A DNA stretch of 64,000 nt from Kibdelosporangium persicum. GTDB taxonomy: Bacteria; Actinomycetota; Actinomycetes; Mycobacteriales; Pseudonocardiaceae. Position numbers and translations under genes: made by a program. Each line of letters starts with the position of its first letter. The first letter of the stretch is position 1. The DNA is taken from NCBI RefSeq assembly GCF_013280595.1, contig NZ_JAAATY010000001.1, forward strand, positions 1 to 64,000, given 5' to 3'. Positions 1-64,000 of the stretch are shown in pieces. The notes under the pieces are model-generated. The model did not search any database. It saw only the letters and a list, made by a program, of their open reading frames with translations, and had not been told where the DNA came from.

Positions 1-291
1 CCTGCGCCGCACCCTGATCACCGTGGCCGCCCAACTCACCCGCCAAGCACGCCGCACCACCCTGCGCCTGCCCACCCACTGGCCCCACCGCAACGCCTGG
101 CTACTGCTGTTCGACCGGGCACACTCCCCACCCCCACTCCAGCATTGACCACCCACCAAGGCACCCCCGCCCCAACAACTCACAGTGGAAAAGCTGGGCA
201 GACCAGCGGCTCCCGCACGCCCACGACAGAAACCACCGGCCCACCAACACAACCACCCACGACCAAGATCACCAACAAAACCCATCGGTGG
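1..291 (+). mobile_element. Right end of an IS1380-family insertion sequence (left end outside the window)
   Basis: This segment holds the 3' end of an IS1380-like transposase and about 140 nt of downstream non-coding DNA. I place the element's right boundary at about 291, at the GG of CCCATCGGTGG. From 292 onward the sequence matches the interior and right arm of a palindrome found intact elsewhere in the window (for example 24165-24195), while the palindrome's left arm is missing here. IS1380-type elements end in CC/GG and make 4-5 bp target duplications, so ATCT at 292-295 may be the duplicated target. The boundary is an inference; the left end and its inverted repeat are not visible. Confidence 0.6.
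2..148 (+). CDS. IS1380-family transposase, C-terminal fragment (5' truncated by window edge)
   Basis: The open frame enters from the left edge and ends with TGA at 146-148, giving 48 residues (LRRTLITVAAQLTRQARRTT and onward to a SPPPLQH end). An Arg-rich helix followed by LRLP and a Trp-Pro-rich segment is typical of the extreme C-terminus of IS1380-group DDE transposases in actinobacteria. The catalytic residues would lie upstream, outside the window, so activity cannot be judged. Its downstream DNA runs into a dispersed palindrome that the element seems to have interrupted. Confidence 0.6.
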   Translation: MRRTLITVAAQLTRQARRTTLRLPTHWPHRNAWLLLFDRAHSPPPLQH

Positions 292-325
292 ATCTGGGTT
301 AGAACACCGATAAACACTCACGAGG
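292..325. repeat. Dispersed 48-nt palindrome, copy 1 (right half only)
   Basis: Loop GGGTTAGAACACC plus right arm GATAAACACTCACGAGG (309-325) are identical to the other copies, but the left arm is absent and replaced by the presumed IS1380 right end. The right arm contains the stop codon (TGA read on the minus strand at 320-318) of the dynamin-like gene. Confidence 0.85.
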
Positions 326-1928
326 GGTGGGTGGGGCGTGGGAACGCGGTGGTCTTGTCATCCGGGGCCGGCTTGCGCAGGTTCTCGGTCTTGTCGACCG
401 GGACAGGGCCGGGGCGGCGGGGCGGAACCGGTGCCCGGCCCCCGGACGGACCCTGCGGCGGCCGCTGGGGTGTGGCTCGGACGGCGGACGACAGGCCCTC
501 ACAGGTTCGTTGCAGCACCTGAGCCGCCCGGGTGAAGCTGGGATCGATCAACGGGTTCTGCGCCACCCGCCGCCAATGCCCGTGCATTCCGGTGATCGCG
601 GCCTGGACGGTCTCCCAAGGCGCGTCCGGCCGCAGGTTCAGCCGGTCGGCCACCGAAGTGCCTTGCCCGCCGAGCAAGCGCTCCATGACCGCGATCTGCT
701 CGGCCGGAGCTTGCACGGACCCGGTCCGCAGTTCGGTGAGCAACCGCAGTTCGGTGAGTTCGTGCGCGCCCGCCCGCAACCGCTCGACGGCCTGGCGCAG
801 CCTCGGGGCGGCCGGGATCGGGTCGTTGCGCGTCACGGTCTCGATCGCCCGCAGGGCACCGTCGGCCTTCAGGACGTCCCGCCGTTGCGCGAACTGGGTC
901 AGCAGCAGCCGCCTGAGTTCGTTGAGCCCACTGCGTTCCCGCAACACGTCGCACAGCTGGACGCGATCGACCTTGCCGGAACGCAGTGTCTCGAGGCTGA
1001 GCCGGATTCCGTACAGACCCAGCATCGCGAGCAGACGTTCGCGCGCCGCGATGTCCACAGTGACCGATCGGGTCGGGGCGGTGAACCGCACCGCTGAAAG
1101 CAGAAGCGGCATGGTCGCGCTTTCGCTGGCCGAGGCGATGCCGGCGAGATCGGCGAATTCCTTGTCGCTCATCGTCGCCGCGGTTTCGGCGAGGAGACCC
1201 GCGACGGGCAGCACGGTGTGCACGAGGCTTCGAATCCGGGAGTCGGCACGGTAACCCGCGGCGACCTTGCCCGCGTGGGCGATCGCGTCGTCGTCGCCAC
1301 CGCCGATTTCGTCCGCACGGGACAGCACTCCGATGGCGTTGACGGGAGAACTGTCGGTGGCGTCGCCGTCGTTGAAGGCATCGAGGAAGTCGATGTCTGT
1401 CGAGTGCAGGTGCCGCATCAGGTACAGCACCGCGTCGACACTCGCCGTCTCGCCGAGGAAATCCTGCGTACGGCGGCCTGCCGACTCGGTGAGCGAACCC
1501 ATTCCGGGTGTGTCCACCAGGGTCATCTGGCCGAGCCACTCGCTCGGCAGCGACACCTCGATCCGGTCGACGCCTTCGACGTCCAGCGTGCCGAGGTCCA
1601 GGGTGTAGCGGCTGCCGTCGTGGTCGATCGCCAGCCCCACCGGCCTGGTGCCCTGCGGGAAAGCGGTCGCGCGCGGCTGCGGGCCGCGGAAGTACCACGT
1701 GACGATCCGGGTGCACTCGCCCGCGTCGGTCGCGGCGATCCTCGTGCCCACCAGCGCGTTGAGCAAAGTGGACTTGCCGGCCTTGACGCGCCCGGCGATC
1801 GCCACCCGCAGCGGGCCGTCGAGGTGCCGGGCGACGTCGGTCAGGATCCGGCCGCCCTGTCTGCCCTGGTATGCCTGGACCGCGTCGTTCAGCAACGACC
1901 GGACCCGTGCGGCAAGCGAAACTGTCAC
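318..1928 (-). CDS. Dynamin-like GTPase (second of a pair)
   Basis: A 536-residue large GTPase of the bacterial dynamin-like superfamily (DynA/DynB, IniA/IniC type), expected to act on membranes by GTP-dependent remodelling. Visible G motifs are the P-loop GRVKAGKS (residues 46-53), the G3 motif DTPG (139-142) and a G4-like SRAD (203-206). The rest is helical, and a Pro/Arg-rich tail follows residue ~500. No clear transmembrane segment is seen, so membrane contact may come from the partner encoded upstream. The start overlaps the stop of the upstream dynamin gene by 4 nt, which implies translational coupling. Oddly, the last codons (Pro-Ser-stop) lie in the arm of a dispersed palindrome. The family is confident; the cellular role is inferred. 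Confidence 0.87.
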   Translation of the reverse strand: MTVSLAARVRSLLNDAVQAYQGRQGGRILTDVARHLDGPLRVAIAGRVKAGKSTLLNALVGTRIAATDAGECTRIVTWYFRGPQPRATAFPQGTRPVGLAIDHDGSRYTLDLGTLDVEGVDRIEVSLPSEWLGQMTLVDTPGMGSLTESAGRRTQDFLGETASVDAVLYLMRHLHSTDIDFLDAFNDGDATDSSPVNAIGVLSRADEIGGGDDDAIAHAGKVAAGYRADSRIRSLVHTVLPVAGLLAETAATMSDKEFADLAGIASASESATMPLLLSAVRFTAPTRSVTVDIAARERLLAMLGLYGIRLSLETLRSGKVDRVQLCDVLRERSGLNELRRLLLTQFAQRRDVLKADGALRAIETVTRNDPIPAAPRLRQAVERLRAGAHELTELRLLTELRTGSVQAPAEQIAVMERLLGGQGTSVADRLNLRPDAPWETVQAAITGMHGHWRRVAQNPLIDPSFTRAAQVLQRTCEGLSSAVRATPQRPPQGPSGGRAPVPPRRPGPVPVDKTENLRKPAPDDKTTAFPRPTHPS

Positions 1929-3766
1929 GACCGGCCTTTCTGAGTCACCCGTTCCGCGCTGGCCAGCAGCGCCGACACCCGGTCGAGCTCGGCCTTCGCC
2001 GCCGCGCCCCTTGTCGCCGCGGCCTGCGCGTCGGCCTGGACCGCCCGCATCGCGGCCTCCTGCTCGTGCCTGGCCGCGGAGACCAGTTCCTGCGCCTGGT
2101 CGAGGTAGTAGTCACGGATCTTGCCGCGGCTGTGCCTGATCAGGTCGTACGCGGCCCGGTTGGCGTCCACTCGCGCCTGGTTCAGGTACACGGCGGACGC
2201 ACGCAACGCCTCCGCGCGAGCCGCGTCGAGCTTGGTCGTCTTGTAGCTGCGGACCGCGCGCCACGCGAACACCGAACCCAGCGCGGCGGTGATCGGCAGG
2301 ACGATCAGCAGGCTCGGCGCCAACGTGGTGACCAGCACTGTCGTGACGACCGAACTGGACAACGACCAGCCACGGGCGGCGTGCATGCCCACTTCGAGCT
2401 TGCCGCCCTTCTTGCTGGCCAGGCCCTCCAGCTTCAGATCGTGGCCGACGGACATGTCGGTGCCTCGGGAGACCGCGTCCACCTGGTCGGCCGTCGCGTC
2501 GAACAACGCCGCGATGTCGTCCGCGAGCTCGTTGATCTGGCGGATCAGCCGCGTGTGGACGTCGGTCATCTCCTCGTTGGTGCGTTTCTGCAGCCACGGC
2601 ACGATCTCCGACCACTCCTTGGTCGGGTCGCCCTCCTTGATCCGCTTGGTGACCTCGTTCTCCAGCCTGCGTGTGCAGTCGGTCAGGTCGGCGTCCACGG
2701 CCGCCTGGATGTCGGCGAACCGGTCGGTGATCGTGTTGAGCCAGCGTGCCGATGGGCTGGACAGCGCCTTGGCACGCTCGCCGCTCGCCTCGACCTTGCG
2801 CATGGTCGCCTGGCGTTGCTCGGGTTTGGTCAGCGCCGCGTGCTCGGTCGCCAGGACGTCGGCGACCTGGCGCAGTGAGTTGCGGACGACACCGGCCGCC
2901 GCCAGCACGGACTTCGCCGCGTGGTCGGCCAGCAGCCGGGAACCCAGGCGCTCGACCAGGACCGGGAAGCCGCACTCGGCGTTCAGCGCCGGATCGCCCG
3001 TGTCCAACGCCAGTTCCCGCAGCACCGACGACACCGCGACGATCTCCGCGTCGATCCCGGCCGCCTTCAGGTGCTGCCGGTCCAGGTCGAGAATCCGTCG
3101 CCACTGCGGGTAGAAGTCGGTCTTGGTGAGCGCGACGATCAGGTTCGGGCAGACGTCGGCCGCGTGCTTGACGAAGTCGACCTCGGCCGCGGTGAGTTCC
3201 TGCGACGCGTCCGTCACGACGATCACGCCGTCCGCGAGAGCAAGCGCTCGCATGGTCGCCGAGGCCGCGGCAGCCGCGAACCCGCCGCCGAGACCCGGCG
3301 TGTCGACCAGCACGAGGCCGTCGGCCAGCAGCTCACGCTTCACCGTCGTTTCGATCGCCCGCAGCCGGGTTCCGTCGTCGGCCAGCCCGGTCCGGGCATA
3401 GTCGGCGGCCTTCCGGATGTCGATCTTGATGGGTGGCGGCAGCTGCGCCGCGTCCGCGGGGGCCTCGGGAACCAGGTAGGCGGCCGGTTTGTCACCGTGC
3501 TTGACCGATGTCGGCACGGCCGTGAACGCGACCGGATCCACTCCGCACACCGGCACCCCGAGCAAGCCGTTGATCAGCGCGCTCTTGCCCTTCTTGAACT
3601 CGCCCGCGACCAGCACGTGCCAGGCGCCGGTGGTCAGCTGGCGACGGCACTTGATCAGCTTCTCGGCCAGGTCGGGCCGTCCCGCCGAACGGGTCTCGGT
3701 GATCGCGGTGTCGATCAGTTCGAGCATCTCGGCGGTCTCGGCCGCGTTCCGCGTTGCTGTCGTCAT
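1925..3766 (-). CDS. Dynamin-like GTPase with putative membrane segment (first of a pair)
   Basis: A 613-residue dynamin-like protein. The GTPase motifs are complete: P-loop GEFKKGKS (residues 55-62), DTPG (155-158) and TKTD (214-217). A long helical stalk region follows. Around residues 460-500 there is a strongly hydrophobic stretch (VVTTVLVTTLAPSLLIVLPI) suited to a membrane paddle or hairpin. Bacterial dynamins often occur as co-transcribed pairs that form hetero-oligomers; this gene overlaps the second dynamin by 4 nt. It begins 5 nt after the stop of a signal-less peptidoglycan hydrolase gene, so the three genes form one minus-strand operon. This suggests coordinated envelope work such as septation, lysis or repair; which one cannot be told from sequence. 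Confidence 0.88.
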   Translation of the reverse strand: MTTATRNAAETAEMLELIDTAITETRSAGRPDLAEKLIKCRRQLTTGAWHVLVAGEFKKGKSALINGLLGVPVCGVDPVAFTAVPTSVKHGDKPAAYLVPEAPADAAQLPPPIKIDIRKAADYARTGLADDGTRLRAIETTVKRELLADGLVLVDTPGLGGGFAAAAASATMRALALADGVIVVTDASQELTAAEVDFVKHAADVCPNLIVALTKTDFYPQWRRILDLDRQHLKAAGIDAEIVAVSSVLRELALDTGDPALNAECGFPVLVERLGSRLLADHAAKSVLAAAGVVRNSLRQVADVLATEHAALTKPEQRQATMRKVEASGERAKALSSPSARWLNTITDRFADIQAAVDADLTDCTRRLENEVTKRIKEGDPTKEWSEIVPWLQKRTNEEMTDVHTRLIRQINELADDIAALFDATADQVDAVSRGTDMSVGHDLKLEGLASKKGGKLEVGMHAARGWSLSSSVVTTVLVTTLAPSLLIVLPITAALGSVFAWRAVRSYKTTKLDAARAEALRASAVYLNQARVDANRAAYDLIRHSRGKIRDYYLDQAQELVSAARHEQEAAMRAVQADAQAAATRGAAAKAELDRVSALLASAERVTQKGRS

Positions 3767-3771
3767 ACGCC

Positions 3772-5340
3772 TCAGTGCCCGGGTGTGGGGTCGTGACCGA
3801 AGTCGTGCTCAGGCAACGAGTGGTCCGCCGGGGCTACCCAGCCCTGCGCGAACTCGATCACGTCGACCTGGTTGTCGTCGTCGAGGTCGTCGTCGGCCGG
3901 CTGCTGCTGCGGCTGCGCGGGCGGCTCCACCGGCGGCTCCACCGGCGGTGGCGGTGGGGGTGGGGGAACCGGTGGCAACGGCGCGGGCGGCGGATCCGCG
4001 TTGGTCATCTCGTGGCTGATCGCCACCGTCGACGGATTGCGGTCCAGCGGCGCCGGATCGGTGTTGACGCGGTGGGTGAACGCGTCCGTCGGCGGGGGTG
4101 GTGGCGGAGGCGGCGGGACGTTGCCGATGCCCGCGCCCATCTCCGGCAGGTAGCCGGCGTACTGGAACCGTTTGGTGTTGGCCTCCCATGATCCGACGCC
4201 GTACTGGGTGCCCTTGGCCTCGATCGTCTTGCCGTTGCCGAGACTGATCGCCACGTGCGCGGCCGACGGCCTGCCGCCGGACATCGGGTCGGACGAGAAG
4301 CTGAACAGCAGCGCGCCCGGCGTTTTCAGTGCCTGCTCGACCGACATGGTGGTGCCGCTCTTGGCCAGGTCGCGGTACTGCAGCCACGAACCGTCCGGCA
4401 CTTTCACGCCTGCCTGGGCCGCGGCCCATTCGACCAGTTCCGAGCAGTCGAACGTGCTCGGGTTGCGGTCGCCCATGCTGACCTCGTGCCCGAAGACGTA
4501 CTTGTCGCCGGTCTGTGCCACGGCCGCGTTGAGGAACGCCTGCACCTTCGTACCGTCGCCCGCGGGCAGTTGTTGCTGGCCCATGGTCTGGCTCGTCGCC
4601 TGGGCCGTTGTCGCGGTTGTCGCCGACGTCGCTGGTTGCGCCGCCTGCATGGCGTCCTCGTCCAACGGGACACCGAACTGGAGCCCGGCCTGCTTCTCGG
4701 CCAACGCGTTCGGGTCCGTCACACCGTTCGTCAAGGTCTGCACGCCGTCCGGGCCCGCGGCCGGGTCGTCGTCGAGCGGAACGCCGAACTGGAGGCCTTG
4801 TTGTTGCTCGGCGGGCGCGTTGACGTCCCCCGCCGGGGTGGTCGTGGCCTGGCTGACGTTGACGTTGTCGCTTCCGCTGCCCGCGGAGGACTGCGTCGGC
4901 GCGACGCCTTGGCCGCCGCCGCGCGCGTCACCCGCGGACGTGTGGTCGCCGTACCCCGAGACACCGGTCCACATTCCCCGGTTCGGTCCGTCGCCGTATG
5001 CCTCGGCCGCCGCTTGGGCCTGCTCCTTGTACTTCAGGTACTTCGCGGCCGACCCCTTGTGCGTGGTCGTCCAGGGTGAGATGTCGTCGCCGCCCTTGGA
5101 CACCTGGAACGCCGCCCTGGCGTTCTGCACCGGGTCGAACAGGTTGACGCTGGCGAAGTGCGGGTGGGCGGCCTGGTTGATCTGCCACAGGCCTTTGCTG
5201 TTCTCGCCGTGCGGGTTGTGGGCTCCGTCGTTGCCGCCGGATTCGGCCATGGCGATCGCGGTCATCGTCGCGGCGCGATCGGGGGAGAACCCGGCCTCGC
5301 GCGCGAACGCGTAGATCTGCTCCGCGGAATATCGCGCCAT
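3772..5340 (-). CDS. Lysozyme/transglycosylase-like plus NlpC/P60-like hydrolase without signal peptide
   Basis: A 522-residue protein starting at the ATG whose first residues are MARYSAEQIYAFAREAGF. Residues 1-110 form a lysozyme/SLT-like domain (AESGG with Glu33, then GLWQINQ). A low-complexity linker contains the unit GLQFGVPLD twice (near 182 and 219). Residues ~265-402 form an NlpC/P60-like domain with Cys299 in STFDCSELV and His362 in AAHVAISLG. The C-terminus is an acidic, Pro-rich tail with runs of Pro. There is no Sec or Tat signal, as expected for a phage-tail or injection-system-associated enzyme rather than a secreted hydrolase. It heads the dynamin operon and is divergent from the AAA+/Pvc16-like genes. 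Substrate and delivery route are inferred. Confidence 0.75.
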   Translation of the reverse strand: MARYSAEQIYAFAREAGFSPDRAATMTAIAMAESGGNDGAHNPHGENSKGLWQINQAAHPHFASVNLFDPVQNARAAFQVSKGGDDISPWTTTHKGSAAKYLKYKEQAQAAAEAYGDGPNRGMWTGVSGYGDHTSAGDARGGGQGVAPTQSSAGSGSDNVNVSQATTTPAGDVNAPAEQQQGLQFGVPLDDDPAAGPDGVQTLTNGVTDPNALAEKQAGLQFGVPLDEDAMQAAQPATSATTATTAQATSQTMGQQQLPAGDGTKVQAFLNAAVAQTGDKYVFGHEVSMGDRNPSTFDCSELVEWAAAQAGVKVPDGSWLQYRDLAKSGTTMSVEQALKTPGALLFSFSSDPMSGGRPSAAHVAISLGNGKTIEAKGTQYGVGSWEANTKRFQYAGYLPEMGAGIGNVPPPPPPPPPTDAFTHRVNTDPAPLDRNPSTVAISHEMTNADPPPAPLPPVPPPPPPPPVEPPVEPPAQPQQQPADDDLDDDNQVDVIEFAQGWVAPADHSLPEHDFGHDPTPGH

Positions 5341-5476
5341 GCCGCCATTATGTTTGACTCCGGCGGCCGGTGGGTGGCATTTCGTGTGCCCAAAAGGGCA
5401 CTGTTCGCGCAGGTGGGTGCCGCTTGGTGTTAGTTTCGGGCGCGACGGTGTCCTGCGGTGATTCCCGAGGGGTGAA

Positions 5477-7429
5477 GTGCACGACGATGGCCGGCCGCGA
5501 TCCGCGCCGCCGTGGCAGGTGATGGCCGACACCCTGCTGCAGCGCGAGGCTTTGGTGTGCCGGCTGGGTGAGGGCCTGCTGCCGCACGACTTCGCGGGGC
5601 TCTACATCGGACACGAAGAGGTCGACCGGATCCTGGCCGAGCTGCCGGGTGCGTCCGGTCCCGCCGCGGTGAAGGTGGAGGCGCTGCTGCGTCAGCTGGA
5701 GCCCGAACTCGCCTTGGCGCGCAAGCAGTTCGAGGAGTCGCTGGCCTCCGGTTCGTCCACATTCGACTGTCTGGTGCGGACCGCGCGGCTGGACTCCCGT
5801 GACGCCCAGGCGCTCGCTGTGCTGCTTGCTGTGGAACGGTCGCCGCACCGGATGCGGCTCGTCGCGTACTTCCAGGACAACGTGCAACTGCCTCGTCTCA
5901 CCGTGGCGAGCCTGAGCCGGATGCTCGATGCTCGTTGTGTCGCACCGGATGCGCCGTTGCGCCGGGCGGAGTTCGTCGAGATCGGCACGGACGGACCGTG
6001 GGCGACCAGGATGTGCTGGCCCGCGCCGCGCCTGACCTGGGCGATGGCCGGGGACGATTCGGCCGACTCGGCGTTGCCCGCCGGGGCGTGCCGGCTCGAC
6101 GCCGTGGGTGCCGGTACTGGTGAGACGTCGATGCTGCTGGTCACGGGCGCGGACAGCGACAGCAGACTGGCGGCGGTACGGGACCGTTGGCCGGGCAAGG
6201 CTTTGCTCGTGTGCCCGATGCCTTCGTCGCCCGCCGAGTGGGCGGCGGTGGTCCGGGAGGCTGGTGTCGGCGACCGGGCGGTCGTGCTCGAACTGACCGA
6301 ACCGCCCAGCCGGACCGCGGCCGACCGGATCGACCGGGCGGATCACCTGAGCTGGGCGCTCAGCTCGCCCAAGGAACTCGCGCTGGACGCCTTGCCGCGC
6401 CGTCCGTGGCAGGAGATCCGGCTGGACTCGGGCCTGGCGTCCGCGACGGACTGGGAACAAGCGCTTGGTGTGCCGCCGGACCCGTCCTTCCCGTTGTCCC
6501 GTGAGCAGCTGCGGCTCGTCACCGCCGCTTCGGCGGGTGACCCGGGGCAGGTCGCCGCCGGTGTCCGTCGCCTCGCGGGCGGTCACCTCGACGGCCTTTC
6601 GGTCCGCGTCCGCCCGCGCCGCACCATGTCGGATCTTGTGCTGCCCGCGGACCAGACCGCGCAGCTGCGTGAACTGATCGCACGGTACAAGCGGCGGACC
6701 GTGGTCTACCAGGACTGGGGATTCTCGCCGCTGCCGTCGACCGGTGTGGTGGCGTTGTTCTCCGGCCCGTCCGGTACCGGCAAGACGCTGGCGGCGGAGA
6801 TCGTCGCCGGCGAGCTCGGCCTCGACATGTACAAAGTGGACCTGTCGGCCGTGGTCAGCAAGTACATCGGCGAGACCGAGAAGAACCTGGAACGGATCTT
6901 CGGCGCGGCCGCCGCGGGCGACCTGGTGTTGTTCTTCGACGAAGCGGACTCGTTGTTCGGCAAGCGCTCCGAGGTCAGCGACGCGCACGACCGGTACGCC
7001 AACATCGAGGTCGCCTACCTGTTGCAGCGGCTGGAATCCTATGACGGCCTGGTCGTGATGGCCACGAACCTGCAGCGCAACATCGACGACGCGTTCCTGC
7101 GCCGGATCTCGGTGTCGATCGACTTCGAGGCACCGGACGAACCGCAGCGCAAGCAGATCTGGCGGCAGGCGTTCCCGCCCGGCGCGCCCGTCGACGACCT
7201 GGACTTCGACTTTCTGGCCAGGCAGTTCCGGATCACCGGCGGCATCATCCGCAACGCCGCGCTGGGCGCCGGCTTCCTGGCCGCGGACGAGAACGCCCCG
7301 GTGACCATGGAACGTGTCGCGCTCGCGCTGAAGCGGGAGTTCCAGAAGATGGGCAGGCTGCGCACCGAGTCCGAGTTCGACCGTTACTTCAACCTCGTGA
7401 ATGGAACCGGCCATGCTGAACCTGCTTGA
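5477..7429 (+). CDS. AAA+ ATPase, Pvc15-like (contractile injection system type)
   Basis: A 650-residue protein whose last ~260 residues are a single AAA+ module. Walker A is GPSGTGKT (430-437), Walker B is LVLFFDEAD (~482-490), and the sensor/arginine region is MATNLQRNIDDAFLRRI. The N-terminal ~400 residues are a large divergent region, as in the ATPases encoded beside extracellular contractile injection systems, where the ATPase is thought to help assembly. The start is GTG at 5477 behind GAGGGG; ATG at 5522 is an alternative. It overlaps the downstream DUF4255/Pvc16-like gene by 29 nt, the classic pairing. No tube, sheath, spike or baseplate gene is present in this window, so the pair is orphaned here unless partners lie elsewhere. 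Confidence 0.82.
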   Translation: MHDDGRPRSAPPWQVMADTLLQREALVCRLGEGLLPHDFAGLYIGHEEVDRILAELPGASGPAAVKVEALLRQLEPELALARKQFEESLASGSSTFDCLVRTARLDSRDAQALAVLLAVERSPHRMRLVAYFQDNVQLPRLTVASLSRMLDARCVAPDAPLRRAEFVEIGTDGPWATRMCWPAPRLTWAMAGDDSADSALPAGACRLDAVGAGTGETSMLLVTGADSDSRLAAVRDRWPGKALLVCPMPSSPAEWAAVVREAGVGDRAVVLELTEPPSRTAADRIDRADHLSWALSSPKELALDALPRRPWQEIRLDSGLASATDWEQALGVPPDPSFPLSREQLRLVTAASAGDPGQVAAGVRRLAGGHLDGLSVRVRPRRTMSDLVLPADQTAQLRELIARYKRRTVVYQDWGFSPLPSTGVVALFSGPSGTGKTLAAEIVAGELGLDMYKVDLSAVVSKYIGETEKNLERIFGAAAAGDLVLFFDEADSLFGKRSEVSDAHDRYANIEVAYLLQRLESYDGLVVMATNLQRNIDDAFLRRISVSIDFEAPDEPQRKQIWRQAFPPGAPVDDLDFDFLARQFRITGGIIRNAALGAGFLAADENAPVTMERVALALKREFQKMGRLRTESEFDRYFNLVNGTGHAEPA

Positions 7430-8177
7430 CGAGTCCCTCGAGGAGTTTCTGCGAGCGGTCGTGCCCCTGCCCAAACGCGAGATCGACATCTCGTTCGACG
7501 CGCCGGACAAGGACTGGTCGGCCCGGGTCTCCCGGCCGACGATCAACCTGTACCTGTGGGACGTGCGCCGCAACGTGACCGAACGCGAGTACGGTCTGGA
7601 AACCGTGCACGACGAGAACGGCCGTCCGCACCGCCGTCCCCCACTGCCCAGAGTGGACTGCCGCTACCTGGTGACGGCGTGGACGTCGGACATGCGCGAC
7701 GAGCACTCCTTGCTCGGCGCGACTCTGACGGCGTTGTTGATGCACACCGAGATCGAGGCGGAATACCTGCAAGCGCCTTACGACGCCGTGACTCCGGTAC
7801 CGAGCGTCACGATCGCCAGCGGCGGCGAACGGGACAACTCCGACTTCTGGTCGGCGCTGGGCGGCCAGCTCAAGCCGGGCCTGGACGTGACCGTGACGGC
7901 CACAGTGGACAGTGCGCTGCTGGTCGCGGCCGGCCCGCCCGTGCACCGTTTCTCGATCATCACGTCCAACGCGGGCGAGGCGTCGGAGGAACGCATGTTC
8001 GTCGCCGGTCAGACCGACGCGGGAACGCTCGTGTCCACGCCCCACGGCGCGGTGGAAACCGACGAGGAGGGCAAGTTCCTGGTGCCCGCCGAAGTCGGCG
8101 ACAAGGTCTCGGTGAACGGAAAGAACCGGGGCGAAGTACCGCCGACCGGCCCGATCGAGTTCAAACGCCGCCGCTGA
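7401..8177 (+). CDS. DUF4255 / Pvc16-like tail-terminator protein
   Basis: A 258-residue protein. The first ~160 residues match the DUF4255 (Pvc16 N-terminal) pattern: MLNLLDESLEEFL, then a PTINLYLWDVRRN segment, a CRYLVTAWT strand, and an EHSLLGATLTALL helix. In injection systems related to the Photorhabdus virulence cassette, Pvc16-like proteins cap the distal end of the tube. The C-terminal ~90 residues look like a beta-sandwich (TDAGTLVSTPHGAVETDEEG), a common extra domain in actinobacterial members. The start is ATG 7401 inside the ATPase gene, with an in-frame ATG at 7413. A 22-bp repeat array begins 15 nt after its stop codon. Confidence 0.82.
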   Translation: MEPAMLNLLDESLEEFLRAVVPLPKREIDISFDAPDKDWSARVSRPTINLYLWDVRRNVTEREYGLETVHDENGRPHRRPPLPRVDCRYLVTAWTSDMRDEHSLLGATLTALLMHTEIEAEYLQAPYDAVTPVPSVTIASGGERDNSDFWSALGGQLKPGLDVTVTATVDSALLVAAGPPVHRFSIITSNAGEASEERMFVAGQTDAGTLVSTPHGAVETDEEGKFLVPAEVGDKVSVNGKNRGEVPPTGPIEFKRRR

Positions 8178-8191
8178 CCCGCGTGTCCACC

Positions 8192-8323
8192 GTTCCAGCA
8201 CCACGACATGCCCGTTCCGGCACGGTGAGATGCGCGTTCCGGCACGGTGAGATGCGCGTTCCGGCACCGTGAGATGCCCGTTCCGGCACGGTGAGATGCG
8301 CGTTCCGGCACCGTGAGATTCCC
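8192..8323. repeat. Tandem array of six 22-bp units (left arm of an inverted pair)
   Basis: Six contiguous units begin at 8192, 8214, 8236, 8258, 8280 and 8302. The consensus starts with GTTCCGGCAC and continues with a 12-nt part of the type GGTGAGATGCGC. The first unit is the most diverged. The period of 22 is not a multiple of three, so the array is unlikely to be coding. The facing array (8356-8531) carries the reverse complement of the same 10-nt core. Confidence 0.93.
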
Positions 8324-8355
8324 GTCCGCGGACCGACCGGGAATGTCACCGTGCT

Positions 8356-8531
8356 GGAACGGTCGACACGGGGTGCCGGAACGGTCGACACGGGGTGCCG
8401 GAACGGTGGACACGGGGTGCCGGAACGGTGGACACGGGGTGCCGGAACGGTGGACACGGGGTGGCGGAACGGTGGACACGGGGTGGCGGAACGGTGGACA
8501 CGGGGTGGCGGAACGGTGGACACGGGGTGGT
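8356..8531. repeat. Tandem array of eight 22-bp units (right arm, inverted core)
   Basis: Eight contiguous units begin at 8356, 8378, 8400, 8422, 8444, 8466, 8488 and 8510. The consensus starts GGAACGGTGGACACGGGG and closes with TGCC or TGGC. GTGCCGGAAC across unit joins is the reverse complement of the core of the left array. The two arrays together fill the space between two convergent genes (stops at 8177 and 8540). Confidence 0.95.
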
Positions 8532-8539
8532 CGCCGGGC

Positions 8540-9208
8540 TCACCAGGAGGCTGACGTCACCGGTGGTTTCTGGGCGTCCGCCGCCAGCTTGGCCCGGACC
8601 TCTTCCAGCAGTTCGGGCGTGACCTTGCTGGGATGGCCCGCGTCGTACGGCGGCTGGGGGTCGTACTCGATCTCCACCTGGGCACGTTTGGCCTGGTCCG
8701 GGCCGTGGATTTCGCCGATCAGCCACAGTGCCAGATCGATGCCCGCGGACACCCCGGCCGCGGTGGCGATCTTGCCGGAGCGCACGATTCGCTTGTCCGG
8801 CTGCGGGATCGCGCCCATCGAGCCCAGGATCTCCTGGCACACCCAGTGTGTCGTGGCCGGAACGCCTGCCAGCAGCCCGGCCGCCGCCAGGATCAGGGCG
8901 CCGGAGCACACGGAGGTCGTCCACGTCGTCGTCGGGTGGACCGCGCGCAGCCAGGAGACCAACGCCTCGTCGTTCATCGCGGCCACGGTCCCGTTCGATC
9001 CGCCGGGGACGAGGACGATGTCGGGCGACGGCGTGTCGTCGAACGAATGCGACGCCCCGAGCGCCAGAACGCCACTGTCCGTGACGACCGGTCCGGTCTT
9101 GGCGGCCACGAACCGGACCTCGGACTGCGGCATGGAGCGCAGCAGCTCGTACGGACCGATCGCGTCTAGAGCCGTCATTCCTGGGTAAACAACAAATGCG
9201 ATCTGCAT
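8540..9208 (-). CDS. DJ-1/PfpI family protein (isonitrile hydratase-like glutamine amidotransferase fold)
   Basis: A 222-residue class I glutamine amidotransferase-like protein. The nucleophile elbow is TSVCSGALIL with Cys101. His121 (THWVC) and the N-terminal DAIGPYE motif (residues 15-21) match the isonitrile hydratase/GlxA-like subgroup. It has no C-terminal AraC DNA-binding domain, so it is an enzyme-type member rather than a GlxA regulator. The likely reaction is hydration of isonitriles to N-substituted formamides, but the subgroup is functionally mixed and the substrate is unproven. The gene is divergent from an aldo/keto reductase and faces the 22-bp repeat arrays at its 3' end. Confidence 0.75.
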   Translation of the reverse strand: MQIAFVVYPGMTALDAIGPYELLRSMPQSEVRFVAAKTGPVVTDSGVLALGASHSFDDTPSPDIVLVPGGSNGTVAAMNDEALVSWLRAVHPTTTWTTSVCSGALILAAAGLLAGVPATTHWVCQEILGSMGAIPQPDKRIVRSGKIATAAGVSAGIDLALWLIGEIHGPDQAKRAQVEIEYDPQPPYDAGHPSKVTPELLEEVRAKLAADAQKPPVTSASW

Positions 9209-9351
9209 AGGTCGACCGTATCGCCGCCGAACGGACCTTTTCGGACATGTCGGCCACAGTTGCGGTCACGAGCACGGCCCGTGGCGATGAGGTAAGATGC
9301 GAGGCGTCTGCAAATATTGCTTACGCCGGTAGTCATGCGGAAAGGAACATC

Positions 9352-10173
9352 GTGCCGGACATCCCGACCATCAAGCTCAACAACGGCGTAGCCATGCCGC
9401 AGCTCGGCTTCGGCGTCTTCCAGGTACCCGAGGCGGAGACGTTCGACGCGGTCACCGCCGCCCTCGAAGCCGGTTACCGCAGCATCGACACCGCGGCCGC
9501 GTACGGCAACGAGGAAGGGGTCGGCAAGGCGATCGCCGGCTTCCCGCGCGAACAGCTGTTCATCACGACCAAACTGTGGAACACCGACCAGGGCTACGAC
9601 GAGACGCTGCGTGCGTTCGACAAGAGCATGTCGTTGCTCGGCCTGGACTACCTGGACCTGTACCTGATCCACTGGCCCGCGCCCGCCAAGGCCCGCTACG
9701 TCGACACGTGGAAGGCGTTCATCCGGTTGGCCGACGAAGGCCGGATCAGCGCCATCGGCGTGTCCAACTTCCAGCCCGCGCACCTCGAGCGGATCATCAA
9801 CGAGACCGGCCGGGTGCCCGCGGTGAACCAGATCGAGCTGCACCCGTACCTGCAGCAGGCCGAGTTGCGCCAGGTGCACGCCAAGCTCGGCATCGCGACC
9901 GAGGCGTGGAGCCCGCTCGCCCAGGGCGGTGACCTGCTGACGCACCCGACGATCGTGACGATCGCCAAGCGCGTCGGCCGCACGCCCGCTCAGGTCGTCC
10001 TGCGGTGGCACCTGCGGCTCGGCAACGTGGTCATCCCGAAGTCGGTCACGCCGAAGCGGATCGCCGAGAACATCGACGTCTTCGGTTTCGACCTGTCCGA
10101 TTCGGACCTGACCGAGCTCGCCGCGCTGGACAAGGGCCACCGCATCGGCCCGGACCCGGACAGTTTCGGATGA
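9352..10173 (+). CDS. Aldo/keto reductase
   Basis: A 273-residue NADPH-dependent (beta/alpha)8 barrel reductase of the AKR superfamily, close to the AKR5 group (2,5-diketo-D-gluconate reductase-like). The catalytic tetrad is visible with numbering from GTG 9352: Asp46 (SIDTAAAYGNE), Tyr51, Lys74 (ITTKLWN) and His107 (YLIHWP). The cofactor segment VIPKSVTPKRI lies near the C-terminus. I chose GTG 9352 because AAAGGA lies 5 nt upstream and it matches the usual family N-terminus; an upstream ATG at 9247 would add a poorly conserved leader. A strong hairpin follows the stop. The physiological aldehyde or ketone is unknown. Confidence 0.87.
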   Translation: MPDIPTIKLNNGVAMPQLGFGVFQVPEAETFDAVTAALEAGYRSIDTAAAYGNEEGVGKAIAGFPREQLFITTKLWNTDQGYDETLRAFDKSMSLLGLDYLDLYLIHWPAPAKARYVDTWKAFIRLADEGRISAIGVSNFQPAHLERIINETGRVPAVNQIELHPYLQQAELRQVHAKLGIATEAWSPLAQGGDLLTHPTIVTIAKRVGRTPAQVVLRWHLRLGNVVIPKSVTPKRIAENIDVFGFDLSDSDLTELAALDKGHRIGPDPDSFG

Positions 10174-10178
10174 GCCGG

Positions 10179-10206
10179 CGCGGGCAGGGTGACCGCCCTG
10201 CCCGCG
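10179..10206. terminator. Hairpin terminator after the aldo/keto reductase
   Basis: Perfect 11-bp stem CGCGGGCAGGG / CCCTGCCCGCG around a 6-nt loop, starting 6 nt after the stop codon. It has no U-tract, as is usual in high-GC actinobacteria. It may serve both convergent genes. Confidence 0.7.
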
Positions 10207-10213
10207 ACATCCG

Positions 10214-10960
10214 TCAGGAGAAGGGGGTCTTCGGCCGCGGCTGCCGCACGCCGTCCACGAAGATGTCCACCTTCTCGTTGTAGAACGCCACCATGCCGGT
10301 GATCTTCTGGCTTTCCGGCAGGGGAGTGTCGTAGTACCACACGACATCCTCGTGCAGCGTGTCCCCGAGGCGGACCGAGTAGTACGACGCCTCACCCTTG
10401 TACGGGCACGCCGTGCGGGTCGGGCTGGGCTCCAGGAGATCCATCCGCACAGCGGTTTTCGGCAGGTAGTACCGAGTGGGCAGGCTCGTTTCGAACAGCA
10501 TCCGGGCGTTCGCCGACTCCGCCACGGTCACGCCGTCGATCTCCACGCGCACGTGCCGTGAGCTGCCGAGGATGTCCACGCGCTTGTACGGGTCACGCGG
10601 GTGGACGTAGATCTCCTCGTCCTCCTCGAACCACGCGTCCATCGCGGCGAAGTCGAACCGGACCAGGTCCCGCAGTTCCTCGATGGGCGAGTCGGCGTGC
10701 ACCCGGGCCGCGTCCACCGCTTCCTTGCCGCCGGATCTGACCGTGTACAGGGTCGCGTCGCCGCGGCTGGGGGAGTGGTCGGTGTTGCCCGAGGCGATCA
10801 GCTCGGCCCGCACGTCCGACCGCGGGATGTAGTACGCGGGATAGTAGGGAACCTCCCACACGTACACCGGCGCCAGTGTGTCGGCGGCCAGCGCACCACC
10901 GAGGTAGACCCGGACACGGCGGGTGCCCGGCTCGAGCTTGACTCGTCCACGAGCGTTCAT
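10214..10960 (-). CDS. DUF427 family protein (two tandem DUF427 domains)
   Basis: A 248-residue protein with two copies of the DUF427 fold. The first is centred on YVWEVPYYPAYYIPRSDV (residues ~35-55) and the second on LFETSLPTRYYLPKTAVRMD (~150-170). The second copy also has the typical CPYKGEASYYSV and an AFYNEKVDIFVDGV ending. DUF427 proteins are small beta-rich cytosolic proteins of unknown biochemical role, common in actinobacteria as single or double-domain forms. It starts 36 nt downstream of the PTS operon's last gene on the same strand, so it may be read through from that operon, but nothing in it suggests sugar metabolism. Confidence 0.83.
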   Translation of the reverse strand: MNARGRVKLEPGTRRVRVYLGGALAADTLAPVYVWEVPYYPAYYIPRSDVRAELIASGNTDHSPSRGDATLYTVRSGGKEAVDAARVHADSPIEELRDLVRFDFAAMDAWFEEDEEIYVHPRDPYKRVDILGSSRHVRVEIDGVTVAESANARMLFETSLPTRYYLPKTAVRMDLLEPSPTRTACPYKGEASYYSVRLGDTLHEDVVWYYDTPLPESQKITGMVAFYNEKVDIFVDGVRQPRPKTPFS

Positions 10961-10996
10961 GTCCAGGTCAACCCCGGTGGCGGCCGGCTGATTCCG

Positions 10997-12037
10997 CTAC
11001 GGCTCGATCGTGACCTTGATGGCCTCGCCGGTGCTGACCGTGTGGATCGCGTCGAGCACGCCGTCCAGCGGCATCCGGTGGGTGATCAGGTCGTCGACCG
11101 GCACCGCGCCGGACGCGATCAGCTCCAGCGCCCGCTTGTTGTGGTCCGGGCTGGAACCGTTGGCGCCCACGATGGTGAGCTCGCGGTAGTGCACGAGGTT
11201 CGAGTCGCACGCGATGATCGGGTTGTCCTTCGGCAGCCCGCCGAAGAAGCTGATCCGCCCGCGCCGGGCGGCCATCTTCAGGCCGTCCTCCTGCGCCTTG
11301 CCCGCGGCCGCGGCCGTGATCACCACGTCGACGCCGCGGCCGTCGGTCAGCCGCAGCACCTCCTCGACCGGGTCGACGTCCGCGGCGCAGATCGCCGCGT
11401 CCGGCTTGACCAGCGCCGCGGCCATCTCCAGCCGCTGCTTGGACAACTCGACCAGGTACACGGCCTCCGCGCCGCGAGCACGGGCGAGCCGGACGTGCAG
11501 GCAGCCGATCGGGCCGGCGCCGACCACCACGACCGTGTCGCCCTCGCCGACGCGGGCCAGCTCCTGTCCGTTGAGGACACACGCGAACGGTTCCGCCACG
11601 GATGCTTCCGCGTAGGACAACCCGTCCGGAATCCGGTTCACACCGTCCACTTTGAGCACGGCATGCGGGATGATCATGTACTCGGCGAAGCCGCCGTCGT
11701 AGTGATAGCCCATCGAGCGCTGGTTCGGGCAGATGGTCAGCCAGCCGCGCCGGCAGTCCGGGCACTCGCCGCACGGGATCGCGGCGATCACCTGCACCCG
11801 GTCGCCCGGCCGCCATCCGTCCACAGTGGAGCCTGCCTCGACGATCTCGCCCGCGATCTCGTGCCCGATCACCCGCGGCGGATCGATGTGGTGGTGCCCG
11901 TGCCGGAAGATCTTCAGGTCCGTCCCGCACGTGGAACAGTTGTGCACCTTGATCTTCAGCTCGTCCGGGCCCGCGGACGGCTCGGGCGCCTCCTCGATGC
12001 GGATGTCTCCTGGCGCGTAGAAGCGCGCGACCTTCAC
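10997..12037 (-). CDS. Zinc-dependent polyol (phosphate) dehydrogenase, MDR family
   Basis: A 346-residue medium-chain dehydrogenase. The catalytic-zinc ligands are Cys37 (STCGTD), His59 and Glu60 (GHE). The structural-zinc cysteines are Cys89, 92, 95 and 103. The Rossmann motif VVVVGAGPIG lies near 170. Last gene of the PTS operon, it overlaps EIIA by 4 nt. It therefore probably oxidises the polyol phosphate delivered by the PTS (as sorbitol- or galactitol-phosphate dehydrogenases do) to a ketose phosphate for the PfkB kinase. Using a zinc MDR enzyme beside a mannitol-type EII, instead of the usual MtlD, argues that the substrate may not be mannitol. Confidence 0.82.
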   Translation of the reverse strand: MKVARFYAPGDIRIEEAPEPSAGPDELKIKVHNCSTCGTDLKIFRHGHHHIDPPRVIGHEIAGEIVEAGSTVDGWRPGDRVQVIAAIPCGECPDCRRGWLTICPNQRSMGYHYDGGFAEYMIIPHAVLKVDGVNRIPDGLSYAEASVAEPFACVLNGQELARVGEGDTVVVVGAGPIGCLHVRLARARGAEAVYLVELSKQRLEMAAALVKPDAAICAADVDPVEEVLRLTDGRGVDVVITAAAAGKAQEDGLKMAARRGRISFFGGLPKDNPIIACDSNLVHYRELTIVGANGSSPDHNKRALELIASGAVPVDDLITHRMPLDGVLDAIHTVSTGEAIKVTIEP

Positions 12038-12507
12038 GGCTGGTCCCTCTCCTCGTCGATCGACTGCAGCAGGTTCAGCACCGTCCCGGCGTCCGTCGCC
12101 TGCCGCAACTGTGCGGCCTTCTCACCGTCCATCAGCACCTGCGCCAGCGCGGACAGGATGCCGACCTGCTCGGATCCGTTCGCCGCGATACCGACACACA
12201 GGTTGACGGTGTTGCCCGGGCCCCATTCCACGCCGTCGGGGAACTGCAGCACTACGAGCGTCGTGCGTTTCACGTACTGACGTGACTGGTCGGTGCCATG
12301 CGGGATCGCGACGTTCTCGCCGATGTACGTCGACAACGACTCCTCGCGTTCGTGCATGGCGGCCAGGTAGTCCGCCTCGACCGCACCGAGCTCGAGCAGG
12401 ACGCGACCGCACTGGTCGATCGCGTCCGCCCGGCTGGCGGCGGTCCGGCCGAGGCGGATTCCCTCGGCGGTGAGCAGCGAGGTCCGCTCAGTCGGCAAGC
12501 GACCCAC
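12034..12507 (-). CDS. PTS EIIA component, mannitol/fructose type
   Basis: A 157-residue EIIA of the PTS_EIIA_2 family. The phosphorylated histidine is His70 in NVAIPHGTD, the signature of mannitol/fructose EIIA. Phosphate moves from HPr (encoded at 15868) to this His and then to the EIIB cysteine. It starts at GTG 12507, inside the end of the EIIB gene (20-nt overlap), and overlaps the dehydrogenase by 4 nt, so the operon is tightly coupled. A start nearer LLTAEGIRLG is possible and would remove ~10 residues. Confidence 0.87.
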   Translation of the reverse strand: MGRLPTERTSLLTAEGIRLGRTAASRADAIDQCGRVLLELGAVEADYLAAMHEREESLSTYIGENVAIPHGTDQSRQYVKRTTLVVLQFPDGVEWGPGNTVNLCVGIAANGSEQVGILSALAQVLMDGEKAAQLRQATDAGTVLNLLQSIDEERDQP

Positions 12508-12796
12508 CGTCCCGGATCGCGGCCTCGACCTTGTCGAACACCGGGTCGCCCAGGAAGCTCTGGAAACCGAGCACGACCGTCTCGCCCGTGCTCTTGCGTG
12601 CCCTGGCCAGCAGAGTCATCTGGCACAGCACGAGATCCGCGTCCTCGGGGATGTCGTTGACCGGCGTGTGGGTGACCGAGACCGAGTACGGCTTGAGCCG
12701 CTTGGCCAGCTGGGACGCCACCATCACACTGCTGCCCATGCCCGCGTCACAGGCGATGACGACCTTCTTGATCGCGGACCCTTCGATGCTGCTCAT
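12488..12796 (-). CDS. PTS EIIB component, mannitol type
   Basis: A 102-residue stand-alone EIIB domain. The phosphorylated cysteine is Cys16 in VVIACDAGMGSS, the P-loop-like active-site motif of the mannitol/lactose EIIB fold. Total length matches an isolated IIB domain. It lies 14 nt downstream of the EIIC gene. Splitting IIC, IIB and IIA into three genes contrasts with the fused MtlA of enterobacteria but is common in actinobacteria. Confidence 0.87.
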   Translation of the reverse strand: MSSIEGSAIKKVVIACDAGMGSSVMVASQLAKRLKPYSVSVTHTPVNDIPEDADLVLCQMTLLARARKSTGETVVLGFQSFLGDPVFDKVEAAIRDGGSLAD

Positions 12797-12810
12797 GTCA
12801 GGCTTTCCTT

Positions 12811-13911
12811 TCAGGACTTGACAGTCCCGCCGTTGGCGACTTCCTGTTCACGTTCGGCCTTCCTGGCGTCCCGGCCGAACTTCAACAACAGCGCCGCGAT
12901 GATGAAGGACACCGCTGCCGAGATGACCACACCGGCCAGCACGCCGAACCAGCCGCCCTTGGGGGTCACGGCGAGGATCGCGAAGATACTGCCGGGCGAA
13001 GGCGTGGCGGTGAGACCCGCGTCGAAGATGCTGAAGACGAGCACACCGGACGCGCCACCCGCGATGGCGGCGAGGATCAGCCGCGGCTGCGCCAGGATGT
13101 ACGGGAAGTAGATCTCGTGGATGCCGCCGAGGAACTGGATCACGATCGCGCCGGGCGCGGTCGCCCGGGCGGCCTTCATGCCGAACAGCGCCAGCGCGAC
13201 CAGGATGCCGAGGCCGGGGCCCGGGTTCGGCTCGATCAGGAACTCGATGGCCTTGCCGCTCTCCGCCGAGTGCGTGACGCCCAACGGCGACAGCACGCCG
13301 TGGTTGATGGCGTTGTTGAGGAACAACACCTTCGCGGGCTCGACGATCACCGAGACCAGCGGCAGCAGGTGCGCGTCCAGCAGGAACTGCACGCCGTTGC
13401 CCAGCGCCTTGGTGATGCCCTCGACGACCGGGCCGATCGCCAGCGAACCCAGCACGGCCATGGCACCGCCGATGATGCCCGCGCTGAAGTTGTCGACCAG
13501 CATCTTGAAACCGGCGCCGACCTTCTCGCCGACCGAGTTGTCCCAGAGTTTGAGCAGCAGCGCGGCCAGCGGGCCGACCAGCATGGCACCGAGGAACATC
13601 GGCACGTCCGCACCGACCGCGATACCGACCGTCGCGACGGCACCGACCACGGCGCCGCGCTGCCCGTGCACCAACCGGCCGCCGGTGTAGCCGATCAGGA
13701 TCGGCAGCAGCAGCTTGACCATCGGATCGACGAGTTCGGCCAGCTGGGCGTTGGGCAGCCAGCCCGACGGGATGAACAACGCGGTGATCAGGCCCCAGGC
13801 GATGAATGCGCCGATGTTGGGCATCACCATGCCGGCGAGGTGGCCGCCGAAGCGTTGCACCGAGGCCCGCAGCTGGTGCGCCCGCGATGGCGCGTCTTCA
13901 GTCTTTGTCAT
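12811..13911 (-). CDS. PTS EIIC permease, mannitol type
   Basis: A 366-residue membrane permease with many hydrophobic segments, starting MTKTEDAPSRAHQLRASVQR. The segment GHLAGMVMPNIGAFIAWG matches the N-terminus of mannitol-class EIIC, and GGIHEIYFPYIL is the conserved sugar-site loop seen in MtlA. AGGAA lies 9 nt before ATG 13911; earlier in-frame starts would add an Arg/Gly-rich leader that does not fit the family. It imports and phosphorylates a hexitol with EIIA and EIIB. It lies 29 nt downstream of the PfkB kinase gene. The exact polyol is uncertain because of the unusual dehydrogenase. Confidence 0.87.
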   Translation of the reverse strand: MTKTEDAPSRAHQLRASVQRFGGHLAGMVMPNIGAFIAWGLITALFIPSGWLPNAQLAELVDPMVKLLLPILIGYTGGRLVHGQRGAVVGAVATVGIAVGADVPMFLGAMLVGPLAALLLKLWDNSVGEKVGAGFKMLVDNFSAGIIGGAMAVLGSLAIGPVVEGITKALGNGVQFLLDAHLLPLVSVIVEPAKVLFLNNAINHGVLSPLGVTHSAESGKAIEFLIEPNPGPGLGILVALALFGMKAARATAPGAIVIQFLGGIHEIYFPYILAQPRLILAAIAGGASGVLVFSIFDAGLTATPSPGSIFAILAVTPKGGWFGVLAGVVISAAVSFIIAALLLKFGRDARKAEREQEVANGGTVKS

Positions 13912-13940
13912 CGTCGACACTTCCTGTACTGGTGGTGCTT

Positions 13941-14903
13941 TCAGTTGTCCCCGCGTAGTTCCCGGCCTGCCTTGATCCGTGGGTGCACCTCGACGAGGTG
14001 CGGCCGGAGGTCGTCCGGCCTGGGCATGGTGCTGCCCGGCAGCGACACGGCGGCCGCGCCCCATGCCACCGCGGACACCAGTGCCGCCTGTCCTTTCCCT
14101 CCCGCGGCGAGGAATCCGGCGAGCATGGCGTCACCGGCTCCCACCGAGCTCCTGGCGAGCACGACCGGCGCTTCGGCGTGCCATGTGCCGTTCTCGTCCA
14201 CGAGCACCGCGCCGTCCCGGCCGAGGCTGGCCAGTACTGCCTGCGCGCCCGCCGCGCGCAGTTCCTGCGCGGCGTCGATGACGTCCTGCAGCGTCGACAG
14301 AGGACGCTGGACGGCCTCTTCGAGCTCGTGGTGGTTCGGCTTGATCAACGCCGGGCCGGCCGCGACGGCCGCGCGCAACGCGGGCCCGCTGGTGTCCACG
14401 ACGACCCGGATGTCCTCACCGGACAACCGGTTGATCAGGTCGGCGTAGAAGCCGTGGTGCACTCCGGGCGGCAGGCTGCCCGCGAGGATCACGCAGGACG
14501 CCTTGTGCGACGCGGTGATCACCGCGTCCGCGAGCGCCCGGCACTCCTGTTCGGTCAGTCGCGCGCCCGGTTCGTTCAGCTTGGTGACGGTGGCGTCCGG
14601 TTCGATCACGCTGACGTTCATCCGCACCGGCCCGAGCGTGGGCACCCGGACGACGTCGATGCTGTAGTCGCTGAGCAGGCTGATCAGCTGCTCACCCTCG
14701 GCGCCGCCCGCCGGAACCACGGCGCGTGCCTTGATCCCGTTGCACACCAGGGCCCTGGCGACGTTGATGCCCTTGCCGCCGGGCTGGACGTGCACGGCGG
14801 TGGCCCGGTGCAGGCCGCCTCGCACGAGCGCCCCCACCTCGACCGTCCGGTCGATGCTCGGGTTCGCCGTCACGGTGACGATCACGCTCGTTGCCACCTC
14901 CAT
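13941..14903 (-). CDS. PfkB-family phosphofructokinase (1-phosphofructokinase or tagatose-6-P kinase type)
   Basis: A 320-residue PfkB sugar kinase. Motifs: N-terminal TVTANPSIDRT, the glycine motif PGGKGINVARAL (~42-53), and the C-terminal ATP/anion-hole motif SSVGAGDAMLAGF with the catalytic Asp. The pattern fits the 1-phosphofructokinase/LacC subgroup, which makes fructose- or tagatose-1,6-bisphosphate from the monophosphate. First gene of the minus-strand PTS operon, it is divergent from the DeoR regulator gene. The 108-nt gap holds an operator-like 15-mer repeated elsewhere. Substrate stereochemistry cannot be read from sequence. Confidence 0.83.
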   Translation of the reverse strand: MEVATSVIVTVTANPSIDRTVEVGALVRGGLHRATAVHVQPGGKGINVARALVCNGIKARAVVPAGGAEGEQLISLLSDYSIDVVRVPTLGPVRMNVSVIEPDATVTKLNEPGARLTEQECRALADAVITASHKASCVILAGSLPPGVHHGFYADLINRLSGEDIRVVVDTSGPALRAAVAAGPALIKPNHHELEEAVQRPLSTLQDVIDAAQELRAAGAQAVLASLGRDGAVLVDENGTWHAEAPVVLARSSVGAGDAMLAGFLAAGGKGQAALVSAVAWGAAAVSLPGSTMPRPDDLRPHLVEVHPRIKAGRELRGDN

Positions 14904-14949
14904 GTGGTGCCACGCACATCCAGAGTGGATTTAGGTGATTGTGCATGTG

Positions 14950-14964
14950 TTCATGTTGGTTTGC
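14950..14964 (+). promoter_or_regulatory. Operator-like 15-mer in the PTS/deoR divergent intergenic region
   Basis: TTCATGTTGGTTTGC. Its exact reverse complement occurs at 15788-15802, between deoR and the HPr gene. A weaker relative (AATCAACATAAAG, about 14992-15004) sits just before the deoR start. The arrangement suggests binding sites for the DeoR protein controlling both transcription units. Confidence 0.65.
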
Positions 14965-15011
14965 AATACCTTGCCGTTGCTGGCGCGCACGAATCAACAT
15001 AAAGTCACACC

Positions 15012-15773
15012 ATGTACGCGGAGGAACGGCAGCAGGTGATCCTCGAGAGGGCCAGGGCGAAAGGGCGTGTCGACGTCGCCGCGCTGGCCGAGGAGTTCGA
15101 CGTCACCACCGAGACCATCCGGCGTGACCTGACCGTTCTGGAGCGGCACGGTGTGCTGCGCCGGGTGCACGGCGGCGCGATCCCGGTCGAGCGGCTGGGT
15201 TTCGAGCCCGCCTTGTCGGTGCGCGAGACGGTGATGACCGACGAGAAGGACCGGATCGCCAAGGCCGCGCTGGCCGAGCTGCCGGAGAACGGGACGATCC
15301 TGCTGGACGCGGGCACCACGACCGCGCGGCTGGCCGACGCGTTGCCTGTGGACCGTGAGCTGACCGTCGTCACCCATTCGGTGAACATCGCGCTGTCGCT
15401 GATCACCCGTCCGAATGTGACGGTCATGCTGGTCGGCGGGCGGCTGCGGAGCCGTACCCTCGCTTCGGTCGACGCGTGGGCGTTGCAGGCGCTGCGCGAC
15501 ACGTTCGTGGAGGTCGTCTTCATCGCCACGAACGGGCTCTCCGTGGAACGCGGGCTCACGACGCCGGACCCGGCCGAGGCGATGGTCAAGAAGGCCGCGA
15601 TCGCCAGCGGGCGCCGGTGTGTGCTGCTCGCCGACCACACCAAGGTGGGCAACGACCACTTCTCACGCTTCGCCGACCTGAGCGACATCGACACGTTCAT
15701 CACCGACACGGACATCGACGACTCCGTCGCCGAGGAGATCTCGGCCGCAGGTCCTCGAGTCGTCCAAGCGTGA
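15012..15773 (+). CDS. DeoR-family transcriptional regulator of the PTS operon
   Basis: A 253-residue DeoR regulator. The N-terminal helix-turn-helix VDVAALAEEFDVTTETIRRD (~20-39) is followed by LTVLERHGVLRRVHGGA. The C-terminal DeoRC sensor domain carries the phosphosugar-binding signatures LDAGTTTARLADAL and TNGLSVERGLTTPDPAEAMVKK. Such proteins usually repress PTS operons and are relieved by a sugar phosphate, often fructose-1-phosphate. Divergent from the PTS operon and upstream of HPr, with matching 15-nt sites on both sides, it most likely controls both. No strong ribosome site is visible before the ATG. Confidence 0.88.
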   Translation: MYAEERQQVILERARAKGRVDVAALAEEFDVTTETIRRDLTVLERHGVLRRVHGGAIPVERLGFEPALSVRETVMTDEKDRIAKAALAELPENGTILLDAGTTTARLADALPVDRELTVVTHSVNIALSLITRPNVTVMLVGGRLRSRTLASVDAWALQALRDTFVEVVFIATNGLSVERGLTTPDPAEAMVKKAAIASGRRCVLLADHTKVGNDHFSRFADLSDIDTFITDTDIDDSVAEEISAAGPRVVQA

Positions 15774-15787
15774 CCAATTAAAACAAA

Positions 15788-15823
15788 GCAAACCAACATG
15801 AAACCCTTGATTAACCACAAGGG
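15788..15823. promoter_or_regulatory. Second operator-like 15-mer and adjoining hairpin upstream of HPr
   Basis: GCAAACCAACATGAA (15788-15802) is the exact reverse complement of the site at 14950-14964. It is followed directly by an inverted repeat CCCTTG (15804-15809) / CAAGGG (15818-15823). The dyad could be a further operator element or a weak terminator of deoR. The region is AT-rich compared with its surroundings. Confidence 0.6.
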
Positions 15824-15867
15824 ATTTGCTTACCGTTGGCTCTTTCGGCGATGACGGAGGAGAGCTG

Positions 15868-16146
15868 ATGGCGACGATCCGGGTGAAGATCGCGTCCACC
15901 GTCGGGCTGCACGCCCGCCCGGCCGGCCTGTTCGCGCAAGCCGCCGCGCGGCAGCCCGTTCCGGTGTTCATCGGTCGTCCAGGTGACAAAGGCGTCGCGG
16001 CGTCGAGCATTCTGGCCGTGATGGCGTTGGGTGTGAAGCACGAGGAAGAGGTCGAACTGTCCGCGGAGGGCGACGGCGCCGAAGCGGCGCTGGAGGAGCT
16101 GGCGGCGCTGCTGGCGCAGGATCTGGACGCCACGCCCGCTTCGTGA
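15868..16146 (+). CDS. ptsH: Phosphocarrier protein HPr
   Basis: A 92-residue HPr. The phosphorylated His15 lies in GLHARPA and Ser46 is in KGVAASSILAVMALG, both canonical. It carries phosphate from enzyme I to EIIA of the PTS. ATG 15868 is preceded by GGAGGAGAG. Enzyme I (ptsI) is not in the window, so the general component must be encoded elsewhere. Its position downstream of the DeoR gene, with a shared operator sequence, suggests induction together with the polyol permease. Confidence 0.92.
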   Translation: MATIRVKIASTVGLHARPAGLFAQAAARQPVPVFIGRPGDKGVAASSILAVMALGVKHEEEVELSAEGDGAEAALEELAALLAQDLDATPAS

Positions 16147-16162
16147 CAGTCATCCCCAGGAC

Positions 16163-16187
16163 TGACACTGCAACATTGACAGTGTCA
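16163..16187. promoter_or_regulatory. Inverted-repeat operator upstream of the MerR gene
   Basis: Arms TGACACTG (16163-16170) and CAGTGTCA (16180-16187) form a perfect 8-bp dyad, 24 nt before the MerR start codon, a plausible autoregulatory site. The same GACACTGCAACA...TGACAGTGTC pattern reappears inside the gene at 16631-16657. Confidence 0.65.
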
Positions 16188-16210
16188 GATGGCTCTGGCA
16201 CTCTGGCAGT

Positions 16211-16831
16211 ATGAGCGAGCTGTGGACGATCGAGCAGCTCCCGGACCAGGTCGCCGAGCTGCTGTCGGAGAACTACGACGGCCAGCGCAACGGGCGGGTC
16301 CGGGAGCTGCCGAACCGTCGCACGATCCGGTGGTACACCACGATCGGCCTGGTGGACCGGCCGGTGACCACGCGCGGCCGCACCGCCTACTACGGGCAGC
16401 GTCATCTGCTGCAGATCGTGGCGGTGAAAAAACTGCAGGCCGCGGGGCGCTCGCTCGCGGAGATCCAGGAACTGCTCGTCGGGGCGACCGACGCCCGGCT
16501 GGTGGAACTGGCCGGGCTTTCGGTCGACGTGGTGCGACCGCGGGTCGACGTCCGGCCGGCCGGGCAGTTCTGGAAGGGGCATGCGAACGGCCGCTCCACG
16601 GTGTCCTCGTCGTCCTCACCGGATGTCGACGACACTGCAACACGCAATGACAGTGTCGCGAGGCTCGTCCACGGAGTCCGTCTTTCTGACAGTGTCACTG
16701 TCGTGCTGGAGGCCGCCGGCCGTGCCCCCGGCGCGGACGACCTGGCCGCCATTCAGGCGGCCGCCGCGCCGTTGCTGGAGTTGCTCGGCCGAATCGGCCT
16801 GGCGCCGACCACTGGAGGGGAAGACCGATGA
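16211..16831 (+). CDS. MerR-family transcriptional regulator
   Basis: A 206-residue protein. The N-terminal winged helix is recognisable from RTIRWYTTIGLVDRP (residues ~37-51) and GRTAYYGQRHLLQIVAVKKL, with the MerR dimer helix RSLAEIQELLVG following. No metal-binding cysteines are present, so the ligand is unknown. Its stop overlaps the start of the VIT/vWA gene by 4 nt, so the two are co-expressed and probably functionally linked. Two further operator-like copies (GACAGTGTC) lie within the coding sequence near 16631-16703 and encode the repeated tripeptide Asp-Ser-Val. Confidence 0.82.
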   Translation: MSELWTIEQLPDQVAELLSENYDGQRNGRVRELPNRRTIRWYTTIGLVDRPVTTRGRTAYYGQRHLLQIVAVKKLQAAGRSLAEIQELLVGATDARLVELAGLSVDVVRPRVDVRPAGQFWKGHANGRSTVSSSSSPDVDDTATRNDSVARLVHGVRLSDSVTVVLEAAGRAPGADDLAAIQAAAAPLLELLGRIGLAPTTGGEDR

Positions 16832-19242
16832 GTTTGCGCGTCGACGTCAGGGAATCGATCGCGGCGCCCGGCACGCCGAGTGAGGACGACGGCCTGGGGT
16901 GCCTGCGCACCGACCGGGGCAACCTGCCACTCGACCTGATCGACGTCCGTGCCGCGATCAGCGGGCTGGCGACCAGCGTCGAGGTCACCCAGGGCTTCCG
17001 CAATCCGCATGACGAACCACTCGAAGCCACGTACATCTTCCCGCTGCCGCCCCGTGCCGCCGTGACCGCGCTGCGGATGGAAGCCGACGGGCGTGTGGTC
17101 GAAGGCGTGCTGAAAGAGCGCGGCGCGGCCAGGGAGAGCTACGACCAGGCGATCGCCGAGGGCAAGCGCGCCTCCATCGCGGAGGAGGAGCGGCCCGGCG
17201 TCTTCACCATGCGGGTCGGCAACATCATGCCCGGCGAACGGGTCAGCGTGCACCTCACGCTCGCCACTGCCCTGTCCTATGAGGACGATGAGGCGACGTT
17301 CCGGTTCCCGCTGGTGGTGGCGCCCCGCTACATCCCGGGCGAACCACTGGCGGGCGGCCAGGTCGGCGACGGCGTCGCCGAGGACACCGACGCGGTCCCG
17401 GATGCGTCCCGGATCAGCCCGCCGGTGCTGCTGCCCGGGTTCCCGAACCCGGTCCGGCTGTCCGTCGTGGTCGACGTCGACCCGGGAGCCCTGCCGCTGC
17501 ACGGCATCTCCTCCAGCCTGCACGCGGTGATCACCGAGGACGCGCCGACCGGCCTGCGGGTCCGGCTCGAGCCGGGGGAGCGCGCGGACCGGGACTTCAT
17601 CCTGCGCCTGCGCTACGGCGCGGAGGCGATCAGCACGTCACTCGCGGTCCTGCCCGAGGGGGAGTCCGGCGGTACGTTCGCCCTGACCGTGCTGCCGCCG
17701 TCCGCCAAGACCGCGGCACGTCCTCGTGACGTCGTGCTGGTGCTGGACCGCTCGGGCTCGATGGGTGGCTGGAAGATGGTGGCCGCCCGGCGGGCCGCGG
17801 CGCGAATCGTGGACACCCTGGGTTCCACGGACAGGTTCGCCGTGCTGGCGTTCGACCATGAGGTGCTCACACCGCCGTCGTTGCCGGCCGGGTTCGTGGA
17901 AGCCAATGACCGCAACCGCTTCCGTGCGGTGGAGTTCCTGTCCGGTCTGGACGCCCGCGGCGGCACCGAGATGCTCGCCCCGCTGCACCGTGCCGCGACG
18001 CTGCTGGCCGAGTCCCCAGACCATGACCGCGTTCTGGTCCTGGTGACCGACGGCCAGGTCGGCAACGAGGACCAGTTACTGCGGGACCTGGCGCGGGGCC
18101 TGGCCGGAGTCCGGGTGCACACGGTCGGTGTGGACCGCGCGGTGAACGAGTCGTTCCTACGGCGGCTCGCCGGCTCGTCCGGCCGGTGTGAACTGGTGGA
18201 GTCCGAGGACCGGCTGGACGACGCGATGCGGAACATCCACCGGCGCATCGGCTCGCCGGTCGCCGTCGGCCTGCGCCTGGCCTCCTCCGGCCTCGCGGTG
18301 GACGAGGCGTCGCTGGCGCCGAGCCCGATGCCGGACCTGTTCGAGGGTGCGCCCGTGGTGGTCACCGGCCGTTTCACCGGCCCGGCCACGGGAGCCGTCA
18401 CGGTGAGCAGCGCCGACGGCTGGACGTCCGCGGTCTCGGCGGTGCCCGGCGACAACCCCAGCCTCGGTGCGCTCTGGGCGCGGGCCCGGATCCGCGACCT
18501 GGAGGACCGCTACATCGTGGGCACCGGAGACCAGTCGGCGGTGGAGACCCAGATCGTCGACACGTCACTGAAGTTCGGCGTGCTGTCCCGCTTCACCGCG
18601 TTCGTGGCCGTCGACCAGCGAGTCGTCAACGAAAGCGGAACCGTGCACAAGGTGACGCAGCCGGTGGATCTACCCAGCGGGTGGGAACAGGACACGCTCC
18701 ACCGAGGCATGCCCGCTCAACCTGTGGCCGCGGCGGCCATGTCACCCATGGCCTACGGCGCCGCACCAGCCGACTTCGGCTGGAACCAAGCCGGTGCCGC
18801 CCCTGCCGCCCCCGGCGGCGTACCTGCCCGCAGCGCCCCACAACCCGGCCGCGCGGTGCCGCTCGCCGGAAAGTTCGGTGCCCGCCCCGCCTCCGCCCGT
18901 CCCCGTGGCCGCGGCGGCGCCCAGTCGTTCGAGGAATCAGCCGCTCCCACCTTGGCCGACTTCGTCGTCCAGCACCTGAAGTCCCTGCAGGCCGCGGCCA
19001 ACGAACCGCTCCCAGCCCGAATGACCCTGCTCCAAACCCTTGTCCAGGGAATCAGGGCCAACCTCATCACCTGGCTGACCACCAAAGAACCAGAAGACGC
19101 CCGCACAACCCTCACCACCCTGGCGGACGAACTCGACATCCCCACCACCGACCCCGCCGAGTTGGAACGCCGCTGGCACCACACCATCACCACCCTGGAG
19201 TCCCTGAAACCCCGGCCCCGAAAGGCCTTCTGGAAACGTTGA
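16828..19242 (+). CDS. VIT plus von Willebrand factor A domain protein
   Basis: An 804-residue protein with the domain order of inter-alpha-trypsin-inhibitor heavy chain-like proteins. Residues ~15-150 form a VIT domain (VEVTQGFRNPHDEPLEATYI, YIFPLPPRAAVTALRM). A vWA domain begins near 300 with the MIDAS motif LDRSGSMGG and continues through RGGTEMLAPLHRA and LVTDGQVGN. Next come a beta-rich segment, a Pro/Ala-rich linker (~640-710) and a helical C-terminus. There is no signal peptide or clear membrane helix, so it is probably cytoplasmic. It is translationally coupled to a MerR regulator. Its function in bacteria is unknown; metal-dependent protein binding through the MIDAS site is the reasonable inference. 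Confidence 0.87.
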   Translation: MSLRVDVRESIAAPGTPSEDDGLGCLRTDRGNLPLDLIDVRAAISGLATSVEVTQGFRNPHDEPLEATYIFPLPPRAAVTALRMEADGRVVEGVLKERGAARESYDQAIAEGKRASIAEEERPGVFTMRVGNIMPGERVSVHLTLATALSYEDDEATFRFPLVVAPRYIPGEPLAGGQVGDGVAEDTDAVPDASRISPPVLLPGFPNPVRLSVVVDVDPGALPLHGISSSLHAVITEDAPTGLRVRLEPGERADRDFILRLRYGAEAISTSLAVLPEGESGGTFALTVLPPSAKTAARPRDVVLVLDRSGSMGGWKMVAARRAAARIVDTLGSTDRFAVLAFDHEVLTPPSLPAGFVEANDRNRFRAVEFLSGLDARGGTEMLAPLHRAATLLAESPDHDRVLVLVTDGQVGNEDQLLRDLARGLAGVRVHTVGVDRAVNESFLRRLAGSSGRCELVESEDRLDDAMRNIHRRIGSPVAVGLRLASSGLAVDEASLAPSPMPDLFEGAPVVVTGRFTGPATGAVTVSSADGWTSAVSAVPGDNPSLGALWARARIRDLEDRYIVGTGDQSAVETQIVDTSLKFGVLSRFTAFVAVDQRVVNESGTVHKVTQPVDLPSGWEQDTLHRGMPAQPVAAAAMSPMAYGAAPADFGWNQAGAAPAAPGGVPARSAPQPGRAVPLAGKFGARPASARPRGRGGAQSFEESAAPTLADFVVQHLKSLQAAANEPLPARMTLLQTLVQGIRANLITWLTTKEPEDARTTLTTLADELDIPTTDPAELERRWHHTITTLESLKPRPRKAFWKR

Positions 19243-19251
19243 CGACAAGGT

Positions 19252-19293
19252 CCGGGTCGGCAGGCCTTCGGATGTGCACGCCTGCCGACCCGG
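19252..19293. terminator. Hairpin terminator after the VIT/vWA gene
   Basis: Perfect 14-bp stem CCGGGTCGGCAGGC / GCCTGCCGACCCGG with a 14-nt loop, starting 10 nt after the stop codon. Confidence 0.8.
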
Positions 19294-19314
19294 CCTACGG
19301 CCCCGCTGGACGGC

Positions 19315-19569
19315 ATGACCTTGAGGCCCGTCGACGGGCACATGATCACGCTGGAAACCAACCGACGAGCGGTGGCCACGTCGGTCTGGCGGGGCCGCCG
19401 GGCCGGATCGCGGTTCTGCCCGCATTGCCTCACCGAACGCGACGGTCGTTGGGTACTGCGCTGGCGGTTTGTCCTGGGTGTTCGCCTGCACCCGGCACTG
19501 TTACATGATCACTGCTCACGTTGCGGCAAGATGCCGCGCCACGAAGGGAAAACGGCGGCTCCGAGATAA
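19315..19569 (+). pseudogene. Broken TniQ-like transposition protein fragment
   Basis: The frame opening MTLRPVDGHMITLETNRRA and continuing GSRFCPHCLTERDGRWVLRWR matches the middle of TniQ-family proteins, including the CPHC zinc motif. The following conserved stretch is split between frames: SWVFACTRH is encoded one frame over (about 19470-19500), then LLHDHCSRCGK returns to the first frame. That requires two compensating indels, one near the GGTTTG at 19466-19471 and one near 19500. Neither the N-terminus nor the C-terminal half of a TniQ protein is present. This is a relic of a Tn7/Tn5053-like or other TniQ-carrying element; no transposase or TniB gene is visible beside it. Confidence 0.65.
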
Positions 19570-20050
19570 CCGTCACGCGATGCGCACGCGGGTACAACAT
19601 CCCGGCCCGGACGCCGGGCATCACCAGCCACCCACAAATGGTCATCAAACCTCCGACGACCTTGCATCGCGGCATTCGCGGTGCTGTCGAGAATGGACTC
19701 CCTGGCTGGCAACGTCTGGACCGTTTCCGCGCGATGCACGACATGGGATTCGTAGAGCCCTGCTCTCACGGCGGTGCCACGGCCGTGTGAGCCGGACGGC
19801 CACGTCGATGTCGGTGTCCGGGGCGTCGCGATCGAGCTCTGCGACCACGAGACCAGGCTGTCCATCGCTGTTACAGCGTCGGTGTGCGACAGCGTTTTCA
19901 TCGGGTTTCGTCGGCGAAAGGCCGCCGGGAACGGGGCGGGTAGGTCGGCCTTCTCGGGTGTCTGCCTGGCCTTCGCCTGTTGATGGTTGCGGCGATCCAG
20001 TCATCGACCCATGCGCCGACATGAGGGAGAGGCTGGTTTCTGATGCCCGT
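19570..20050. other. Eroded intergenic stretch without a convincing gene
   Basis: No frame here shows recognisable motifs, a ribosome site or a family signature. Base composition is less GC-rich than the flanking operons. It is probably decayed mobile-element DNA downstream of the tniQ fragment. Confidence 0.5.
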
Positions 20051-20656
20051 TCAGCCGAACATGTCCGCGTAAGGATCGGGTTCGCCGGTCATGGGGTCCA
20101 GGCCCGCATGGAATCGCCGTTGCTGCTCCCGGTGATGGACAAAGGACCCCACTCGTCCCCACAACGACAGATCACTGAGAGGGCACTCGTCGAACTCGGC
20201 GGTCATGAGCCTACGAATGAACTCGGCCATGCCGCACTCGAACAGGGCCCACGGCGGCGATTCGTGACGGCGCCAGACCACCACCGGCCACAGGTTCGGG
20301 TCCAGCCCGGTCACCAGCCAACCCAGCTCGTTCGCGTTACACCCGGTTCCCCAGGACAGCACCTGGTTCGCGCCCGGCGGAACTCCAGGAACGCCACCCT
20401 CGGTGTCCCACAGATCACGCAGCTGCTTGGTGTGCTCGGAGATCGATCCCGACCAGCTGTTGTCGGTAGGCAGGGGCGGAAGGATGATCAAGTTGTCGAT
20501 GGCTCCACCGCCGTAGACAGCCATGAAGGCGCGATAGTCGTCGGGCAGGGAAGTACCCAGGCGGGCCTCGGCCGCCGCCCAGTCAACGCGCTCGTCGGCA
20601 CCGTGATCGTTGGGCATGACCCGCAGAAGTGCGTCGATGTCGGCGCGATCTGCCAT
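20051..20656 (-). CDS. SMI1/KNR4 (SUKH) domain protein, probable orphan immunity protein
   Basis: A 201-residue protein starting MADRADIDALLRVM, chosen because AGGAGG lies just upstream of ATG 20656. The SUKH core is visible: AAAEARLGTSLPDDYRAFMAVYGGG (split around residues 35-58), then a loop ending DNLIILPPLP, and further on PVVVWRRHESPPWALFECGM near 130-150. SUKH proteins are commonly immunity proteins against secreted polymorphic nuclease or deaminase toxins. No toxin, polymorphic-toxin repeat or secretion gene is adjacent. It lies in an accessory stretch beside a transposition relic, consistent with horizontal acquisition as a spare immunity gene. Confidence 0.75.
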   Translation of the reverse strand: MADRADIDALLRVMPNDHGADERVDWAAAEARLGTSLPDDYRAFMAVYGGGAIDNLIILPPLPTDNSWSGSISEHTKQLRDLWDTEGGVPGVPPGANQVLSWGTGCNANELGWLVTGLDPNLWPVVVWRRHESPPWALFECGMAEFIRRLMTAEFDECPLSDLSLWGRVGSFVHHREQQRRFHAGLDPMTGEPDPYADMFG

Positions 20657-21222
20657 CTCTCCTCCTGGACGCCCGGGAGACGCATCGTATCCAGAGCAAC
20701 GGCAATCCAGACTGCCGGGCGGGAGGAAACTCATCGGGTTGGGCGGTGTTGGGTCGCCTCGCTCCGCTCGCGTGTGGTGAGGGCTCCACGTCGCCTCGGT
20801 GCGAAGCCGGTCGTGGTCGGGCAGGCCAGGACCGATCCTCCAGCCGAGGCGTTCGTAATCGGTCTCGCCCAGCCACCGCGCACAACACTGCTCTACCCGG
20901 AAGGGAGCACCACCAGCAGTGATCAACTACCACGGAAGCCGCGGGAGGAAGCCGCCGAAGTGATCACTTCAAAGCGGAAAGGACACCACTGTGGACAGGC
21001 TCAGGCCGGGGGTCGCTGTTGTCATGTCCGGCCGGAGGTGGGCGGTGTTCAGCTTTGCGGAGCTCGTCCAGGATGTCTTCGGTGGTGCGCACACGTCACC
21101 GAAAGTTCGTGCGTCGGGGTTCGTGGTGATCGGTTTGCCACGGACAGTCGCGCTGCCAACGATCCTGCTGCCGATGGCGGGCCGATCCCGCGGCCGGTGC
21201 CGCGGGATCGGATCACCGGTGT
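20657..21222. other. Non-coding or unrecognised stretch between SUKH and carboxylesterase genes
   Basis: About 565 nt with several short open frames on both strands, none with a recognisable domain, convincing start or consistent actinobacterial codon pattern. The first ~80 nt upstream of the SUKH gene presumably hold its promoter. I see no inverted repeats or transposase motifs. Confidence 0.45.
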
Positions 21223-22722
21223 TCAGCGAACGGAACGCCAGAACCCGCAACGGTGTTCGCCTGCCAGGTCGACCGGACCGGTGTCGTCGATCGCCAGCGA
21301 CATCACGGTCGCCGAGCCCCGGCGGTACTCCGGCCACCGCGGTCCGGGGGCGCCGGTCCTGGCGAAGGATGTCCAGTAGCCGATCAGCCGTTCCGCGAAC
21401 GCGTTCTGTTCCTCAGTGAACGACGGCGGCATGCGGTCGATCAGGTACTCCAGGTCGGTGCCGTGATAGGCGCCGAGTTCAGGGTATTGGTGTGACGGTT
21501 GGGCATATTCGAACGCGTACACCGGAGCGCCGCGTGTCGCGGCGTCGATCGCGGGCAGTTGCGTGCACGCGCCCACCATCGCGCCGTAGTCGGTCAGCAT
21601 GGTCCCGAGGGCGCTGCCCGGCGTCTCGTAGGCGGTCACCGGATACTCGGCGAGAATCCTGTCAGCTTCGGGGCCGAACAGCTGCTGGACGGTCTCCGGG
21701 TAGTTCGTCGCGGTGAGCGTGGGGTACGACACCGACACGTGGGCACGCATCTCATGCTTGGTGCCTCCGTGCAGAAGCGGAACGTCCGCTGCGGTGCCGA
21801 ACTTCAGTGCCGTCAAGGGTTGCAGTGGCAGCAGAGTGGTTCCTGCGACCGGCATCCAGGGCTTGTCGGCGGCCCGGCGGTGCGCCTTGAACGTCTGCTC
21901 GCTGTCAGCGGGCCTGATGAGACGCTCGACCGGCGTGTCGCGTAGGCACCGCTCGGTGTCGGTCTCACAGCCCACATCGGTGGCGAAGGCGCGCCCACGG
22001 TCGGTTGCGGTCTGCCGGTCGAGTACGTCGTTCCCGCACGGCGCGCTCTGCACGATCGCCTTGTCGAACAGCCCTCGTGCGCTGGGTGATGCCAGTTGCG
22101 AGCAGACGCTCACCCCGCCGCCCGACTGACCCCACAGCGTGACGTTGCGCTGGTCGCCGCCGAACGCCGCGATGTTCTTCCGCACCCAACGCAACGCGGC
22201 CTGCTGATCGGCCAGCCCGAAGTTGCCCGCGTACGGATCGTCCAACGCCGGATGCTTGAGGAACCCCAACGCGCCGAGGCGGTAGTTGAACGTGACCACG
22301 ATGGCGTTCTGCTTGACCATGCGCTTCGGGTCGTAGGCCGCACCCCAGCCGTTGACGAGCCCGCCGCCGTGGACGAACACCATGACCGGCAACGGACCGG
22401 TGATTGTGCGCGGTGTGGTCACGTTGACGAAGAGACAGTCTTCGCCGCCGATGAGTCCTTCTCGCCCGATCTGCGCGCACGCCTGGCGTGGTTGGGTCGC
22501 GTCACGCTCTCCCTGCCATGGGTCCGCTGGGCGTGGTGCACGCCAACGGATTGGCGGTGCCGCGTAGGGGATGCCTTGGAAGCTGCGGTGCTCGGCTGTC
22601 ACGGTGCCTCGTACCCAGCCTTCTTGTGTTCTGACGCGGTCGTCATGGCTCGGTGCGGCTTCGGCGGGTAAGCCGAAGGCCAATGCGACCGCCGCGAGGA
22701 CGCTCACTGTCTTGATTGTCAT
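21223..22722 (-). CDS. Secreted type-B carboxylesterase
   Basis: A 499-residue carboxylesterase/lipase of the type-B (acetylcholinesterase-like) family. A signal peptide is evident (MTIKTVSVLAAVALAFGLPA, cleavage near EAAPS). Family motifs: RSFQGIPYA, EDCLFVNV, the oxyanion-hole FVHGGG (118-121) and the nucleophile elbow WGQSGGGVSV with Ser200. Gln replaces the usual Glu before the Ser (GESAGG is typical), a small deviation. Start ATG 22722 was chosen over upstream starts because the signal peptide follows at once. It hydrolyses carboxylic esters outside the cell; the substrate is unknown. Divergent from a small membrane-protein gene. Confidence 0.86.
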   Translation of the reverse strand: MTIKTVSVLAAVALAFGLPAEAAPSHDDRVRTQEGWVRGTVTAEHRSFQGIPYAAPPIRWRAPRPADPWQGERDATQPRQACAQIGREGLIGGEDCLFVNVTTPRTITGPLPVMVFVHGGGLVNGWGAAYDPKRMVKQNAIVVTFNYRLGALGFLKHPALDDPYAGNFGLADQQAALRWVRKNIAAFGGDQRNVTLWGQSGGGVSVCSQLASPSARGLFDKAIVQSAPCGNDVLDRQTATDRGRAFATDVGCETDTERCLRDTPVERLIRPADSEQTFKAHRRAADKPWMPVAGTTLLPLQPLTALKFGTAADVPLLHGGTKHEMRAHVSVSYPTLTATNYPETVQQLFGPEADRILAEYPVTAYETPGSALGTMLTDYGAMVGACTQLPAIDAATRGAPVYAFEYAQPSHQYPELGAYHGTDLEYLIDRMPPSFTEEQNAFAERLIGYWTSFARTGAPGPRWPEYRRGSATVMSLAIDDTGPVDLAGEHRCGFWRSVR

Positions 22723-22807
22723 GCGCTTACTCTCGCGGCGCTGGCGTCGACAGTCGTCCGTTGACCGCCGTATCGGTTTGTACGTCGGCGACCGTACGCT
22801 CGCAGGT

Positions 22808-23326
22808 ATGCGGTGGCCTTCGCGGATGATGGCGGCGGCGGTGCTGAGTGGCGTACCGTCCACTGTGCACGCCTTGCTCACCGGACACGATCCGCTGGCC
22901 GCCACGCGCGCGGCCGCCACCCTGATTCCCGGCCTGCCGTTGCGCGCCCACGATCCATCGCACCGGGAATTCGCCCGGGGGAACCCCTTGATTTCACGTT
23001 ACCAAGAGGGTCTGACAGTTCTGGGCGGCGTCGCGGTGCACCTGGTGGTTTCGGCCTTCTGGGCCGCGGTGATCGAAGCTGTGGACTCCCGGGCGAAGGC
23101 GGGCGGATCGAAGCTGATGCGCGGAGCGGTGGCGGGCCTGCTGATCGCCGCGCTGGACCTGGAGATCATCGGCCGGCGGCATCCCGCTGTCCGCGCCCTG
23201 CCACGACTTCCGCAGTGGCTCGATCATGTGACGTTCGGAGTTCTGGTCACAGCGTTGGCCAGGCCGGACGGTCCGGCGTCAACCGCCTTGAGCATCCGCC
23301 CGCCATCGGCGGTCGGCCGCGGGTAG
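22808..23326 (+). CDS. Small hypothetical membrane protein
   Basis: A 172-residue protein with no family I can name. Starting at ATG 22808, it has an N-terminal hydrophobic stretch (MMAAAVLSGVPSTVHALLTG), a central helix (LTVLGGVAVHLVVSAFWAAV) and a third (GAVAGLLIAALDLEII). This suggests three or four membrane passes with short loops. The LPRLPQWLDHVTFGVLVTAL segment near the C-terminus could be another helix. It is divergent from the secreted carboxylesterase (85-nt gap). Codon use looks normal for the window. Similar small membrane proteins are common in actinobacteria without assigned function. Confidence 0.6.
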   Translation: MRWPSRMMAAAVLSGVPSTVHALLTGHDPLAATRAAATLIPGLPLRAHDPSHREFARGNPLISRYQEGLTVLGGVAVHLVVSAFWAAVIEAVDSRAKAGGSKLMRGAVAGLLIAALDLEIIGRRHPAVRALPRLPQWLDHVTFGVLVTALARPDGPASTALSIRPPSAVGRG

Positions 23327-23411
23327 TCGTCCGACGCCCAGAGAAAATTTTCACGCGAACCGATGAGTTTCCGGCCCTGCTCTGGTCTACAGAGCACGAA
23401 AGGAGAAGAAC

Positions 23412-24155
23412 ATGAGTCTTCCTCAGATCGTGTCGCGGGACGAATGGCTGGCCGCCCGGCAGGAGCTGCTGGTCAAGGAGAAGGCGGCGACCAGGGCGCG
23501 GGACGAGCTGAACGCCGACCGCCGCAGGCTGCCCATGGTCGAGATCGACAAGGAGTACGTCTTCGAAGGCCCGGACGGCAAGGCCGGCCTGCTCGACCTG
23601 TTCGAGGACCGGCTACAGCTGGTGGTCTACCACTTCATGTTCGACCCGGAGTGGGAAGCCGGCTGCCGGAGCTGCTCGGGGTTCCTCGACGACCTCGGGC
23701 ACCTCACCCACCTCAACGTCCGCGGGACCACGTTCGCGGCGGTGTCGCGGGCGCCGTTCGAGAAGATCGCCGGGTTCAAGGCGCGAATGGGCTGGAACGT
23801 GCCCTGGTACTCGTCCTACGGCAGCGACTTCAACCACGACTTCGACGTCACGCACGACGAGTCGGTCAAGCCGATCGTCTACAACTACCGGTCCAAGGAA
23901 GAGCACATCAACGCCGGGACCGGCTACTACATCGAGAACGCCGGCCAGCCGTTCGAGCTGCCCGGGCTGAGCGCCTTCCTGCGCGACGGCGACCGCGTCT
24001 TCCACACCTACTCGACCTACGGCCGGGGTGTCGAGCTGCTCACGAGCACCACGGCCATCCTCGACATCACCGCCCTCGGCCGCCAGGAGGACTGGGAGGA
24101 GCCCAAGGGTCGCACCACGGGTCTCGGCGCCCAGGCAGGCAGAACTCCCTCGTGA
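23412..24155 (+). CDS. DUF899 thioredoxin-like family protein
   Basis: A 247-residue protein of the DUF899 family, which adopts a thioredoxin-like fold. Signature segments: DEWLAARQELLVKEKAATRARDELN (split around residues 10-35), RRRLPMVEIDKEYVFEG, LVVYHFMFDPEWEAGCRSCS (with the Cys-x2-Cys, ~76-95) and NVPWYSSYGSDFNHDF. AGGAGAAG precedes the ATG. The redox role is presumed, not shown. Oddly, the protein ends Pro-Ser with the TGA stop supplied by the left arm of a 48-nt dispersed palindrome, just as the dynamin gene at the left end of the window does. The alditol oxidase follows 60 nt later. Confidence 0.82.
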   Translation: MSLPQIVSRDEWLAARQELLVKEKAATRARDELNADRRRLPMVEIDKEYVFEGPDGKAGLLDLFEDRLQLVVYHFMFDPEWEAGCRSCSGFLDDLGHLTHLNVRGTTFAAVSRAPFEKIAGFKARMGWNVPWYSSYGSDFNHDFDVTHDESVKPIVYNYRSKEEHINAGTGYYIENAGQPFELPGLSAFLRDGDRVFHTYSTYGRGVELLTSTTAILDITALGRQEDWEEPKGRTTGLGAQAGRTPS

Positions 24156-24195
24156 GTGTTCATCAGGGTTAGAACACCGATAAACACTCACGAGG
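24148..24195. repeat. Dispersed 48-nt palindrome, copy 2
   Basis: Left arm CCTCGTGAGTGTTCATC (24148-24164, one mismatch to the right arm), loop AGGGTTAGAACACC, right arm GATAAACACTCACGAGG (24179-24195). It lies between two plus-strand genes and overlaps the stop codon of the first. Confidence 0.97.
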
Positions 24196-24215
24196 GGGCC
24201 TGTAAGACTGGGTGG

Positions 24216-25439
24216 GTGGAGAAGAACTGGGCAGGCAACGTCACCTACCGTGCTACCGCGATCCACCATCCGGCCACCCTCGCCGATCTGCGGTCGCTGG
24301 TGGCGAGAACCCGTCGCATCAGGGCGTTGGGGACAAGGCACGCGTTCAACGAGCTCGCTGACACTGGGGGTGAGCTCGTCTCGCTGGCGCGGATGCCGAA
24401 AGAGGTCGAGGTCGACTCCTCGGCCGCCCAGGTTCGGGTGTCGGCGGGCCTGAGGTACGCGCAGTTCGCCGAAGACCTCGACCTGAAGGGCTTCGCGCTG
24501 CCCAACCTCGCCTCGCTGCCGCACATCTCGGTCGCCGGTGCCACGGCGACCGCGACGCACGGATCGGGGTCCGGCAACGGAAGCCTGGCCACTTCCGTTG
24601 CCGGGCTGGAGATCGTGACCGCGGACGGTGAGCTGCGGACGATCAACCGCGGCGAGGAGGACTTCGACGGCGCCGTGGTCAACCTGGGCGCGCTGGGCGT
24701 CGTCACCGGCCTGACGCTCGACCTGGTCCCCGCGTTCGAGATCCGGCAGTACGTCCACGAAGGACTTCCCCTTGGCGACGACGTCCTCGCGGTGCTGGAC
24801 GGCGCCTACAGCGTCAGTCTGTTCACGGACTGGTCCAGCGACACGATCAACCAGGTCTGGGTGAAGCAGCGCGCCACCGACCCGGAGTTCGTTCCCCCGG
24901 GCACGACTCCCGCGGACGGCCCGAGACACCCCGTTCCGCACATGTCGCCGGAGAACTGCACGCCCCAGCTGGGCGTTCCGGGCCGCTCGTTCGAGCGCCT
25001 GCCGCACTTCCGGCCGGAGTTCACGCCGAGCGCGGGGGAGGAGCTGCAGACGGAGTTCATGGTGTCCCGGCAGGACGCGCTCGCCGCGTTGCGAGCCGTG
25101 CACGAGATCCACGACCGGGTGCACCCGGTGGTGCAGATCAGCGAAGTCCGTGCCATCGCGGCGGACGAGCTCTGGCTGAGCCCGTTCCACCGGCGCGACA
25201 CCGTGAGCATCCACTTCACGTGGATCGCCGACGCCGCCCGGGTCTTGCCGGTGGTCTCCCTGCTCGGCGAGAAGCTGGCGCCGTTCGACGCGCGCCCGCA
25301 CTGGGCGAAAATCTTCGACATGACGCCGGAAGTCCTGCGGTCGCGGTACGAGCGGCTGCAGGACTTCCGTGACCTGGCTCGTCGGCTGGACCCGGAGGGA
25401 AAGTTCCGCAACGAGATGGTCGACGGGCTGCTTAGCTGA
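24216..25439 (+). CDS. Alditol oxidase (VAO-family, covalent FAD)
   Basis: A 407-residue flavoprotein of the vanillyl-alcohol-oxidase family, resembling AldO/xylitol oxidase. Residue His42 in ALGTRHAFNELADT corresponds to the histidine that binds FAD covalently. The FAD-binding loop HISVAGATATATHGSGSGNG (~104-123) is characteristic. The C-terminal segment ends with RRLDPEGKFRNEMVDGLL, typical for sugar-alcohol and lactone oxidases. It oxidises polyols at C1 with O2, releasing H2O2. I chose GTG 24216; the frame is open further upstream only because it runs through the palindrome. The gene's end overlaps the convergent esterase gene by 8 nt. Confidence 0.85.
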   Translation: MEKNWAGNVTYRATAIHHPATLADLRSLVARTRRIRALGTRHAFNELADTGGELVSLARMPKEVEVDSSAAQVRVSAGLRYAQFAEDLDLKGFALPNLASLPHISVAGATATATHGSGSGNGSLATSVAGLEIVTADGELRTINRGEEDFDGAVVNLGALGVVTGLTLDLVPAFEIRQYVHEGLPLGDDVLAVLDGAYSVSLFTDWSSDTINQVWVKQRATDPEFVPPGTTPADGPRHPVPHMSPENCTPQLGVPGRSFERLPHFRPEFTPSAGEELQTEFMVSRQDALAALRAVHEIHDRVHPVVQISEVRAIAADELWLSPFHRRDTVSIHFTWIADAARVLPVVSLLGEKLAPFDARPHWAKIFDMTPEVLRSRYERLQDFRDLARRLDPEGKFRNEMVDGLLS

Positions 25440-26382
25440 GTGCCTTGCTCAGCACGGCGACCGCCTGGTTGATGGCCGCTTCGGCGGCGTGCGTCTCCCG
25501 CAGCGCGTTGACCATCACGAAGTCGTGCACGATGCCCTGGTACCGGACCGCGGTCACCGGCACGCCGGCCTGACGCAGCTTGGCCGCGTAGGCCTCGCCC
25601 TCGTCCCGCAGCACGTCGGCCTCGCCCGTGATGACCAGGGCGGGCGGCAGGCCGGCGAGTTCTTCCAGGGACGCCCGCAGCGGCGACGCGGTGATCTCCG
25701 CGCGCTGCGCCGGGTCGGTCGTGTACTGGTCCCAGAACCACTGCATGCCGTCGCGGCGCAGGAAGTAGCCCTCGGCGAACTCGTGGTACGAGCCGGTGTC
25801 GAAGCTGGCGTCGGTGACCGGGTAGAACAGCACCTGCTGCTTGAACGTCACGTCACCGCGCTGCTTGGCCATCAGGGTGAGCGCCGCGGTCATGTTGCCG
25901 CCGACCGAGTCGCCCGCGATCGCGATGCGAGTGCTGTCGAGGTTCTTCTCGGCACCGTGCTCGGCGACCCACTTCGCGGCGGCGTAGTTCTGCTCGATCG
26001 CGACCGGGTAGCGGACCTCCGGGGACCGGTCGTACTCGGGGAACACGACGGCCGCGCCGGTGCCTACGGCGAGCTCGCGAACGAGGCGCTCGTGGGTGTG
26101 GAAGTTGCCGAACACCCAGCCCGCGCCGTGGATGTACACGATGACCGGGAGCGGACCGGTCGCGCCCCGCGGCCGGACGATGCGAACCTCGGGGACGCCG
26201 GGGACGTCGGTCAGGGTCTCGATGTCGGCGGGCGGCATCTCGACCGGGCCGTCCTGGACGCCGTCGACGGCGGCGCGGCCTTCGGCGGGCGGCAGTTGGA
26301 AGAGGTACGGCGGCTGGGCGGTGGCCTCGACGAACGCCTGGGCGGCCGGCTCGAGAGCGATGTTGCGCGGGTTGGCGGTCAT
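25432..26382 (-). CDS. Alpha/beta hydrolase, hormone-sensitive-lipase family esterase
   Basis: A 316-residue alpha/beta hydrolase-fold-3 (HSL-type) esterase. The oxyanion motif YIHGAGWVFG (HGAGW at 85-89, for HGGGW) and nucleophile elbow IAGDSVGGNM (Ser159) are in place. DEG near residue 275 and IVHDFVMVN with the catalytic His fit the triad. The start at MTANPRNIALEP is supported by AAGGAGG ~8 nt upstream. Cytosolic; it hydrolyses short-chain esters. Divergent from an OhrR-like MarR gene with a dyad between them (26436-26447), so it is probably under that regulator. Confidence 0.87.
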   Translation of the reverse strand: MTANPRNIALEPAAQAFVEATAQPPYLFQLPPAEGRAAVDGVQDGPVEMPPADIETLTDVPGVPEVRIVRPRGATGPLPVIVYIHGAGWVFGNFHTHERLVRELAVGTGAAVVFPEYDRSPEVRYPVAIEQNYAAAKWVAEHGAEKNLDSTRIAIAGDSVGGNMTAALTLMAKQRGDVTFKQQVLFYPVTDASFDTGSYHEFAEGYFLRRDGMQWFWDQYTTDPAQRAEITASPLRASLEELAGLPPALVITGEADVLRDEGEAYAAKLRQAGVPVTAVRYQGIVHDFVMVNALRETHAAEAAINQAVAVLSKALS

Positions 26383-26435
26383 TTCTCTGTCCTCCTTGGT
26401 TCGAGCTGATGACAAGAAGTTAGCTCGCAACTAGG

Positions 26436-26447
26436 TTGTACACAACT
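26436..26447. promoter_or_regulatory. Dyad operator between esterase and OhrR-like regulator
   Basis: GTTGT-AC-ACAAC inverted repeat in an AT-rich stretch, extended imperfectly on both sides (CTAGGTTGTACACAACTAAT). Related half sites (GAGTTG) recur at about 26477-26500. This fits a MarR/OhrR-type binding site. Confidence 0.6.
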
Positions 26448-26515
26448 AATTTGAGCGAAATGAGATGCGGACCACTTGAGTTGCTCCTGACTGAGTTGTG
26501 AGTCACCATGATGGG

Positions 26516-26956
26516 ATGTCGTTGCGTCTCGATGAGCAGGTGTGCTTCGGGCTCTACTCCGCGTCCCGTGCGGTGACGTCGCTGTATCGCGTGCTGCTTG
26601 AGCAGATGGATCTGACGTACCCGCAGTACCTGGTGATGCTGGCGCTGTGGGAACGGGACAATCGTCTGGTCAAGGAGCTCGGCGCCGAGTTGAACCTCGA
26701 CTCGGGCACGTTGTCGCCGCTGCTCAAGCGTCTGGAGGCGACCGGGTACGTGCAGCGTACGCGGCAGCCGGACGACGAGCGCTCGGTGCGGATCAGCCTG
26801 ACCGAGGCCGGAACGCGACTGCGTGACCAGGCCAAGCGGATTCCGCCGGTCGTCGGTGAGGCCATGGGCCTGGACGACGAGGGGCTCACCAGGATGCGTG
26901 CCGACCTCGACCGGCTGACCGACTCGGTGAACGCCTACCGCGAGTCGCTGGCCTGA
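26516..26956 (+). CDS. MarR-family regulator, OhrR-like peroxide sensor
   Basis: A 146-residue winged-helix regulator. The N-terminal LRLDEQVCFGLYSASRAVT holds Cys10 at the position of the redox-sensing cysteine of OhrR proteins. The MarR core DSGTLSPLLKRLEATGYVQR and RTRQPDDERSVRISLTEAG follows. OhrR proteins leave DNA on oxidation by organic hydroperoxides. No ohr gene is adjacent; the divergent gene is an esterase, so it may instead sense a different electrophile. The start is uncertain: ATG 26516 fits the family length, while GTG 26498 is an in-frame alternative. No Shine-Dalgarno sequence is seen, so the transcript may be leaderless. Confidence 0.84.
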   Translation: MSLRLDEQVCFGLYSASRAVTSLYRVLLEQMDLTYPQYLVMLALWERDNRLVKELGAELNLDSGTLSPLLKRLEATGYVQRTRQPDDERSVRISLTEAGTRLRDQAKRIPPVVGEAMGLDDEGLTRMRADLDRLTDSVNAYRESLA

Positions 26957-27060
26957 GCGAACCGGCCGGCGAGCGCGCGGACCCCGGCGATCAGCTCCGG
27001 CGGTGCCCGGCGGTGGACCGGAGATCCTGGCCGGTGACCTCCGGGAGTTCTTCGCGGGCC

Positions 27061-27711
27061 TCAGGTGAGACCGGACTGGTAGGCGAAGACGACGAGCTGG
27101 GCGCGGTCCCGCGCGCCGAGCTTGATCATGGCGCGGCTGACGTGGGTCCGGGCCGTGGCGGGGCTGACGACCAGACGTTCGGCGATCTCGTCGTTGGTCA
27201 GGCCCTCGCCGACCAGCCCGACGATCTCCAGCTCGCGCTGGGTCAGCGTGCCCAGTCGCGGGTGCGGTTTGACCGCCCGCGACGGGCCGGACGCGAACTC
27301 GCTGATCACCCGGCGGGTCACCGAGGGCGAGAGCAACGCACCGCCGCCCGCGACGAGTTTGATCGCCGAGACCAGTTCGTCCGGTTTGGTGTCCTTGAGC
27401 AGGAAACCGCTCGCGCCGTGCCGCAAGGCGTCGAAGACGTACTCGTCGAGCTCGAACGTGGTCAGCACGATGATCCTGGTGTCCGCCAGGCCCGGGTCGG
27501 CCACGATCCGGCGGGTCGCCTCGATACCGTCGATGCCCGGCATCCGGATGTCCATCAGCACCACGTCGGGCCTGGTCTCGGCGGCCTTCGCCACCGCCGC
27601 CAGGCCGTCGGCGGCCTCGCCCGCGTACGCCAGGCCGTCCTCGTTCTCCACCAGCGTGCGCAGGCCGACGCGGATCAGGTCCTGGTCGTCGACGATCAAC
27701 ACCCGGATCAT
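27061..27711 (-). CDS. NarL/LuxR-family response regulator
   Basis: A 216-residue response regulator. The receiver domain has the acidic pocket VDDQD (8-11) and phosphoacceptor Asp54 in VVLMDIRMPG; KDT with the conserved Lys is near residue 104. The C-terminal LuxR helix-turn-helix reads LTQRELEIVGLVGEGLTNDE and continues IAERLVVSPATARTHVSRAM. It lies directly after the cognate histidine kinase gene with no gap and is the last gene of an operon that also encodes an ABC exporter, so it probably controls that exporter. Confidence 0.91.
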   Translation of the reverse strand: MIRVLIVDDQDLIRVGLRTLVENEDGLAYAGEAADGLAAVAKAAETRPDVVLMDIRMPGIDGIEATRRIVADPGLADTRIIVLTTFELDEYVFDALRHGASGFLLKDTKPDELVSAIKLVAGGGALLSPSVTRRVISEFASGPSRAVKPHPRLGTLTQRELEIVGLVGEGLTNDEIAERLVVSPATARTHVSRAMIKLGARDRAQLVVFAYQSGLT

Positions 27712-28836
27712 CTAGTCATCCCCCCGTGCCGGTATCGCCGCCCGCACCTCGAACCGGCCGTCGTCGGTGGGGCCCGCGCTGAACTGTCCGCCCAGCGAGG
27801 TGACTCTCTCACGCATCCCGGGAATGCCGAACCCGTCGCCCGCCGCCACGCCGTTCACGGGACCGGGCACGGCGGGATCGGGCACGGCGGGATTCGACAC
27901 AGCGGGGTTGGACACGGCGATGTGGACGGCGTCGGGTTCGTAGCCGACCTTGACCGTCGCCCGCTTGACCGGACTGTGCTTGAGCACGTTCGTCAACGAC
28001 TCCTGCACGATCCGGTATCCGGCGAGATCCACCGCGGCGGGCACGGCACGTTGTGGGCCGACGACATTGAGCCGGACTTCGACACCCGCGTGACTCATCC
28101 GGTCGGTCAACTCGGGCAGCAGGCCAAGGCCAGGCGCCGGGGCACGACCACGCACCACGGTCAACGTGGCGCGTAGTTCGTCCAACGCCTCCGTGCTGGT
28201 CTCGCTGATCGCCTTCAGCGCGATCTCGGCCTGCTCCGGCTTCCTGGTCAGCAGGTGCAAGGCGATGTCCGCCTGCATCTTGATCGCCGCGAGCCCGTGA
28301 CCGACGACGTCGTGCACTTCCTGGGCGACCCGCAGCCGTTCGTCGGACACGCGTTCCCGGATCGCCTCGGCCCGGGCGCGTTCGGTGGATTCCCGGTTGA
28401 CCCGGATCATCACCCCGATCGCCAGCGGGATGATCGCGAAGCCGCTGGCCGGGATCAGCCCGTACAGGCCGCTCGCCGACGCCGGATGCGCGAGCAAGTG
28501 CGTGACCAGGACCGCCAGCGCCATGCCGGTGGCGGTCGCGGCCCGGACCAGCGGCAGGTGACGGCCGACGGTGTACGTCGCGACCGCGAACGTGCCCATC
28601 ACCGGTCCGTACGGGTAGGCCAGCAAGAGATACGTCGTCAGCAGCACAGTGTTGACGCCGAGCGTCGCCTCCGGCCACCGCCGCCGAGCGGTCAGCGCCA
28701 GTGCGCTGCCGGCGGCCAGGACGAATCCGAGCAGGTCGATCGGCCGGTCCACGTCGGTCATGTGGTGCGTCGCGGCGGCCCCGACGACGCTGAGCGCCGT
28801 CAGGACCACCGCGAGGGCGATGTCGCCGACCTTCAT
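27712..28836 (-). CDS. NarL-type sensor histidine kinase
   Basis: A 374-residue membrane histidine kinase. The N-terminal ~145 residues form four to five hydrophobic helices (LALAVVLTALSVVGAAATHH-like start, then ALALTARRRWPEA). The HisKA_3 box is VAQEVHDVVGHGLAAIKMQA with His175. The HATPase domain has the N-box RIVQESLTNVLKHS and ends GFGIPGMRERVTSLGG. Unusually, between the beta strand VHIAV and the GFG motif there is a degenerate five-residue repeat (SNPAV, SNPAV, PDPAV, PGPV), encoded by four 15-bp units. It lengthens the ATP-lid region. It starts at ATG 28836; longer frames upstream run through the permease gene. Confidence 0.89.
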   Translation of the reverse strand: MKVGDIALAVVLTALSVVGAAATHHMTDVDRPIDLLGFVLAAGSALALTARRRWPEATLGVNTVLLTTYLLLAYPYGPVMGTFAVATYTVGRHLPLVRAATATGMALAVLVTHLLAHPASASGLYGLIPASGFAIIPLAIGVMIRVNRESTERARAEAIRERVSDERLRVAQEVHDVVGHGLAAIKMQADIALHLLTRKPEQAEIALKAISETSTEALDELRATLTVVRGRAPAPGLGLLPELTDRMSHAGVEVRLNVVGPQRAVPAAVDLAGYRIVQESLTNVLKHSPVKRATVKVGYEPDAVHIAVSNPAVSNPAVPDPAVPGPVNGVAAGDGFGIPGMRERVTSLGGQFSAGPTDDGRFEVRAAIPARGDD

Positions 28837-28850
28837 GTGCGCACCCCGGT

Positions 28851-29675
28851 TCAGTCGATGTCGCGACGCCGCAGCAGCCAGCCGCCGAGCACGGCGAATG
28901 CCACCAGGTAGGCCACGATAACCACGCCGGCCTGTGTTCCGCCCACGATCGGGTCGACTCCGGGCGGGCCGGTACCGATCAGCGACGCCACCAGCGCGCC
29001 CGCGTTCGGCCCCGGCAGGCCCTTCTGCACCTCGTTCACCCAGTCCAGCAGGGGCGCCGCGATCGAGGACAGCAGGTTCTGGATCGCCAGCATCCACACC
29101 AGGCCGAGCCCGATCGGCAACGCGACCCCGCGGAACACGATGCCCAGCGCCATCCCGAGGGCACCCCACATCATCGTGACCAGCCAGCCTGCCCCGAACC
29201 CGCGCACGATGTCCACAATGGACGGCCAGGTCATCGGCTGGTCCGCCAGCGCGGCGACCACAACGCTCGCCGACGCGCTGAACGCGAGCAGGGCGAGCAC
29301 CAAAATCGCGGTGCCTGCCGCGACCGTGACGAGTTTGGCCGAGTAGACCCGGACCCGGGAAGGTCGTTGGGAGAGCACGGTTTTCCACGTCTCCCAGCCG
29401 TACTCGCCGCCCGCGACGAGCACGCCGAAGATCAACGCCAGAGCGCCGACGAACAGCGGGAGCCCGCCGATCGCGCCGGACACGAACTGCCCGGGCAGCA
29501 TCGCGGTGAGCCCCCGGCTGACCGGTCCTTCGGTCGTGCCGGTGTACCCGGCGTACGGGATGACGTAGGCGAAAGTGAGGGTCTGCACCACGGCGATGCC
29601 CAGCAGCAGCCAGATCGCCGGGCGGTGCACCTGTTTGGTGATCTCGGCCCTGATGTCAGCCCACATTCCGGGCAC
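28851..29675 (-). CDS. ABC transporter permease (ABC-2 type)
   Basis: A 274-residue permease with about six hydrophobic helices (for example AIWLLLGIAVVQTLTFAYVI, GLPLFVGALALIFGVLVAGG, AILVLALLAFSASASVVVAA). The EYGWETWKTVLSQRPSRVRV cytosolic segment is typical of ABC-2-type exporter permeases found next to bacitracin/antibiotic-type ATPases. The start overlaps the ATPase gene's end by 20 nt. It forms the membrane half of the exporter and probably pumps a peptide or drug under control of the downstream two-component system; the cargo is unknown. Confidence 0.85.
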   Translation of the reverse strand: MPGMWADIRAEITKQVHRPAIWLLLGIAVVQTLTFAYVIPYAGYTGTTEGPVSRGLTAMLPGQFVSGAIGGLPLFVGALALIFGVLVAGGEYGWETWKTVLSQRPSRVRVYSAKLVTVAAGTAILVLALLAFSASASVVVAALADQPMTWPSIVDIVRGFGAGWLVTMMWGALGMALGIVFRGVALPIGLGLVWMLAIQNLLSSIAAPLLDWVNEVQKGLPGPNAGALVASLIGTGPPGVDPIVGGTQAGVVIVAYLVAFAVLGGWLLRRRDID

Positions 29676-30552
29676 CTCCGGTCAGTTCGAGGAAAGCCTG
29701 TTCCAGATCGGGTTCCCGCCAGCGCAGTTCGCTGACCTCGATGCCGTGCCCGACCAGTTCCGCATTGATCTTCGAGGCCTGGCCGGGTTCGACCTCCAGG
29801 TCGAAGACGGCGTCGTCAGCCAGCATGCGCTCGTCTCCGACGAGTGCCGACAACACGGTCTGTGCCCGGTCGAACGGGTGCGCCACCACGCGTAGCGTCC
29901 CGCCTGCCCGTAGCTCGGCGACGGTCGTCTCGGCGACCAGTTCGCCGCGCGTGATCACGCCGACGCGGTCGCAGATCTGCTCGACCTCAGCCAGCAGATG
30001 GCTGGACAGCAACACCGTGCAGCCACTCGCGGCCAGCTCGCGGATGGTGACACGCATGTCGGCCATCCCGGCCGGGTCCAGCCCGTTGGTCGGCTCGTCC
30101 AGAACGAGCAGTTCGGGTTGCTTCACCAGCGCGGCGGCCAGACCCAGGCGCTGCTTCATGCCCAACGAGTACGTCGAATACCGGTCACCGGCCCGCCCGG
30201 TGAGCCCGACGGTGTCGAGCACGGCGTCCACTTCGGACCTCTTGACGCCCGCGTGGTCCGCCAGCACGGTCAGGTTCCTGCGGCCGGACAGGTACGGGTA
30301 GAACGCGGGCCCTTCGATCAGCGCGCCGACCCGGTCGAGATACCCGGGTCCCGGCGGTTTGCCGAGCAGCCGGACACTGCCGGACGTCGGCTTGACCAGG
30401 CCGAGCAACATGCGCAGCGTCGTCGTCTTGCCCGCGCCGTTCGGGCCGAGGAACCCGTAGACCTCACCGGGCCGGACAGTCAGGCTCACGTCCTTCACGG
30501 CCGTGGTGCCGCCGAAGTTCTTGGTCAGCTTGGTCGTCTCGACCGGGTTCAT
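29656..30552 (-). CDS. ABC transporter ATP-binding protein
   Basis: A 298-residue ATPase. Walker A GPNGAGKT (36-43), signature YSLGMKQRLGLA (a variant of LSGGQ common in this exporter class) and Walker B LLVLDEPTNGLDP followed by SSHLLAEVEQICDRVGVI. The extra C-terminal ~80 residues resemble the regulatory tail of drug and antimicrobial-peptide exporters. I chose MNPVETTKLTKNFGG (ATG 30552), which overlaps the upstream membrane-protein gene by 4 nt. Confidence 0.91.
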   Translation of the reverse strand: MNPVETTKLTKNFGGTTAVKDVSLTVRPGEVYGFLGPNGAGKTTTLRMLLGLVKPTSGSVRLLGKPPGPGYLDRVGALIEGPAFYPYLSGRRNLTVLADHAGVKRSEVDAVLDTVGLTGRAGDRYSTYSLGMKQRLGLAAALVKQPELLVLDEPTNGLDPAGMADMRVTIRELAASGCTVLLSSHLLAEVEQICDRVGVITRGELVAETTVAELRAGGTLRVVAHPFDRAQTVLSALVGDERMLADDAVFDLEVEPGQASKINAELVGHGIEVSELRWREPDLEQAFLELTGGARNVG

Positions 30553-31088
30553 GACTTGTCCTTCCTCAGCCGCCCCCACGGCTTGATCACGGAGATGACG
30601 GTCGCGAAAAGCACGGCGCCGGTCGACACGATCGGCGGGAACACCAGGTCGCCGGGGACCTCACCGGCCATCGTCCGGCCGTACTCGGCGGCCTCCTGCA
30701 CACCGGCGCGCAGCGAGAAGACCACCAGCAGCACCAGGATGACGTTCATGATCAGCTTCACGAACACCCACCAGTACCTGGCCAGGCCGTACTTGGTGCC
30801 CAGACCGAGCACGACTCCGCTGGCCAGGCACACGACCCCGGTGATGATCAACGGCCAGACCGCGAACAGTTCGAGCGCCTGGTAGGCGATCGCGGCCGTC
30901 TGTGGATCGGCCGTCCCCCTCGCGGTGAAGACCAGCACGGCCATCACCAGATCCATCCCGATCCACGCTCCCGCGGCCGAGATGTGCACGATCAGCCATA
31001 TCTTGCGGGCGGTCTTGCCCAGCCTCGTCGATGCTCTTGGCCGCGCCGACGCCGGGCGTGTCGGTGAGCTCAGCACGTTCGTTGTCAT
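30549..31088 (-). CDS. Four-helix membrane protein (DUF2269-like)
   Basis: A 179-residue integral membrane protein with four predicted helices: IWLIVHISAAGAWIGMDLVM, LFAVWPLIITGVVCLASGVV, VFVKLIMNVILVLLVVFSLR and VSTGAVLFATVISVI. The His in the first helix followed by AAGAWIG resembles DUF2269-type proteins. It starts at MTTNVLSSPTRPAS and overlaps the ABC ATPase gene by 4 nt. It heads the exporter/two-component operon and may be an accessory sensor or transporter subunit. The family assignment is moderate. Confidence 0.7.
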   Translation of the reverse strand: MTTNVLSSPTRPASARPRASTRLGKTARKIWLIVHISAAGAWIGMDLVMAVLVFTARGTADPQTAAIAYQALELFAVWPLIITGVVCLASGVVLGLGTKYGLARYWWVFVKLIMNVILVLLVVFSLRAGVQEAAEYGRTMAGEVPGDLVFPPIVSTGAVLFATVISVIKPWGRLRKDKS

Positions 31089-31276
31089 GCCTGGAATCGT
31101 CGCCGGGTGACGGGCCGCGGGCGTCAGCGCCGGCGCGGATCTCCGCGTACGCAAATCTGCGTACATGTCCACAGGGGACTGCCGGGGTGCGGGACACCCG
31201 GATCAACGGAATAGGCCTGGGGCAGGGGTGGTTGAGGCAGCTGTTCGGCCAGTTCGACTCGCCTATGGAGGCTGTG

Positions 31277-32170
31277 ATGCGTGCCCTGGTCACCACCCCG
31301 GACACCAAGTTCGGGTTGCAGTTGCGGGAGGCTCCCGACCCGGCGCCGTCACCCGATCAGGTTCTTGTCGAGGTGCGCCATGCCTCCCTGAACCACGGAG
31401 ATGTCGGGTACTCGGCGACCGAAGCCCCTGGCAAGGTCATGGGCTGGGACGCGGCAGGCGTGGTCGTCCAGGCGGCGGCGGACGGCACCGGCCCGGAGGT
31501 GGGAGCACGCGTACTGACCTACGGCCCGGACGGCGCGTGGGCGCAGAAGCGCGCGGTTTCGGTGAACGAGCTGGCTGTCGTGCCGGACTCGGTGGACCTG
31601 GCGGTGGCGTCCACGCTGCCGGTCGCCGGGGTCACCGCGGTGCGCGCGCTGCACCGGTCGGGAGCGATCGCGGGCAAGCGAGTGCTGGTCACGGGCGCTT
31701 CCGGCGGTGTCGGCCGGTACGCGATCCAGATCGCGGCGCGGGAAGGCGCGCACGTGGTCGCGCTCGCGCGGCGGGGCGAAGGGCTTGCCGAGCTCGGCGC
31801 CCGGGAAGTCGTCGCCGACCTGGACGACGTCGAGCCGGTCGACGTGATCCTGGAGAACGTCGGCGGTCCGACACTGGTGCGAGCGTGGGCCCTGCTGAAG
31901 ACCGGCGGCGTGCTGCAGAGCATCGGGTGGACGTCGATGGAGCCCGCGGTGTTCCAGCCGTACGCCACGGTCGTCCCGGCGAAGTCGCTCGTGTCGTTCC
32001 AGGCGGGCAACGGCTACGCGTCCGACCTGGAGTACCTGCTCAAGCTGGTCGCCGACGGCGAACTGAAGGTGGACATCGGCTGGCGCGGCTCGTGGACCGA
32101 CTTCGACGAGGCCGCCGCGGCACTGTTCGGCCGTCAGGTCTCCGGCAAGGCCGTGCTGGACATCGACTAG
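31277..32170 (+). CDS. Zinc-independent MDR oxidoreductase (quinone reductase-like)
   Basis: A 297-residue NADPH-dependent medium-chain reductase. N-terminal GroES-like part: LREAPDPAPSPDQVLVEVRH, ASLNHGDVG, MGWDAAGVVV. The Rossmann segment VLVTGASGGVGRYAIQIA and the LENVGGPTLVRAWALLKTGG strand match quinone oxidoreductase/crotonyl-CoA reductase-like proteins. No zinc-binding cysteines are present. ATG 31277 is preceded by GGAGG. The stop overlaps the convergent ECF sigma gene's stop. The substrate is not predictable. Confidence 0.84.
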   Translation: MRALVTTPDTKFGLQLREAPDPAPSPDQVLVEVRHASLNHGDVGYSATEAPGKVMGWDAAGVVVQAAADGTGPEVGARVLTYGPDGAWAQKRAVSVNELAVVPDSVDLAVASTLPVAGVTAVRALHRSGAIAGKRVLVTGASGGVGRYAIQIAAREGAHVVALARRGEGLAELGAREVVADLDDVEPVDVILENVGGPTLVRAWALLKTGGVLQSIGWTSMEPAVFQPYATVVPAKSLVSFQAGNGYASDLEYLLKLVADGELKVDIGWRGSWTDFDEAAAALFGRQVSGKAVLDID

Positions 32171-32739
32171 ATAGCGAAGCGCCGCCGAGGTGTGTCGGTG
32201 TCCTTCATCGACGTGATCAGGTCGTCGCGGGCCCTGGCCACGCGTGACCGGATCGTGCCGACAGGGCAGTCGCAGACCTCGGCGGCGTCAGCGTAGGACA
32301 GTCCGAGCGTCTGGGTGAGCACGAACGCCTCGCGGCGTTCGGTGTCCAAGGACCTGATCAGCTCTTCGAGGACGACACCTTCCTCGAAACCGGCCACCTG
32401 CTGCACGCGCTCGGCCGCGGCCTGCCAGTCGGGCACGTCAGCGTGGCGCGGCCGAACCTGGGCCGCCCTGATCTGGTCGACCACGACCCGGCGCGCGATC
32501 GACAGCAGCCAGGTCCGCGCGGACGAGCGCCCTTCGAACCGGGCCAGGCTGCCCAACGCACGCAGGTAGGTCTCCTGCGCGAGGTCGTCGGCCAGCTTCG
32601 GGTCGGCGAGATGCGCGACGAACCGCCAGACGTCCCGCTGAGTGGCACGGATGAACCGCTCGAGGGCGGTCCGGTCGCCACGCCGGGCCTCGAACGCCAA
32701 CTGGGTGATCTCCGTGTCCTCAGGCCTCACAATTACCAC
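32167..32739 (-). CDS. ECF RNA polymerase sigma factor (SigC-like)
   Basis: A 190-residue group 4 sigma factor. Region 2 reads RDVWRFVAHLADPKLADDLA then QETYLRALGSLARFEGRSSA and RTWLLSIARRVVVDQIRAAQ. Region 4 is RREAFVLTQTLGLSYADAAE followed by CPVGTIRSRVARARDDL. No anti-sigma gene lies beside it, and there are no extra C-terminal domains. It resembles mycobacterial SigC in lacking an adjacent anti-sigma. The upstream gap to the divergent GNAT gene carries a diverged palindrome (32818-32863). Confidence 0.89.
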   Translation of the reverse strand: MVIVRPEDTEITQLAFEARRGDRTALERFIRATQRDVWRFVAHLADPKLADDLAQETYLRALGSLARFEGRSSARTWLLSIARRVVVDQIRAAQVRPRHADVPDWQAAAERVQQVAGFEEGVVLEELIRSLDTERREAFVLTQTLGLSYADAAEVCDCPVGTIRSRVARARDDLITSMKDTDTPRRRFAI

Positions 32740-32817
32740 AACGTAGTGGATCGATCCCGAGTCCGGTCACCCGCCGGTCGGACCAACCTCCCGGACCGCG
32801 CTTTCCCCAGCGTACGG

Positions 32818-32863
32818 CTCGTGAGTGGTTATCCGGGTTCTAACCCGGATTTTCGCTCACGAG
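32818..32863. repeat. Diverged member of the dispersed palindrome family
   Basis: Outer arms CTCGTGAG (32818-32825) and CTCACGAG (32856-32863) match the family, but the interior forms its own perfect dyad, ATCCGGGTTCTAACCCGGAT (32831-32850). The CTCACGAGGGG right edge matches the other copies. It lies between divergent gene starts. Confidence 0.8.
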
Positions 32864-32888
32864 GGGTTGCTGGCCTACAGTGATCACG

Positions 32889-33185
32889 ATGACCGACCAC
32901 ACGAAGCAAGTTGTCCGAAACGACGACAAGAACCGGTACGAGGTGCTGCTCGACGGCGAACTGGCGGGCTTCGCCGCCTACACCCCGCGGGGTGACCAGG
33001 TCGTCTTCACGCACACCGAGATCGACGGCGCCTTCGCGGGCAAGGGACTCGGCAAGGTGCTGGCCGCCGGCGCGCTGGACGACGTGGTCGCCCGCGAGCT
33101 GGTGATCGTGCCGGTGTGCCCGTTCATCGCCGGCTTCGTCCGCAAGAACGAGCAGTACGACGGCCACGTCAAATGGCCTGAATGA
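32889..33185 (+). CDS. Small GNAT-type acetyltransferase (YjdJ-like)
   Basis: A 98-residue protein of the short GCN5-related group (COG2388-like). The acetyl-CoA loop is IDGAFAGKGLGKVLAAGAL (residues ~47-65), followed by the conserved VIVPVCPFIAGFVRKN. It is far shorter than ordinary GNATs but full-length for this group. The stop overlaps the start of the pirin gene by 4 nt, so the two are co-translated. The acetyl acceptor is unknown. Confidence 0.84.
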   Translation: MTDHTKQVVRNDDKNRYEVLLDGELAGFAAYTPRGDQVVFTHTEIDGAFAGKGLGKVLAAGALDDVVARELVIVPVCPFIAGFVRKNEQYDGHVKWPE

Positions 33186-34093
33186 GCCGGCGGATGAGCA
33201 ACGTCAGCAGCCCGGAGTTCTTCGAGGCCCGCGAAGTCCCGTTGGGCGGGGTCCGGGGCGTCCGGGTCGACCGGGTGTTGCCGCAGCGTGCGCTGCCGAC
33301 GCTCGGTGCGTGGTGTTTCCTGGACCAGTTCGGTCCGGGTGTGTCCGAGATGGTCGTCCTGCCGCACCCGCACATCGGGTTGCAGACGGTGACCTGGCCG
33401 CTGTCAGGCGAGATCCGGCACCGCGACAGCGTGGGCAGCGACGTGATCCTGCGTCCCGGTCAGCTGAACCTGATGACCAGCGGCCGCGGCGTGTCGCATT
33501 CGGAGGTCTCGGTCGGGACCGAACCGTTGCATGCTGTGCAACTGTGGGTCGCGCTGCCGGTCGAGGCAGCGGGACAGGAACCCGGCTTCGAGCACCACTC
33601 GTCCCTGCCGTGGTACCGGGACGAGGGAATCGACGCGTTGGTGTTCATGGGCGCGCTCGGCGACGCCGAATCGCGTGCCACCACGTACACGCCGCTTGTC
33701 GGAGCGCAGATCGACGTCACAGAGGGCACTGTTCCGCTGCGACCTGACTTCGAGTACGGGCTGCTGGTGGTCGACGGCGCGGTCCGCGTCGCCGACGTCG
33801 ACCTCAAGCCCGGACCGTTGCTGTACCTGGGAACGGGCCGCGAGGAGATCACGCTTGCCGGTCCGGCCCGCGTGATCCTGCTCGGTGGCGAGCCGTTCGC
33901 CGACGACCTGGTGATGTGGTGGAACTTCGTCGGACGCGGCCACGACGAGATCGCGGCCGCGCGGGCGGACTGGGAAGGCGCGGACCCGAGCCGGTTCGGC
34001 ACGGTCGCCGGCCACGGCACTGACCGGATCCCCGCGCCGGTCCTGCCCAACCTCCGCCTCAAGCCGCGCAAACAGCCGCTACGCGATCAGTAG
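33182..34093 (+). CDS. Pirin-family protein
   Basis: A 303-residue bicupin pirin. The N-terminal cupin carries the metal ligands in PHPHIGLQTVTW (His-x-His) with downstream His/Glu near EIRHRDS, and RPGQLNLMTSGRGVSHSE is a pirin hallmark. The second cupin includes VVDGAVRV and ends DLVMWWNFVGR. Some pirins are quercetin dioxygenases and others act with transcription factors. Coupled to the GNAT gene by a 4-nt overlap; its end overlaps the convergent LysE gene by 15 nt. Confidence 0.91.
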   Translation: MSRRMSNVSSPEFFEAREVPLGGVRGVRVDRVLPQRALPTLGAWCFLDQFGPGVSEMVVLPHPHIGLQTVTWPLSGEIRHRDSVGSDVILRPGQLNLMTSGRGVSHSEVSVGTEPLHAVQLWVALPVEAAGQEPGFEHHSSLPWYRDEGIDALVFMGALGDAESRATTYTPLVGAQIDVTEGTVPLRPDFEYGLLVVDGAVRVADVDLKPGPLLYLGTGREEITLAGPARVILLGGEPFADDLVMWWNFVGRGHDEIAAARADWEGADPSRFGTVAGHGTDRIPAPVLPNLRLKPRKQPLRDQ

Positions 34094-34678
34094 CGAAGCG
34101 CCGATCAGCACCATCGCCACACCGGAGATCCGCGAGACGACCGCGGCGGCCCGTGGCCGTGCACCCAGCACGGTCCGGGCCAGCAGGCCGACCGTCAGGT
34201 AGACGACCGCGCACGTGATCATGTGCAACGTGCCCAGTGTGGCGGTCTGCAATGCCACCGGCCACCCCGCGCCCGGACGTACGAACTGCGGCAGCAATGC
34301 CACGGACAGCAGCAGTCCCTTGGGGTTCAGGCCGCTGACGCCCGCTCCGCGCACCGCCACCCGCCGCGCTGACGGCATCGCGGGACCGGCCGACGGACGC
34401 GCGGGCTTGAGCAGGACGGCTCCGCCGGTCCAGATCAGGTACGCCGCCCCGATCGCCGTGATCACCGTCAACAGCCCGGGATGAGCGGCCATCACAGCCG
34501 CGAGGCCCGCTGTCACCAGGATCGTGTGTCCCGCGTACCCGGCGACCAGGCCGGCCACCGCGGGCACGACAGACCGGTCACGCAGGCCCGCCGAGATCGC
34601 GTAGGCCCAGTCCGCGCCCGGGGTGAGCACCAGCAGCAGATCGATCAGCAGGAACGCCGCCACGGCACCGAAATCCAT
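34079..34678 (-). CDS. LysE-family amino-acid exporter
   Basis: A 199-residue LysE/RhtB translocator with about six helices. The N-terminal FLLIDLLLVLTPGADWAYAI contains the family motif TPGAD. GLNPKGLLLSVALLPQFV matches the conserved NPK-x-LLF region. Start ATG 34678 follows family length. It is divergent from an Lrp/AsnC regulator gene 82 nt away, the usual arrangement in which the regulator senses the exported amino acid. Confidence 0.88.
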   Translation of the reverse strand: MDFGAVAAFLLIDLLLVLTPGADWAYAISAGLRDRSVVPAVAGLVAGYAGHTILVTAGLAAVMAAHPGLLTVITAIGAAYLIWTGGAVLLKPARPSAGPAMPSARRVAVRGAGVSGLNPKGLLLSVALLPQFVRPGAGWPVALQTATLGTLHMITCAVVYLTVGLLARTVLGARPRAAAVVSRISGVAMVLIGASLLIA

Positions 34679-34760
34679 GCCTGGGACGCTAGATCGATCT
34701 CCGGGGAAGGTGTTCCCGGATTTCCCTTCCAAGCAGGCCTCGGGGAGTAAAATCTTGCTT

Positions 34761-35201
34761 GTGGACAGCGTTGACCGGAAGATTATTGCCGAGCTGCAGC
34801 GTGACGGCCGGTTGACGGTGACCGAGCTCGCCGCCCGGGTGCGGCTGAGCGTCTCGCCTTGCCATCGCCGGGTGCGGGAACTGGAACGGACCGGCGCGAT
34901 CCGTGGCTACCGGGCGGTGATCGACCGGTCCGCGCTCGGCCTCGACTTCGAAGCGCTGGTGTTCGTGTCGATGGGCACGACCGAACGGGCCGTCGTCGCG
35001 GCCTTCGAGGAGGCCATCGCGGGGATGCCGCAGGTCGTCCAGGCTGAGCGGCTGTTCGGCGACCCGGACTTCCTGCTGCGCGTGGTCACCGAGGATCTCG
35101 CCGCGTACCAACGGTTTTACGACGAGCAGCTGGCCACTTTGGAAGGCGTGCAACGGGTGTCGTCGACGATCGTGATGAAACACGTCGTCGACCGGGTCTG
35201 A
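34761..35201 (+). CDS. Lrp/AsnC-family transcriptional regulator
   Basis: A 146-residue regulator. The N-terminal helix-turn-helix is DRKIIAELQRDGRLTVTELA then RLSVSPCHRRVRELERTGAI. The C-terminal RAM ligand domain contains FVSMGTTERAVVAAFE and GDPDFLLRVVTEDL. GTG 34761 gives the standard length. It probably regulates the divergent LysE exporter in response to an amino acid. Confidence 0.89.
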   Translation: MDSVDRKIIAELQRDGRLTVTELAARVRLSVSPCHRRVRELERTGAIRGYRAVIDRSALGLDFEALVFVSMGTTERAVVAAFEEAIAGMPQVVQAERLFGDPDFLLRVVTEDLAAYQRFYDEQLATLEGVQRVSSTIVMKHVVDRV

Positions 35202-35217
35202 CCGGCCTGCGTGCGTG

Positions 35218-35805
35218 TCAGCTGCCGTGGTACCACTGGATCATCGACTGGGCCAGCGGGCTTTCCCCGGCTGTGCCGACTGTGAGGTCCACTCCGGACG
35301 CCACAACCCGTTCGCTGTAGCGGATCGTGGTGTGACCGTGGTGCCATGCGCCGCCCCACAACGCGGTTTCCAACGCGCTGAGCACCAGGTCTGTGGTGAG
35401 CGGGGCGCATCGTTCGTACGCCAGGACTTTGCGGGCTGACTCGTCGACCACGAACAGCGCGCCGCCGTAGTAGTCCACGAACCACCGCCGCAGCGGCGGG
35501 CCGCCGCTGGGCGGCCGGGGACCGGCGGAGATCTTCAGCTCACGCATCAGCCGCTCCACCGTGCAGCGGGCGACCCGGATGCCTTCGCCGTTGAGGTGCC
35601 GCCAGATGCGCCGTGAGCCGGCGCCGGTCTCGGCGAAGACCCGCAGGATCTCGCGTTTCAGCTCCTCGTCACGGCGTGAGCGGGGTGACGGCGGCCGGGC
35701 GACGGCCGCGTAGTACGTCGATGGAGCGATCCCCAGTACCCGGCAGATCGGCTCGACTCCGAAAGTGCTCTTGTGCTCGTTGACGAACTTGATCAGCTGC
35801 TCGGT
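35218..35805 (-). pseudogene. Degenerate IS3-family transposase OrfB
   Basis: Read in the -1 frame from the end of OrfA (TEQLIKFVNEHKSTFGVEPI, CRVLGIAPSTYYAAVAR), the frame stays open through the HTH_21-type segment and VERLMRELKIS. It then shrinks: the integrase core survives only as RRWFVDYYGGALFVVDESAR and LTTDLVLSALETALWGG followed by HHGHTTIRYSERVVASGVD. The HHSDRG motif has lost its Asp (HHGHTT), and the catalytic Glu of ALAESIIGLYK is Gln here (PLAQSMIQWYH). The last ~70 residues are missing. It cannot be an active DDE transposase. Confidence 0.75.
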
Positions 35806-36110
35806 CGCGGGTCGAGCTCCCGCGCGAAGAAAGCCGATGCCGCCTTGAGGATCTCGTTCGAGCGCCGCAACCGCTGGACTTCCCTGGACAGCTCGGTGAT
35901 CCGGCGTTCCGCGGAGATCGCCTCACCGGGCGACTCGCCGTGGATCTCGGCGTGGCGGACCCACGTGCGCAGGGACTGGTCACCGATCCCGAGCCGGGTG
36001 GCGACCTCGGCGATCACCCCGTAGGAGTTGCCGCGGGCCCGCCGGGTGTCGAACACCAGGCGGACGGCACGCCTGCGCAGGTCGTCCGGGTACTTCTTGG
36101 GTGCGGGCAC
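35793..36110 (-). CDS. IS3-family transposase OrfA (helix-turn-helix subunit)
   Basis: A 105-residue HTH_Tnp_1-type protein beginning PAPKKYPDDLRRRAVRLVFD at GTG 36110. Helix-turn-helix: VIAEVATRLGIGDQSLRTWV. The C-terminal leucine-zipper-like ERRITELSREVQRLRRSNEI and ILKAASAFFARELD are standard for IS3 OrfA, where a -1 frameshift normally fuses it to OrfB. OrfA looks intact, but the partner frame has decayed. I could not find terminal inverted repeats. It lies between the Lrp gene and the cyclophilin terminator. Confidence 0.83.
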   Translation of the reverse strand: MPAPKKYPDDLRRRAVRLVFDTRRARGNSYGVIAEVATRLGIGDQSLRTWVRHAEIHGESPGEAISAERRITELSREVQRLRRSNEILKAASAFFARELDPRPSS

Positions 36111-36197
36111 AGTCAGATGGTGCCCGGTCACCCGCACAGAGCCCGCACAATCGGCGTACAACAGCCGCCGGGCACCCGCCGGTTCCAGATCACGCCG

Positions 36198-36226
36198 GGC
36201 GCCCCCGACGTGGCATCGGGGGCGCC
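36198..36226. terminator. Hairpin terminator downstream of the cyclophilin gene
   Basis: Perfect 11-bp stem GGCGCCCCCGA / TCGGGGGCGCC with a 7-nt loop, 8 nt beyond the cyclophilin stop codon. Confidence 0.8.
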
Positions 36227-36233
36227 GCTCCGC

Positions 36234-36908
36234 CTAGAAACCGCCGAGGGTGATCCGCTCGATCTTCACGGGCTCGGCGGGCAGGCCGTCGCCGGGCACC
36301 GCGGGATCGGTGTCGACGATGCCGTTGGCCACGATCCGGTCGAGCACGTCCATGCCCCGCACGACCTTGCCGAACACCGAGTACTTCGGGGCGATGTTGG
36401 CGAAGGAGTGCACGATGAAGAACTGGCTGCCGTTCGTGCCCGGGCCCTGGTTGCCCATCGCCACGGTGCCGCGCGGGTAGGTCTCCTGGCCGGTGACCTC
36501 GTCGTCGAACTTGTAGCCGGGACCGCCCACCTCGGCCTTGATCAGGTCACCGCACTGCAGCACGCCCAGCCGGGCGTTGTTGGTCAGCCGCCAGCACTGG
36601 CTCCTGTCGTAGAAGCGCTGCACGACCAGGCTGATCATGTTGTGCACCGCGCACGGCGCCGCGCCCGCGCGGTTGAGCTCGATGACGACCGGGCCGTAGT
36701 TGGTCTTCATCGTGACCTTCTGCGTGCCGATGGTCAGCGCGAACGGCAGCGGGCGCCGGACCGGCCGGGGCGACGGGTTCTCCGGCGTCGGCGTGAACGT
36801 GCACGGGACGATCGGCTTCCCGGCGCTCGGGGCGGCCTGGGCCGGCGCGGCCGCGAGCACGGACGCCGCCAGCGCGGCAACGGTGGTGAGGACCCAGCGA
36901 AGCTTCAT
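36234..36908 (-). CDS. Secreted cyclophilin-type peptidyl-prolyl isomerase
   Basis: A 224-residue protein with a clear signal peptide (MKLRWVLTTVAALAASVLAA, ending AQAAPS). The cyclophilin domain includes VTMKTNYGPVVIELN, NMISLVVQRFYD and the hallmark GNQGPGTNGSQFFIVHS. It catalyses cis-trans isomerisation of prolyl bonds in extracellular or cell-wall proteins. Divergent from the sialidase gene with only 48 nt between start codons, so the two exported proteins share a promoter region. Confidence 0.91.
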   Translation of the reverse strand: MKLRWVLTTVAALAASVLAAAPAQAAPSAGKPIVPCTFTPTPENPSPRPVRRPLPFALTIGTQKVTMKTNYGPVVIELNRAGAAPCAVHNMISLVVQRFYDRSQCWRLTNNARLGVLQCGDLIKAEVGGPGYKFDDEVTGQETYPRGTVAMGNQGPGTNGSQFFIVHSFANIAPKYSVFGKVVRGMDVLDRIVANGIVDTDPAVPGDGLPAEPVKIERITLGGF

Positions 36909-36956
36909 GCCGAGACAATAATCGTTTGTACCTGGCTTGTATCCCCGCTCGCCAGG

Positions 36957-38189
36957 ATGGAACGCATGCAGGCCACAAAGACCTGGGGAAGGCTGCTGCT
37001 CGCGGCCGTCATCATGACCACGGCGCTGCCCGGCACCGCTTCGGCGGCCGCGCAGTCGCACTCCGAGAAGATCATCTTCGACGGCGGCGGGGATGACACG
37101 CTCAACGGCATCCGGTACCACTCGTTCCGCATCCCGGCACTGATCCGGACCACCGGCAACACGCTGATCGCGTTCGTCGAGGGCCGGGCGGCGAACAACC
37201 GCGACTACGGCAACATCAACCTGCTGTACAAGCGTTCCACCGACAACGGCGCCACGTGGTCCAAGCTGGACGAGGTGGTCGGCGGCGGGCAGGGCGTCTG
37301 GGGCAACCCGACGCCGGTGGTCGACCGGTCCACCGGCAAGATCTGGCTGTTCATGAACCACCAGCCGGAAGGCCACCACCCCGTCGACTCGTGGGACGAC
37401 CGGCAGGTCTGGCTGTCGTCCAGCACCGACGACGGCGTCACCTGGCAGGCGCCGGTGAACATGTCGGAAAGCCTGAAACCCCGCACCCTGGCCTCCGGCA
37501 AGAGCTGGAACTGGGACGCGGTCGGCCCCGGCGTGGGCATCCAGACCACGGTGCGTAACCCCGGCAGGCTCGTGATCCCGGCGCAGCACCGGCACATCTA
37601 CAGCGACGACCACGGTGCGACCTGGAAGGTCCAGGTCATGCGGACCACCACCGGCGCGGCGATGGAACAGACCGGCGAGTCCACCGTGCTCGAACTGGCC
37701 GACGGCAGGCTGTACCGCAACGACCGGCCGACGTCGGCCAACTGGGAGACCGTGAAGCGGCGCTGGGTCGCCCGCGGCACGATCGAGTCCGGGTTCACGC
37801 CGTTCTCCGGCGCGGACTGCCTGCTCGATCCGCTCAACGAAGCCTCGACCATGCGGTACAACGCCGACGCGCCCGCGCGTCTGGCCTTCGTCAACTCGGC
37901 GAGCACGACCACCCGCACCAAGATGCGCATCCGGATGAGCGAGGACGAAGGCAAGACCTGGAGCTACAGCCGTCCGTTCTCCGACGCGCCGCTGCCCGGC
38001 GAAAGCTCGACGTACAAGGAAGGCGGCTACTCCAGCATCGTCAAGACGGCCGACTACCACGTCGGTGCGCTGATCGAGGTCAACGAGAACACCGGCAGCA
38101 GTTCGACCTCACACCGGTCGATCGCGTTCCGGAAGGTGAACCTGCCGTGGATCCAGGGTGGGGTTCAGGAACCGAACTGCACCGAGTAA
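36957..38189 (+). CDS. Secreted sialidase (GH33-like)
   Basis: A 410-residue exo-alpha-sialidase. A signal peptide covers the first ~30 residues (WGRLLLAAVIMTTALPGTAS). The RIP motif is YHSFRIPALI, with the Arg that binds the sialic-acid carboxylate. Four Asp boxes are visible: STDNGATW, STDDGVTW, SDDHGATW and SEDEGKTW. The catalytic Glu/Tyr pair would lie in GESTVLELADGRLYRN and near KEGGYSS. It releases terminal sialic acids from glycans. Unusual but not unique for a soil actinomycete; no sialate catabolism genes are near. ATG 36966 is an alternative start. Confidence 0.89.
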   Translation: MERMQATKTWGRLLLAAVIMTTALPGTASAAAQSHSEKIIFDGGGDDTLNGIRYHSFRIPALIRTTGNTLIAFVEGRAANNRDYGNINLLYKRSTDNGATWSKLDEVVGGGQGVWGNPTPVVDRSTGKIWLFMNHQPEGHHPVDSWDDRQVWLSSSTDDGVTWQAPVNMSESLKPRTLASGKSWNWDAVGPGVGIQTTVRNPGRLVIPAQHRHIYSDDHGATWKVQVMRTTTGAAMEQTGESTVLELADGRLYRNDRPTSANWETVKRRWVARGTIESGFTPFSGADCLLDPLNEASTMRYNADAPARLAFVNSASTTTRTKMRIRMSEDEGKTWSYSRPFSDAPLPGESSTYKEGGYSSIVKTADYHVGALIEVNENTGSSSTSHRSIAFRKVNLPWIQGGVQEPNCTE

Positions 38190-38239
38190 TCACATCGGAT
38201 GTCCGTGCGCCGCGCCGTCGAGGTTGGGTACAAAGTGGT

Positions 38240-38674
38240 ATGACCAGTTCCCACCTTGATGGCGCGATCCAACTGCCCGACGGGACCTGGATCCGCGGCC
38301 GGGGCCTGCGAAACCCCGCGCCTCCTGGCCTGGCGCCGGACTACGGCCTGTACCTCGGATCGGCGAAGCTGCGCGGGAAGCACGAGTTCGGCTGGCCGCA
38401 CGACTGGGTCGAGTGGCCGGACTTCCTGCTCCCGAAGGACAAGGCCGCGGCCGTGCGCGCGATCCGCGACCTGTACGACACCGCGCGCTCAGGCAAACGC
38501 GCGGAAGTCGCTTGTGGAGGCGGCGTCGGCCGGACCGGCACGGTGATGTCCTGTCTGGCCATCCTCGCCGGAATCGCCCCGCACGACGCCGTCACCTGGG
38601 TGCGCGAGCACTACCACCGCCGGGCGGTCGAAACCCCGTGGCAGCGAAAGTGGGTCCTGAAGTTCACCCCCTGA
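38240..38674 (+). CDS. Small dual-specificity/tyrosine phosphatase-like protein
   Basis: A 144-residue protein with a PTP-type P-loop: VACGGGVGRTGTVM, with Cys92 and Arg98 in the C-x5-R motif. It lacks the usual His before the Cys (Ala instead). FLLPKDKAAAVRAIRDLYDT resembles the segment before the P-loop in small bacterial phosphatases. No signal peptide. Substrate unknown (phosphotyrosine, phosphoinositide or RNA 5'-phosphate are all possible). It ends 5 nt before a dispersed palindrome and is convergent with the GCS2-type operon. Confidence 0.75.
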   Translation: MTSSHLDGAIQLPDGTWIRGRGLRNPAPPGLAPDYGLYLGSAKLRGKHEFGWPHDWVEWPDFLLPKDKAAAVRAIRDLYDTARSGKRAEVACGGGVGRTGTVMSCLAILAGIAPHDAVTWVREHYHRRAVETPWQRKWVLKFTP

Positions 38675-38679
38675 ATACC

Positions 38680-38727
38680 CCTCGTGAGTGTTTGTCGGGG
38701 TTAGAACACCGATAAACACTCACGAGG
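38680..38727. repeat. Dispersed 48-nt palindrome, copy 4
   Basis: Left arm CCTCGTGAGTGTTTGTC (38680-38696), loop GGGGTTAGAACACC, right arm GATAAACACTCACGAGG (38711-38727). It sits between two convergent genes with 5 nt on each side, where a bidirectional terminator would be expected. Confidence 0.97.
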
Positions 38728-38731
38728 GGGG

Positions 38732-40210
38732 TTAGTCCATGGGCCAGGCGTGGACGGGGGTGTTGGAGTGCATGTTCGTGATGTACAGGTTCAGCATGGT
38801 CCGCAGGGCGGTGTAGCGGTCGGCGTTGTCGCGCTGCTCGATCCGGGCGACCTCGTTGACCTGCCAGGTGGCGCCGTTGCGGCCGGTCAGGCAGCGGTCC
38901 TGGATGATGCCGAGCAGCCGGTCCCGCTCGTCGGGGTGCACGCCCCAGCGGTCCAGGCCTTCGTAGGCCATCGGCAGCAGCCGCCGGAGCACGAGCTCCG
39001 CGGCGGGCACAAAACCGACGCCCGGCCAGTAGAGCTGGGCCTCGATGCCGTGCCGCGCTCCGAGGTGGAAGTTCTCCTCCGCGGCGCTGAACGACATCTG
39101 CGACCAGATCGGCCGTTCGGCCTCGGCGAGCATACGCACCACGCCGAAGTAGAACGCCGCGTTGGCAAGCATGTCCGCGACGGTGGGACCGGCAGGCAGC
39201 ACACGGTTCTCCACCCGCAGGTGCGGAGTTCCGTCGACCACGTCGTACACCGGCCGGTTCCACCGGTAGATCGTCCCGTTGTGCAACCGCAGCTCGGCCA
39301 GTGACGGGATCTGTCCCGCCTCCAAGGCGTCGAACGGGTCCTCGTCGTCCAGAATGGGCAGTAGCGCGGGGTAGAGCCGGACGTTCTCCTCGAACAGGTC
39401 GAACACCGACGTGATCCACCGTTCGCCGAACCACACGCGCGGCCGCACGCCCTGGGCTTTCAGTTCGTCCGAGCGGGTGTCGGTGGCCTGTTCGAACAAC
39501 GGAACCCGGGTTTCCTGCCACAGGTTCTGCCCGAACAGGAACGGCGAGTTGGCGGCCAGCGCGAGCTGGACGCCCGCGATGGCCTGGGCGGCGTTCCAGT
39601 ACGCCGAGAACTGCGCCGGGCTGACCTGAAGGTGCAGTTGTGAGCTGGTGCAGGCCGATTCCGGGGCGATCGAGTCGCAGGTGACCTCGAGGCGTTCGGT
39701 GCCTTCGATCGCGATGTGCATGTCCTCGCCGCGCGCGGTGAAGATCTGGTCGTTCAGCAGGGCGTAGCGCGGATTCGCCGACAACGAGTCCCGCGTGAGG
39801 TCGGTCGCGCGCAGGGTCGGCAGGATGCCGACCATCACCATGTGCGCGCCCTGGGTCCGTGCCTTGGTCTCCGCGGCGTTCAGGCTGGCCCGGACCTGAT
39901 CCTCGAACCGTGTCACGCCACCGCCGGCCAGTTCCCGCGGCTTGACGTTGATCTCGATGTTGAACTGGCCCAGTTCGGTGACGAAGTCCTCGTCGGCGAT
40001 GGCGTTGAGCACCTCCTCGTTGCGCATTGCCGGCTCGGTCCGGTTGTCGACCAGGTTCAGCTCGATCTCCAGGCCGGTCATCGGCCGTTCGAAGTCGAAC
40101 CGGGACTCCTGCAGCATCCGGGCGAACGCGTCCAGGCAGCGCCGGACCTTGTGGCGGTAACGGGTTCTGTCCTCGCGGCTGAACTCCCGCCGCTCGACTT
40201 CCTGTCCCAT
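38732..40210 (-). CDS. GCS2-type carboxylate-amine ligase (glutamate-cysteine ligase-like)
   Basis: A 492-residue protein of the glutamate-cysteine ligase 2 family (YbdK/EgtA-like). Family features: GLEIELNLVD (metal/ATP-binding Glu pair near residue 46-52), ELGQFNIEINVKPREL, SSQLHLQVSP and HLRVENRVLPAGPTVADMLA with the conserved Arg-Val-Glu-Asn-Arg. These enzymes activate a carboxylate with ATP and couple it to an amine. Last of a four-gene operon with an ATP-grasp protein and two esterases, 6 nt after the ATP-grasp stop. Glutathione is unlikely in an actinomycete, so the product is probably a different gamma-glutamyl or aminoacyl amide. Confidence 0.84.
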   Translation of the reverse strand: MGQEVERREFSREDRTRYRHKVRRCLDAFARMLQESRFDFERPMTGLEIELNLVDNRTEPAMRNEEVLNAIADEDFVTELGQFNIEINVKPRELAGGGVTRFEDQVRASLNAAETKARTQGAHMVMVGILPTLRATDLTRDSLSANPRYALLNDQIFTARGEDMHIAIEGTERLEVTCDSIAPESACTSSQLHLQVSPAQFSAYWNAAQAIAGVQLALAANSPFLFGQNLWQETRVPLFEQATDTRSDELKAQGVRPRVWFGERWITSVFDLFEENVRLYPALLPILDDEDPFDALEAGQIPSLAELRLHNGTIYRWNRPVYDVVDGTPHLRVENRVLPAGPTVADMLANAAFYFGVVRMLAEAERPIWSQMSFSAAEENFHLGARHGIEAQLYWPGVGFVPAAELVLRRLLPMAYEGLDRWGVHPDERDRLLGIIQDRCLTGRNGATWQVNEVARIEQRDNADRYTALRTMLNLYITNMHSNTPVHAWPMD

Positions 40211-40216
40211 GGTCGC

Positions 40217-41449
40217 TCAGCCTTCCTGGATCCAGAGTCCGATCAGGCCGCGGAAGTGCGCGACGAACCGATCATGCTCAGCCGGTGGGTAGGTGGTCCG
40301 GACCGTCTCGACGAGCAGCGCGTCGAAGTCCGGTGAGGACACCCAGTCGCGCACCATGTCGTCCACAGTGGACAAGGAGGTGGCGCAGAACTCGTGGTAG
40401 CGGGTTGTGTCGAAGTAGTCGTCCGCGAGCTTGAGGTACTCGGCCAGCTTGGCCTCGTAGTCCATTCCGGAGTCCGCGACCTCGAAGTACCGCCTGGTGT
40501 CCAGGTCCAGCCGCGGCCTGCGGCCGGTGACCGCGCAGAACACCGACCACTTCAGCAACGCGCCGATCGCCCACGGGAAGTAGTAGTGCAGCGAGGTGAT
40601 CGAGATGTCCGGGCAGGCGTTGGCGTAGTCGATCGGGCAGACCTCCGGGCCGACCACCAGGCTCTCGCAGGAGTTGAACTCCCACCGGAAGAACGCGTTG
40701 ATCAGCCGCGAGATCGTGACGACCTCGGAACCCGCCTGCTCGGACAGGAAACCGTGCTGCACGGCGTAGCGCTCGTGCATCGGTTTCTCCGGCTGGAACC
40801 GCATGACCATGGTGTCCGGGCCGATGGTCAGCGACCGCGCGAACGAGTCGTAGCCCTCGATCGACGCCTGCAGGTGCATCAGCATCTCACCGGAAGCGTC
40901 ATAGGCCGCGTGCAGCGTCTCGGGATCGGTGATCCGTGAGACACCACGCCAGGCGCCGCCGTCGTAGGGCTTCATGAACAGCGGATAGCCGACCTCGGCG
41001 GCGACCGCGTCCAGGTCGAACGACTTGTTGTACTTCGCCGCGGTGTAGGCGTACTTCGCGTGATCGACGGGATTCTTGTACGGCACAAGCCACGTCGGCG
41101 GTACCTTCAGGCCCAGCCGCATCATCGCGCAGTAGGCCGCGTGCTTCTCCATCGACTGGAACGTGAACGGGCTGTTGAGCAGGTACACGTCGTCCATCAG
41201 CGCGATCTTCTTCAACCACTCGCGCGGCACGTAGTACCAGTACGCGAGCCGGTCGATCACCAAGTCGTAACGCGGTTTCGCGCGCAGGTCGAACGGTTCG
41301 ATGGTGATCCGCTCGGTGGTCAGGGAGTGGTCGACGCCGGCGGCGTCACGAACCGGCCCCAGGCGTCTGACCAACGTCTCGAACGCGCGCGGCCAGTCCT
41401 CCTCGGTGCCCAGCAGCAGCCCGAGCAAGTGCTCTGTGCGGTCCGGCAT
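40217..41449 (-). CDS. ATP-grasp-like protein of unknown specificity
   Basis: A 410-residue protein. Residues ~110-330 have the feel of an ATP-grasp fold: MEKHAAYCAMMRLGLKVPPT (helix and strand before the ATP site), YPLFMKPYDGGAWRGVSRIT (Lys and glycine-rich loop) and later acidic/Asn ligands in FNSCESLVVGPEVCPIDYAN. The N-terminal DLRAKPRYDLVIDRLAYWYY may be the substrate-binding domain. ATP-grasp ligases join a carboxylate to an amine or thiol. It sits between an esterase (11-nt gap) and the GCS2-type ligase (6-nt gap), so two different amide-forming enzymes are co-expressed. Homology to a named enzyme is not apparent to me. Confidence 0.7.
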   Translation of the reverse strand: MPDRTEHLLGLLLGTEEDWPRAFETLVRRLGPVRDAAGVDHSLTTERITIEPFDLRAKPRYDLVIDRLAYWYYVPREWLKKIALMDDVYLLNSPFTFQSMEKHAAYCAMMRLGLKVPPTWLVPYKNPVDHAKYAYTAAKYNKSFDLDAVAAEVGYPLFMKPYDGGAWRGVSRITDPETLHAAYDASGEMLMHLQASIEGYDSFARSLTIGPDTMVMRFQPEKPMHERYAVQHGFLSEQAGSEVVTISRLINAFFRWEFNSCESLVVGPEVCPIDYANACPDISITSLHYYFPWAIGALLKWSVFCAVTGRRPRLDLDTRRYFEVADSGMDYEAKLAEYLKLADDYFDTTRYHEFCATSLSTVDDMVRDWVSSPDFDALLVETVRTTYPPAEHDRFVAHFRGLIGLWIQEG

Positions 41450-41460
41450 GCGCGTCCTCC

Positions 41461-42198
41461 CTAGACGAACCTCGGCAGGTGGTGTGCGATCTGGGCACGC
41501 CAGGACGGCCAGTCGTGCGGCACGTCATGGCCCCAGACGTCGAGTTCACAGCGCAGGCCCTTGTCCCGCAACAGACCGGCCATGTGCTGGGTGGACGGCA
41601 ACGCACCCGTGGTGTCCTCCCACTGTCCCCGCCCGACCACGAGCAGGATCGACAGCCGGGACCGTAACCAGTCGAGGTGGTCGCCGTGCAGGTTCGGTAC
41701 GAAGTCCACTGGGTTGGCGAAGTACAGCGCCTCGCCGCGTTCGCCCCAACCGTGCCACGCGGACGCGTCGTAGTTGCCGGAGAGCCCCAGCGCGAGCGGG
41801 AAGAGATCGGCGCGGCGCAGGCCGAAGAGCACCGCGTGGAAAGCGCCGAGCGAGCATCCCATCGTGGCCACCTCCCGCGGACCGCCCCGGGGATCGGCAC
41901 AGTCGGCGTGGATCATCGGCAGCACCTGCTCAAGGACCCACGCCTCGTAACCGCCATGGTGCCGCGCACGCTCCTCCAGCGGGATCGACCGGTTGGACCA
42001 TGACGCGCCGTCGTAGGAGTCGACGCAGTAGAGCTTGACGCGACCGTCGTCCAGCAACGGGCGGACCGCGTCGATCATCTCGTTGCTCTCCCAGTCCCAC
42101 GCGCGCCCTTGCTCGGACGGGAAGACCAGGAACGGCCTGCCGTAGTGGCCGTACGCGATCACCGTGCCGCCGCCCAGCTCCACTTGGTCACGCCGCAA
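41461..42198 (-). CDS. Putative esterase (esterase D/PF00756-like)
   Basis: A 245-residue alpha/beta hydrolase. The nucleophile elbow is ATMGCSLGAFHAVL (Ser116), with YCVDSYDGASW and HDVPHDWPSW carrying the likely catalytic His near the C-terminus. This matches small putative esterases encoded next to enterochelin-esterase-like proteins. The start is uncertain: TTG 42198 lies 2 nt after the stop of the upstream esterase gene with GGGAGG before it; CTG overlapping that stop is another option. No signal peptide, so cytosolic. It may release or transfer an acyl intermediate made by the two ligases of the operon. Confidence 0.75.
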   Translation of the reverse strand: MRRDQVELGGGTVIAYGHYGRPFLVFPSEQGRAWDWESNEMIDAVRPLLDDGRVKLYCVDSYDGASWSNRSIPLEERARHHGGYEAWVLEQVLPMIHADCADPRGGPREVATMGCSLGAFHAVLFGLRRADLFPLALGLSGNYDASAWHGWGERGEALYFANPVDFVPNLHGDHLDWLRSRLSILLVVGRGQWEDTTGALPSTQHMAGLLRDKGLRCELDVWGHDVPHDWPSWRAQIAHHLPRFV

Positions 42199-42200
42199 AG

Positions 42201-43220
42201 TCAGCCCTCCCAGACCGTGCGCAGCAGGTCGGCCAGCGGGGGGTCGAACGCGTCCCGCCACCCCACATAGTTGTGCGCGTCCGGCACTTCCACCAGTCCC
42301 GTCGGATATCCCAGCGCCACCAGCGCCGCCGCCATCTGGCGGTTGTTGGCCAGGTTCTCCTCGGCCAGGCCGCAGGTGAGCGTCACCGGGACCGGTGTGC
42401 CCCTGCCGGTGCCGCGCACGATCCCGCCGACGAACCTGGTGACCCGCCCGAAGCGGCTGTACCCCGACTCCTGCGGATCCAATCGTCGGTCGAAGAAGGA
42501 CGCGGACTGCAGGAACAGCCCGCCGAACAGGCCCGGCCTGCGGCGTTGGGCGTGCAGCATGGCCAGCCCGCCGAGGCTCGCCCCCATCCCGACCACGGGC
42601 TTCTCCACCGGAACGAGTTTCCGGATGGCCGGCAGCAGGTCGCGGGCGAGCACGCCGGGGTACGCCGGATTGCCGGAGTACTCGTCGTCACGATCACCCG
42701 GCTGGAGCAACGCGACCCGGTGCGGGATCTCGAACCAGGCGGAGAACCTGGTCAGCCCGGCCAGCCGGTCGTACTCGGGCCCGTCGTGGGCGACCAGCAA
42801 CGGCATCGGGCCGTCGCCCGGCGACCACAGGCAGGCCTTGATCCCCGGGACGTCCAGGTCGGCGTAGTCGCCGGTCGCCGGGGTGTCCAGCCAGACGGGC
42901 GGGGAGTAGTCCGGAAACTCCACGACGGACTTGTCGCCGAACGCGCCCGGCGCGGTCCTGTCGTTGCCGGGATCGCAGATCTCCTCGACGCGACCGTCAC
43001 GGTGCCGCAGTCGCAGACGGTATTCCATCCGCCAGACCGGCGGCCGGTTCAGCCGTAACGTCCAGCATTCGCCGGTGTGGGTGAACTCCGTTCCGGTGTT
43101 CGGCAGGGACAACGCGGGCAGCAGCCGGACACCGGTGAGAACCGGGCCGTTGTCCGGCAGTCTGAAGGTCACCGAACTGGCCGTGACCAGCGGGCCGCCT
43201 TCGACGGTCGATTCGTCCAC
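42201..43220 (-). CDS. Enterochelin esterase-like alpha/beta hydrolase (Fes family)
   Basis: A 339-residue protein. The N-terminal ~130 residues form an immunoglobulin-like domain as in Fes/IroD (SVTFRLPDNGPVLTGVRLLP, WRMEYRLRLRH). The C-terminal alpha/beta hydrolase has VVGMGASLGGLAMLHAQR with Ser215 and DAHNYVGWRDAF with the catalytic His. Such enzymes cleave siderophore or other ester bonds; no siderophore synthesis genes are near. First gene of the four-gene operon. GTG 43220 is my choice; the frame extends upstream without a better start. Confidence 0.8.
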   Translation of the reverse strand: MDESTVEGGPLVTASSVTFRLPDNGPVLTGVRLLPALSLPNTGTEFTHTGECWTLRLNRPPVWRMEYRLRLRHRDGRVEEICDPGNDRTAPGAFGDKSVVEFPDYSPPVWLDTPATGDYADLDVPGIKACLWSPGDGPMPLLVAHDGPEYDRLAGLTRFSAWFEIPHRVALLQPGDRDDEYSGNPAYPGVLARDLLPAIRKLVPVEKPVVGMGASLGGLAMLHAQRRRPGLFGGLFLQSASFFDRRLDPQESGYSRFGRVTRFVGGIVRGTGRGTPVPVTLTCGLAEENLANNRQMAAALVALGYPTGLVEVPDAHNYVGWRDAFDPPLADLLRTVWEG

Positions 43221-43405
43221 GCGGTCAACGATCTCACGGCACAGTCCCGCGGCGGGAACAAGCGCGTGACCACGGCCAGGTCGTGCCGTTCGCCGCCGCC
43301 GACGGCGGCGGGAATCTTGTGCTCGACCAGCGGTCAGCACGACGAGGAGTCCGGGATGTACTCCGGGAGCCGGCCGCCCACGTTGACCGAGTTGCTGGTG
43401 CACTA

Positions 43406-43444
43406 CCGCCCGAAGGCCAGGGTGGCGTCCTGGCCTTCGGGCGG
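43406..43444. terminator. Strong inverted repeat between divergent genes
   Basis: A perfect 16-bp stem CCGCCCGAAGGCCAGG / CCTGGCCTTCGGGCGG with a 7-nt loop. The flanking genes are divergent, so a terminator is not expected here unless an unrecognised small gene ends nearby. The alternative is a structural or regulatory cruciform. Confidence 0.6.
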
Positions 43445-43508
43445 CCTCCACTGTGGACAAGGACGCTGACACTGTGGACACCTGCCGGTTCGCGCGGTCC
43501 CGGGTACC

Positions 43509-44135
43509 GTGGGAGTCGTGCCGCCAAGCGACCGGATGCGCCGCGACGCCGAGACCAATCTCCGCAGAGTCCTGGCTGCGGCAGCCGAGGTGTTCGCCAC
43601 GCGTGGGTTGACCACGACCCTCGCCGACGTGGCGGCACACGCCGGCGTCGGAGTGGGCACGGTCTACCGGCGGTTCGCGAACAAGGACGAACTGATCTAC
43701 GAGGTCTACCGGGAACGGATCGGCCGCACCGGGGAACTGGCCCGCGAGGCGAGCGGGACCGAAGACGTCTGGGCCGGTTTTGTCCGGTTCTTCGAGACGT
43801 CCATGCGGGATCTGGCGGCCGACCGTGGCCTGTGGGAACTGACCACGGGCGGTTACAACAACTCGCTGGGCTGGTCGCGCGGCGCCCCGCCGACCCGGCT
43901 GGCCGAACTGCTGGCCGACAACCGCAAGATCGTGAACGCCCACCTGGACAGACTCGTCCGCCGGGCCAAGGACGCCGGCCGGCTCCGCGAGGACTTCGAG
44001 GTCGGCGACATGGTGGTGCTGTCCGCCGCGGTCCAGGCCACGATCTCGTTCGGCGACGACGTGGCGCGCCGCGCCCTCGGCTTCGTCCTCGACGGTCTGC
44101 GCCCGGCAGGCGTCACGGGATCAGGTACTGACTGA
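43509..44135 (+). CDS. TetR-family transcriptional regulator
   Basis: A 208-residue TetR protein. The N-terminal helix-turn-helix is VFATRGLTTTLADVAAHAGV then GVGTVYRRFANKDELIYEVY, typical of the family. The C-terminal ligand domain is helical with no special signature. GTG 43509 or 43518 may be the start. A perfect 20-bp palindrome (44187-44206) lies between this gene and the downstream flavin monooxygenase gene, so it likely represses that operon. Confidence 0.89.
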   Translation: MGVVPPSDRMRRDAETNLRRVLAAAAEVFATRGLTTTLADVAAHAGVGVGTVYRRFANKDELIYEVYRERIGRTGELAREASGTEDVWAGFVRFFETSMRDLAADRGLWELTTGGYNNSLGWSRGAPPTRLAELLADNRKIVNAHLDRLVRRAKDAGRLREDFEVGDMVVLSAAVQATISFGDDVARRALGFVLDGLRPAGVTGSGTD

Positions 44136-44186
44136 CAGCACGCGCGGTCGCTCTGCGTCATGGAATAGACGCCGGCCCTCTCCGGT

Positions 44187-44206
44187 TGACTTGAACATTC
44201 AAGTCA
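44187..44206. promoter_or_regulatory. Perfect palindromic operator before the LLM monooxygenase operon
   Basis: TGACTTGAACATTCAAGTCA: 9-bp arms with a 2-nt spacer, ending 15 nt before the monooxygenase ATG and just upstream of the GAGGAGAGGG ribosome site. It probably binds the adjacent TetR protein. Confidence 0.82.
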
Positions 44207-44221
44207 TGTGAGGAGAGGGAC

Positions 44222-45274
44222 ATGCAGTTCGGGATCTTCGGGGTCGGGGACATCGCGGTCGACCCGTGGACGGGCCGGTCGCCGTCCGAACACGAGCGCA
44301 TCAGGAACATGGTCGAGGTCGCGGTCAAGGCCGAGGAGATCGGCATGGACGTGGTCGCGGTAGGCGAGCACCACAACCGGCCGTTCGTGACCTCGTCACC
44401 GACCACGATCCTCGGCTACATCGCGGCCCGGACCAGCAGGATCATCCTGTCCACATCGGTCACGCTGATCACCACCAACGATCCGGTGAAGATCGCCGAG
44501 GACTTCGCGACCCTGCAGCACCTGGCGGACGGCCGGGTCGACCTGATGCTCGGCCGGGGCAACACCGGCCCGGTGTATCCGTGGTTCGGCAAGGACATCC
44601 GTGACGGCATCGCCCTGGCGGTGGAGAACTACGCGCTGCTGCACCGGCTTTGGCGTGAGGACGTGGTCGACTGGGAGGGCAAGCACCGCACGCCGTTGCA
44701 GTCCTTCACCGCCACGCCGCGGCCGCTCGACGGCGTGCCGCCGTTCGTCTGGCACGGGTCCATCCGCAGCCCGGAAATCGCCGTGCAGGCCGGGTACTAC
44801 GGCGACGGCTTCTTCCACAACAACATCTTCTGGCCGAAGGAGCACACCAAGCGGATGATCGACCTGTACCGCGGCCAGTTCGAGCGCTACGGGCACGGGC
44901 CGGCCGGCCAGGCGATCGTCGGGCTGGGCGGGCAGACGTTCATGCGGCGCGAGTCCCAGGACGCCATCGAGGAGTTCCGGCCGTACTTCGACAACTCGCC
45001 GGTGTACGGCGGCGGTCCGTCGCTCGAGCAGACCATGCGGGAGACGCCGCTCTCCGTCGGCAGCCCGCAGGAGGTCATCGACCGGACGCTGCGGTTCCGT
45101 GAGGACTTCGGCGACTACCAGCGTCAGCTGTTCAATGTGGACGGCATGGGCCTGCCGCACAAGGTCGTGCTCGAACAGCTCGACATCATGGGTGAGGAAG
45201 TGCTTCCGGTGCTGCGCAGGGAGTTCGCTTCGATGCGTCCGCTCGCTCCGACACACGAAAGCCGCAAGTCATGA
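44222..45274 (+). CDS. LLM-class flavin-dependent oxidoreductase (CE1758-like)
   Basis: A 350-residue bacterial-luciferase-like monooxygenase. Features: MQFGIFGVGDIAVDPWTGRS, GMDVVAVGEHHNRPFVTSSP, ARTSRIILSTSVTLITTNDP and ATLQHLADGRVDLMLGRGNT, all standard for the LLM fold that uses reduced FMN and O2. It belongs to the CE1758-type group that is paired with an FMN reductase, as here. GAGGAGAGGG precedes ATG. Overlaps the reductase gene by 4 nt. Substrate unknown; it is probably induced by an organic compound sensed by the upstream TetR protein. Confidence 0.89.
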   Translation: MQFGIFGVGDIAVDPWTGRSPSEHERIRNMVEVAVKAEEIGMDVVAVGEHHNRPFVTSSPTTILGYIAARTSRIILSTSVTLITTNDPVKIAEDFATLQHLADGRVDLMLGRGNTGPVYPWFGKDIRDGIALAVENYALLHRLWREDVVDWEGKHRTPLQSFTATPRPLDGVPPFVWHGSIRSPEIAVQAGYYGDGFFHNNIFWPKEHTKRMIDLYRGQFERYGHGPAGQAIVGLGGQTFMRRESQDAIEEFRPYFDNSPVYGGGPSLEQTMRETPLSVGSPQEVIDRTLRFREDFGDYQRQLFNVDGMGLPHKVVLEQLDIMGEEVLPVLRREFASMRPLAPTHESRKS

Positions 45275-45849
45275 AGCTCGCGGTGGTCTCGGCGGGCCTG
45301 AGCCAGCCGTCGTCGACGAGGCTGCTCGCCGACCGGCTGGCCGCGGCCACCGTCAGGGCCGAAGAGATGGACGTCGAGACGATCGACTTGCGCGGCCACG
45401 CGCACCACCTCGTCGACGCGATGCTGTCGGGGTTCGCGTCCCAGGACCTCAAGCCGGTGCTGGACAGCGTCGCTGAGGCGGACGGCTTGATCGCTGTCAC
45501 GCCGACCTACGCGTCCTCGTACAGCGGCTTGTTCAAGTCCTTTGTGGATGTCCTTGACGAGGAGGCGGTGGCGGGAAAGCCGGTGCTGATCGGCGCGACC
45601 GGTGGTACGGCACGGCATTCGTTGGTGCTGGACTACGCGCTCCGGCCGTTGTTCACGTACCTCAAGGCGATCGTCGTGCCGACCGGGGTCTACGTCGCGT
45701 CGGAAGACTGGGCCGGCACCACCTTGGCCGCCCGGATCGACCGGGCAGGGGCGGAACTGGCCAGGGAGATGGCCGGCCGGGAGAAGACGGTCGCCGCCGA
45801 TCCGTTCACCGATCCGGTGTCCTTCGAGGACCTGCTCGGCGGACGGTAA
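45271..45849 (+). CDS. NADPH-dependent FMN reductase (CE1759-like)
   Basis: A 192-residue flavodoxin-fold FMN reductase. LAVVSAGLSQPSSTRLLADR is the FMN phosphate loop and ADGLIAVTPTYASSYSGLFK the second flavin contact. It supplies FMNH2 to the adjacent LLM monooxygenase, with which it is translationally coupled (4-nt overlap). A hairpin terminator follows the stop. Confidence 0.9.
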   Translation: MKLAVVSAGLSQPSSTRLLADRLAAATVRAEEMDVETIDLRGHAHHLVDAMLSGFASQDLKPVLDSVAEADGLIAVTPTYASSYSGLFKSFVDVLDEEAVAGKPVLIGATGGTARHSLVLDYALRPLFTYLKAIVVPTGVYVASEDWAGTTLAARIDRAGAELAREMAGREKTVAADPFTDPVSFEDLLGGR

Positions 45850-45858
45850 AAAGCCGAC

Positions 45859-45887
45859 GGCTCCGCGAGATCAGGTCTCACGGAGCC
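45859..45887. terminator. Terminator between the FMN reductase and the lactonase-like gene
   Basis: Stem GGCTCCG / CGGAGCC with a 15-nt loop, 10 nt after the reductase stop codon. The genes are convergent, so it may act in both directions. Confidence 0.65.
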
Positions 45888-45910
45888 GCCGGCCGGCCCT
45901 CGCAGGTGGC

Positions 45911-47497
45911 TCAGAACGCTGCGATTCCGAACGGTGCGAGCTGCCCGGTTGTGTCCACGCCAGGCCCGTCGAAGACCTTCTGGTCCTCGACATGGGTCAG
46001 CCTGCCGTCACTGTTGGTACGGAACACCTGAACCATGCCCAGGTTCGAGTTGAGCTGGTACAGGTACTGGCTGTCACGGCTGAGTGCCATGTCGGTGGTG
46101 CCGTCGGTCAGCTTGTCGTCGTTGGGGTCCTTGCCGGGTTCGGCGGTCGCCGAGGCGTGCAGCAAGGTGAGGGCACCGTTCTCGTCCACCGCGTAGGAGG
46201 ACACGGTTCCTCCGCCGAAAGCGTTGGAAGTGAAGGCCATCCGGCTGTCATTGGTGATGACGACCCAGCAGTTGTCCGTTCCCATGTTGGGCACGGCCTT
46301 GCTGATGGCCTTCAGCGTTCCGTCCTCACGGATGGTGTAGCTGCTCGTGGTGCTCTTGCCGGGGTTGCTGTGGTCCTGCTCGCTGACCACCAGCGTGCCG
46401 TCCTTGGTGAACGCGAAGCCGAACGGGCCGATCCCGGCTGGATCCATGACCTGCTTGGCACCGAGCATGCCGTCGGGAGTGACGTCGAAGGTGACGATCG
46501 CGCCCTTCTGCGGCGTCTTGGTCGGCAGGCTCGCCACGCGCTCGGTCACCACGAGCTGCTCACCGTCCTGCGTGAAGGAGACCTGGGAGCACCCGGAACC
46601 CTGCCCGCCCGACAGCGGCCGGGTGGAGTTCTCGATCTGCGTCAGGTCGCCCGCCTCGGTGACCCGGAAACCGGTCACCGTCGGCGGTTCGCCGTGCGTG
46701 CAGTTGTCCAGGAAGTCGGTGGCGTCGTCCGGCGGGCGGTTGAGGATCAACCGGTCGTCGAGCTCACCGCTGTTGAGCACGTACAGCAGACCACGGTTCA
46801 CCGTCAGGCTGACCGGCGTCTCACCGCCGGACGGAACCGTCTCCACCAACTGCAGCGAGTCGGCGGCGACCCGGAACACCGTGATCGAGTTGCTGCCCGC
46901 GTTGGGCACGAACAGCAGTTGCGGGTTGTCGATGTTGTGCTGTGGCGAGGCTTCACCGTTCGCCGTGCCCAGCACGACGCCGTTGGCGCTGTCCTGGAAG
47001 CTGCCGGTGCCCACACCGCCGGTGTCGTACCGGCCGACCTCGCTGAGCCTGCCGTCCTCATTGCGGGCCAGTGCCACGACTTCGTTGCCGTGCTGGCTGT
47101 TGGACTGCACGAACACCGCGCCCTTGCGCAGGTCGAACGCCGAGCCGCCACCTGGTGCGGCGTCACCGCCCTGAGCGGCGGCCGGCGCGTTCACCGGCTG
47201 CCCGGGCGGCGGTGCCTGGTTGGTGTTCGCCATCGGTGTGACAGCGGCGGAGTCGTCGCCGTCGTCGGTGAGGACGAGACCGACGACAAAACCGATCCCT
47301 AACGCGACGACCACCCCGATGATCATGGCGATCACCAGTGGGCCGCGCCGCCTGCGCGGCGGCGGGGACGCGGTCAGCCATCCTGGCCCGCCCTGCACGC
47401 TGGCCGGCGGCGTTTGTTGAAATGCGGCAAACCCTTGGGTCGGGTGGTGTCGGCCATAGGGGTCCGCCGGGGGCCGCTCGTTTTCAGCGTTGTCCAT
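45911..47497 (-). CDS. Membrane-anchored beta-propeller (lactonase-like) protein
   Basis: A 528-residue protein. The N-terminal ~48 residues are cytoplasmic and Pro-rich. One transmembrane helix follows (VIAMIIGVVVALGIGFVVGL), then a Pro/Ala linker and a large extracellular domain made of repeated beta-blade units such as NPQLLFVPNAGSNSITVFRV and DSQYLYQLNSNLGMVQVFRT. The blades resemble the 7-bladed propeller of 6-phosphogluconolactonase-like proteins, but the location outside the membrane argues against that reaction; binding or scaffolding is likelier. Cysteines in FLDNCTHGEPPT and QGSGCSQVSF may form a disulfide. Divergent from the polyamine operon. Confidence 0.8.
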   Translation of the reverse strand: MDNAENERPPADPYGRHHPTQGFAAFQQTPPASVQGGPGWLTASPPPRRRRGPLVIAMIIGVVVALGIGFVVGLVLTDDGDDSAAVTPMANTNQAPPPGQPVNAPAAAQGGDAAPGGGSAFDLRKGAVFVQSNSQHGNEVVALARNEDGRLSEVGRYDTGGVGTGSFQDSANGVVLGTANGEASPQHNIDNPQLLFVPNAGSNSITVFRVAADSLQLVETVPSGGETPVSLTVNRGLLYVLNSGELDDRLILNRPPDDATDFLDNCTHGEPPTVTGFRVTEAGDLTQIENSTRPLSGGQGSGCSQVSFTQDGEQLVVTERVASLPTKTPQKGAIVTFDVTPDGMLGAKQVMDPAGIGPFGFAFTKDGTLVVSEQDHSNPGKSTTSSYTIREDGTLKAISKAVPNMGTDNCWVVITNDSRMAFTSNAFGGGTVSSYAVDENGALTLLHASATAEPGKDPNDDKLTDGTTDMALSRDSQYLYQLNSNLGMVQVFRTNSDGRLTHVEDQKVFDGPGVDTTGQLAPFGIAAF

Positions 47498-47726
47498 TGT
47501 GCCTCTCCCCGTGGATTGCCGGAATCTTCGCCGCGGAGTGTTCCAAGGGGGCCGTCACACCACAGTCACCTGCCCGTGGCATCTGCCGTGACAGGCCAAA
47601 ACGTGGATATTACGGAAACCTTATCGGCGGGCCGGGCGGGAAGTCGATCGCGGGATCACCGGGTTAGCTTGGGATGCGTGCCGCGCCATGGCGAACACAT
47701 TCTTCGAACCCAAGGAATGGTTTCCG

Positions 47727-48863
47727 ATGACTCTGATATCCACGCTTTCCGGGCACGATGAAACGACAAAACCGCTGCTGGACATGATCGCCGAACTGCC
47801 GCAGCTGCCGGACGACTTCGATTTCGGCGACGACATCCACACCGCGCACGAGGTGCTGCTGTCGGACGAGGCGACCGAGGAGGAGAAGCGGGCCGCGCTG
47901 TTCAAGTTCACCAGCCGCAGGCAGCCGTGCCTGTTCGGCAGGCTCGCCTCACACGCCGACAAGGGCGAGAGCGCCACCAAGGGCCTGGGCATCGACCTGG
48001 TCTGGATCCACGAGTGGGAGATGGCGCTGGACCGCGACTACGTGACCGCGAAGATCCAGCGCGCCCGCCGGGAGTGGAAGGACCGCGCCGAACGCGGCGA
48101 GAGCAGCGGCTTCCTGATCATGTTCAACAGCCGCAAGCTGGCGTACGCCAAGCCCAGCAAGGAATTGCTGGACATCTGCGTCGAGGTGTCGAACCTCTAC
48201 CTGGTCGAGCACGCGCCGATCGACGTGGACGTGATCTACACCGAGGCGGTGCCGCTGCGCCGGGCGGACGGCCAGCTCACGCTGTTCAAGGCGGGCTGCA
48301 ACATCTTCTACGCGGGCGCGCACATGACGGTCAACCACGACCGGCGGCTGCCCGGCGGGCTGATGTTCTCGATGAACTCACCGGGCCACTTCGCCAATTC
48401 GCTCGTGCTGCGCGGCATCCGGGAGAGTTTCGAGGACGCGGTCGACTTCGTCAGGGAAACGGCGTTCCGGTCGATCGGCAACGGCGGTATCGGCTGCCCG
48501 CACATGCCCAGTGCGAGCTGGCACAACGAGGCCGACGACAACTCCGACATGGTCGACGGCCGCAAACGCCCGCACTACATCCCGGACAATTTCGACCCGA
48601 GCCGCTATTCCGCCGTCTACCACACCGACGTGCTCTGCCCGACCGCCGTGACCACCGACGACCGGTTGATCAAGGAACACTATTCGGAGAACGACGCCGA
48701 GGTCTGGCCGTATCTGATCCTCGACTACATCACCACCGACGTGTTCCCGGAGGACCACGTCAACCACGGCCTTTTCCACGGCCACGAGATCGAGGACTGC
48801 GGGAAGTACCACAACCCGTGGCCCGCGCGCGTCGCGCACAACAAGGAACTGTTCGAGTACTGA
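47727..48863 (+). CDS. Unrecognised 378-residue protein heading the polyamine operon
   Basis: I do not recognise this family with confidence. AAGGAA lies 8 nt before ATG 47727; an upstream in-frame ATG at 47688 lacks a ribosome site. The protein is soluble, acidic near the N-terminus (DDFDFGDDIHTAHEVLLSDE) and rich in His and aromatic residues. Notable segments are FTSRRQPCLFGRLAS (~60-74), GGLMFSMNSPGHFANSLVLR, GNGGIGCPHMPSASWHNEAD and DCGKYHNPWPARVAHN. PCLFGR vaguely recalls the start of YqcI/YcgG-type haem proteins (arginine N-hydroxylases such as DcsA/GntA), which would suit an arginine pathway, but I cannot support homology. It is followed 20 nt later by the DDAH-type gene. Confidence 0.7.
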   Translation: MTLISTLSGHDETTKPLLDMIAELPQLPDDFDFGDDIHTAHEVLLSDEATEEEKRAALFKFTSRRQPCLFGRLASHADKGESATKGLGIDLVWIHEWEMALDRDYVTAKIQRARREWKDRAERGESSGFLIMFNSRKLAYAKPSKELLDICVEVSNLYLVEHAPIDVDVIYTEAVPLRRADGQLTLFKAGCNIFYAGAHMTVNHDRRLPGGLMFSMNSPGHFANSLVLRGIRESFEDAVDFVRETAFRSIGNGGIGCPHMPSASWHNEADDNSDMVDGRKRPHYIPDNFDPSRYSAVYHTDVLCPTAVTTDDRLIKEHYSENDAEVWPYLILDYITTDVFPEDHVNHGLFHGHEIEDCGKYHNPWPARVAHNKELFEY

Positions 48864-48883
48864 AGCCAGGAAGGGGAGACTCG

Positions 48884-49726
48884 ATGGCCGAACTGACCTG
48901 GGGACGACGGTTCCTGATGTGCCCGCCCGAGTACTTCGACGTGTCCTACTCGATCAACCACTGGATGGACACCGAGGTCAAAGTGGACCGCGACAAGGCG
49001 TTCGAGCAATGGCAGGACCTGGCCGGCACGCTGCGGGCGGCCGGCGCCGTGGTCAACGAGGTGCCGCCGCAGCCGGACCTGCCGGACTTCGTGTTCACCG
49101 CGAACGCCGGGATCATCGACAACGGCGGGTTCCTGCCCGCGCACATGCGTTTCTCCCAACGAAGGCCGGAAGTCGATCACGTCCGCCGGTGGATGTCGGC
49201 CAACAGCTGGGAGGTCTTCGAACCGCCCCCGGCGGTGCAGGAGGGCGCGGGCGACGCGCTGCCGTTCGCGGGCGGCCTTGTCGCGGGATACGGGATGCGG
49301 TCCGAACTGTCCGCCTACGACGCGATAACCGAACGTACCGGGTGGACAGTGCACCCGTTCCAGCTGACCGATCCCCGTTACTACCACATAGATATCGCCT
49401 TCTGCCCGCTCGACAGCAGAACCGCGCTGATCGTGCCGGAGGCGTTCACGCCCAACGACCGCAGGCGGCTCGCGCGCCTGGTGCCCGACGCGGTGCTGGC
49501 GACCACCGAGGAAGGCTCGATGTTCGTGGCCAACTCGATCGTCGTCGGCCGCACCGTCGTGATGCCCGCGTGCACCCCACGGCTGGCGAAGTCCCTGGAA
49601 CGCAGGGGTTTCGACATCGCGGTCTGTGACGTCTCGGAGTTCCTCAAGGCAGGCGGCGGATGCCGGTGCCTGACCCTGGCGCTGGACGTGACGCTCAGCT
49701 CGGACTCCGACGAGGTGGCGGCATGA
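48884..49726 (+). CDS. DDAH/arginine dihydrolase-type guanidine hydrolase
   Basis: A 280-residue pentein-fold enzyme of the dimethylarginine dimethylaminohydrolase/arginine dihydrolase group. Substrate and catalytic residues are visible: DFVFTANAGIID (N-terminal substrate loop), EGAGDALPF (120-128), His168 and Asp170 in HIDIAFCPLD, and the C-terminal nucleophile in GGGCRCLTLAL (most likely Cys262). Enzymes of this fold convert arginine derivatives to citrulline, or arginine to ornithine in the cyanobacterial dihydrolases. Next to a decarboxylase and homospermidine synthase, ornithine supply is the best guess. Start ATG 48884 has AAGGGGAG; the stop overlaps the next gene by 4 nt. Confidence 0.83.
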   Translation: MAELTWGRRFLMCPPEYFDVSYSINHWMDTEVKVDRDKAFEQWQDLAGTLRAAGAVVNEVPPQPDLPDFVFTANAGIIDNGGFLPAHMRFSQRRPEVDHVRRWMSANSWEVFEPPPAVQEGAGDALPFAGGLVAGYGMRSELSAYDAITERTGWTVHPFQLTDPRYYHIDIAFCPLDSRTALIVPEAFTPNDRRRLARLVPDAVLATTEEGSMFVANSIVVGRTVVMPACTPRLAKSLERRGFDIAVCDVSEFLKAGGGCRCLTLALDVTLSSDSDEVAA

Positions 49727-50862
49727 TCAGTCCAGGCGTGGCGCGGTTCCTCGCGGGAGCCACCCAGCAGACCCCGTTCCTCGTGATCGACCTCGACGTG
49801 GTGGAGCAGCGGTACCGGGAGATCCGGGCCGCTATGCCGTACGCCAAGCCGTACTTCGCGGTCAAGGCGACGCCGGAGCCCGCGGTCATCCGCAGGCTGG
49901 TGGAGCTCGGCGCGTGTTTCGACGTCGCCAGTCCCGGCGAGATCGACCTGTGCCTCGAGCAGGGCGCCGCCCCGGAGTGCCTGTCGTACGGCAACACCAT
50001 CAAGAAGGAAGCCGACATCGAGTACGCCTACAAGCTCGGTGTGCCGATGTTCGCCTTCGACAGCCTGCGTGAGGTCGAGAAGCTCGCCCAGGCGGCGCCG
50101 GGCGCCTCGGTGTTCTGCCGGTTGCTGGCCGGCAGCGCGGACGCGCGGTGGCCGCTGAGCGACAAGTTCGGCTGCTCCACGGACTTCGCCGTCGACCTGT
50201 TGCAGAAGGCGGCGAAGTGGGACCTGCGGCCGTACGGCGTGTCGTTCCACGTCGGCTCCCAGCAGACCAATCCGGACCGCTGGGACGCCAGCATCGCCGC
50301 CGCGGCCAAGGTTTTCGGAGAGCTGCGGGAGATCGGCGTCGAACTCGAGATGGTCAACATCGGCGGAGGCTATCCGGCCCGGTACGTCGACGACGTGCCG
50401 CCGATCGCCGAGTACGGCGACAAGATCAGCGCCGCGCTGGACCGGTGGTTCGGCGCCGACCGCCCGGTCATCGTCTCGGAACCCGGGCGGAGCCTGACCG
50501 CCGACGCCGGCGTGCTGCGCGCCCAGGTCGTGTCCGTCCGGCGGCCGTTCGAAGGCGGGGACCGCTGGATCTACGTCGACGCGGGCAAGTTCGGCGGCCT
50601 CGCGGAGACCGAGGGCGAGTCGATCATCTACCGGGTGCTGACCAGCCAGACCGGGCCGACCAAACCGGTCGTGCTCGCCGGGCCGACGTGCGACAGCCTC
50701 GACATCCTGTACCGCCGCACCAAACACGAGCTGCCGCTGGCGCTCGACGTAGGGGACACAGTGGACTTCCTGTCCGCGGGCGCGTACACGACCAGCTATT
50801 CGTCGGTGGGGTTCAACGGTTTCCCGCCGCTGCCCACCTACTGCATCGGAGACAAGCGATGA
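49723..50862 (+). CDS. Fold-type III PLP decarboxylase (ornithine/lysine decarboxylase-like)
   Basis: A 379-residue alanine-racemase-fold decarboxylase. PLP-lysine motif: KPYFAVKATPEP (Lys48). HVGSQQTNPDRWD and VNIGGGYPARY are the glycine-rich phosphate-binding segments. The C-terminal GPTCDSLDILYRR supplies the active-site Cys/Asp from the second subunit, as in ornithine decarboxylase. Here it likely makes putrescine for the homospermidine synthase that follows with a 4-nt overlap. Lysine or diaminopimelate cannot be excluded from sequence alone. Confidence 0.86.
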   Translation: MISPGVARFLAGATQQTPFLVIDLDVVEQRYREIRAAMPYAKPYFAVKATPEPAVIRRLVELGACFDVASPGEIDLCLEQGAAPECLSYGNTIKKEADIEYAYKLGVPMFAFDSLREVEKLAQAAPGASVFCRLLAGSADARWPLSDKFGCSTDFAVDLLQKAAKWDLRPYGVSFHVGSQQTNPDRWDASIAAAAKVFGELREIGVELEMVNIGGGYPARYVDDVPPIAEYGDKISAALDRWFGADRPVIVSEPGRSLTADAGVLRAQVVSVRRPFEGGDRWIYVDAGKFGGLAETEGESIIYRVLTSQTGPTKPVVLAGPTCDSLDILYRRTKHELPLALDVGDTVDFLSAGAYTTSYSSVGFNGFPPLPTYCIGDKR

Positions 50863-52325
50863 CGCACCACCAGAAGATCCGCTTCGACGGACGGATCCTG
50901 TTGCTCGGCAGCGGATCGGTGTCCCAGTGCCTGCAACCGTTGCTGTTGCGGCATTTGGACATGCCGTTCCGGCGGCTGACCGTCATGGACTTCGAGGACA
51001 AGCGCGACCGGATCCGCGACACCCTCGACGCGGGCGCGCGGTACGTCCAGCACCGGATCACACCGGCCAATCTGGACACCACGCTGAGCGAGTACCTCGG
51101 GCCGGGCGACATCCTGATCAACCTGTCGTGGAACATCGGCGCCGAGGACATCATCACGTGGTGCCACTACCACGGTGTCCGGTACGTCGACACGTCAGTC
51201 GAGGAGTGGAACCCGTACGCCGACATGACCAACCGGCACCCGTCCGAGCGCACCCTGTACGCACGGCACCGGGCCATGCGCACGATGGCGGCACGCTGGC
51301 CGGACCGCGGACCGACAGCGATCGTGGAACACGGCGCCAACCCCGGTCTGGTCAGCCACTGGACCAAGGTCGCGCTGGAGGACATCGCCACCGCGATGCT
51401 GAAGTCGCCGGACGACCTGCCCGCTCCGCTGACCGCCGCCCGGCAGACGGCGTTGGAGGAGGCGTTGCACGAAGGCGACTACGCGCGCCTGGCGATGGAG
51501 ACCGGAACCAAGGCCATCCACATCTCCGAGCGGGACACCCAGATCAGCGACCTGCCCAAGGAGGTCGGCGAGTTCGTCAACACCTGGTCGGTGGAAGGGT
51601 TCTACGAGGAAGGCGTCGCGCCCGCCGAACTGGGCTGGGGCACGCATGAGAAGACCCTGCCGCCGAACGCCGTCGTCGACGAGGAGCCTGGCGGGCAGAT
51701 CTGCCTGGCCCAGCCGGGCATGACCACCTGGGTGAAGTCATGGGTGCCGTCCGGCGGAGAGATTCTCGGACTGCTGATCCGGCACGGCGAGGCTGTGACC
51801 ATCAGTGACCACCTGACGGTGCGCGAGGACGGCGCCGTGAAGTACCGGCCGACCGTGCACTACGCGTACCTGCCGACCGACGCGGCGATCGCGTCCGTGC
51901 ACGAGTGCCGGATGACCGGGTGGAAGCTGCAGGACCAGCAGCGGATCATGAACGACGAGATCGTCAGCGGCATCGACGAGCTCGGTGTGCTGCTGCTCGG
52001 GCATGACCTGAACGGGTGGTGGACCGGGTCGCAGCTGTCGATCGAGGAGACCAGGGAGCTGCTGCCGGGCCAGAACGCCACGACACTGCAGGTCGCGGCG
52101 TCCGTGCTGGGTGCGGTGCACTCGCTGATCCGGCACCCCGAGCAGGGCCTGTGCGTGCCGGACGACCTGGACCACCGGGAGATCCTGTCGGTGGCCAACC
52201 CGTACCTCGGGCCGTGCCCGTCCGTGCGGACCTCGTGGAAACCTTCCGACCCCGGCCTTTTCGACGCCTACCTGGGCGTCAAGCGGCCGGACGACCCTTG
52301 GCAGTTCGCCAACATCCTGGCCTGA
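50859..52325 (+). CDS. hss: Homospermidine synthase
   Basis: A 488-residue NAD-dependent enzyme of the saccharopine-dehydrogenase-like bacterial homospermidine synthase family. N-terminal Rossmann segment: RILLLGSGSVSQCLQPLLLR; family motifs: INLSWNIGAEDIITWCHYHG, VRYVDTSVEEW, VEHGANPGLVSHWTK, and C-terminal IMNDEIVSGIDELGVLLLGH. It joins two putrescines to homospermidine with loss of ammonia. It overlaps the upstream decarboxylase by 4 nt, which supports putrescine as that enzyme's product. Its stop is followed by a nested dyad before the exporter gene. Confidence 0.89.
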   Translation: MTHHQKIRFDGRILLLGSGSVSQCLQPLLLRHLDMPFRRLTVMDFEDKRDRIRDTLDAGARYVQHRITPANLDTTLSEYLGPGDILINLSWNIGAEDIITWCHYHGVRYVDTSVEEWNPYADMTNRHPSERTLYARHRAMRTMAARWPDRGPTAIVEHGANPGLVSHWTKVALEDIATAMLKSPDDLPAPLTAARQTALEEALHEGDYARLAMETGTKAIHISERDTQISDLPKEVGEFVNTWSVEGFYEEGVAPAELGWGTHEKTLPPNAVVDEEPGGQICLAQPGMTTWVKSWVPSGGEILGLLIRHGEAVTISDHLTVREDGAVKYRPTVHYAYLPTDAAIASVHECRMTGWKLQDQQRIMNDEIVSGIDELGVLLLGHDLNGWWTGSQLSIEETRELLPGQNATTLQVAASVLGAVHSLIRHPEQGLCVPDDLDHREILSVANPYLGPCPSVRTSWKPSDPGLFDAYLGVKRPDDPWQFANILA

Positions 52326-52351
52326 CAGCACACAGTGACGGACATGTGACG

Positions 52352-52397
52352 GTTGGCGTCTTAGCGTGCGGGCATGCCTGTAACGCAAGGCGCCAAC
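52352..52397. promoter_or_regulatory. Nested dyad between homospermidine synthase and the DMT exporter
   Basis: Outer arms GTTGGCG (52352-52358) and CGCCAAC (52391-52397) enclose GCGT/ACGC arms and a central GGCATGCC palindrome (52371-52378). It ends 24 nt before the exporter start codon. It could be a terminator, an operator or a structured leader. Confidence 0.5.
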
Positions 52398-52421
52398 TCG
52401 TCGTGACCAGGGGATGGAGAC

Positions 52422-53369
52422 ATGAACAGCATCACCGCTCGGTTCGCTCTCGTCCTGGCCGCCATCGGCTGGGGCAGCGCGACAACAGCGACCAAATACG
52501 CACTGGACGGGTTCGGCCCGTCAACGTTGTTGCTGGTCAAGCTGGCCGCGGCCGCCCTCGTACTGTGGGCGGTACTGGCCGTCAAAGGCGTACCGAAGGT
52601 CAAACGAAAAGGCCGGCTCGCCTGGCTGGGCCTGTTCGAACCGACACTGGCCTACGGCGCACTGACACTCGGCTTGGCGTACACCACCGCGACGAACGGG
52701 TCACTGCTCGGCGCGAGCGAAGCCTGTTTTGTCGTCGCACTGGCCGCGGTGTTCCTCAAGGAGAGGATCGGCGCGCGGTCGCTCGTCGGCCTGCTGCTGG
52801 CCTTCGTCGGCGTGCTGCTGATCGAGGAGGTCTTCTCGGTCTCCCCGGACTTCAACGTCGGTGACATGATCATCCTGGGCGGCAACCTGGCCGCGGCGAT
52901 CTACGTGATCCTGGCGGCGAAGGTCGCGCCGACGGTGGACTCGCTGTCGATGACGTCCTACCAGTTCCTCTGGGGCGTGCTGTTGTCGCTGCCGTTCGCG
53001 GTGTTCCAGTGGTCGACCGGCGCCGAGGCGGTCCCCGTCGACGTGTCGTGGCACTTCTGGGTGGTCGCGGCGATGATCGGCGGAGTCGGGTTCGCCGGCA
53101 GCTTCCTGGTGTACAACTACGTCATCAAGTTCATCCCGGCCGGGCTGGCGGGCGTCACGCTCAACCTGGTCCCGTTGTTCGGCGTGCTCACCGCGATCAT
53201 CTTCCTCGGCGAGCACCTGACGTTCTGGACCATCGCGGGCGGCATCGCGGTGATCGCCGGGATCATGATGTTCCCCGGTGACAAGAAGGAAGTCGTCGAC
53301 GAACCGGAAACGGTCCCCGGGCAAGGCCACCTGGTCCACGGTCCGGTCGTGCCGGACGGCCGCCGCTGA
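52422..53369 (+). CDS. EamA/DMT-family exporter
   Basis: A 315-residue drug/metabolite transporter with two EamA repeats and about ten helices (ARFALVLAAIGWGSATTATK at the start; NLVPLFGVLTAIIFLGEHLT in the second repeat). The C-terminus is short and charged (GDKKEVVDEPETVPGQGHLV). It lies 96 nt after the homospermidine synthase and probably exports its product or relieves polyamine excess. GGGGATGGAG precedes the ATG. A strong terminator follows. Confidence 0.87.
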   Translation: MNSITARFALVLAAIGWGSATTATKYALDGFGPSTLLLVKLAAAALVLWAVLAVKGVPKVKRKGRLAWLGLFEPTLAYGALTLGLAYTTATNGSLLGASEACFVVALAAVFLKERIGARSLVGLLLAFVGVLLIEEVFSVSPDFNVGDMIILGGNLAAAIYVILAAKVAPTVDSLSMTSYQFLWGVLLSLPFAVFQWSTGAEAVPVDVSWHFWVVAAMIGGVGFAGSFLVYNYVIKFIPAGLAGVTLNLVPLFGVLTAIIFLGEHLTFWTIAGGIAVIAGIMMFPGDKKEVVDEPETVPGQGHLVHGPVVPDGRR

Positions 53370-53386
53370 CACGTAAGCTGACGCCG

Positions 53387-53427
53387 GAATCGCCGCACGC
53401 GGGAACAAAGCCCGCGTGCGGCGATTC
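53387..53427. terminator. Terminator of the polyamine operon
   Basis: Perfect 17-bp stem GAATCGCCGCACGCGGG / CCCGCGTGCGGCGATTC with a 7-nt loop, 18 nt after the exporter stop codon. Confidence 0.87.
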
Positions 53428-53440
53428 GCGTGTGAAGAAC

Positions 53441-53488
53441 CCTCGTGAGTGTTTATCAGGGTTAGAACACGGATAAACACGCACGAGG
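53441..53488. repeat. Dispersed 48-nt palindrome, copy 5
   Basis: Left arm CCTCGTGAGTGTTTATC (53441-53457), loop AGGGTTAGAACACG, right arm GATAAACACGCACGAGG (53472-53488, one mismatch). It lies between two other hairpins in a convergent intergenic region. Confidence 0.97.
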
Positions 53489-53519
53489 AGGCCCCTTGTG
53501 CTTGCGCACAAGGGGCCTC
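53488..53519. terminator. Terminator of the FHA operon (minus strand)
   Basis: 14-bp perfect stem starting GAGGCCCCTTGTGC with its complement GCACAAGGGGCCTC and a 4-nt TTGC loop, 35 nt beyond the FHA gene stop. Confidence 0.82.
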
Positions 53520-53553
53520 ATGTGTTGGCGTGCCTGCCGGGAACGCCTTCGCT

Positions 53554-54525
53554 CTATGCCGCGCGGTAGGTGTAGTAACGGAACTCCCGGCGTCCGAAAG
53601 CTCCCGTGGCACCGGGCTTCAGCGCCGTCACGGTACCCGGTGACAACCGGTTCCATGTCCCGTCGGACTGCACGTACGTGCCGTTGGCCGAACCGACGTC
53701 CATGACTCCTACCTGCCAGTCGTTCAGTACGACCCGGGCGTGCAGGCGGGACACGTCCGGATCGGGCAACGCCACCGGACTGGCCAAACCCGAGACCACG
53801 GCCTCGTCCGCATCGGGCGCGCGGCCGACGACGTGGTCTCGTACCAGGGGATACGTCTTTCCGTCGTCGAACACCAGGACTCCGAGCTGGGGCCGTTCGC
53901 CCAGCACGGGCTCGCGGGACACCTGGGCCATCGAGATCCCGCAGGTTCCGCAGTAGGCGATCACCGGATCGTTGAAGTGCGAGTTCCTGCAGTGCACGCC
54001 CAGCACCCGGGAGCCCGTGGAGGGCGGGTCCGACACCACGGAAGGCCGGTACACCAAGGCATCGGCGCGGACCACGCCACCTTTGATCCGTCCCCACGTC
54101 CTGTCCACCTCGCCCGCGGGTGCGGAGCCGATCGTGCCGCGGATCTCCGCCACGTCGCCCACGACTATCCGATCCGTGAACGTCACCGCGTCCCGGCCGT
54201 CCAGCGTGGTGTTCTGTCCGTCCACTGTGAACGTCAGCGCGGCGTCGCCGTGCACGATCGCGGCCACGCCGCCGTCGCCCGACGGGCCGACGACGCATAA
54301 GGCCGGGAAGTCGTTGCCGGTACCCGCCATGCTGAGCACGGCGGCCAGCCTGCGGCTCAACTGCCTGCCGCCGTCGGGCGACTCGGCCACCTCGGCCACC
54401 GCGCTGATCAGGTTGCGGATCCGGGACTCCTGGCCCGGCGTCGCCTCACAGAGCATCATCATGTCACCGAACCGGGCAAGGACACCTTGCCCGGGCAGGT
54501 GACGAACACTGTGTCTGGTCGTCAC
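53554..54525 (-). CDS. FHA-domain protein with zinc-ribbon-like segment
   Basis: A 323-residue cytosolic protein. The C-terminal ~100 residues form an FHA domain: DHVVGRAPDADEAV, DPDVSRLHARVVLNDWQVGV and GSANGTYVQ, the phosphothreonine-binding residues. Before it, CRNSHFNDPVIAYCGTCGIS (~185-205) has a Cys/His arrangement like a zinc ribbon. The N-terminal half (TPGQESRIRNLISAVAEVAE, VVGPSGDGGVAAIVHGDAAL) is not a domain I recognise. GTG 54525 overlaps the upstream membrane-protein stop (GTGA) and has GGGAGG before it. It probably reads Ser/Thr kinase signals for the operon's FAD protein. Confidence 0.84.
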   Translation of the reverse strand: MTTRHSVRHLPGQGVLARFGDMMMLCEATPGQESRIRNLISAVAEVAESPDGGRQLSRRLAAVLSMAGTGNDFPALCVVGPSGDGGVAAIVHGDAALTFTVDGQNTTLDGRDAVTFTDRIVVGDVAEIRGTIGSAPAGEVDRTWGRIKGGVVRADALVYRPSVVSDPPSTGSRVLGVHCRNSHFNDPVIAYCGTCGISMAQVSREPVLGERPQLGVLVFDDGKTYPLVRDHVVGRAPDADEAVVSGLASPVALPDPDVSRLHARVVLNDWQVGVMDVGSANGTYVQSDGTWNRLSPGTVTALKPGATGAFGRREFRYYTYRAA

Positions 54526-54959
54526 AACAGCCTCCCGCCACGGAAACGCCAATGGATGAACGGCACCCGCATCGGCCCGTTGGCCACCAGCCAGACCGCG
54601 AGCCAGACGAGTACGAAGTGGATGGTGAACGCCTCGGTCGGCACCGGGCCCGGCAGGCCGGGCACCAGGTCCCGCGTCGCGAGCAGCCACACCACTATGC
54701 CTTCGGGTACCAGGGTGAGCAGGCCGAACAACGTCGGCCAGTCCTTCTCCCAGCGCCACTGCATGAGGAAGTGGTAGATCAACTCCCAGCCGATCCCGAG
54801 CACGGCGACCGCCGCCAGCACGACGAACGTGGCCTGGTAGCGGTCGCCGAGCGGTCCGTCGACCGGCAGGATCGGGGTGAGCGCCGCGGTCACCAGCCCG
54901 CCGATCACCGCGAGCAGGAACAGTCTCGTCTGGATCCGGCCGGCAAGGGTTGGCACCAT
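54522..54959 (-). CDS. Four-helix membrane protein in the FAD/FHA operon
   Basis: A 145-residue integral membrane protein with four hydrophobic segments: LFLLAVIGGLVTAALTPILP, ATFVVLAAVAVLGIGWELIY, LFGLLTLVPEGIVVWLLATR and IHFVLVWLAVWLVANGPMRV. WELIYHFLMQWRWEKDWPTL between helices two and three is aromatic-rich. No named family. It is translationally coupled to the FHA gene (4-nt overlap) and 16 nt downstream of the FAD-protein gene. Confidence 0.7.
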   Translation of the reverse strand: MVPTLAGRIQTRLFLLAVIGGLVTAALTPILPVDGPLGDRYQATFVVLAAVAVLGIGWELIYHFLMQWRWEKDWPTLFGLLTLVPEGIVVWLLATRDLVPGLPGPVPTEAFTIHFVLVWLAVWLVANGPMRVPFIHWRFRGGRLL

Positions 54960-54975
54960 GGGATTTCCCCTCTCT

Positions 54976-56511
54976 CTATACGGGACGGCCGTTGGCCCAC
55001 TTGAACCACTGGGCGATCGAACGCCCCGCGCCCATCCGGCGGCAGTAACCGCGCCGCGCCACGTCGTCCATCACTTCCTGGGCGGAGATCTGCAGGCCGA
55101 GGAACGTGTCGACGCCGGGGAAGTAGCCGCCGAACGAGGCCGCCCCGGTGGCGTAGACCCGGCCGATGCCGCTGCCGGCACCGCGGACCTCGAAGCTGCG
55201 CTCGACATCCAGCCTGCCCAACGGGTTCTGGGTGGCTCCGCTGTGCTGCAACAGGTCTTTCAGGACCTCGTGCCGTGACACGTCGCCGTCAAGGCCGGTG
55301 CAGTCGATCACGTAGTCGACGCGCAGGTCGTTCACCCCGCCGGCGTGCTGGATGCGTGCCACCATCTGGTCACCGTCCAGGCGCATGTCCTGAATGGTCC
55401 CGCCGACGGTGTGGTACCAGCCGCCTTTCCTCGCCTTGGCGAGGTTTCGCTGCCAGTGCCTGCGCCATGCCGTTGTCGTGCCGCCGATCTCGTCGTACAC
55501 CTCGGCGCGCGCCGAACCCTCCAGCCGCCGCATCCGGGCCTTGAGCTGACCGCCCCACGCGGACTTCGGGTAGTTGAAGCCCTGGTAGGCGAAGCCGTTG
55601 CGGCCGGGGCGGCGTGACCACATGTGGGAGCCGTGCCTGCCGTCGTAGTACGTCCGGAACAGTTGCACGATCTGGGTTTGCGACCCGTACTTCAACCGGT
55701 CGGTGATCAGCCGTTCGAGCACGGCGGACGTCACGATTCCGCCGCCGCGCACGAGCACGGTGCCGGGCCTGCGGCGCAGCACCTCGTACACGTGCTCGTG
55801 ATCCTCGTAGCCGTTGACCACGTGGTGGAAGTCGTTGAGCTTGGTGCGGAACGCCTGCATGTCCGGCAGGAAGCGCAGTCCCGCGTACCCGACGGCCAGG
55901 TGCACGTCCCTGGAACGGAAAGCGGTCCGGCCGTCGGCGTTCTCGAGGATGGTGAAGTAGCCGCCGCCCGCACGCCTGCGGACCATCCGGACCTCGCCCT
56001 GCACGAGCATGTCCCAGTAGCCGATCCGGTGCGCCTCGCGTTCGATGCCCTTGAGCACCATGTCCAGCTCGGGCGTGTAGAAGTCCGCGAAGACCGGCTC
56101 GAAAAGCACCTGGAGCAACGGTTTCACCGACTTCCTGGCGACCGCCTCCTGGATGGCGAAGGACGGGAAACCCCAGAGGTTGTCCGGCCGGGACGCCGAG
56201 TCGGAACGGATTCGCTTCTGCCGCGGCAGTTGGGATACCCGCGTCAGGTGTTCGTAGGTCTGCCAGGGATGACTGAGGTTGGACAGCACACGGATGTCCG
56301 ACGCGGGCACGCCGCCCGCGACCCGCAGGTAGTCCACTGTGACAAAGGAGCCCATGCCGCCGCCGACACTGACGAACGGCACGTCGTGCAGTGGAATCCC
56401 GGCGGCGTCGACCATTTCGTCGGTCCACACGTCGAAACGGTCGAGGGGCGGTCGATCAGCGGGGGCTGACCGCGTGTGGATCGAGTCGTCCAGGAGGGTC
56501 ACGTAGCTCAC
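54976..56511 (-). CDS. FAD/NAD(P)-binding oxidoreductase of unknown substrate
   Basis: A 511-residue flavoprotein-like enzyme. The N-terminal dinucleotide motif is degenerate: VPFVSVGGGMGSFVTVDYLR (GGGMGS). LVRGGGIVTSAVLERLI near residue 255 may be a second nucleotide site. VDYVIDCTGLDGDVSRHEVL and VYATGAASFGGYFPGVDTFL match the ATG and C-terminal FAD segments of lysine/ornithine monooxygenase-like and related flavoproteins. First gene of a three-gene operon with a membrane protein and an FHA protein. The combination suggests a phosphorylation-controlled redox or modification step; the substrate is unknown. Confidence 0.75.
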   Translation of the reverse strand: MSYVTLLDDSIHTRSAPADRPPLDRFDVWTDEMVDAAGIPLHDVPFVSVGGGMGSFVTVDYLRVAGGVPASDIRVLSNLSHPWQTYEHLTRVSQLPRQKRIRSDSASRPDNLWGFPSFAIQEAVARKSVKPLLQVLFEPVFADFYTPELDMVLKGIEREAHRIGYWDMLVQGEVRMVRRRAGGGYFTILENADGRTAFRSRDVHLAVGYAGLRFLPDMQAFRTKLNDFHHVVNGYEDHEHVYEVLRRRPGTVLVRGGGIVTSAVLERLITDRLKYGSQTQIVQLFRTYYDGRHGSHMWSRRPGRNGFAYQGFNYPKSAWGGQLKARMRRLEGSARAEVYDEIGGTTTAWRRHWQRNLAKARKGGWYHTVGGTIQDMRLDGDQMVARIQHAGGVNDLRVDYVIDCTGLDGDVSRHEVLKDLLQHSGATQNPLGRLDVERSFEVRGAGSGIGRVYATGAASFGGYFPGVDTFLGLQISAQEVMDDVARRGYCRRMGAGRSIAQWFKWANGRPV

Positions 56512-56611
56512 CGTCCTCGATGTCTGCGCCAGGGCAGGCCATGTGGCGGCCTGGCGCCGGTCGTGGTCAGCGGCAAGCGTCCGTGAAGGGGCGTCGCACA
56601 GCCGTGACGTG

Positions 56612-56866
56612 TCACGAATCCGGTGGGGTGGCCCATTTCCGGTAGATGTCGAGCACGTTCCGTTCGACCTCCGGCGGCAGGTTCTCCGACGGCAGACTGG
56701 ACAACGTCCGCAGCGTCACCCGCAGTTCGCCGAGGTGCGCCTCACAACCACCGCAGTTGTGCAGGTGCACGCGGACCCGTGCCATCTGGTCCGGGCGCAG
56801 CGCGTCCTCCAGGTAGTCGGAAAGTTGCTCGACCAGCTCCGCGCACGTCATCTCCGTGGCATCCAT
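56612..56866 (-). CDS. Mini zinc-finger anti-sigma-like protein (paralogue 1)
   Basis: An 84-residue soluble protein with a putative zinc-finger of the anti-sigma type: VRVHLHNCGGCEAHLGEL, the His-x3-Cys-x2-Cys pattern. It starts MDATEMTCAELVEQLSDYLE and shares its N-terminus and TLRTLSSLP segment with the proteins encoded at 60040 and 60410. It has no membrane segment, unlike typical anti-sigma factors. AGGAGGG lies 4 nt upstream of ATG 56866. No sigma gene is adjacent on this strand, so the partner may be the ECF sigma encoded at 59370. Confidence 0.82.
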   Translation of the reverse strand: MDATEMTCAELVEQLSDYLEDALRPDQMARVRVHLHNCGGCEAHLGELRVTLRTLSSLPSENLPPEVERNVLDIYRKWATPPDS

Positions 56867-57009
56867 CGTGGCCCTCCTCGGTTGGCGCCCGGTGGCGCCG
56901 TCCATTACAGCTTCTGGCAAGCGTTTTGACCAGCCGCGTCATGGTCGGGTGACGTCGGGGCGGTCAAGATCGGCGTTCATCCGCCGCCCATAGGTCTACG
57001 GGGTCGTTC

Positions 57010-58347
57010 ATGAGTTTCGCATCCGCACCCGCGCCAGTGGCGTCACACCAGTTGCTGATCTTCCTGTTGCAGCTGGTACTTCTGCTCGTACTGGCGTTCG
57101 CGCTGGGTCGCCTGGCCGAACGCGTCAACCTGCCCGCCATCGTCGGCGAACTGTTCGCCGGCGTGCTGCTTGGCCCGTCCCTGCTCGGTTTTGTCGCGCC
57201 CGCGGTGTCGAACTGGCTGCTGCCCGCCGATGCCGAGCAGGCGCGCATGCTCGACGGCGCCAGCCAGATCGGTGTTCTGCTGCTGGTCGGCGTGACCGGC
57301 TGTTACCTCGATCTCGGCCTGATCCGCCGCAAACGAGGCACCGCCGCGAAGATCAGCATCGCCGGTTTGGTGATACCGCTGGGGTTCGGCATCGGACTCG
57401 GGGCGCTGCTGCCCGCGTCGCTGATCCCGGACACCACCACCCGGTGGGTGTTCGCCATGTTCCTCGGCGTGGCCATGTGCGTCACGGCCATCCCGGTGAT
57501 CGCGAAAACACTGTCAGACATGCGTTTCCTGCACCGTGACGTCGGACAGCTGACGCTCGCGGCCGGGTTGATCGACGACGCGGTCGGCTGGTTCCTGCTC
57601 TCGGTGATCTCCGCGATCGCCACGGTCGGCGTGACGATGGGCTACATCTCGTTGTCCATCCTGTACCTGATCGGGTTCGTCGCGTTCGCGTTCCTTGTCG
57701 GACGGCCGTTGGTCGGCAGGCTGATGGCGTTCGCCGAGCGGTTCAGCGGGCCCGGGGCGACCATCGCGCTCACCGTGATCGTGATCATGAGCGGTGCCGC
57801 GATCACCCAGGCCATCGGCCTCGAAGCGATCTTCGGCGCGTTCGTCGCGGGCATCGTGATCGGGTCGGCTCGCACCGCGGGCCAGGCCAAACTCGCGCCA
57901 CTGCACACGGTGGTGCAGTGGGTGCTCGCGCCCCTGTTCCTGGCCAGCGCCGGGCTCCGGATGGATCTCACGGCACTGGCCGACGCGGGCGTGGCCTTGG
58001 CCGCGCTGGCGATTCTCGTCATCGCGATCCTCGGCAAGTTCACCGGCGCCTATCTGGGCGCCCGGATGTCCCGGCTGAGCCACTGGGAAGGGCTCGCGAT
58101 CGGCGCCGGGATGAACGCGCGGGGAATCGTCGAGGTCGTCATCGCGACGGTGGGATTGCGGCTCGGTGTCCTGGACGTCGGGATGTACACGGCCATCGTG
58201 CTCGTCGCCGTGGTGACGTCCTTGATGGGGCCGCCCGTGATGCGCATGGCGATGTCCCGTGTGGTGCAGACCGACGTGGAGGCCCGGCGCAAGGCCCTGC
58301 ACGACCGGTGGACCGAGCCGCCCGGTGAGCAGCCGAAAGCCGCGTGA
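57010..58347 (+). CDS. CPA2-family cation:proton antiporter
   Basis: A 445-residue monovalent-cation:proton antiporter with about 12 helices. Features: LPAIVGELFAGVLLGPSLLG (helix 2), LAAGLIDDAVGWFLLSVISA (the DD-type ion-binding helix) and GLAIGAGMNARGIVEVVIAT. It exchanges Na+ or K+ for protons across the cytoplasmic membrane. No C-terminal RCK domain is present; the tail is short and charged. It may be regulated together with the neighbouring sigma/anti-sigma genes, but nothing in sequence proves this. Confidence 0.9.
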   Translation: MSFASAPAPVASHQLLIFLLQLVLLLVLAFALGRLAERVNLPAIVGELFAGVLLGPSLLGFVAPAVSNWLLPADAEQARMLDGASQIGVLLLVGVTGCYLDLGLIRRKRGTAAKISIAGLVIPLGFGIGLGALLPASLIPDTTTRWVFAMFLGVAMCVTAIPVIAKTLSDMRFLHRDVGQLTLAAGLIDDAVGWFLLSVISAIATVGVTMGYISLSILYLIGFVAFAFLVGRPLVGRLMAFAERFSGPGATIALTVIVIMSGAAITQAIGLEAIFGAFVAGIVIGSARTAGQAKLAPLHTVVQWVLAPLFLASAGLRMDLTALADAGVALAALAILVIAILGKFTGAYLGARMSRLSHWEGLAIGAGMNARGIVEVVIATVGLRLGVLDVGMYTAIVLVAVVTSLMGPPVMRMAMSRVVQTDVEARRKALHDRWTEPPGEQPKAA

Positions 58348-58381
58348 CCGCGGTGGGCCGGAAGTTCCGGAAAAGAATCTT

Positions 58382-58410
58382 GTAACGCTGTGCGTCCGGC
58401 CGGCCACTGT
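58382..58410 (+). promoter_or_regulatory. Candidate ECF-type promoter of the SARP gene
   Basis: GTAACG (58382-58387) and CACTGT (58405-58410) with a 17-nt spacer. The same pair with 16-nt spacing precedes the anti-sigma-like gene at 60410. GTAAC is a common -35 element of ECF sigma factors. Confidence 0.45.
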
Positions 58411-58444
58411 GTAGAAGCACCCGCTGACGACTTCGGGAGGGACA

Positions 58445-59266
58445 GTGACCGGGTTAGCAGAGCGAGTCTTTTCCACCGCCACGCAGGAAACCGCCGAACA
58501 GGAGGCAAGGATCATCAGGCTGCCGACCGCGGCCGGACAGGACCTGGCCGCCGAGCCCACCGGCCGCGCCACCGCCAGGGTGAACATGCTCGGTGGATTC
58601 CAGTTACTGGTCAACGGTGAACTGGTGCAGGTCAGCCTCACCGGGCAACGGCTGCTCGCGGTCGTCGCCTGCCGGCCAGGACCTGCGGTGCGCAGTCAGG
58701 TCGCGCACGTGTTGTGGCCGGACACCACCAGTGTCCGGGCGCACGCGAACCTGCGGACCGCGGTGTACCGGCTGGAACGCAGCTGTCCGGGCATGCTCGA
58801 GGCGACCAGCTCGTACCTGCGGCTGGCGCCGGGCATCACCGTCGATCTGGACCAGACCCGTGAGCTCGCCACGCGGATCCTGGCCACCGCGGGCCCGTTG
58901 GACCCCGAGCTGGTCAAGGACGCGCTCGAGGCGAACCTGTACGACGACCTGCTGCCGGAGTGGGACGAGGACTGGCTGTGCGAGCACCAGAGCCGGTACC
59001 GGCAGCTGCGACTGTCCTGTTTGGAAACTCTGTCGCAGCGGCTGGCGGAGTCCGGTCACCACGGTGCCGCCGTGCACGCCGCACTGGCCGCGGTGCACGC
59101 CGACTCGTTGCGCGACAGCGCACACGAGACGCTGATCAGGGCATGCCTGACGCAGGGCAACCGGCACGAGGCGCAGACTTACTTCGCCTCGTACCAAAGG
59201 ATCTTCCGCACCGAGCTGGGCGTCGAGCCCGCCGCGACCATCGGCCAGCTGCTGCGCACCGGCTGA
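58445..59266 (+). CDS. SARP-type regulator (winged helix plus BTAD)
   Basis: A 273-residue Streptomyces-antibiotic-regulatory-protein-like activator. After a ~45-residue leader come the OmpR-like winged helix (VNMLGGFQLLVNGELVQVSL, LLAVVACRPGPAVRSQVAHV, LWPDTTSVRAHANLRTAVYR) and the BTAD tetratricopeptide-like domain ending YFASYQRIFRTELGVEPAAT. GTG 58445 has GGGAGG upstream. SARPs usually activate pathway-specific operons; no biosynthetic cluster is adjacent, so the target may be distant. The promoter region shares a motif with the anti-sigma-like gene at 60410. Confidence 0.87.
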   Translation: MTGLAERVFSTATQETAEQEARIIRLPTAAGQDLAAEPTGRATARVNMLGGFQLLVNGELVQVSLTGQRLLAVVACRPGPAVRSQVAHVLWPDTTSVRAHANLRTAVYRLERSCPGMLEATSSYLRLAPGITVDLDQTRELATRILATAGPLDPELVKDALEANLYDDLLPEWDEDWLCEHQSRYRQLRLSCLETLSQRLAESGHHGAAVHAALAAVHADSLRDSAHETLIRACLTQGNRHEAQTYFASYQRIFRTELGVEPAATIGQLLRTG

Positions 59267-59369
59267 GCTGTGGTGATTCCGCTCCGGCACCGAACCGCCA
59301 CGCTGTGCTTGGTCGCCGAGTCCGTTCGTTGCACGCGCGGGTTCACCGACTTCGCGTTAGTCTCAACCA

Positions 59370-60050
59370 ATGGGGATCGAAGCGGGGGAGGGGGAACAAC
59401 CCTTCCCGCCCGACAGTGAACTCGTCGCCCGCCTGCGGGGCCGGGACGAGACGGCCTTCGTGCTGATGGTCGGTTCCTGGTCGGGCGGGCTGCTGAGACT
59501 GGCGAGACATTTCGTCTCCACCAACGATTCCGCCGCCGAGGTCGTGCAGGACACCTGGCTCGCGGTGATCCATGGCCTCGACTCGTTCGAAGGCAGATCG
59601 TCCCTGAAGACCTGGGTCTGCCGGATCCTGGTCAACACCGCGAAGCGCCGCGGTGTGCGGGAGGGCCGGACCATTCCGTGGAGCAGCCTGCCCGTCGCGC
59701 AGGACCAAGGGCCGACCGTGGATCCTGCTCGGTTCCTCGGCCCGGAGTCGGAAGATCCAGGTCACTGGCGGGTGTTCCCGCAGCCGTGGCCGATGCCGTC
59801 GCCGGAGCAGGAGGCGGTGGCCAAGGAGACGAGGGCCGTTGTCGAGGAGGCCCTCACGCACCTGCCCGACCGGCAACGCATAGTGATTACGCTGAGGGAC
59901 GTGGAAGGGTACAACGCCGAGGAGGTGTGCTCCATTCTGGAGCTCAGCGCGGCCAACCAGCGGGTTCTGCTGCACCGCGCGCGGGCGTTCGTCCGCGGGC
60001 GGCTCGAGGAGTACTTCGCGGGAGCCAAGGCGGCGGCTGATGGGGGATGA
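59370..60050 (+). CDS. ECF RNA polymerase sigma factor
   Basis: A 226-residue group 4 sigma factor. Region 2: RLARHFVSTNDSAAEVVQDT, WLAVIHGLDSFEGRSSLKTW and VCRILVNTAKRRG. Region 4: LPDRQRIVITLRDVEGYNAE, EVCSILELSAANQRVLLHRA. A linker rich in Pro/Trp (FLGPESEDPGHWRVFPQPWP) between the regions is long. It overlaps the start of a mini anti-sigma gene by 11 nt, its probable partner. The start codon ATG 59370 has no obvious ribosome site. Confidence 0.88.
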   Translation: MGIEAGEGEQPFPPDSELVARLRGRDETAFVLMVGSWSGGLLRLARHFVSTNDSAAEVVQDTWLAVIHGLDSFEGRSSLKTWVCRILVNTAKRRGVREGRTIPWSSLPVAQDQGPTVDPARFLGPESEDPGHWRVFPQPWPMPSPEQEAVAKETRAVVEEALTHLPDRQRIVITLRDVEGYNAEEVCSILELSAANQRVLLHRARAFVRGRLEEYFAGAKAAADGG

Positions 60051-60294
60051 TGCCGATCCAGGTGAGATGAGTTGTGCGCAACTGGTCGAGTTGGTCACCG
60101 ATTTCCTCGACGGCACACTGGATCCCGACACCAGCGACCGGTTTGAGGAGCACCTGCGCATCTGCGACGGCTGCGACACGTACATCGAGCAGTTCCGGCG
60201 GACGATCGACACGCTCGGCAGCCTGCCGGAGGCCGGCCTCCCGGAGGACGCGCGTGACGCGTTGCTGAACGCGTTCCGTGACTGGCCGAGGTAA
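60040..60294 (+). CDS. Mini zinc-finger anti-sigma-like protein (paralogue 2)
   Basis: An 84-residue protein with EMSCAQLVELVTDFLDGTLD followed by the zinc motif EEHLRICDGCDTYIEQFRRT (His-x3-Cys-x2-Cys). It overlaps the ECF sigma gene by 11 nt and is the likely cognate anti-sigma factor. Closely similar to the next gene and to the protein at 56612. Soluble, with no membrane or sensor domain, so it probably responds to intracellular redox or zinc changes, as ZAS proteins do. Confidence 0.86.
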   Translation: MGDDADPGEMSCAQLVELVTDFLDGTLDPDTSDRFEEHLRICDGCDTYIEQFRRTIDTLGSLPEAGLPEDARDALLNAFRDWPR

Positions 60295-60308
60295 GTGCCG
60301 GATTCGGC

Positions 60309-60336
60309 GTAACGTTTCGACGCCTCGCGACACTGT
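60309..60336 (+). promoter_or_regulatory. Candidate ECF-type promoter of the second anti-sigma gene
   Basis: GTAACG (60309-60314) and CACTGT (60331-60336) with a 16-nt spacer, matching the motif before the SARP gene. It suggests that the two genes share a sigma factor, possibly the ECF factor encoded at 59370. Confidence 0.45.
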
Positions 60337-60409
60337 TACACCATAAGACATTTTTTGTGGCTCGTCGCAGACAGTCCGGGGCGAGCGCACCATCGCAGGC
60401 GGTGACAGG

Positions 60410-60649
60410 ATGCCCGAACTGAGTTGCGCCGAGTTGGTCGAGCTTGTCACCGACTTTCTCGAAGGGACACTCGATCCTGGGACGAGGGACCGGTTCTACA
60501 GCCATCTCGCGATGTGCGAGGGCTGCGGTCCGTACGTGGACCAGATGCGGATGACCGTGCGAACGCTCGGTGACCTCCCCGAGGAGTCAGTGCCCGCCGA
60601 GGTGCGTGACGCGCTGCTGGCGGCGTTCCGGGAAGGGGAGACCCGATGA
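60410..60649 (+). CDS. Mini zinc-finger anti-sigma-like protein (paralogue 3)
   Basis: A 79-residue protein: MPELSCAELVELVTDFLEGT, then SHLAMCEGCGPYVDQMRMTV with the His-x3-Cys-x2-Cys zinc motif, and RDALLAAFREGETR. It is nearly collinear with paralogue 2 (same LVELVTDFL and LPE segments), indicating recent duplication. It has its own upstream region with a GTAACG motif and overlaps the next small gene by 4 nt. Confidence 0.86.
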   Translation: MPELSCAELVELVTDFLEGTLDPGTRDRFYSHLAMCEGCGPYVDQMRMTVRTLGDLPEESVPAEVRDALLAAFREGETR

Positions 60650-60855
60650 ACATCGTGACCGAGTTGACGAACCTGTCGCTGCACCGGCCCGCTCCGGACG
60701 CGACCGACGCCGAGGTCGCCACCTGGTACGAGCGCAAGGCGACCGTGCACGACGCCATGGCCGCCGACGCGGACGGCGTTGTCGCGGCCAAGGAACGTGC
60801 CTACGCCGCGGCCGCGCGGGCGCATGCCAGATCGCTGTCCCAGGCGGCCGCCTGA
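60646..60855 (+). CDS. Small helical protein after the anti-sigma gene
   Basis: A 69-residue protein without a recognisable domain. It starts MNIVTELTNLSLHRPAPDAT by a 4-nt overlap with the preceding gene, so it is very likely translated. Composition is Ala-rich and charged (EVATWYERKATVHDAMAADA, AYAAAARAHARSLS), predicting two helices. It may form part of the anti-sigma regulatory unit. Confidence 0.6.
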   Translation: MNIVTELTNLSLHRPAPDATDAEVATWYERKATVHDAMAADADGVVAAKERAYAAAARAHARSLSQAAA

Positions 60856-60874
60856 CCGTCCACTGTGGGCAGGG

Positions 60875-61372
60875 TCAGAGCAGGCCGCGGACGAAGGCCG
60901 CTTGGCCGGTGTGCTGCAGAACGTCCGAGATCACGCTGATCAGACGGACGCCCAGGGTCACCGGCGGGTCCCACGACTCGTCGACGATCCGCTCGAGGTC
61001 CTTGTTGGTCAGCGTCCTGACGTACTGGATGGTCTGCTCGTGCGTCGCGTCGTGGTAGCCGGTCAGCAGTTCCGCGGTGGCCTGTACTTTCGCCACCTGC
61101 TTCGCTGTGTGACCGTAGCCGGTGTCGGTCGGGTCGAGCGGCAGGCCGAACCGGTCGGCCCAGCCCTCGCCGGTCCACACCTGGGGGATGCCGGCGGCGT
61201 CGGCGATGTGGTCGTCCTGGACACGGGTGAGGTGCCAGACGAGCCACGCGATGGTGTTCGCCTTGTCGTTCACCCGGAGCGTGAGGTCTTCGGGGGACAG
61301 GCCGTTGACCACCGCGTGAACTTCCTCCTGGACACGACCGAACGCGTCGACGAGCAACTCCGCGCTTGTCAT
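60875..61372 (-). CDS. DinB/DUF664 family protein
   Basis: A 165-residue four-helix-bundle protein of the DinB/YfiT-like superfamily. Metal-binding histidines are placed as in the family: WLVWHLTRVQDDHIADA (His47, His54 region), GYHDATHEQTI and ISVISDVLQHTGQAAFVRGL. In actinobacteria many such proteins are thiol-dependent S-transferases or isomerases using mycothiol. It could therefore be a mycothiol-dependent detoxification enzyme; the substrate is unknown. Confidence 0.82.
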   Translation of the reverse strand: MTSAELLVDAFGRVQEEVHAVVNGLSPEDLTLRVNDKANTIAWLVWHLTRVQDDHIADAAGIPQVWTGEGWADRFGLPLDPTDTGYGHTAKQVAKVQATAELLTGYHDATHEQTIQYVRTLTNKDLERIVDESWDPPVTLGVRLISVISDVLQHTGQAAFVRGLL

Positions 61373-61482
61373 GGCACCGACCCTACCGGCTGATCACCGC
61401 TTCGCGCAGGTCGAGCACGCTCTCCCGAGCGACTGTCCACAGTAGAGGAATATGGTTCTCGTCCACTGTATCCGGCACAGGT

Positions 61483-61638
61483 TCAGGCATCGGTGACGAT
61501 TCCTTCGAGCAGCAGCGTCAGGAGCCGGTCGACGCTGCTCGGGCTGTGCTCGTTCGCCGACGAGAGCGACGTGACGAGCAGCAACAACGCGCATCTTGAA
61601 CCCCTTGCTGACCGGAGGTCAGCTCCGTTTCGTACCAT
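61483..61638 (-). pseudogene. Degraded TetR-type C-terminal remnant
   Basis: A 51-codon frame whose last ~30 residues (LLLLVTSLSSANEHSPSSVD, RLLTLLLEGIVTDA) look like the C-terminal helices of a TetR regulator. The first ~15 residues (MVRNGADLRSARGS) have no such character. No helix-turn-helix part is present; the frame starts 4 nt from a dispersed palindrome. It seems to be a truncated relic, though a genuine small protein cannot be excluded. Confidence 0.45.
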
Positions 61639-61641
61639 ACT

Positions 61642-61689
61642 CCTCGTGAGTGTTTATCAGTGTTAGAACACGGATAAACACTCACGAGG
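61642..61689. repeat. Dispersed 48-nt palindrome, copy 6 (most symmetric)
   Basis: Left arm CCTCGTGAGTGTTTATC (61642-61658), right arm GATAAACACTCACGAGG (61673-61689). The loop AGTGTTAGAACACG itself contains GTGTT-AG-AACAC, so this copy is almost fully self-complementary. Confidence 0.97.
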
Positions 61690-62032
61690 GATGACCAGGG
61701 GCGCCGCATCACTCTAGGTCCTGAGGCCCGGGACACCAGACCGCGTTGCGCCGCTCGCCGGATCACGCCTGGTCACCACGGTGCCGGAGTGCATAACACG
61801 ATCGGGTGGTTCGTGGTCACCGGCAGGCTCGGCGCGTCGCTGGTGGTATCGGCGGGCGATGGTCCTGGGGCCAGTGTGTCCATTGTGAACTCGGCGGTGC
61901 CCGGAGCGCCCTCCGGTTCGCCACGCTTGACCAGGTACTGGGCGGTCGGCCCGGCGATCGGCTGGCGTATCGTCCGGAACCGTAAGATGATCGCCGGTAG
62001 AGACCAGTTCGAGTCTGACCGGAGAGCCGGGA
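61690..62032. other. Intergenic stretch upstream of the REC-PP2C gene
   Basis: About 340 nt. A minus-strand frame (62051-61773) and a plus-strand frame (from 61789) are open, but neither has a family signature or ribosome site that I trust. GGAGAG precedes the GTG start at 62033, so the 3' part is the leader of that gene. Confidence 0.45.
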
Positions 62033-63226
62033 GTGGACGTTCTGGACGCACCGTCGAAGACGGGTCAGCCGTTGCGAGTGCTGCTCGTCGAGGACGACGA
62101 CGGCGATGCGTTCCTGGTCGCCGAAATGCTCGAAGACCTCGCTGAGCACGTCGTCCTGCATCGAGTGGAGACTCTTGCCCGTGCGCTGACCATGCCCGTG
62201 CAGGTCGACTGCGTCCTGCTGGACCTGCAACTGCCCGACGCGATCGGCCTGACGGCGGTACGCGAACTCACACAACACTCCCCGGGCACGGCGGTGGTCG
62301 TGCTGACGGGACAGCGTGACGAGGCGGTCGGTATCGCCGCGGTCGCCGCGGGCGCGCAGGACTACCTGGTCAAAGACCAAGTGGATGGCCGGTTGCTGGT
62401 CAAGGCGCTGCGATACGCCTGGGCGCGCAAGCGGGCCGAAGAAGCCGAGCGGCAGTTGTTGCAGCAGCGGTTGTTGTCGGACGGCAACCGGCGGCTCGAA
62501 CGTGGTCTGCTGCCCGTGCCGCTGCTGACCGACCCGGCCATGAAACTCGTCGCCCGGTACCGGCCTGGTCGCGGTGAATCGGTGCTGGGCGGGGATTTCT
62601 ACGACGCCGTCGAAATGCCGGACCGGACGCTGCACGTCGTCATCGGGGACGTCAGCGGGCACGGCCCGGATGAGGCGGCGCTCGGTGTCGCCGTGCGCAT
62701 CGCGTGGCGTTCCCTGGTGGTGGCGGGCCTGCCGACCAGCGAAATCCTGCGCACCATCGAGATCGTGCTGCACCACGAACGGATCAACCACAGCTTTGTC
62801 ACGCTGTGCGCGATCACCGTCGCGGCTGACCGGCGGTCGCTGCGGATGCGGCTGGCCGGGCATCCGCCGCCACTGCTGATCGAAGGTGCGTCCGGACGGT
62901 TGCTGCCGATGGACCACTTGGGTGTTCCGCTCGGCCTGCTTCCGGACGCCACCTGGGAGTCGGTCGACGTGCCATTGCGGCCCGGCTGGTCGCTGTTGCT
63001 CTACACCGACGGCGTGTTCGAGGGGAAGGTCAAGGGCCGGACCGACCGGCTCGGGCACGAGAACATGGCGCGACTGCTGCTCGAAGACCTGCGGCGGCAC
63101 CCGGACTGGCGGGCGCGGCCGGGTGACGTGCTCGACCGGCTGATCGCCGCGGTCGTGGACCTCAACCAGGGCCCGCTCGACGACGACGTGGCGCTCGCCC
63201 TGTTGAGCCACCACGATCCCCGATGA
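62033..63226 (+). CDS. Response regulator with PP2C/SpoIIE phosphatase output
   Basis: A 397-residue protein. The receiver domain (residues ~14-135) has the acidic pair in LLVEDDDGD and phosphoacceptor Asp64 in CVLLDLQLPD, with KDQVDGR carrying the Lys. A short coiled linker (KRAEEAERQLLQQRLLSDGN) leads to a PP2C-type phosphatase of the RsbU/SpoIIE family: VLGGDFYDAVEM, IGDVSGHGPDEAALG, LRMRLAGHPPPLLI and LLLYTDGVFEG. It would dephosphorylate an anti-sigma-factor antagonist in a partner-switching pathway. It overlaps the following sensor kinase gene by 4 nt, which probably phosphorylates it. Confidence 0.9.
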   Translation: MDVLDAPSKTGQPLRVLLVEDDDGDAFLVAEMLEDLAEHVVLHRVETLARALTMPVQVDCVLLDLQLPDAIGLTAVRELTQHSPGTAVVVLTGQRDEAVGIAAVAAGAQDYLVKDQVDGRLLVKALRYAWARKRAEEAERQLLQQRLLSDGNRRLERGLLPVPLLTDPAMKLVARYRPGRGESVLGGDFYDAVEMPDRTLHVVIGDVSGHGPDEAALGVAVRIAWRSLVVAGLPTSEILRTIEIVLHHERINHSFVTLCAITVAADRRSLRMRLAGHPPPLLIEGASGRLLPMDHLGVPLGLLPDATWESVDVPLRPGWSLLLYTDGVFEGKVKGRTDRLGHENMARLLLEDLRRHPDWRARPGDVLDRLIAAVVDLNQGPLDDDVALALLSHHDPR

Positions 63227-64000
63227 ACACCCTGCGCCGATGGGTGCTGCTGCTGATTCTCGTCGAGGCGGTGATGCTCGGCGCCGCGGTCGCGGGCGGC
63301 GTGATCGGCTTGACGCGGCTGGGCGAGGCGCGCGGCCGGTTGGTCGACCAGACCGATCCGGAGCTGATCCAGCAACGCGACCTGGAGACGTCCCTGCTCG
63401 ACCAGGAGACCGGCCTGCGCGGATTCCTCCTGGCCGGTCGTCCGGAGTTCCTGACGCCCTACCGGGACGGACGCGCACAGCAGGACAAGGCCGTGGCGGA
63501 GATGCGCAGGCTCGGTGCCGTCCCGGGCACCGCGGCGGGCGAGGACCTGGACACCGTGCTGGCCAAGGCCGCGCAGTGGCAGGAGACGGCCGAACGGATG
63601 ATCACGTCACCCGGTGAGCGGACTCTCGCGGACGCGGCGAACGTCCAGTTCGACGCGGTACGCGCGAGCCTGGACGCCCAACGTGTCAACCTCACCGCCG
63701 CCCGGGAGGCTGATCGCGACACGTTGCAGCGCTTGGCCACGCTGCTGGCAGTGGCGTTCGGTGTCATCGTCGCGCTGCTGGTGATTCTGTTCGTCATGCT
63801 GGCGATGGGATTCCACCGCCGGGTCGCGCGGCCGATCCTCGGGCTGGCCGGACACGTCAGGGCGGCGACCGACGACATCACCCGGCACGTCCCGGCCGGG
63901 CACGGGCCGCACGAGCTGCGGGAACTGGCCAAGGACGTGGAAGCCCTGCGGCAGCGCCTGGTCGACGAGGTGGCTCTGCTGGACAGGCGGACCACCGAGC
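63223..64000 (+). CDS. Sensor histidine kinase, N-terminal part (CHASE3/HAMP), cut by window end
   Basis: The open frame begins at ATG 63223 (4-nt overlap with the phosphatase gene) and runs off the right edge, giving 259 residues. TM1: LLLILVEAVMLGAAVAGGVI. The extracellular part has CHASE3 features (DLETSLLDQETGLRGFLLAG, PEFLTPYRDGRA). TM2: LLAVAFGVIVALLVILFVML. A HAMP domain follows (HRRVARPILGLAGHVRAATD). Histidine-kinase catalytic domains should follow outside the window. Such CHASE3/HAMP kinases typically pair with REC-PP2C proteins like the gene just upstream. Confidence 0.84.
   Translation, partial: MNTLRRWVLLLILVEAVMLGAAVAGGVIGLTRLGEARGRLVDQTDPELIQQRDLETSLLDQETGLRGFLLAGRPEFLTPYRDGRAQQDKAVAEMRRLGAVPGTAAGEDLDTVLAKAAQWQETAERMITSPGERTLADAANVQFDAVRASLDAQRVNLTAAREADRDTLQRLATLLAVAFGVIVALLVILFVMLAMGFHRRVARPILGLAGHVRAATDDITRHVPAGHGPHELRELAKDVEALRQRLVDEVALLDRRTTE

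Follow-up and report, generated by a model that had tools for sequence, protein, structure and literature searches.

A dispersed palindromic repeat of Kibdelosporangium persicum, present in a window of 64,000 nucleotides (the whole stretch of DNA analysed) and across the genome, is probably, judged from sequence, a REP-like element that serves as a bidirectional transcript-end hairpin and is kept alike within species by a copying process. Transcribed from either side, the hairpin would fold into the same long structure, which may work as a bidirectional terminator and/or as a block to 3'-5' exonucleases. Copies would be renewed from current master sequences without a Y1/RAYT transposase, and would therefore be alike within a species. 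The family of palindromes reported in a preliminary description is real, in the window as well as genome-wide; its suggestion of a REP-like repeat or RNA structure agrees with the hundreds of copies, the gene-end placement and the covarying stem, but neither the RAYT transposase to be expected of a REP nor, in 864 kb, BIME-like clusters were found.

The repeat unit and its distribution

The unit is a near-perfect palindrome of 44-48 bp that reads TCGTGAG(TG), inner stem, GTTNNAAC, inner stem, (CA)CTCACGA, with CCTCGTGAG and CTCACGAGG at its ends. Its arms and core hardly vary (the core itself, GTT-(AG or CT)-AAC, with the general form GTT-NN-AAC, is invariant); the inner stem shows covariation and is not the same from one species to the next. 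Symmetric arms could arise without selection, through arm-to-arm correction. The 17-nt arm has 10 matches in the window with at most three mismatches, versus 0.03 expected from 100 dinucleotide shuffles. The features in the window are:

1..297, + strand: right end of an IS1380-family element, with identical ends elsewhere in the genome; transposase C-terminus at 2-145
292..325, no strand assigned: half copy of the repeat, cut in two by the IS, with its core GTTAGAAC at 298-305 and a right arm at 309-325
24148..24195, no strand assigned: full copy with one arm mismatch; its TGA (24153-24155) ends the DUF899 gene 23412-24155(+)
32817..32864, no strand assigned: diverged copy between divergent genes, 6 of 40 fixed positions changed; sigma-factor gene 32170-32739(-) on the left
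38680..38727, no strand assigned: full copy between convergent genes, phosphatase-like 38147-38674(+) and GCS2-like 38732-40210(-)
53441..53488, no strand assigned: full copy between convergent genes, an EamA transporter and an FHA-domain gene, with gaps of 71 and 65 bp
61642..61689, no strand assigned: full copy with 0 fixed positions changed, between divergent genes, MST/DinB 60875-61372(-) and SpoIIE/response-regulator 62033-63226(+)

The four full copies and the half copy had been placed correctly before; the diverged copy starts at 32817 rather than 32818. The half copy is indeed split by an IS (IS1380 family, right end at about 297), and its right arm supplies the stop of a Dynamin_N gene (318-1928, - strand). 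The 14-nt loop described earlier does hold a conserved core, but it is partly paired, with about 4 nt unpaired at the tip plus neighbouring mismatches in the folds.

Copies confined to the window, or a loop without conservation, would have spoken against such a family. A genome search found copies genome-wide (384 places at no more than three mismatches from 32 specified bases), and a base-by-base scan of an 864-kb stretch, with a shuffle control that keeps single-base composition only, gave 55 copies with an identical core in 55 out of 55, read within a set chosen by at most 8 of 40 positions changed. The remark that this is more sequence conservation than ordinary terminators need holds. The core runs as AG in 29 copies and as CT in 26, without strong direction (relative to transcription about 10 AG to 8 CT in 18 tandem cases, counted by eye). 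An AC after the core is common without being a rule (A in that position in 36 of the 55).

The copies are spaced at 15.4 kb on average and at least 1060 bp apart, and no BIME-like clusters of the repeat (alternating REPs) were seen in the 864 kb. By our own gene caller 53 of the 55 are intergenic or overlap gene ends only. With this placement and the 384 genome-wide places, the repeat is a REP if that term is taken broadly, for any short palindrome with upwards of about 100 copies, most of them outside genes. A model of the repeat matches 137 out of 297 genomes of the host's family (E 1e-3, at most 20 candidates scored per genome) and seven out of 393 other genomes drawn from across the class (E 1e-5), two rates that are not directly comparable. 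No match was found for the repeat in phage and plasmid collections (blastn of one 48-mer variant, E 0.01) or in Rfam (the window at gathering score, 10 loci at E 0.1), and we found no description of it in the open-licence literature as judged by titles and abstracts, literal sequence strings included.

The half site occurs almost exclusively in the palindrome: the 9-mer TCGTGAGTG is found 101 times inside elements and twice elsewhere in the 864 kb (7.3 expected), and GTTAGAAC 57 times inside and 0 times elsewhere. These counts bear on a paired short DNA-uptake signal that doubles as a terminator, as in Neisseria and Haemophilus. There, too, a sequence-uniform inverted pair lies at gene ends and may terminate (PMC1852404, PMC2267715), and our 9-mer stands in inverted pairs at gene ends; but true signals are also frequent singly whereas the present half site is never single, and we rejected this reading, whose probability is negligible, as single copies are absent in the 864 kb.

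Gene 3' ends and the folded hairpin

With genes predicted by our own caller (781 in the 864 kb), a gene 3' end lies within 40 bp of 44 of the 55 copies, compared with 11.4 for random placement (maximum 19 in 300 draws), and gene 3' ends flank 23 copies on both sides, compared with 1.0. A stop codon at arm positions 6-8 ends 15 predicted genes. For the other eleven copies the nearest gene 3' end is more than 40 bp away; nine copies, two of them in the window, lie between divergent genes. The earlier statement that most copies sit at gene 3' ends or between convergent genes is right for four of the six copies in the window (292, 24148, 38680 and 53441) but not for 32817 and 61642, which are between divergent genes. 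Of 67 gaps between convergent genes that are 20-400 bp long, 26 contain the repeat; terminal hairpins are not obligatory, since another 23 contain neither the repeat nor any other hairpin of score 9 or more. In other genera a gene 3' end is within 60 bp at 24 out of 24 loci (30 model-match loci minus six of the host's genus), a count from a permissive gene-end caller with no random control.

Covariation of the stem is 0.233 versus 0.080 for shuffled sequences, with 12 of 22 pairs changing on both sides, in a set of 59 sequences made up of 12 of the 55 host copies, partly picked for variety, and relatives fetched because they match. Six 68-nt pieces fold at -25.6 to -44.0 kcal/mol (z from -3.8 to -8.4). 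Together with the placement counts, these folds give the stable hairpin just after the stop codon that is characteristic of an intrinsic terminator. Any U-tract after the hairpin appears weak (in 17 tandem cases T makes up 40 of the 204 bases downstream), and several copies in the relative G001 have longer T runs. In Streptomyces clavuligerus, structured U-poor transcript ends (353) are more numerous than U-rich ones (182) according to PMC8269248; they resemble the present case in having a strong transcript-end hairpin with little U-tract, but their sequences are idiosyncratic, whereas here a conserved sequence is repeated. Copy 53441 is not the sole candidate terminator at its site, because two other strong hairpins adjoin it (53387-53427, and 53489-53518, the latter read directly from the sequence).

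The invariance of arms and core at fixed spacing, the lack of a strong direction and the genome-wide spread would also suit a site bound on DNA by a protein of its own (one that organises the chromosome or regulates globally), whose symmetry the palindrome would mirror. A dedicated trans-acting protein for the repeat may exist, but none was found. We consider such a site improbable: the inner stem is free in sequence yet complementary in each copy, which duplex recognition does not need, and the bias to gene 3' ends is strong.

Other hairpins at orthologous sites

Comparison of orthologous intergenic regions in relatives, a check proposed with the preliminary description, showed the repeat retained at some sites and absent or replaced by another hairpin at others. 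At several sites relatives carry other hairpins in place of the repeat. For example, the orthologue of site 38680 is a differing copy in G007 and another hairpin in G006. No such hairpin was found at site 24148 in G007, G001, G002 and G004, and none is shown at site 32817 in G001, G002 and G004. For the host and G007, eight of 21 sites aligned with gaps below 400 bp, three with gaps of 669-2095 bp, and 10 did not align; for G004 four of 21 aligned, and the repeat is in neither of the two short gaps shown. In the g16 comparison, in which both flanks could be aligned for 12 of 22 loci, one site has the repeat in two genomes and a GTGA(A/G)GGCC hairpin in 10. G076 and G220 have two sites in common and four replaced by a third hairpin type, and four out of four alignable sites are replaced between G076 and G106. 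Inner-stem identity is 0.832 and 0.757 within genomes and 0.703 between them, and 0.655 for orthologous copies (five pairs).

A selfish palindromic repeat tolerated at gene ends, whose hairpin (as ssDNA or cruciform) serves its own propagation with no transcript-ending role, is a rather unlikely alternative. Its spread is copy-like (in 200 kb of G076, five of the six copies have exactly the same letters), the gene ends at site 24148 have been rewritten, and copies also lie between divergent genes. However, relatives have other hairpins at the same place, and divergent intergenic space, although three times larger (23684 versus 7817 bases), holds nine copies versus 26 in convergent space.

Going beyond the bidirectional transcript-end hairpin, we tentatively suggest that in this actinobacterial family such a hairpin may be an exchangeable cassette: several unrelated hairpin families of similar architecture (conserved outer arms, a species-specific complementary inner stem and a conserved centre) may be copied into and out of the same gene-end sites, with stop codons that they can supply themselves, while copying without a known REP transposase would hold the members in one genome alike.

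Mobilisers and the resident IS element

The REP-associated tyrosine transposase expected from the preliminary description was not found. A Y1_Tnp search at E 1e-3 gave no match in the host but did match five of 14 control genomes. There is no family-wide association among 297 genomes: 34 of 137 repeat-bearing genomes have a Y1 match versus 27 of 160 others (p 0.11), and 13 of 73 high-match genomes (a count entered by hand from the family model-search table) versus 48 of 224 others (p 0.62). Eight intervals between the closest repeat pairs, viewed by eye for a mobiliser gene, contain ordinary genes only. The reading as a standard REP, mobilised by a RAYT (Y1, HUH) transposase, was therefore rejected and is hardly credible, although the number of copies, their length, their position outside genes and the species-specific stems are REP-like. 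The GTAG REPs with RAYTs (PMC2817692) are likewise short palindromes of high copy number, mostly outside genes and with stems that differ between species, but they measure 20-40 bp rather than 44-48, and the present repeat has no host Y1, no doublets or BIMEs in the 864 kb, and no GTAG tag at its ends or in its consensus. CGTC-tagged REPs (PMC3733652) are also palindromic, and for them, too, no dedicated transposase has been found; their stems are of 8-9 bp with loops of 4-5, compared with a stem of about 20 bp and a conserved core here, and the terminal CGTC tag is missing from our repeat. The phyla named for them exclude actinobacteria (0 mentions in the main text of that paper).

The IS that splits the half copy is about 1.65 kb long, a length pieced together from overlaps between its copies. 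Its transposase scores 280 bits with NF033539 (curated cut-off 180; L068 copy) and also matches DDE_Tnp_1_4, which places this splitting element, and it only, in the IS1380 family. At 16 out of 16 examinable ends it has inserted in the repeat core. IS elements with specific insertion into a dispersed palindrome are described in PMC1525189, where the families are IS3, IS110, IS4, IS256 and IS5, with 0 mentions of IS1380 in the main text; here the element is of the IS1380 family, with GTTNNAAC on both sides. It would thereby insert site-specifically, with a palindrome as its target.

The repeat could itself be a MITE of the classical type, or derive from the IS1380 element, and be moved by a DDE transposase that takes its arms for terminal inverted repeats. 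The arms are inverted and begin with CC, and some copies have an inner half similar to the IS ends (CCTGATCC, CCAGATCC). Yet in the 864 kb there are no lone arms besides two IS-split ones, no larger element with the repeat's ends was seen, and target duplications were not obvious in 55 flanks viewed by eye, so that inverted repeats in common with an autonomous element plus a target duplication, as required of a MITE, are lacking there. No IS1380 relative was found in G001-G005, although G001, G002, G003 and G004 carry the repeat and G005 has model matches. With no lone arms in the 864 kb and the repeat in genomes where no IS1380 relative was found, we judged this origin very unlikely.

The repeats are candidate bidirectional terminators in GC-rich hosts. 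They also raise the testable question of how a palindrome of 44 bp can be copied when no RAYT transposase takes part. If the cassette reading is true, gene 3' ends in a large group of soil actinomycetes would be partly furnished by mobile, standardised hairpins, and stop codons, protein C-termini and transcript ends would therefore be edited in parallel genome-wide.

Copy number, anatomy and spread of the repeat

The copies that the preliminary description listed for the window are present as described, with one coordinate shifted by one, and the palindrome family is indeed dispersed genome-wide. The host assembly is a 10.35-Mb draft of 89 contigs (the window is the first 64 kb of contig C1); 178 places match the exact-arm pattern (the reversed-pattern control gave 0), and 384 have at most three mismatches in the 32 specified bases. 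The same three-mismatch search found 103 places in the relative G007, eight in G002, one in G004 and zero in the remaining 37 of 41 genomes; among the matches listed, Amycolatopsis circi and A. dendrobii carry exact pattern copies. We then scored C1:1-864000 at every position, defining a copy by at most eight of 40 fixed positions changed: this stretch has 55 copies plus two IS-split halves, and its base-shuffled control has no place with at most 14 of 40 changed. The family accounts for 51 of the 74 strong hairpins there.

Across these 55 copies, which were chosen for similarity, TCGTGAG, G18, GTTAGAAC, C29 and CTCACGA are invariant when the core is read as AG (the sole exception is one right-arm T-to-G); the inner arm varies, as do the bases next to the core. 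The repeat unit is without strong direction, because the core is AG in 29 copies and CT in 26. Position 12 of the 48-mer mostly covaries with its partner (T-A in 42 copies, G-C in seven), and weak conservation extends ∼11 bases beyond the element, C/A-rich on the left and G/T-rich on the right. RNA folds of six 68-nt pieces range from -25.6 to -44.0 kcal/mol (z -3.8 to -8.4).

A gapless alignment of 59 copies (12 of the host's 55, with copies from G001, G002, G003, G004, G007, A. circi and A. dendrobii) has both-side changes in 12 of 22 stem pairs versus 8.2 in shuffles, and a covariation score of 0.233 (shuffles 0.080; slid controls at most 0.049). The covariance model matches 137 of 297 genomes of the host's family, in 26 of 46 genera, at E 1e-3. 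Fetched loci of other genera keep the arms, nearly all with GTTNNAAC; their inner stems differ, yet are almost perfectly complementary. In a class-wide draw of 394 genomes including the host, seven besides the host reach E 1e-5, all from outside its family. One of them, G493, carries a 48-bp palindrome family of its own; its arms are different and its centre is related, reading GTTATAAC at two of five loci and departing from it by single changes at the other three. Three genomes (G575, G582 and G672) retain most of the TCGTGAGTG arm and lack the GTTNNAAC core; thus, scattered arm-bearing hairpins occur outside the host's family. Palindrome loci L213, L222, L226, L228 and L231 of G493, from another family of the class, have the element's architecture, with GATCATGAACACTT as arms and a centre resembling GTTATAAC.

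Placement at gene ends

Genes were predicted with a simple self-trained caller, which gave 781 in C1:1-864000. On this annotation, 26 of the 55 copies are in convergent, 18 in tandem and nine in divergent gaps, and the other two overlap a gene end. A gene 3' end is found within 40 bp of 44 copies, as compared with 11.4 for random intergenic placement (maximum 19 in 300 draws), and on both sides of 23 copies (random, 1.0); a gene 5' end is found within 40 bp of 13 copies versus 18.4 at random. Two of the six window copies (32817 and 61642) run against placement at gene 3' ends, as they lie between divergent genes. By a permissive test without random control, all 24 loci from other genera have the element no more than 60 bp from a gene 3' end, 15 of them on both sides.

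A stop codon at arm positions 6-8 ends 15 predicted genes: nine are plus-strand genes for which TGA was read directly, and six are minus-strand genes assigned from position. Two more end on TAG in the core. A predicted GTPase gene (C1:692032-693852, locus L054), whose product is presumably a translation GTPase resembling ribosomal-protection proteins, is predicted to run into an element and to stop on the core TAG.

Convergent gaps of 20-400 bp number 67: the element is in 26, another hairpin (score at least 9) in 18, and neither in 23. Two other hairpins flank the window copy at 53441, which also counts against a simple gene-end rule. We also observed a second, longer repeat in convergent gaps, with arms GTTCCGGCACC(A/G)TGAG..TTTCA(C/T)GGTGC(C/T)GGAAC:
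window 8301, second longer repeat
C1 225538-225700, second longer repeat
C1 469503-469570, second longer repeat

Different hairpins at the same site

The most telling result is that orthologous sites can carry different hairpins. For example, at one convergent site in genus g16 whose two flanks could be aligned in 12 genomes, the element is present in two and a GTGA(A/G)GGCC..GGCC(T/C)TCAC hairpin in the other 10 (one of the 10 without part of the left arm, one with an N and one with ∼200 bp more). In another example, a 200-kb stretch of G076 has six elements; G220 shares two of them and has a third hairpin type (arms such as ATGAAAGG, centre like TTGCAAATTTTGCAA) in place of the other four. 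All four sites aligned between G076 and G106 have another hairpin in G106 (three third-type, one GTGAAGG), and at G076 84971 an apparent right arm of the element remains beside the third-type hairpin in both G220 and G106.

Out of 21 host sites tried against G007, which is of the host's genus, eight aligned with short gaps (flanks 80-90% identical): G007 has the element at five, a GTGAAGG hairpin at one, a terminator-like hairpin ending CTTTT at one and none at one (24148). The host element at 24148 occupies the place of a conserved DUF899 gene end common to G001, G002 and G004. Yet another hairpin is found at the 38680 site in G006. No comparable hairpin was found at the 32817 site in G001, G002 and G004, which does not fit this pattern.

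Besides the element, two hairpin families were seen in stretches of G220, G076 and G106 (L264-L289), GTGAAGGCC..GGCCTTCAC and ATGAAAGG..TTGCAAATTTTGCAA.., the inner stem of the latter differing between G220 and G106. In G246 (L244), a hairpin in the middle of the orthologous gap contains an N and a stretch resembling sequencing adapter, likely an assembly artefact at the hairpin.

Within the host, copies have an inner-stem identity of 0.832, and within G007 one of 0.757; comparison of the two genomes gives 0.703, and five orthologous pairs give 0.655 despite the similar flanks of the aligned sites. Copies at shared sites thus resemble each other no more than random cross-species pairs do. Five of the six copies in the 200 kb of G076 are letter-identical and, of six G001 copies retrieved as matches, five have the same inner stem. 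A copying process is needed in either case, whether existing copies are homogenised or sites are filled anew from a current master. The arms could also be kept symmetric by arm-to-arm correction within the hairpin, just as by selection for pairing.

Candidate movers and relation to known repeats

The Y1 transposase (RAYT) that moves REPs is probably not the mover here: Y1_Tnp has no match in the host genome, and a Y1 match occurs in 34 of 137 element-bearing family genomes versus 27 of 160 others (p 0.11), and in 13 of 73 genomes with at least 15 listed element matches versus 48 of 224 others (p 0.62). The resident IS, whose transposase is assigned to the IS1380 family via NF033539, is probably not the mover either; the repeat is its target. 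All examinable IS ends lie in an element core (eight of eight right, eight of eight left), with GTTNNAAC at each junction. These left and right ends, unpaired for single IS copies because contigs break at the IS, point to a likely 8-bp target duplication. Beside IS relatives in G007 and G006 the element is found at none of 16 loci; seven of the 474-aa group, the group with ends resolved, lie at CTWAG sites.

At L076 (C1 about 91810-91860), an N run (scaffolding gap) lies between the right end of the IS1380 element and sequence resembling a different transposase. An Rfam match to the actinobacterial sRNA family Ms_IGR-7 (L068:147-263, minus strand, 56.2 bits) begins exactly at the IS1380 left end in the host; this family may be an IS-end feature. 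An Rfam ALIL pseudoknot (window 35722-35835, minus strand) adjoins a partial, below cut-off IS3-family transposase match at 35796-36161(-).

The repeat is REP-like in the broad sense, and lacks the features tested for GTAG REP/RAYT, CGTC REPs, BIMEs and MITEs; among REPs with no transposase, the closest precedent is the CGTC type, as covered in part of PMC3733652. REP-targeting IS elements are known for five other IS families in the portion of PMC1525189 consulted, whereas the one here belongs to IS1380. No description of the repeat was found in open-licence literature.

Structured transcript ends in Streptomyces clavuligerus, in the part of PMC8269248 consulted, comprise 353 U-poor and 182 U-rich ends, and the weak U-tract here is therefore compatible with termination or end protection. 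The repeat unit is most likely a ready-made gene end: the arm would supply the stop codon, followed by a hairpin nearly alike from both sides, and polymerase from either gene would transcribe the ∼20 bp stem.
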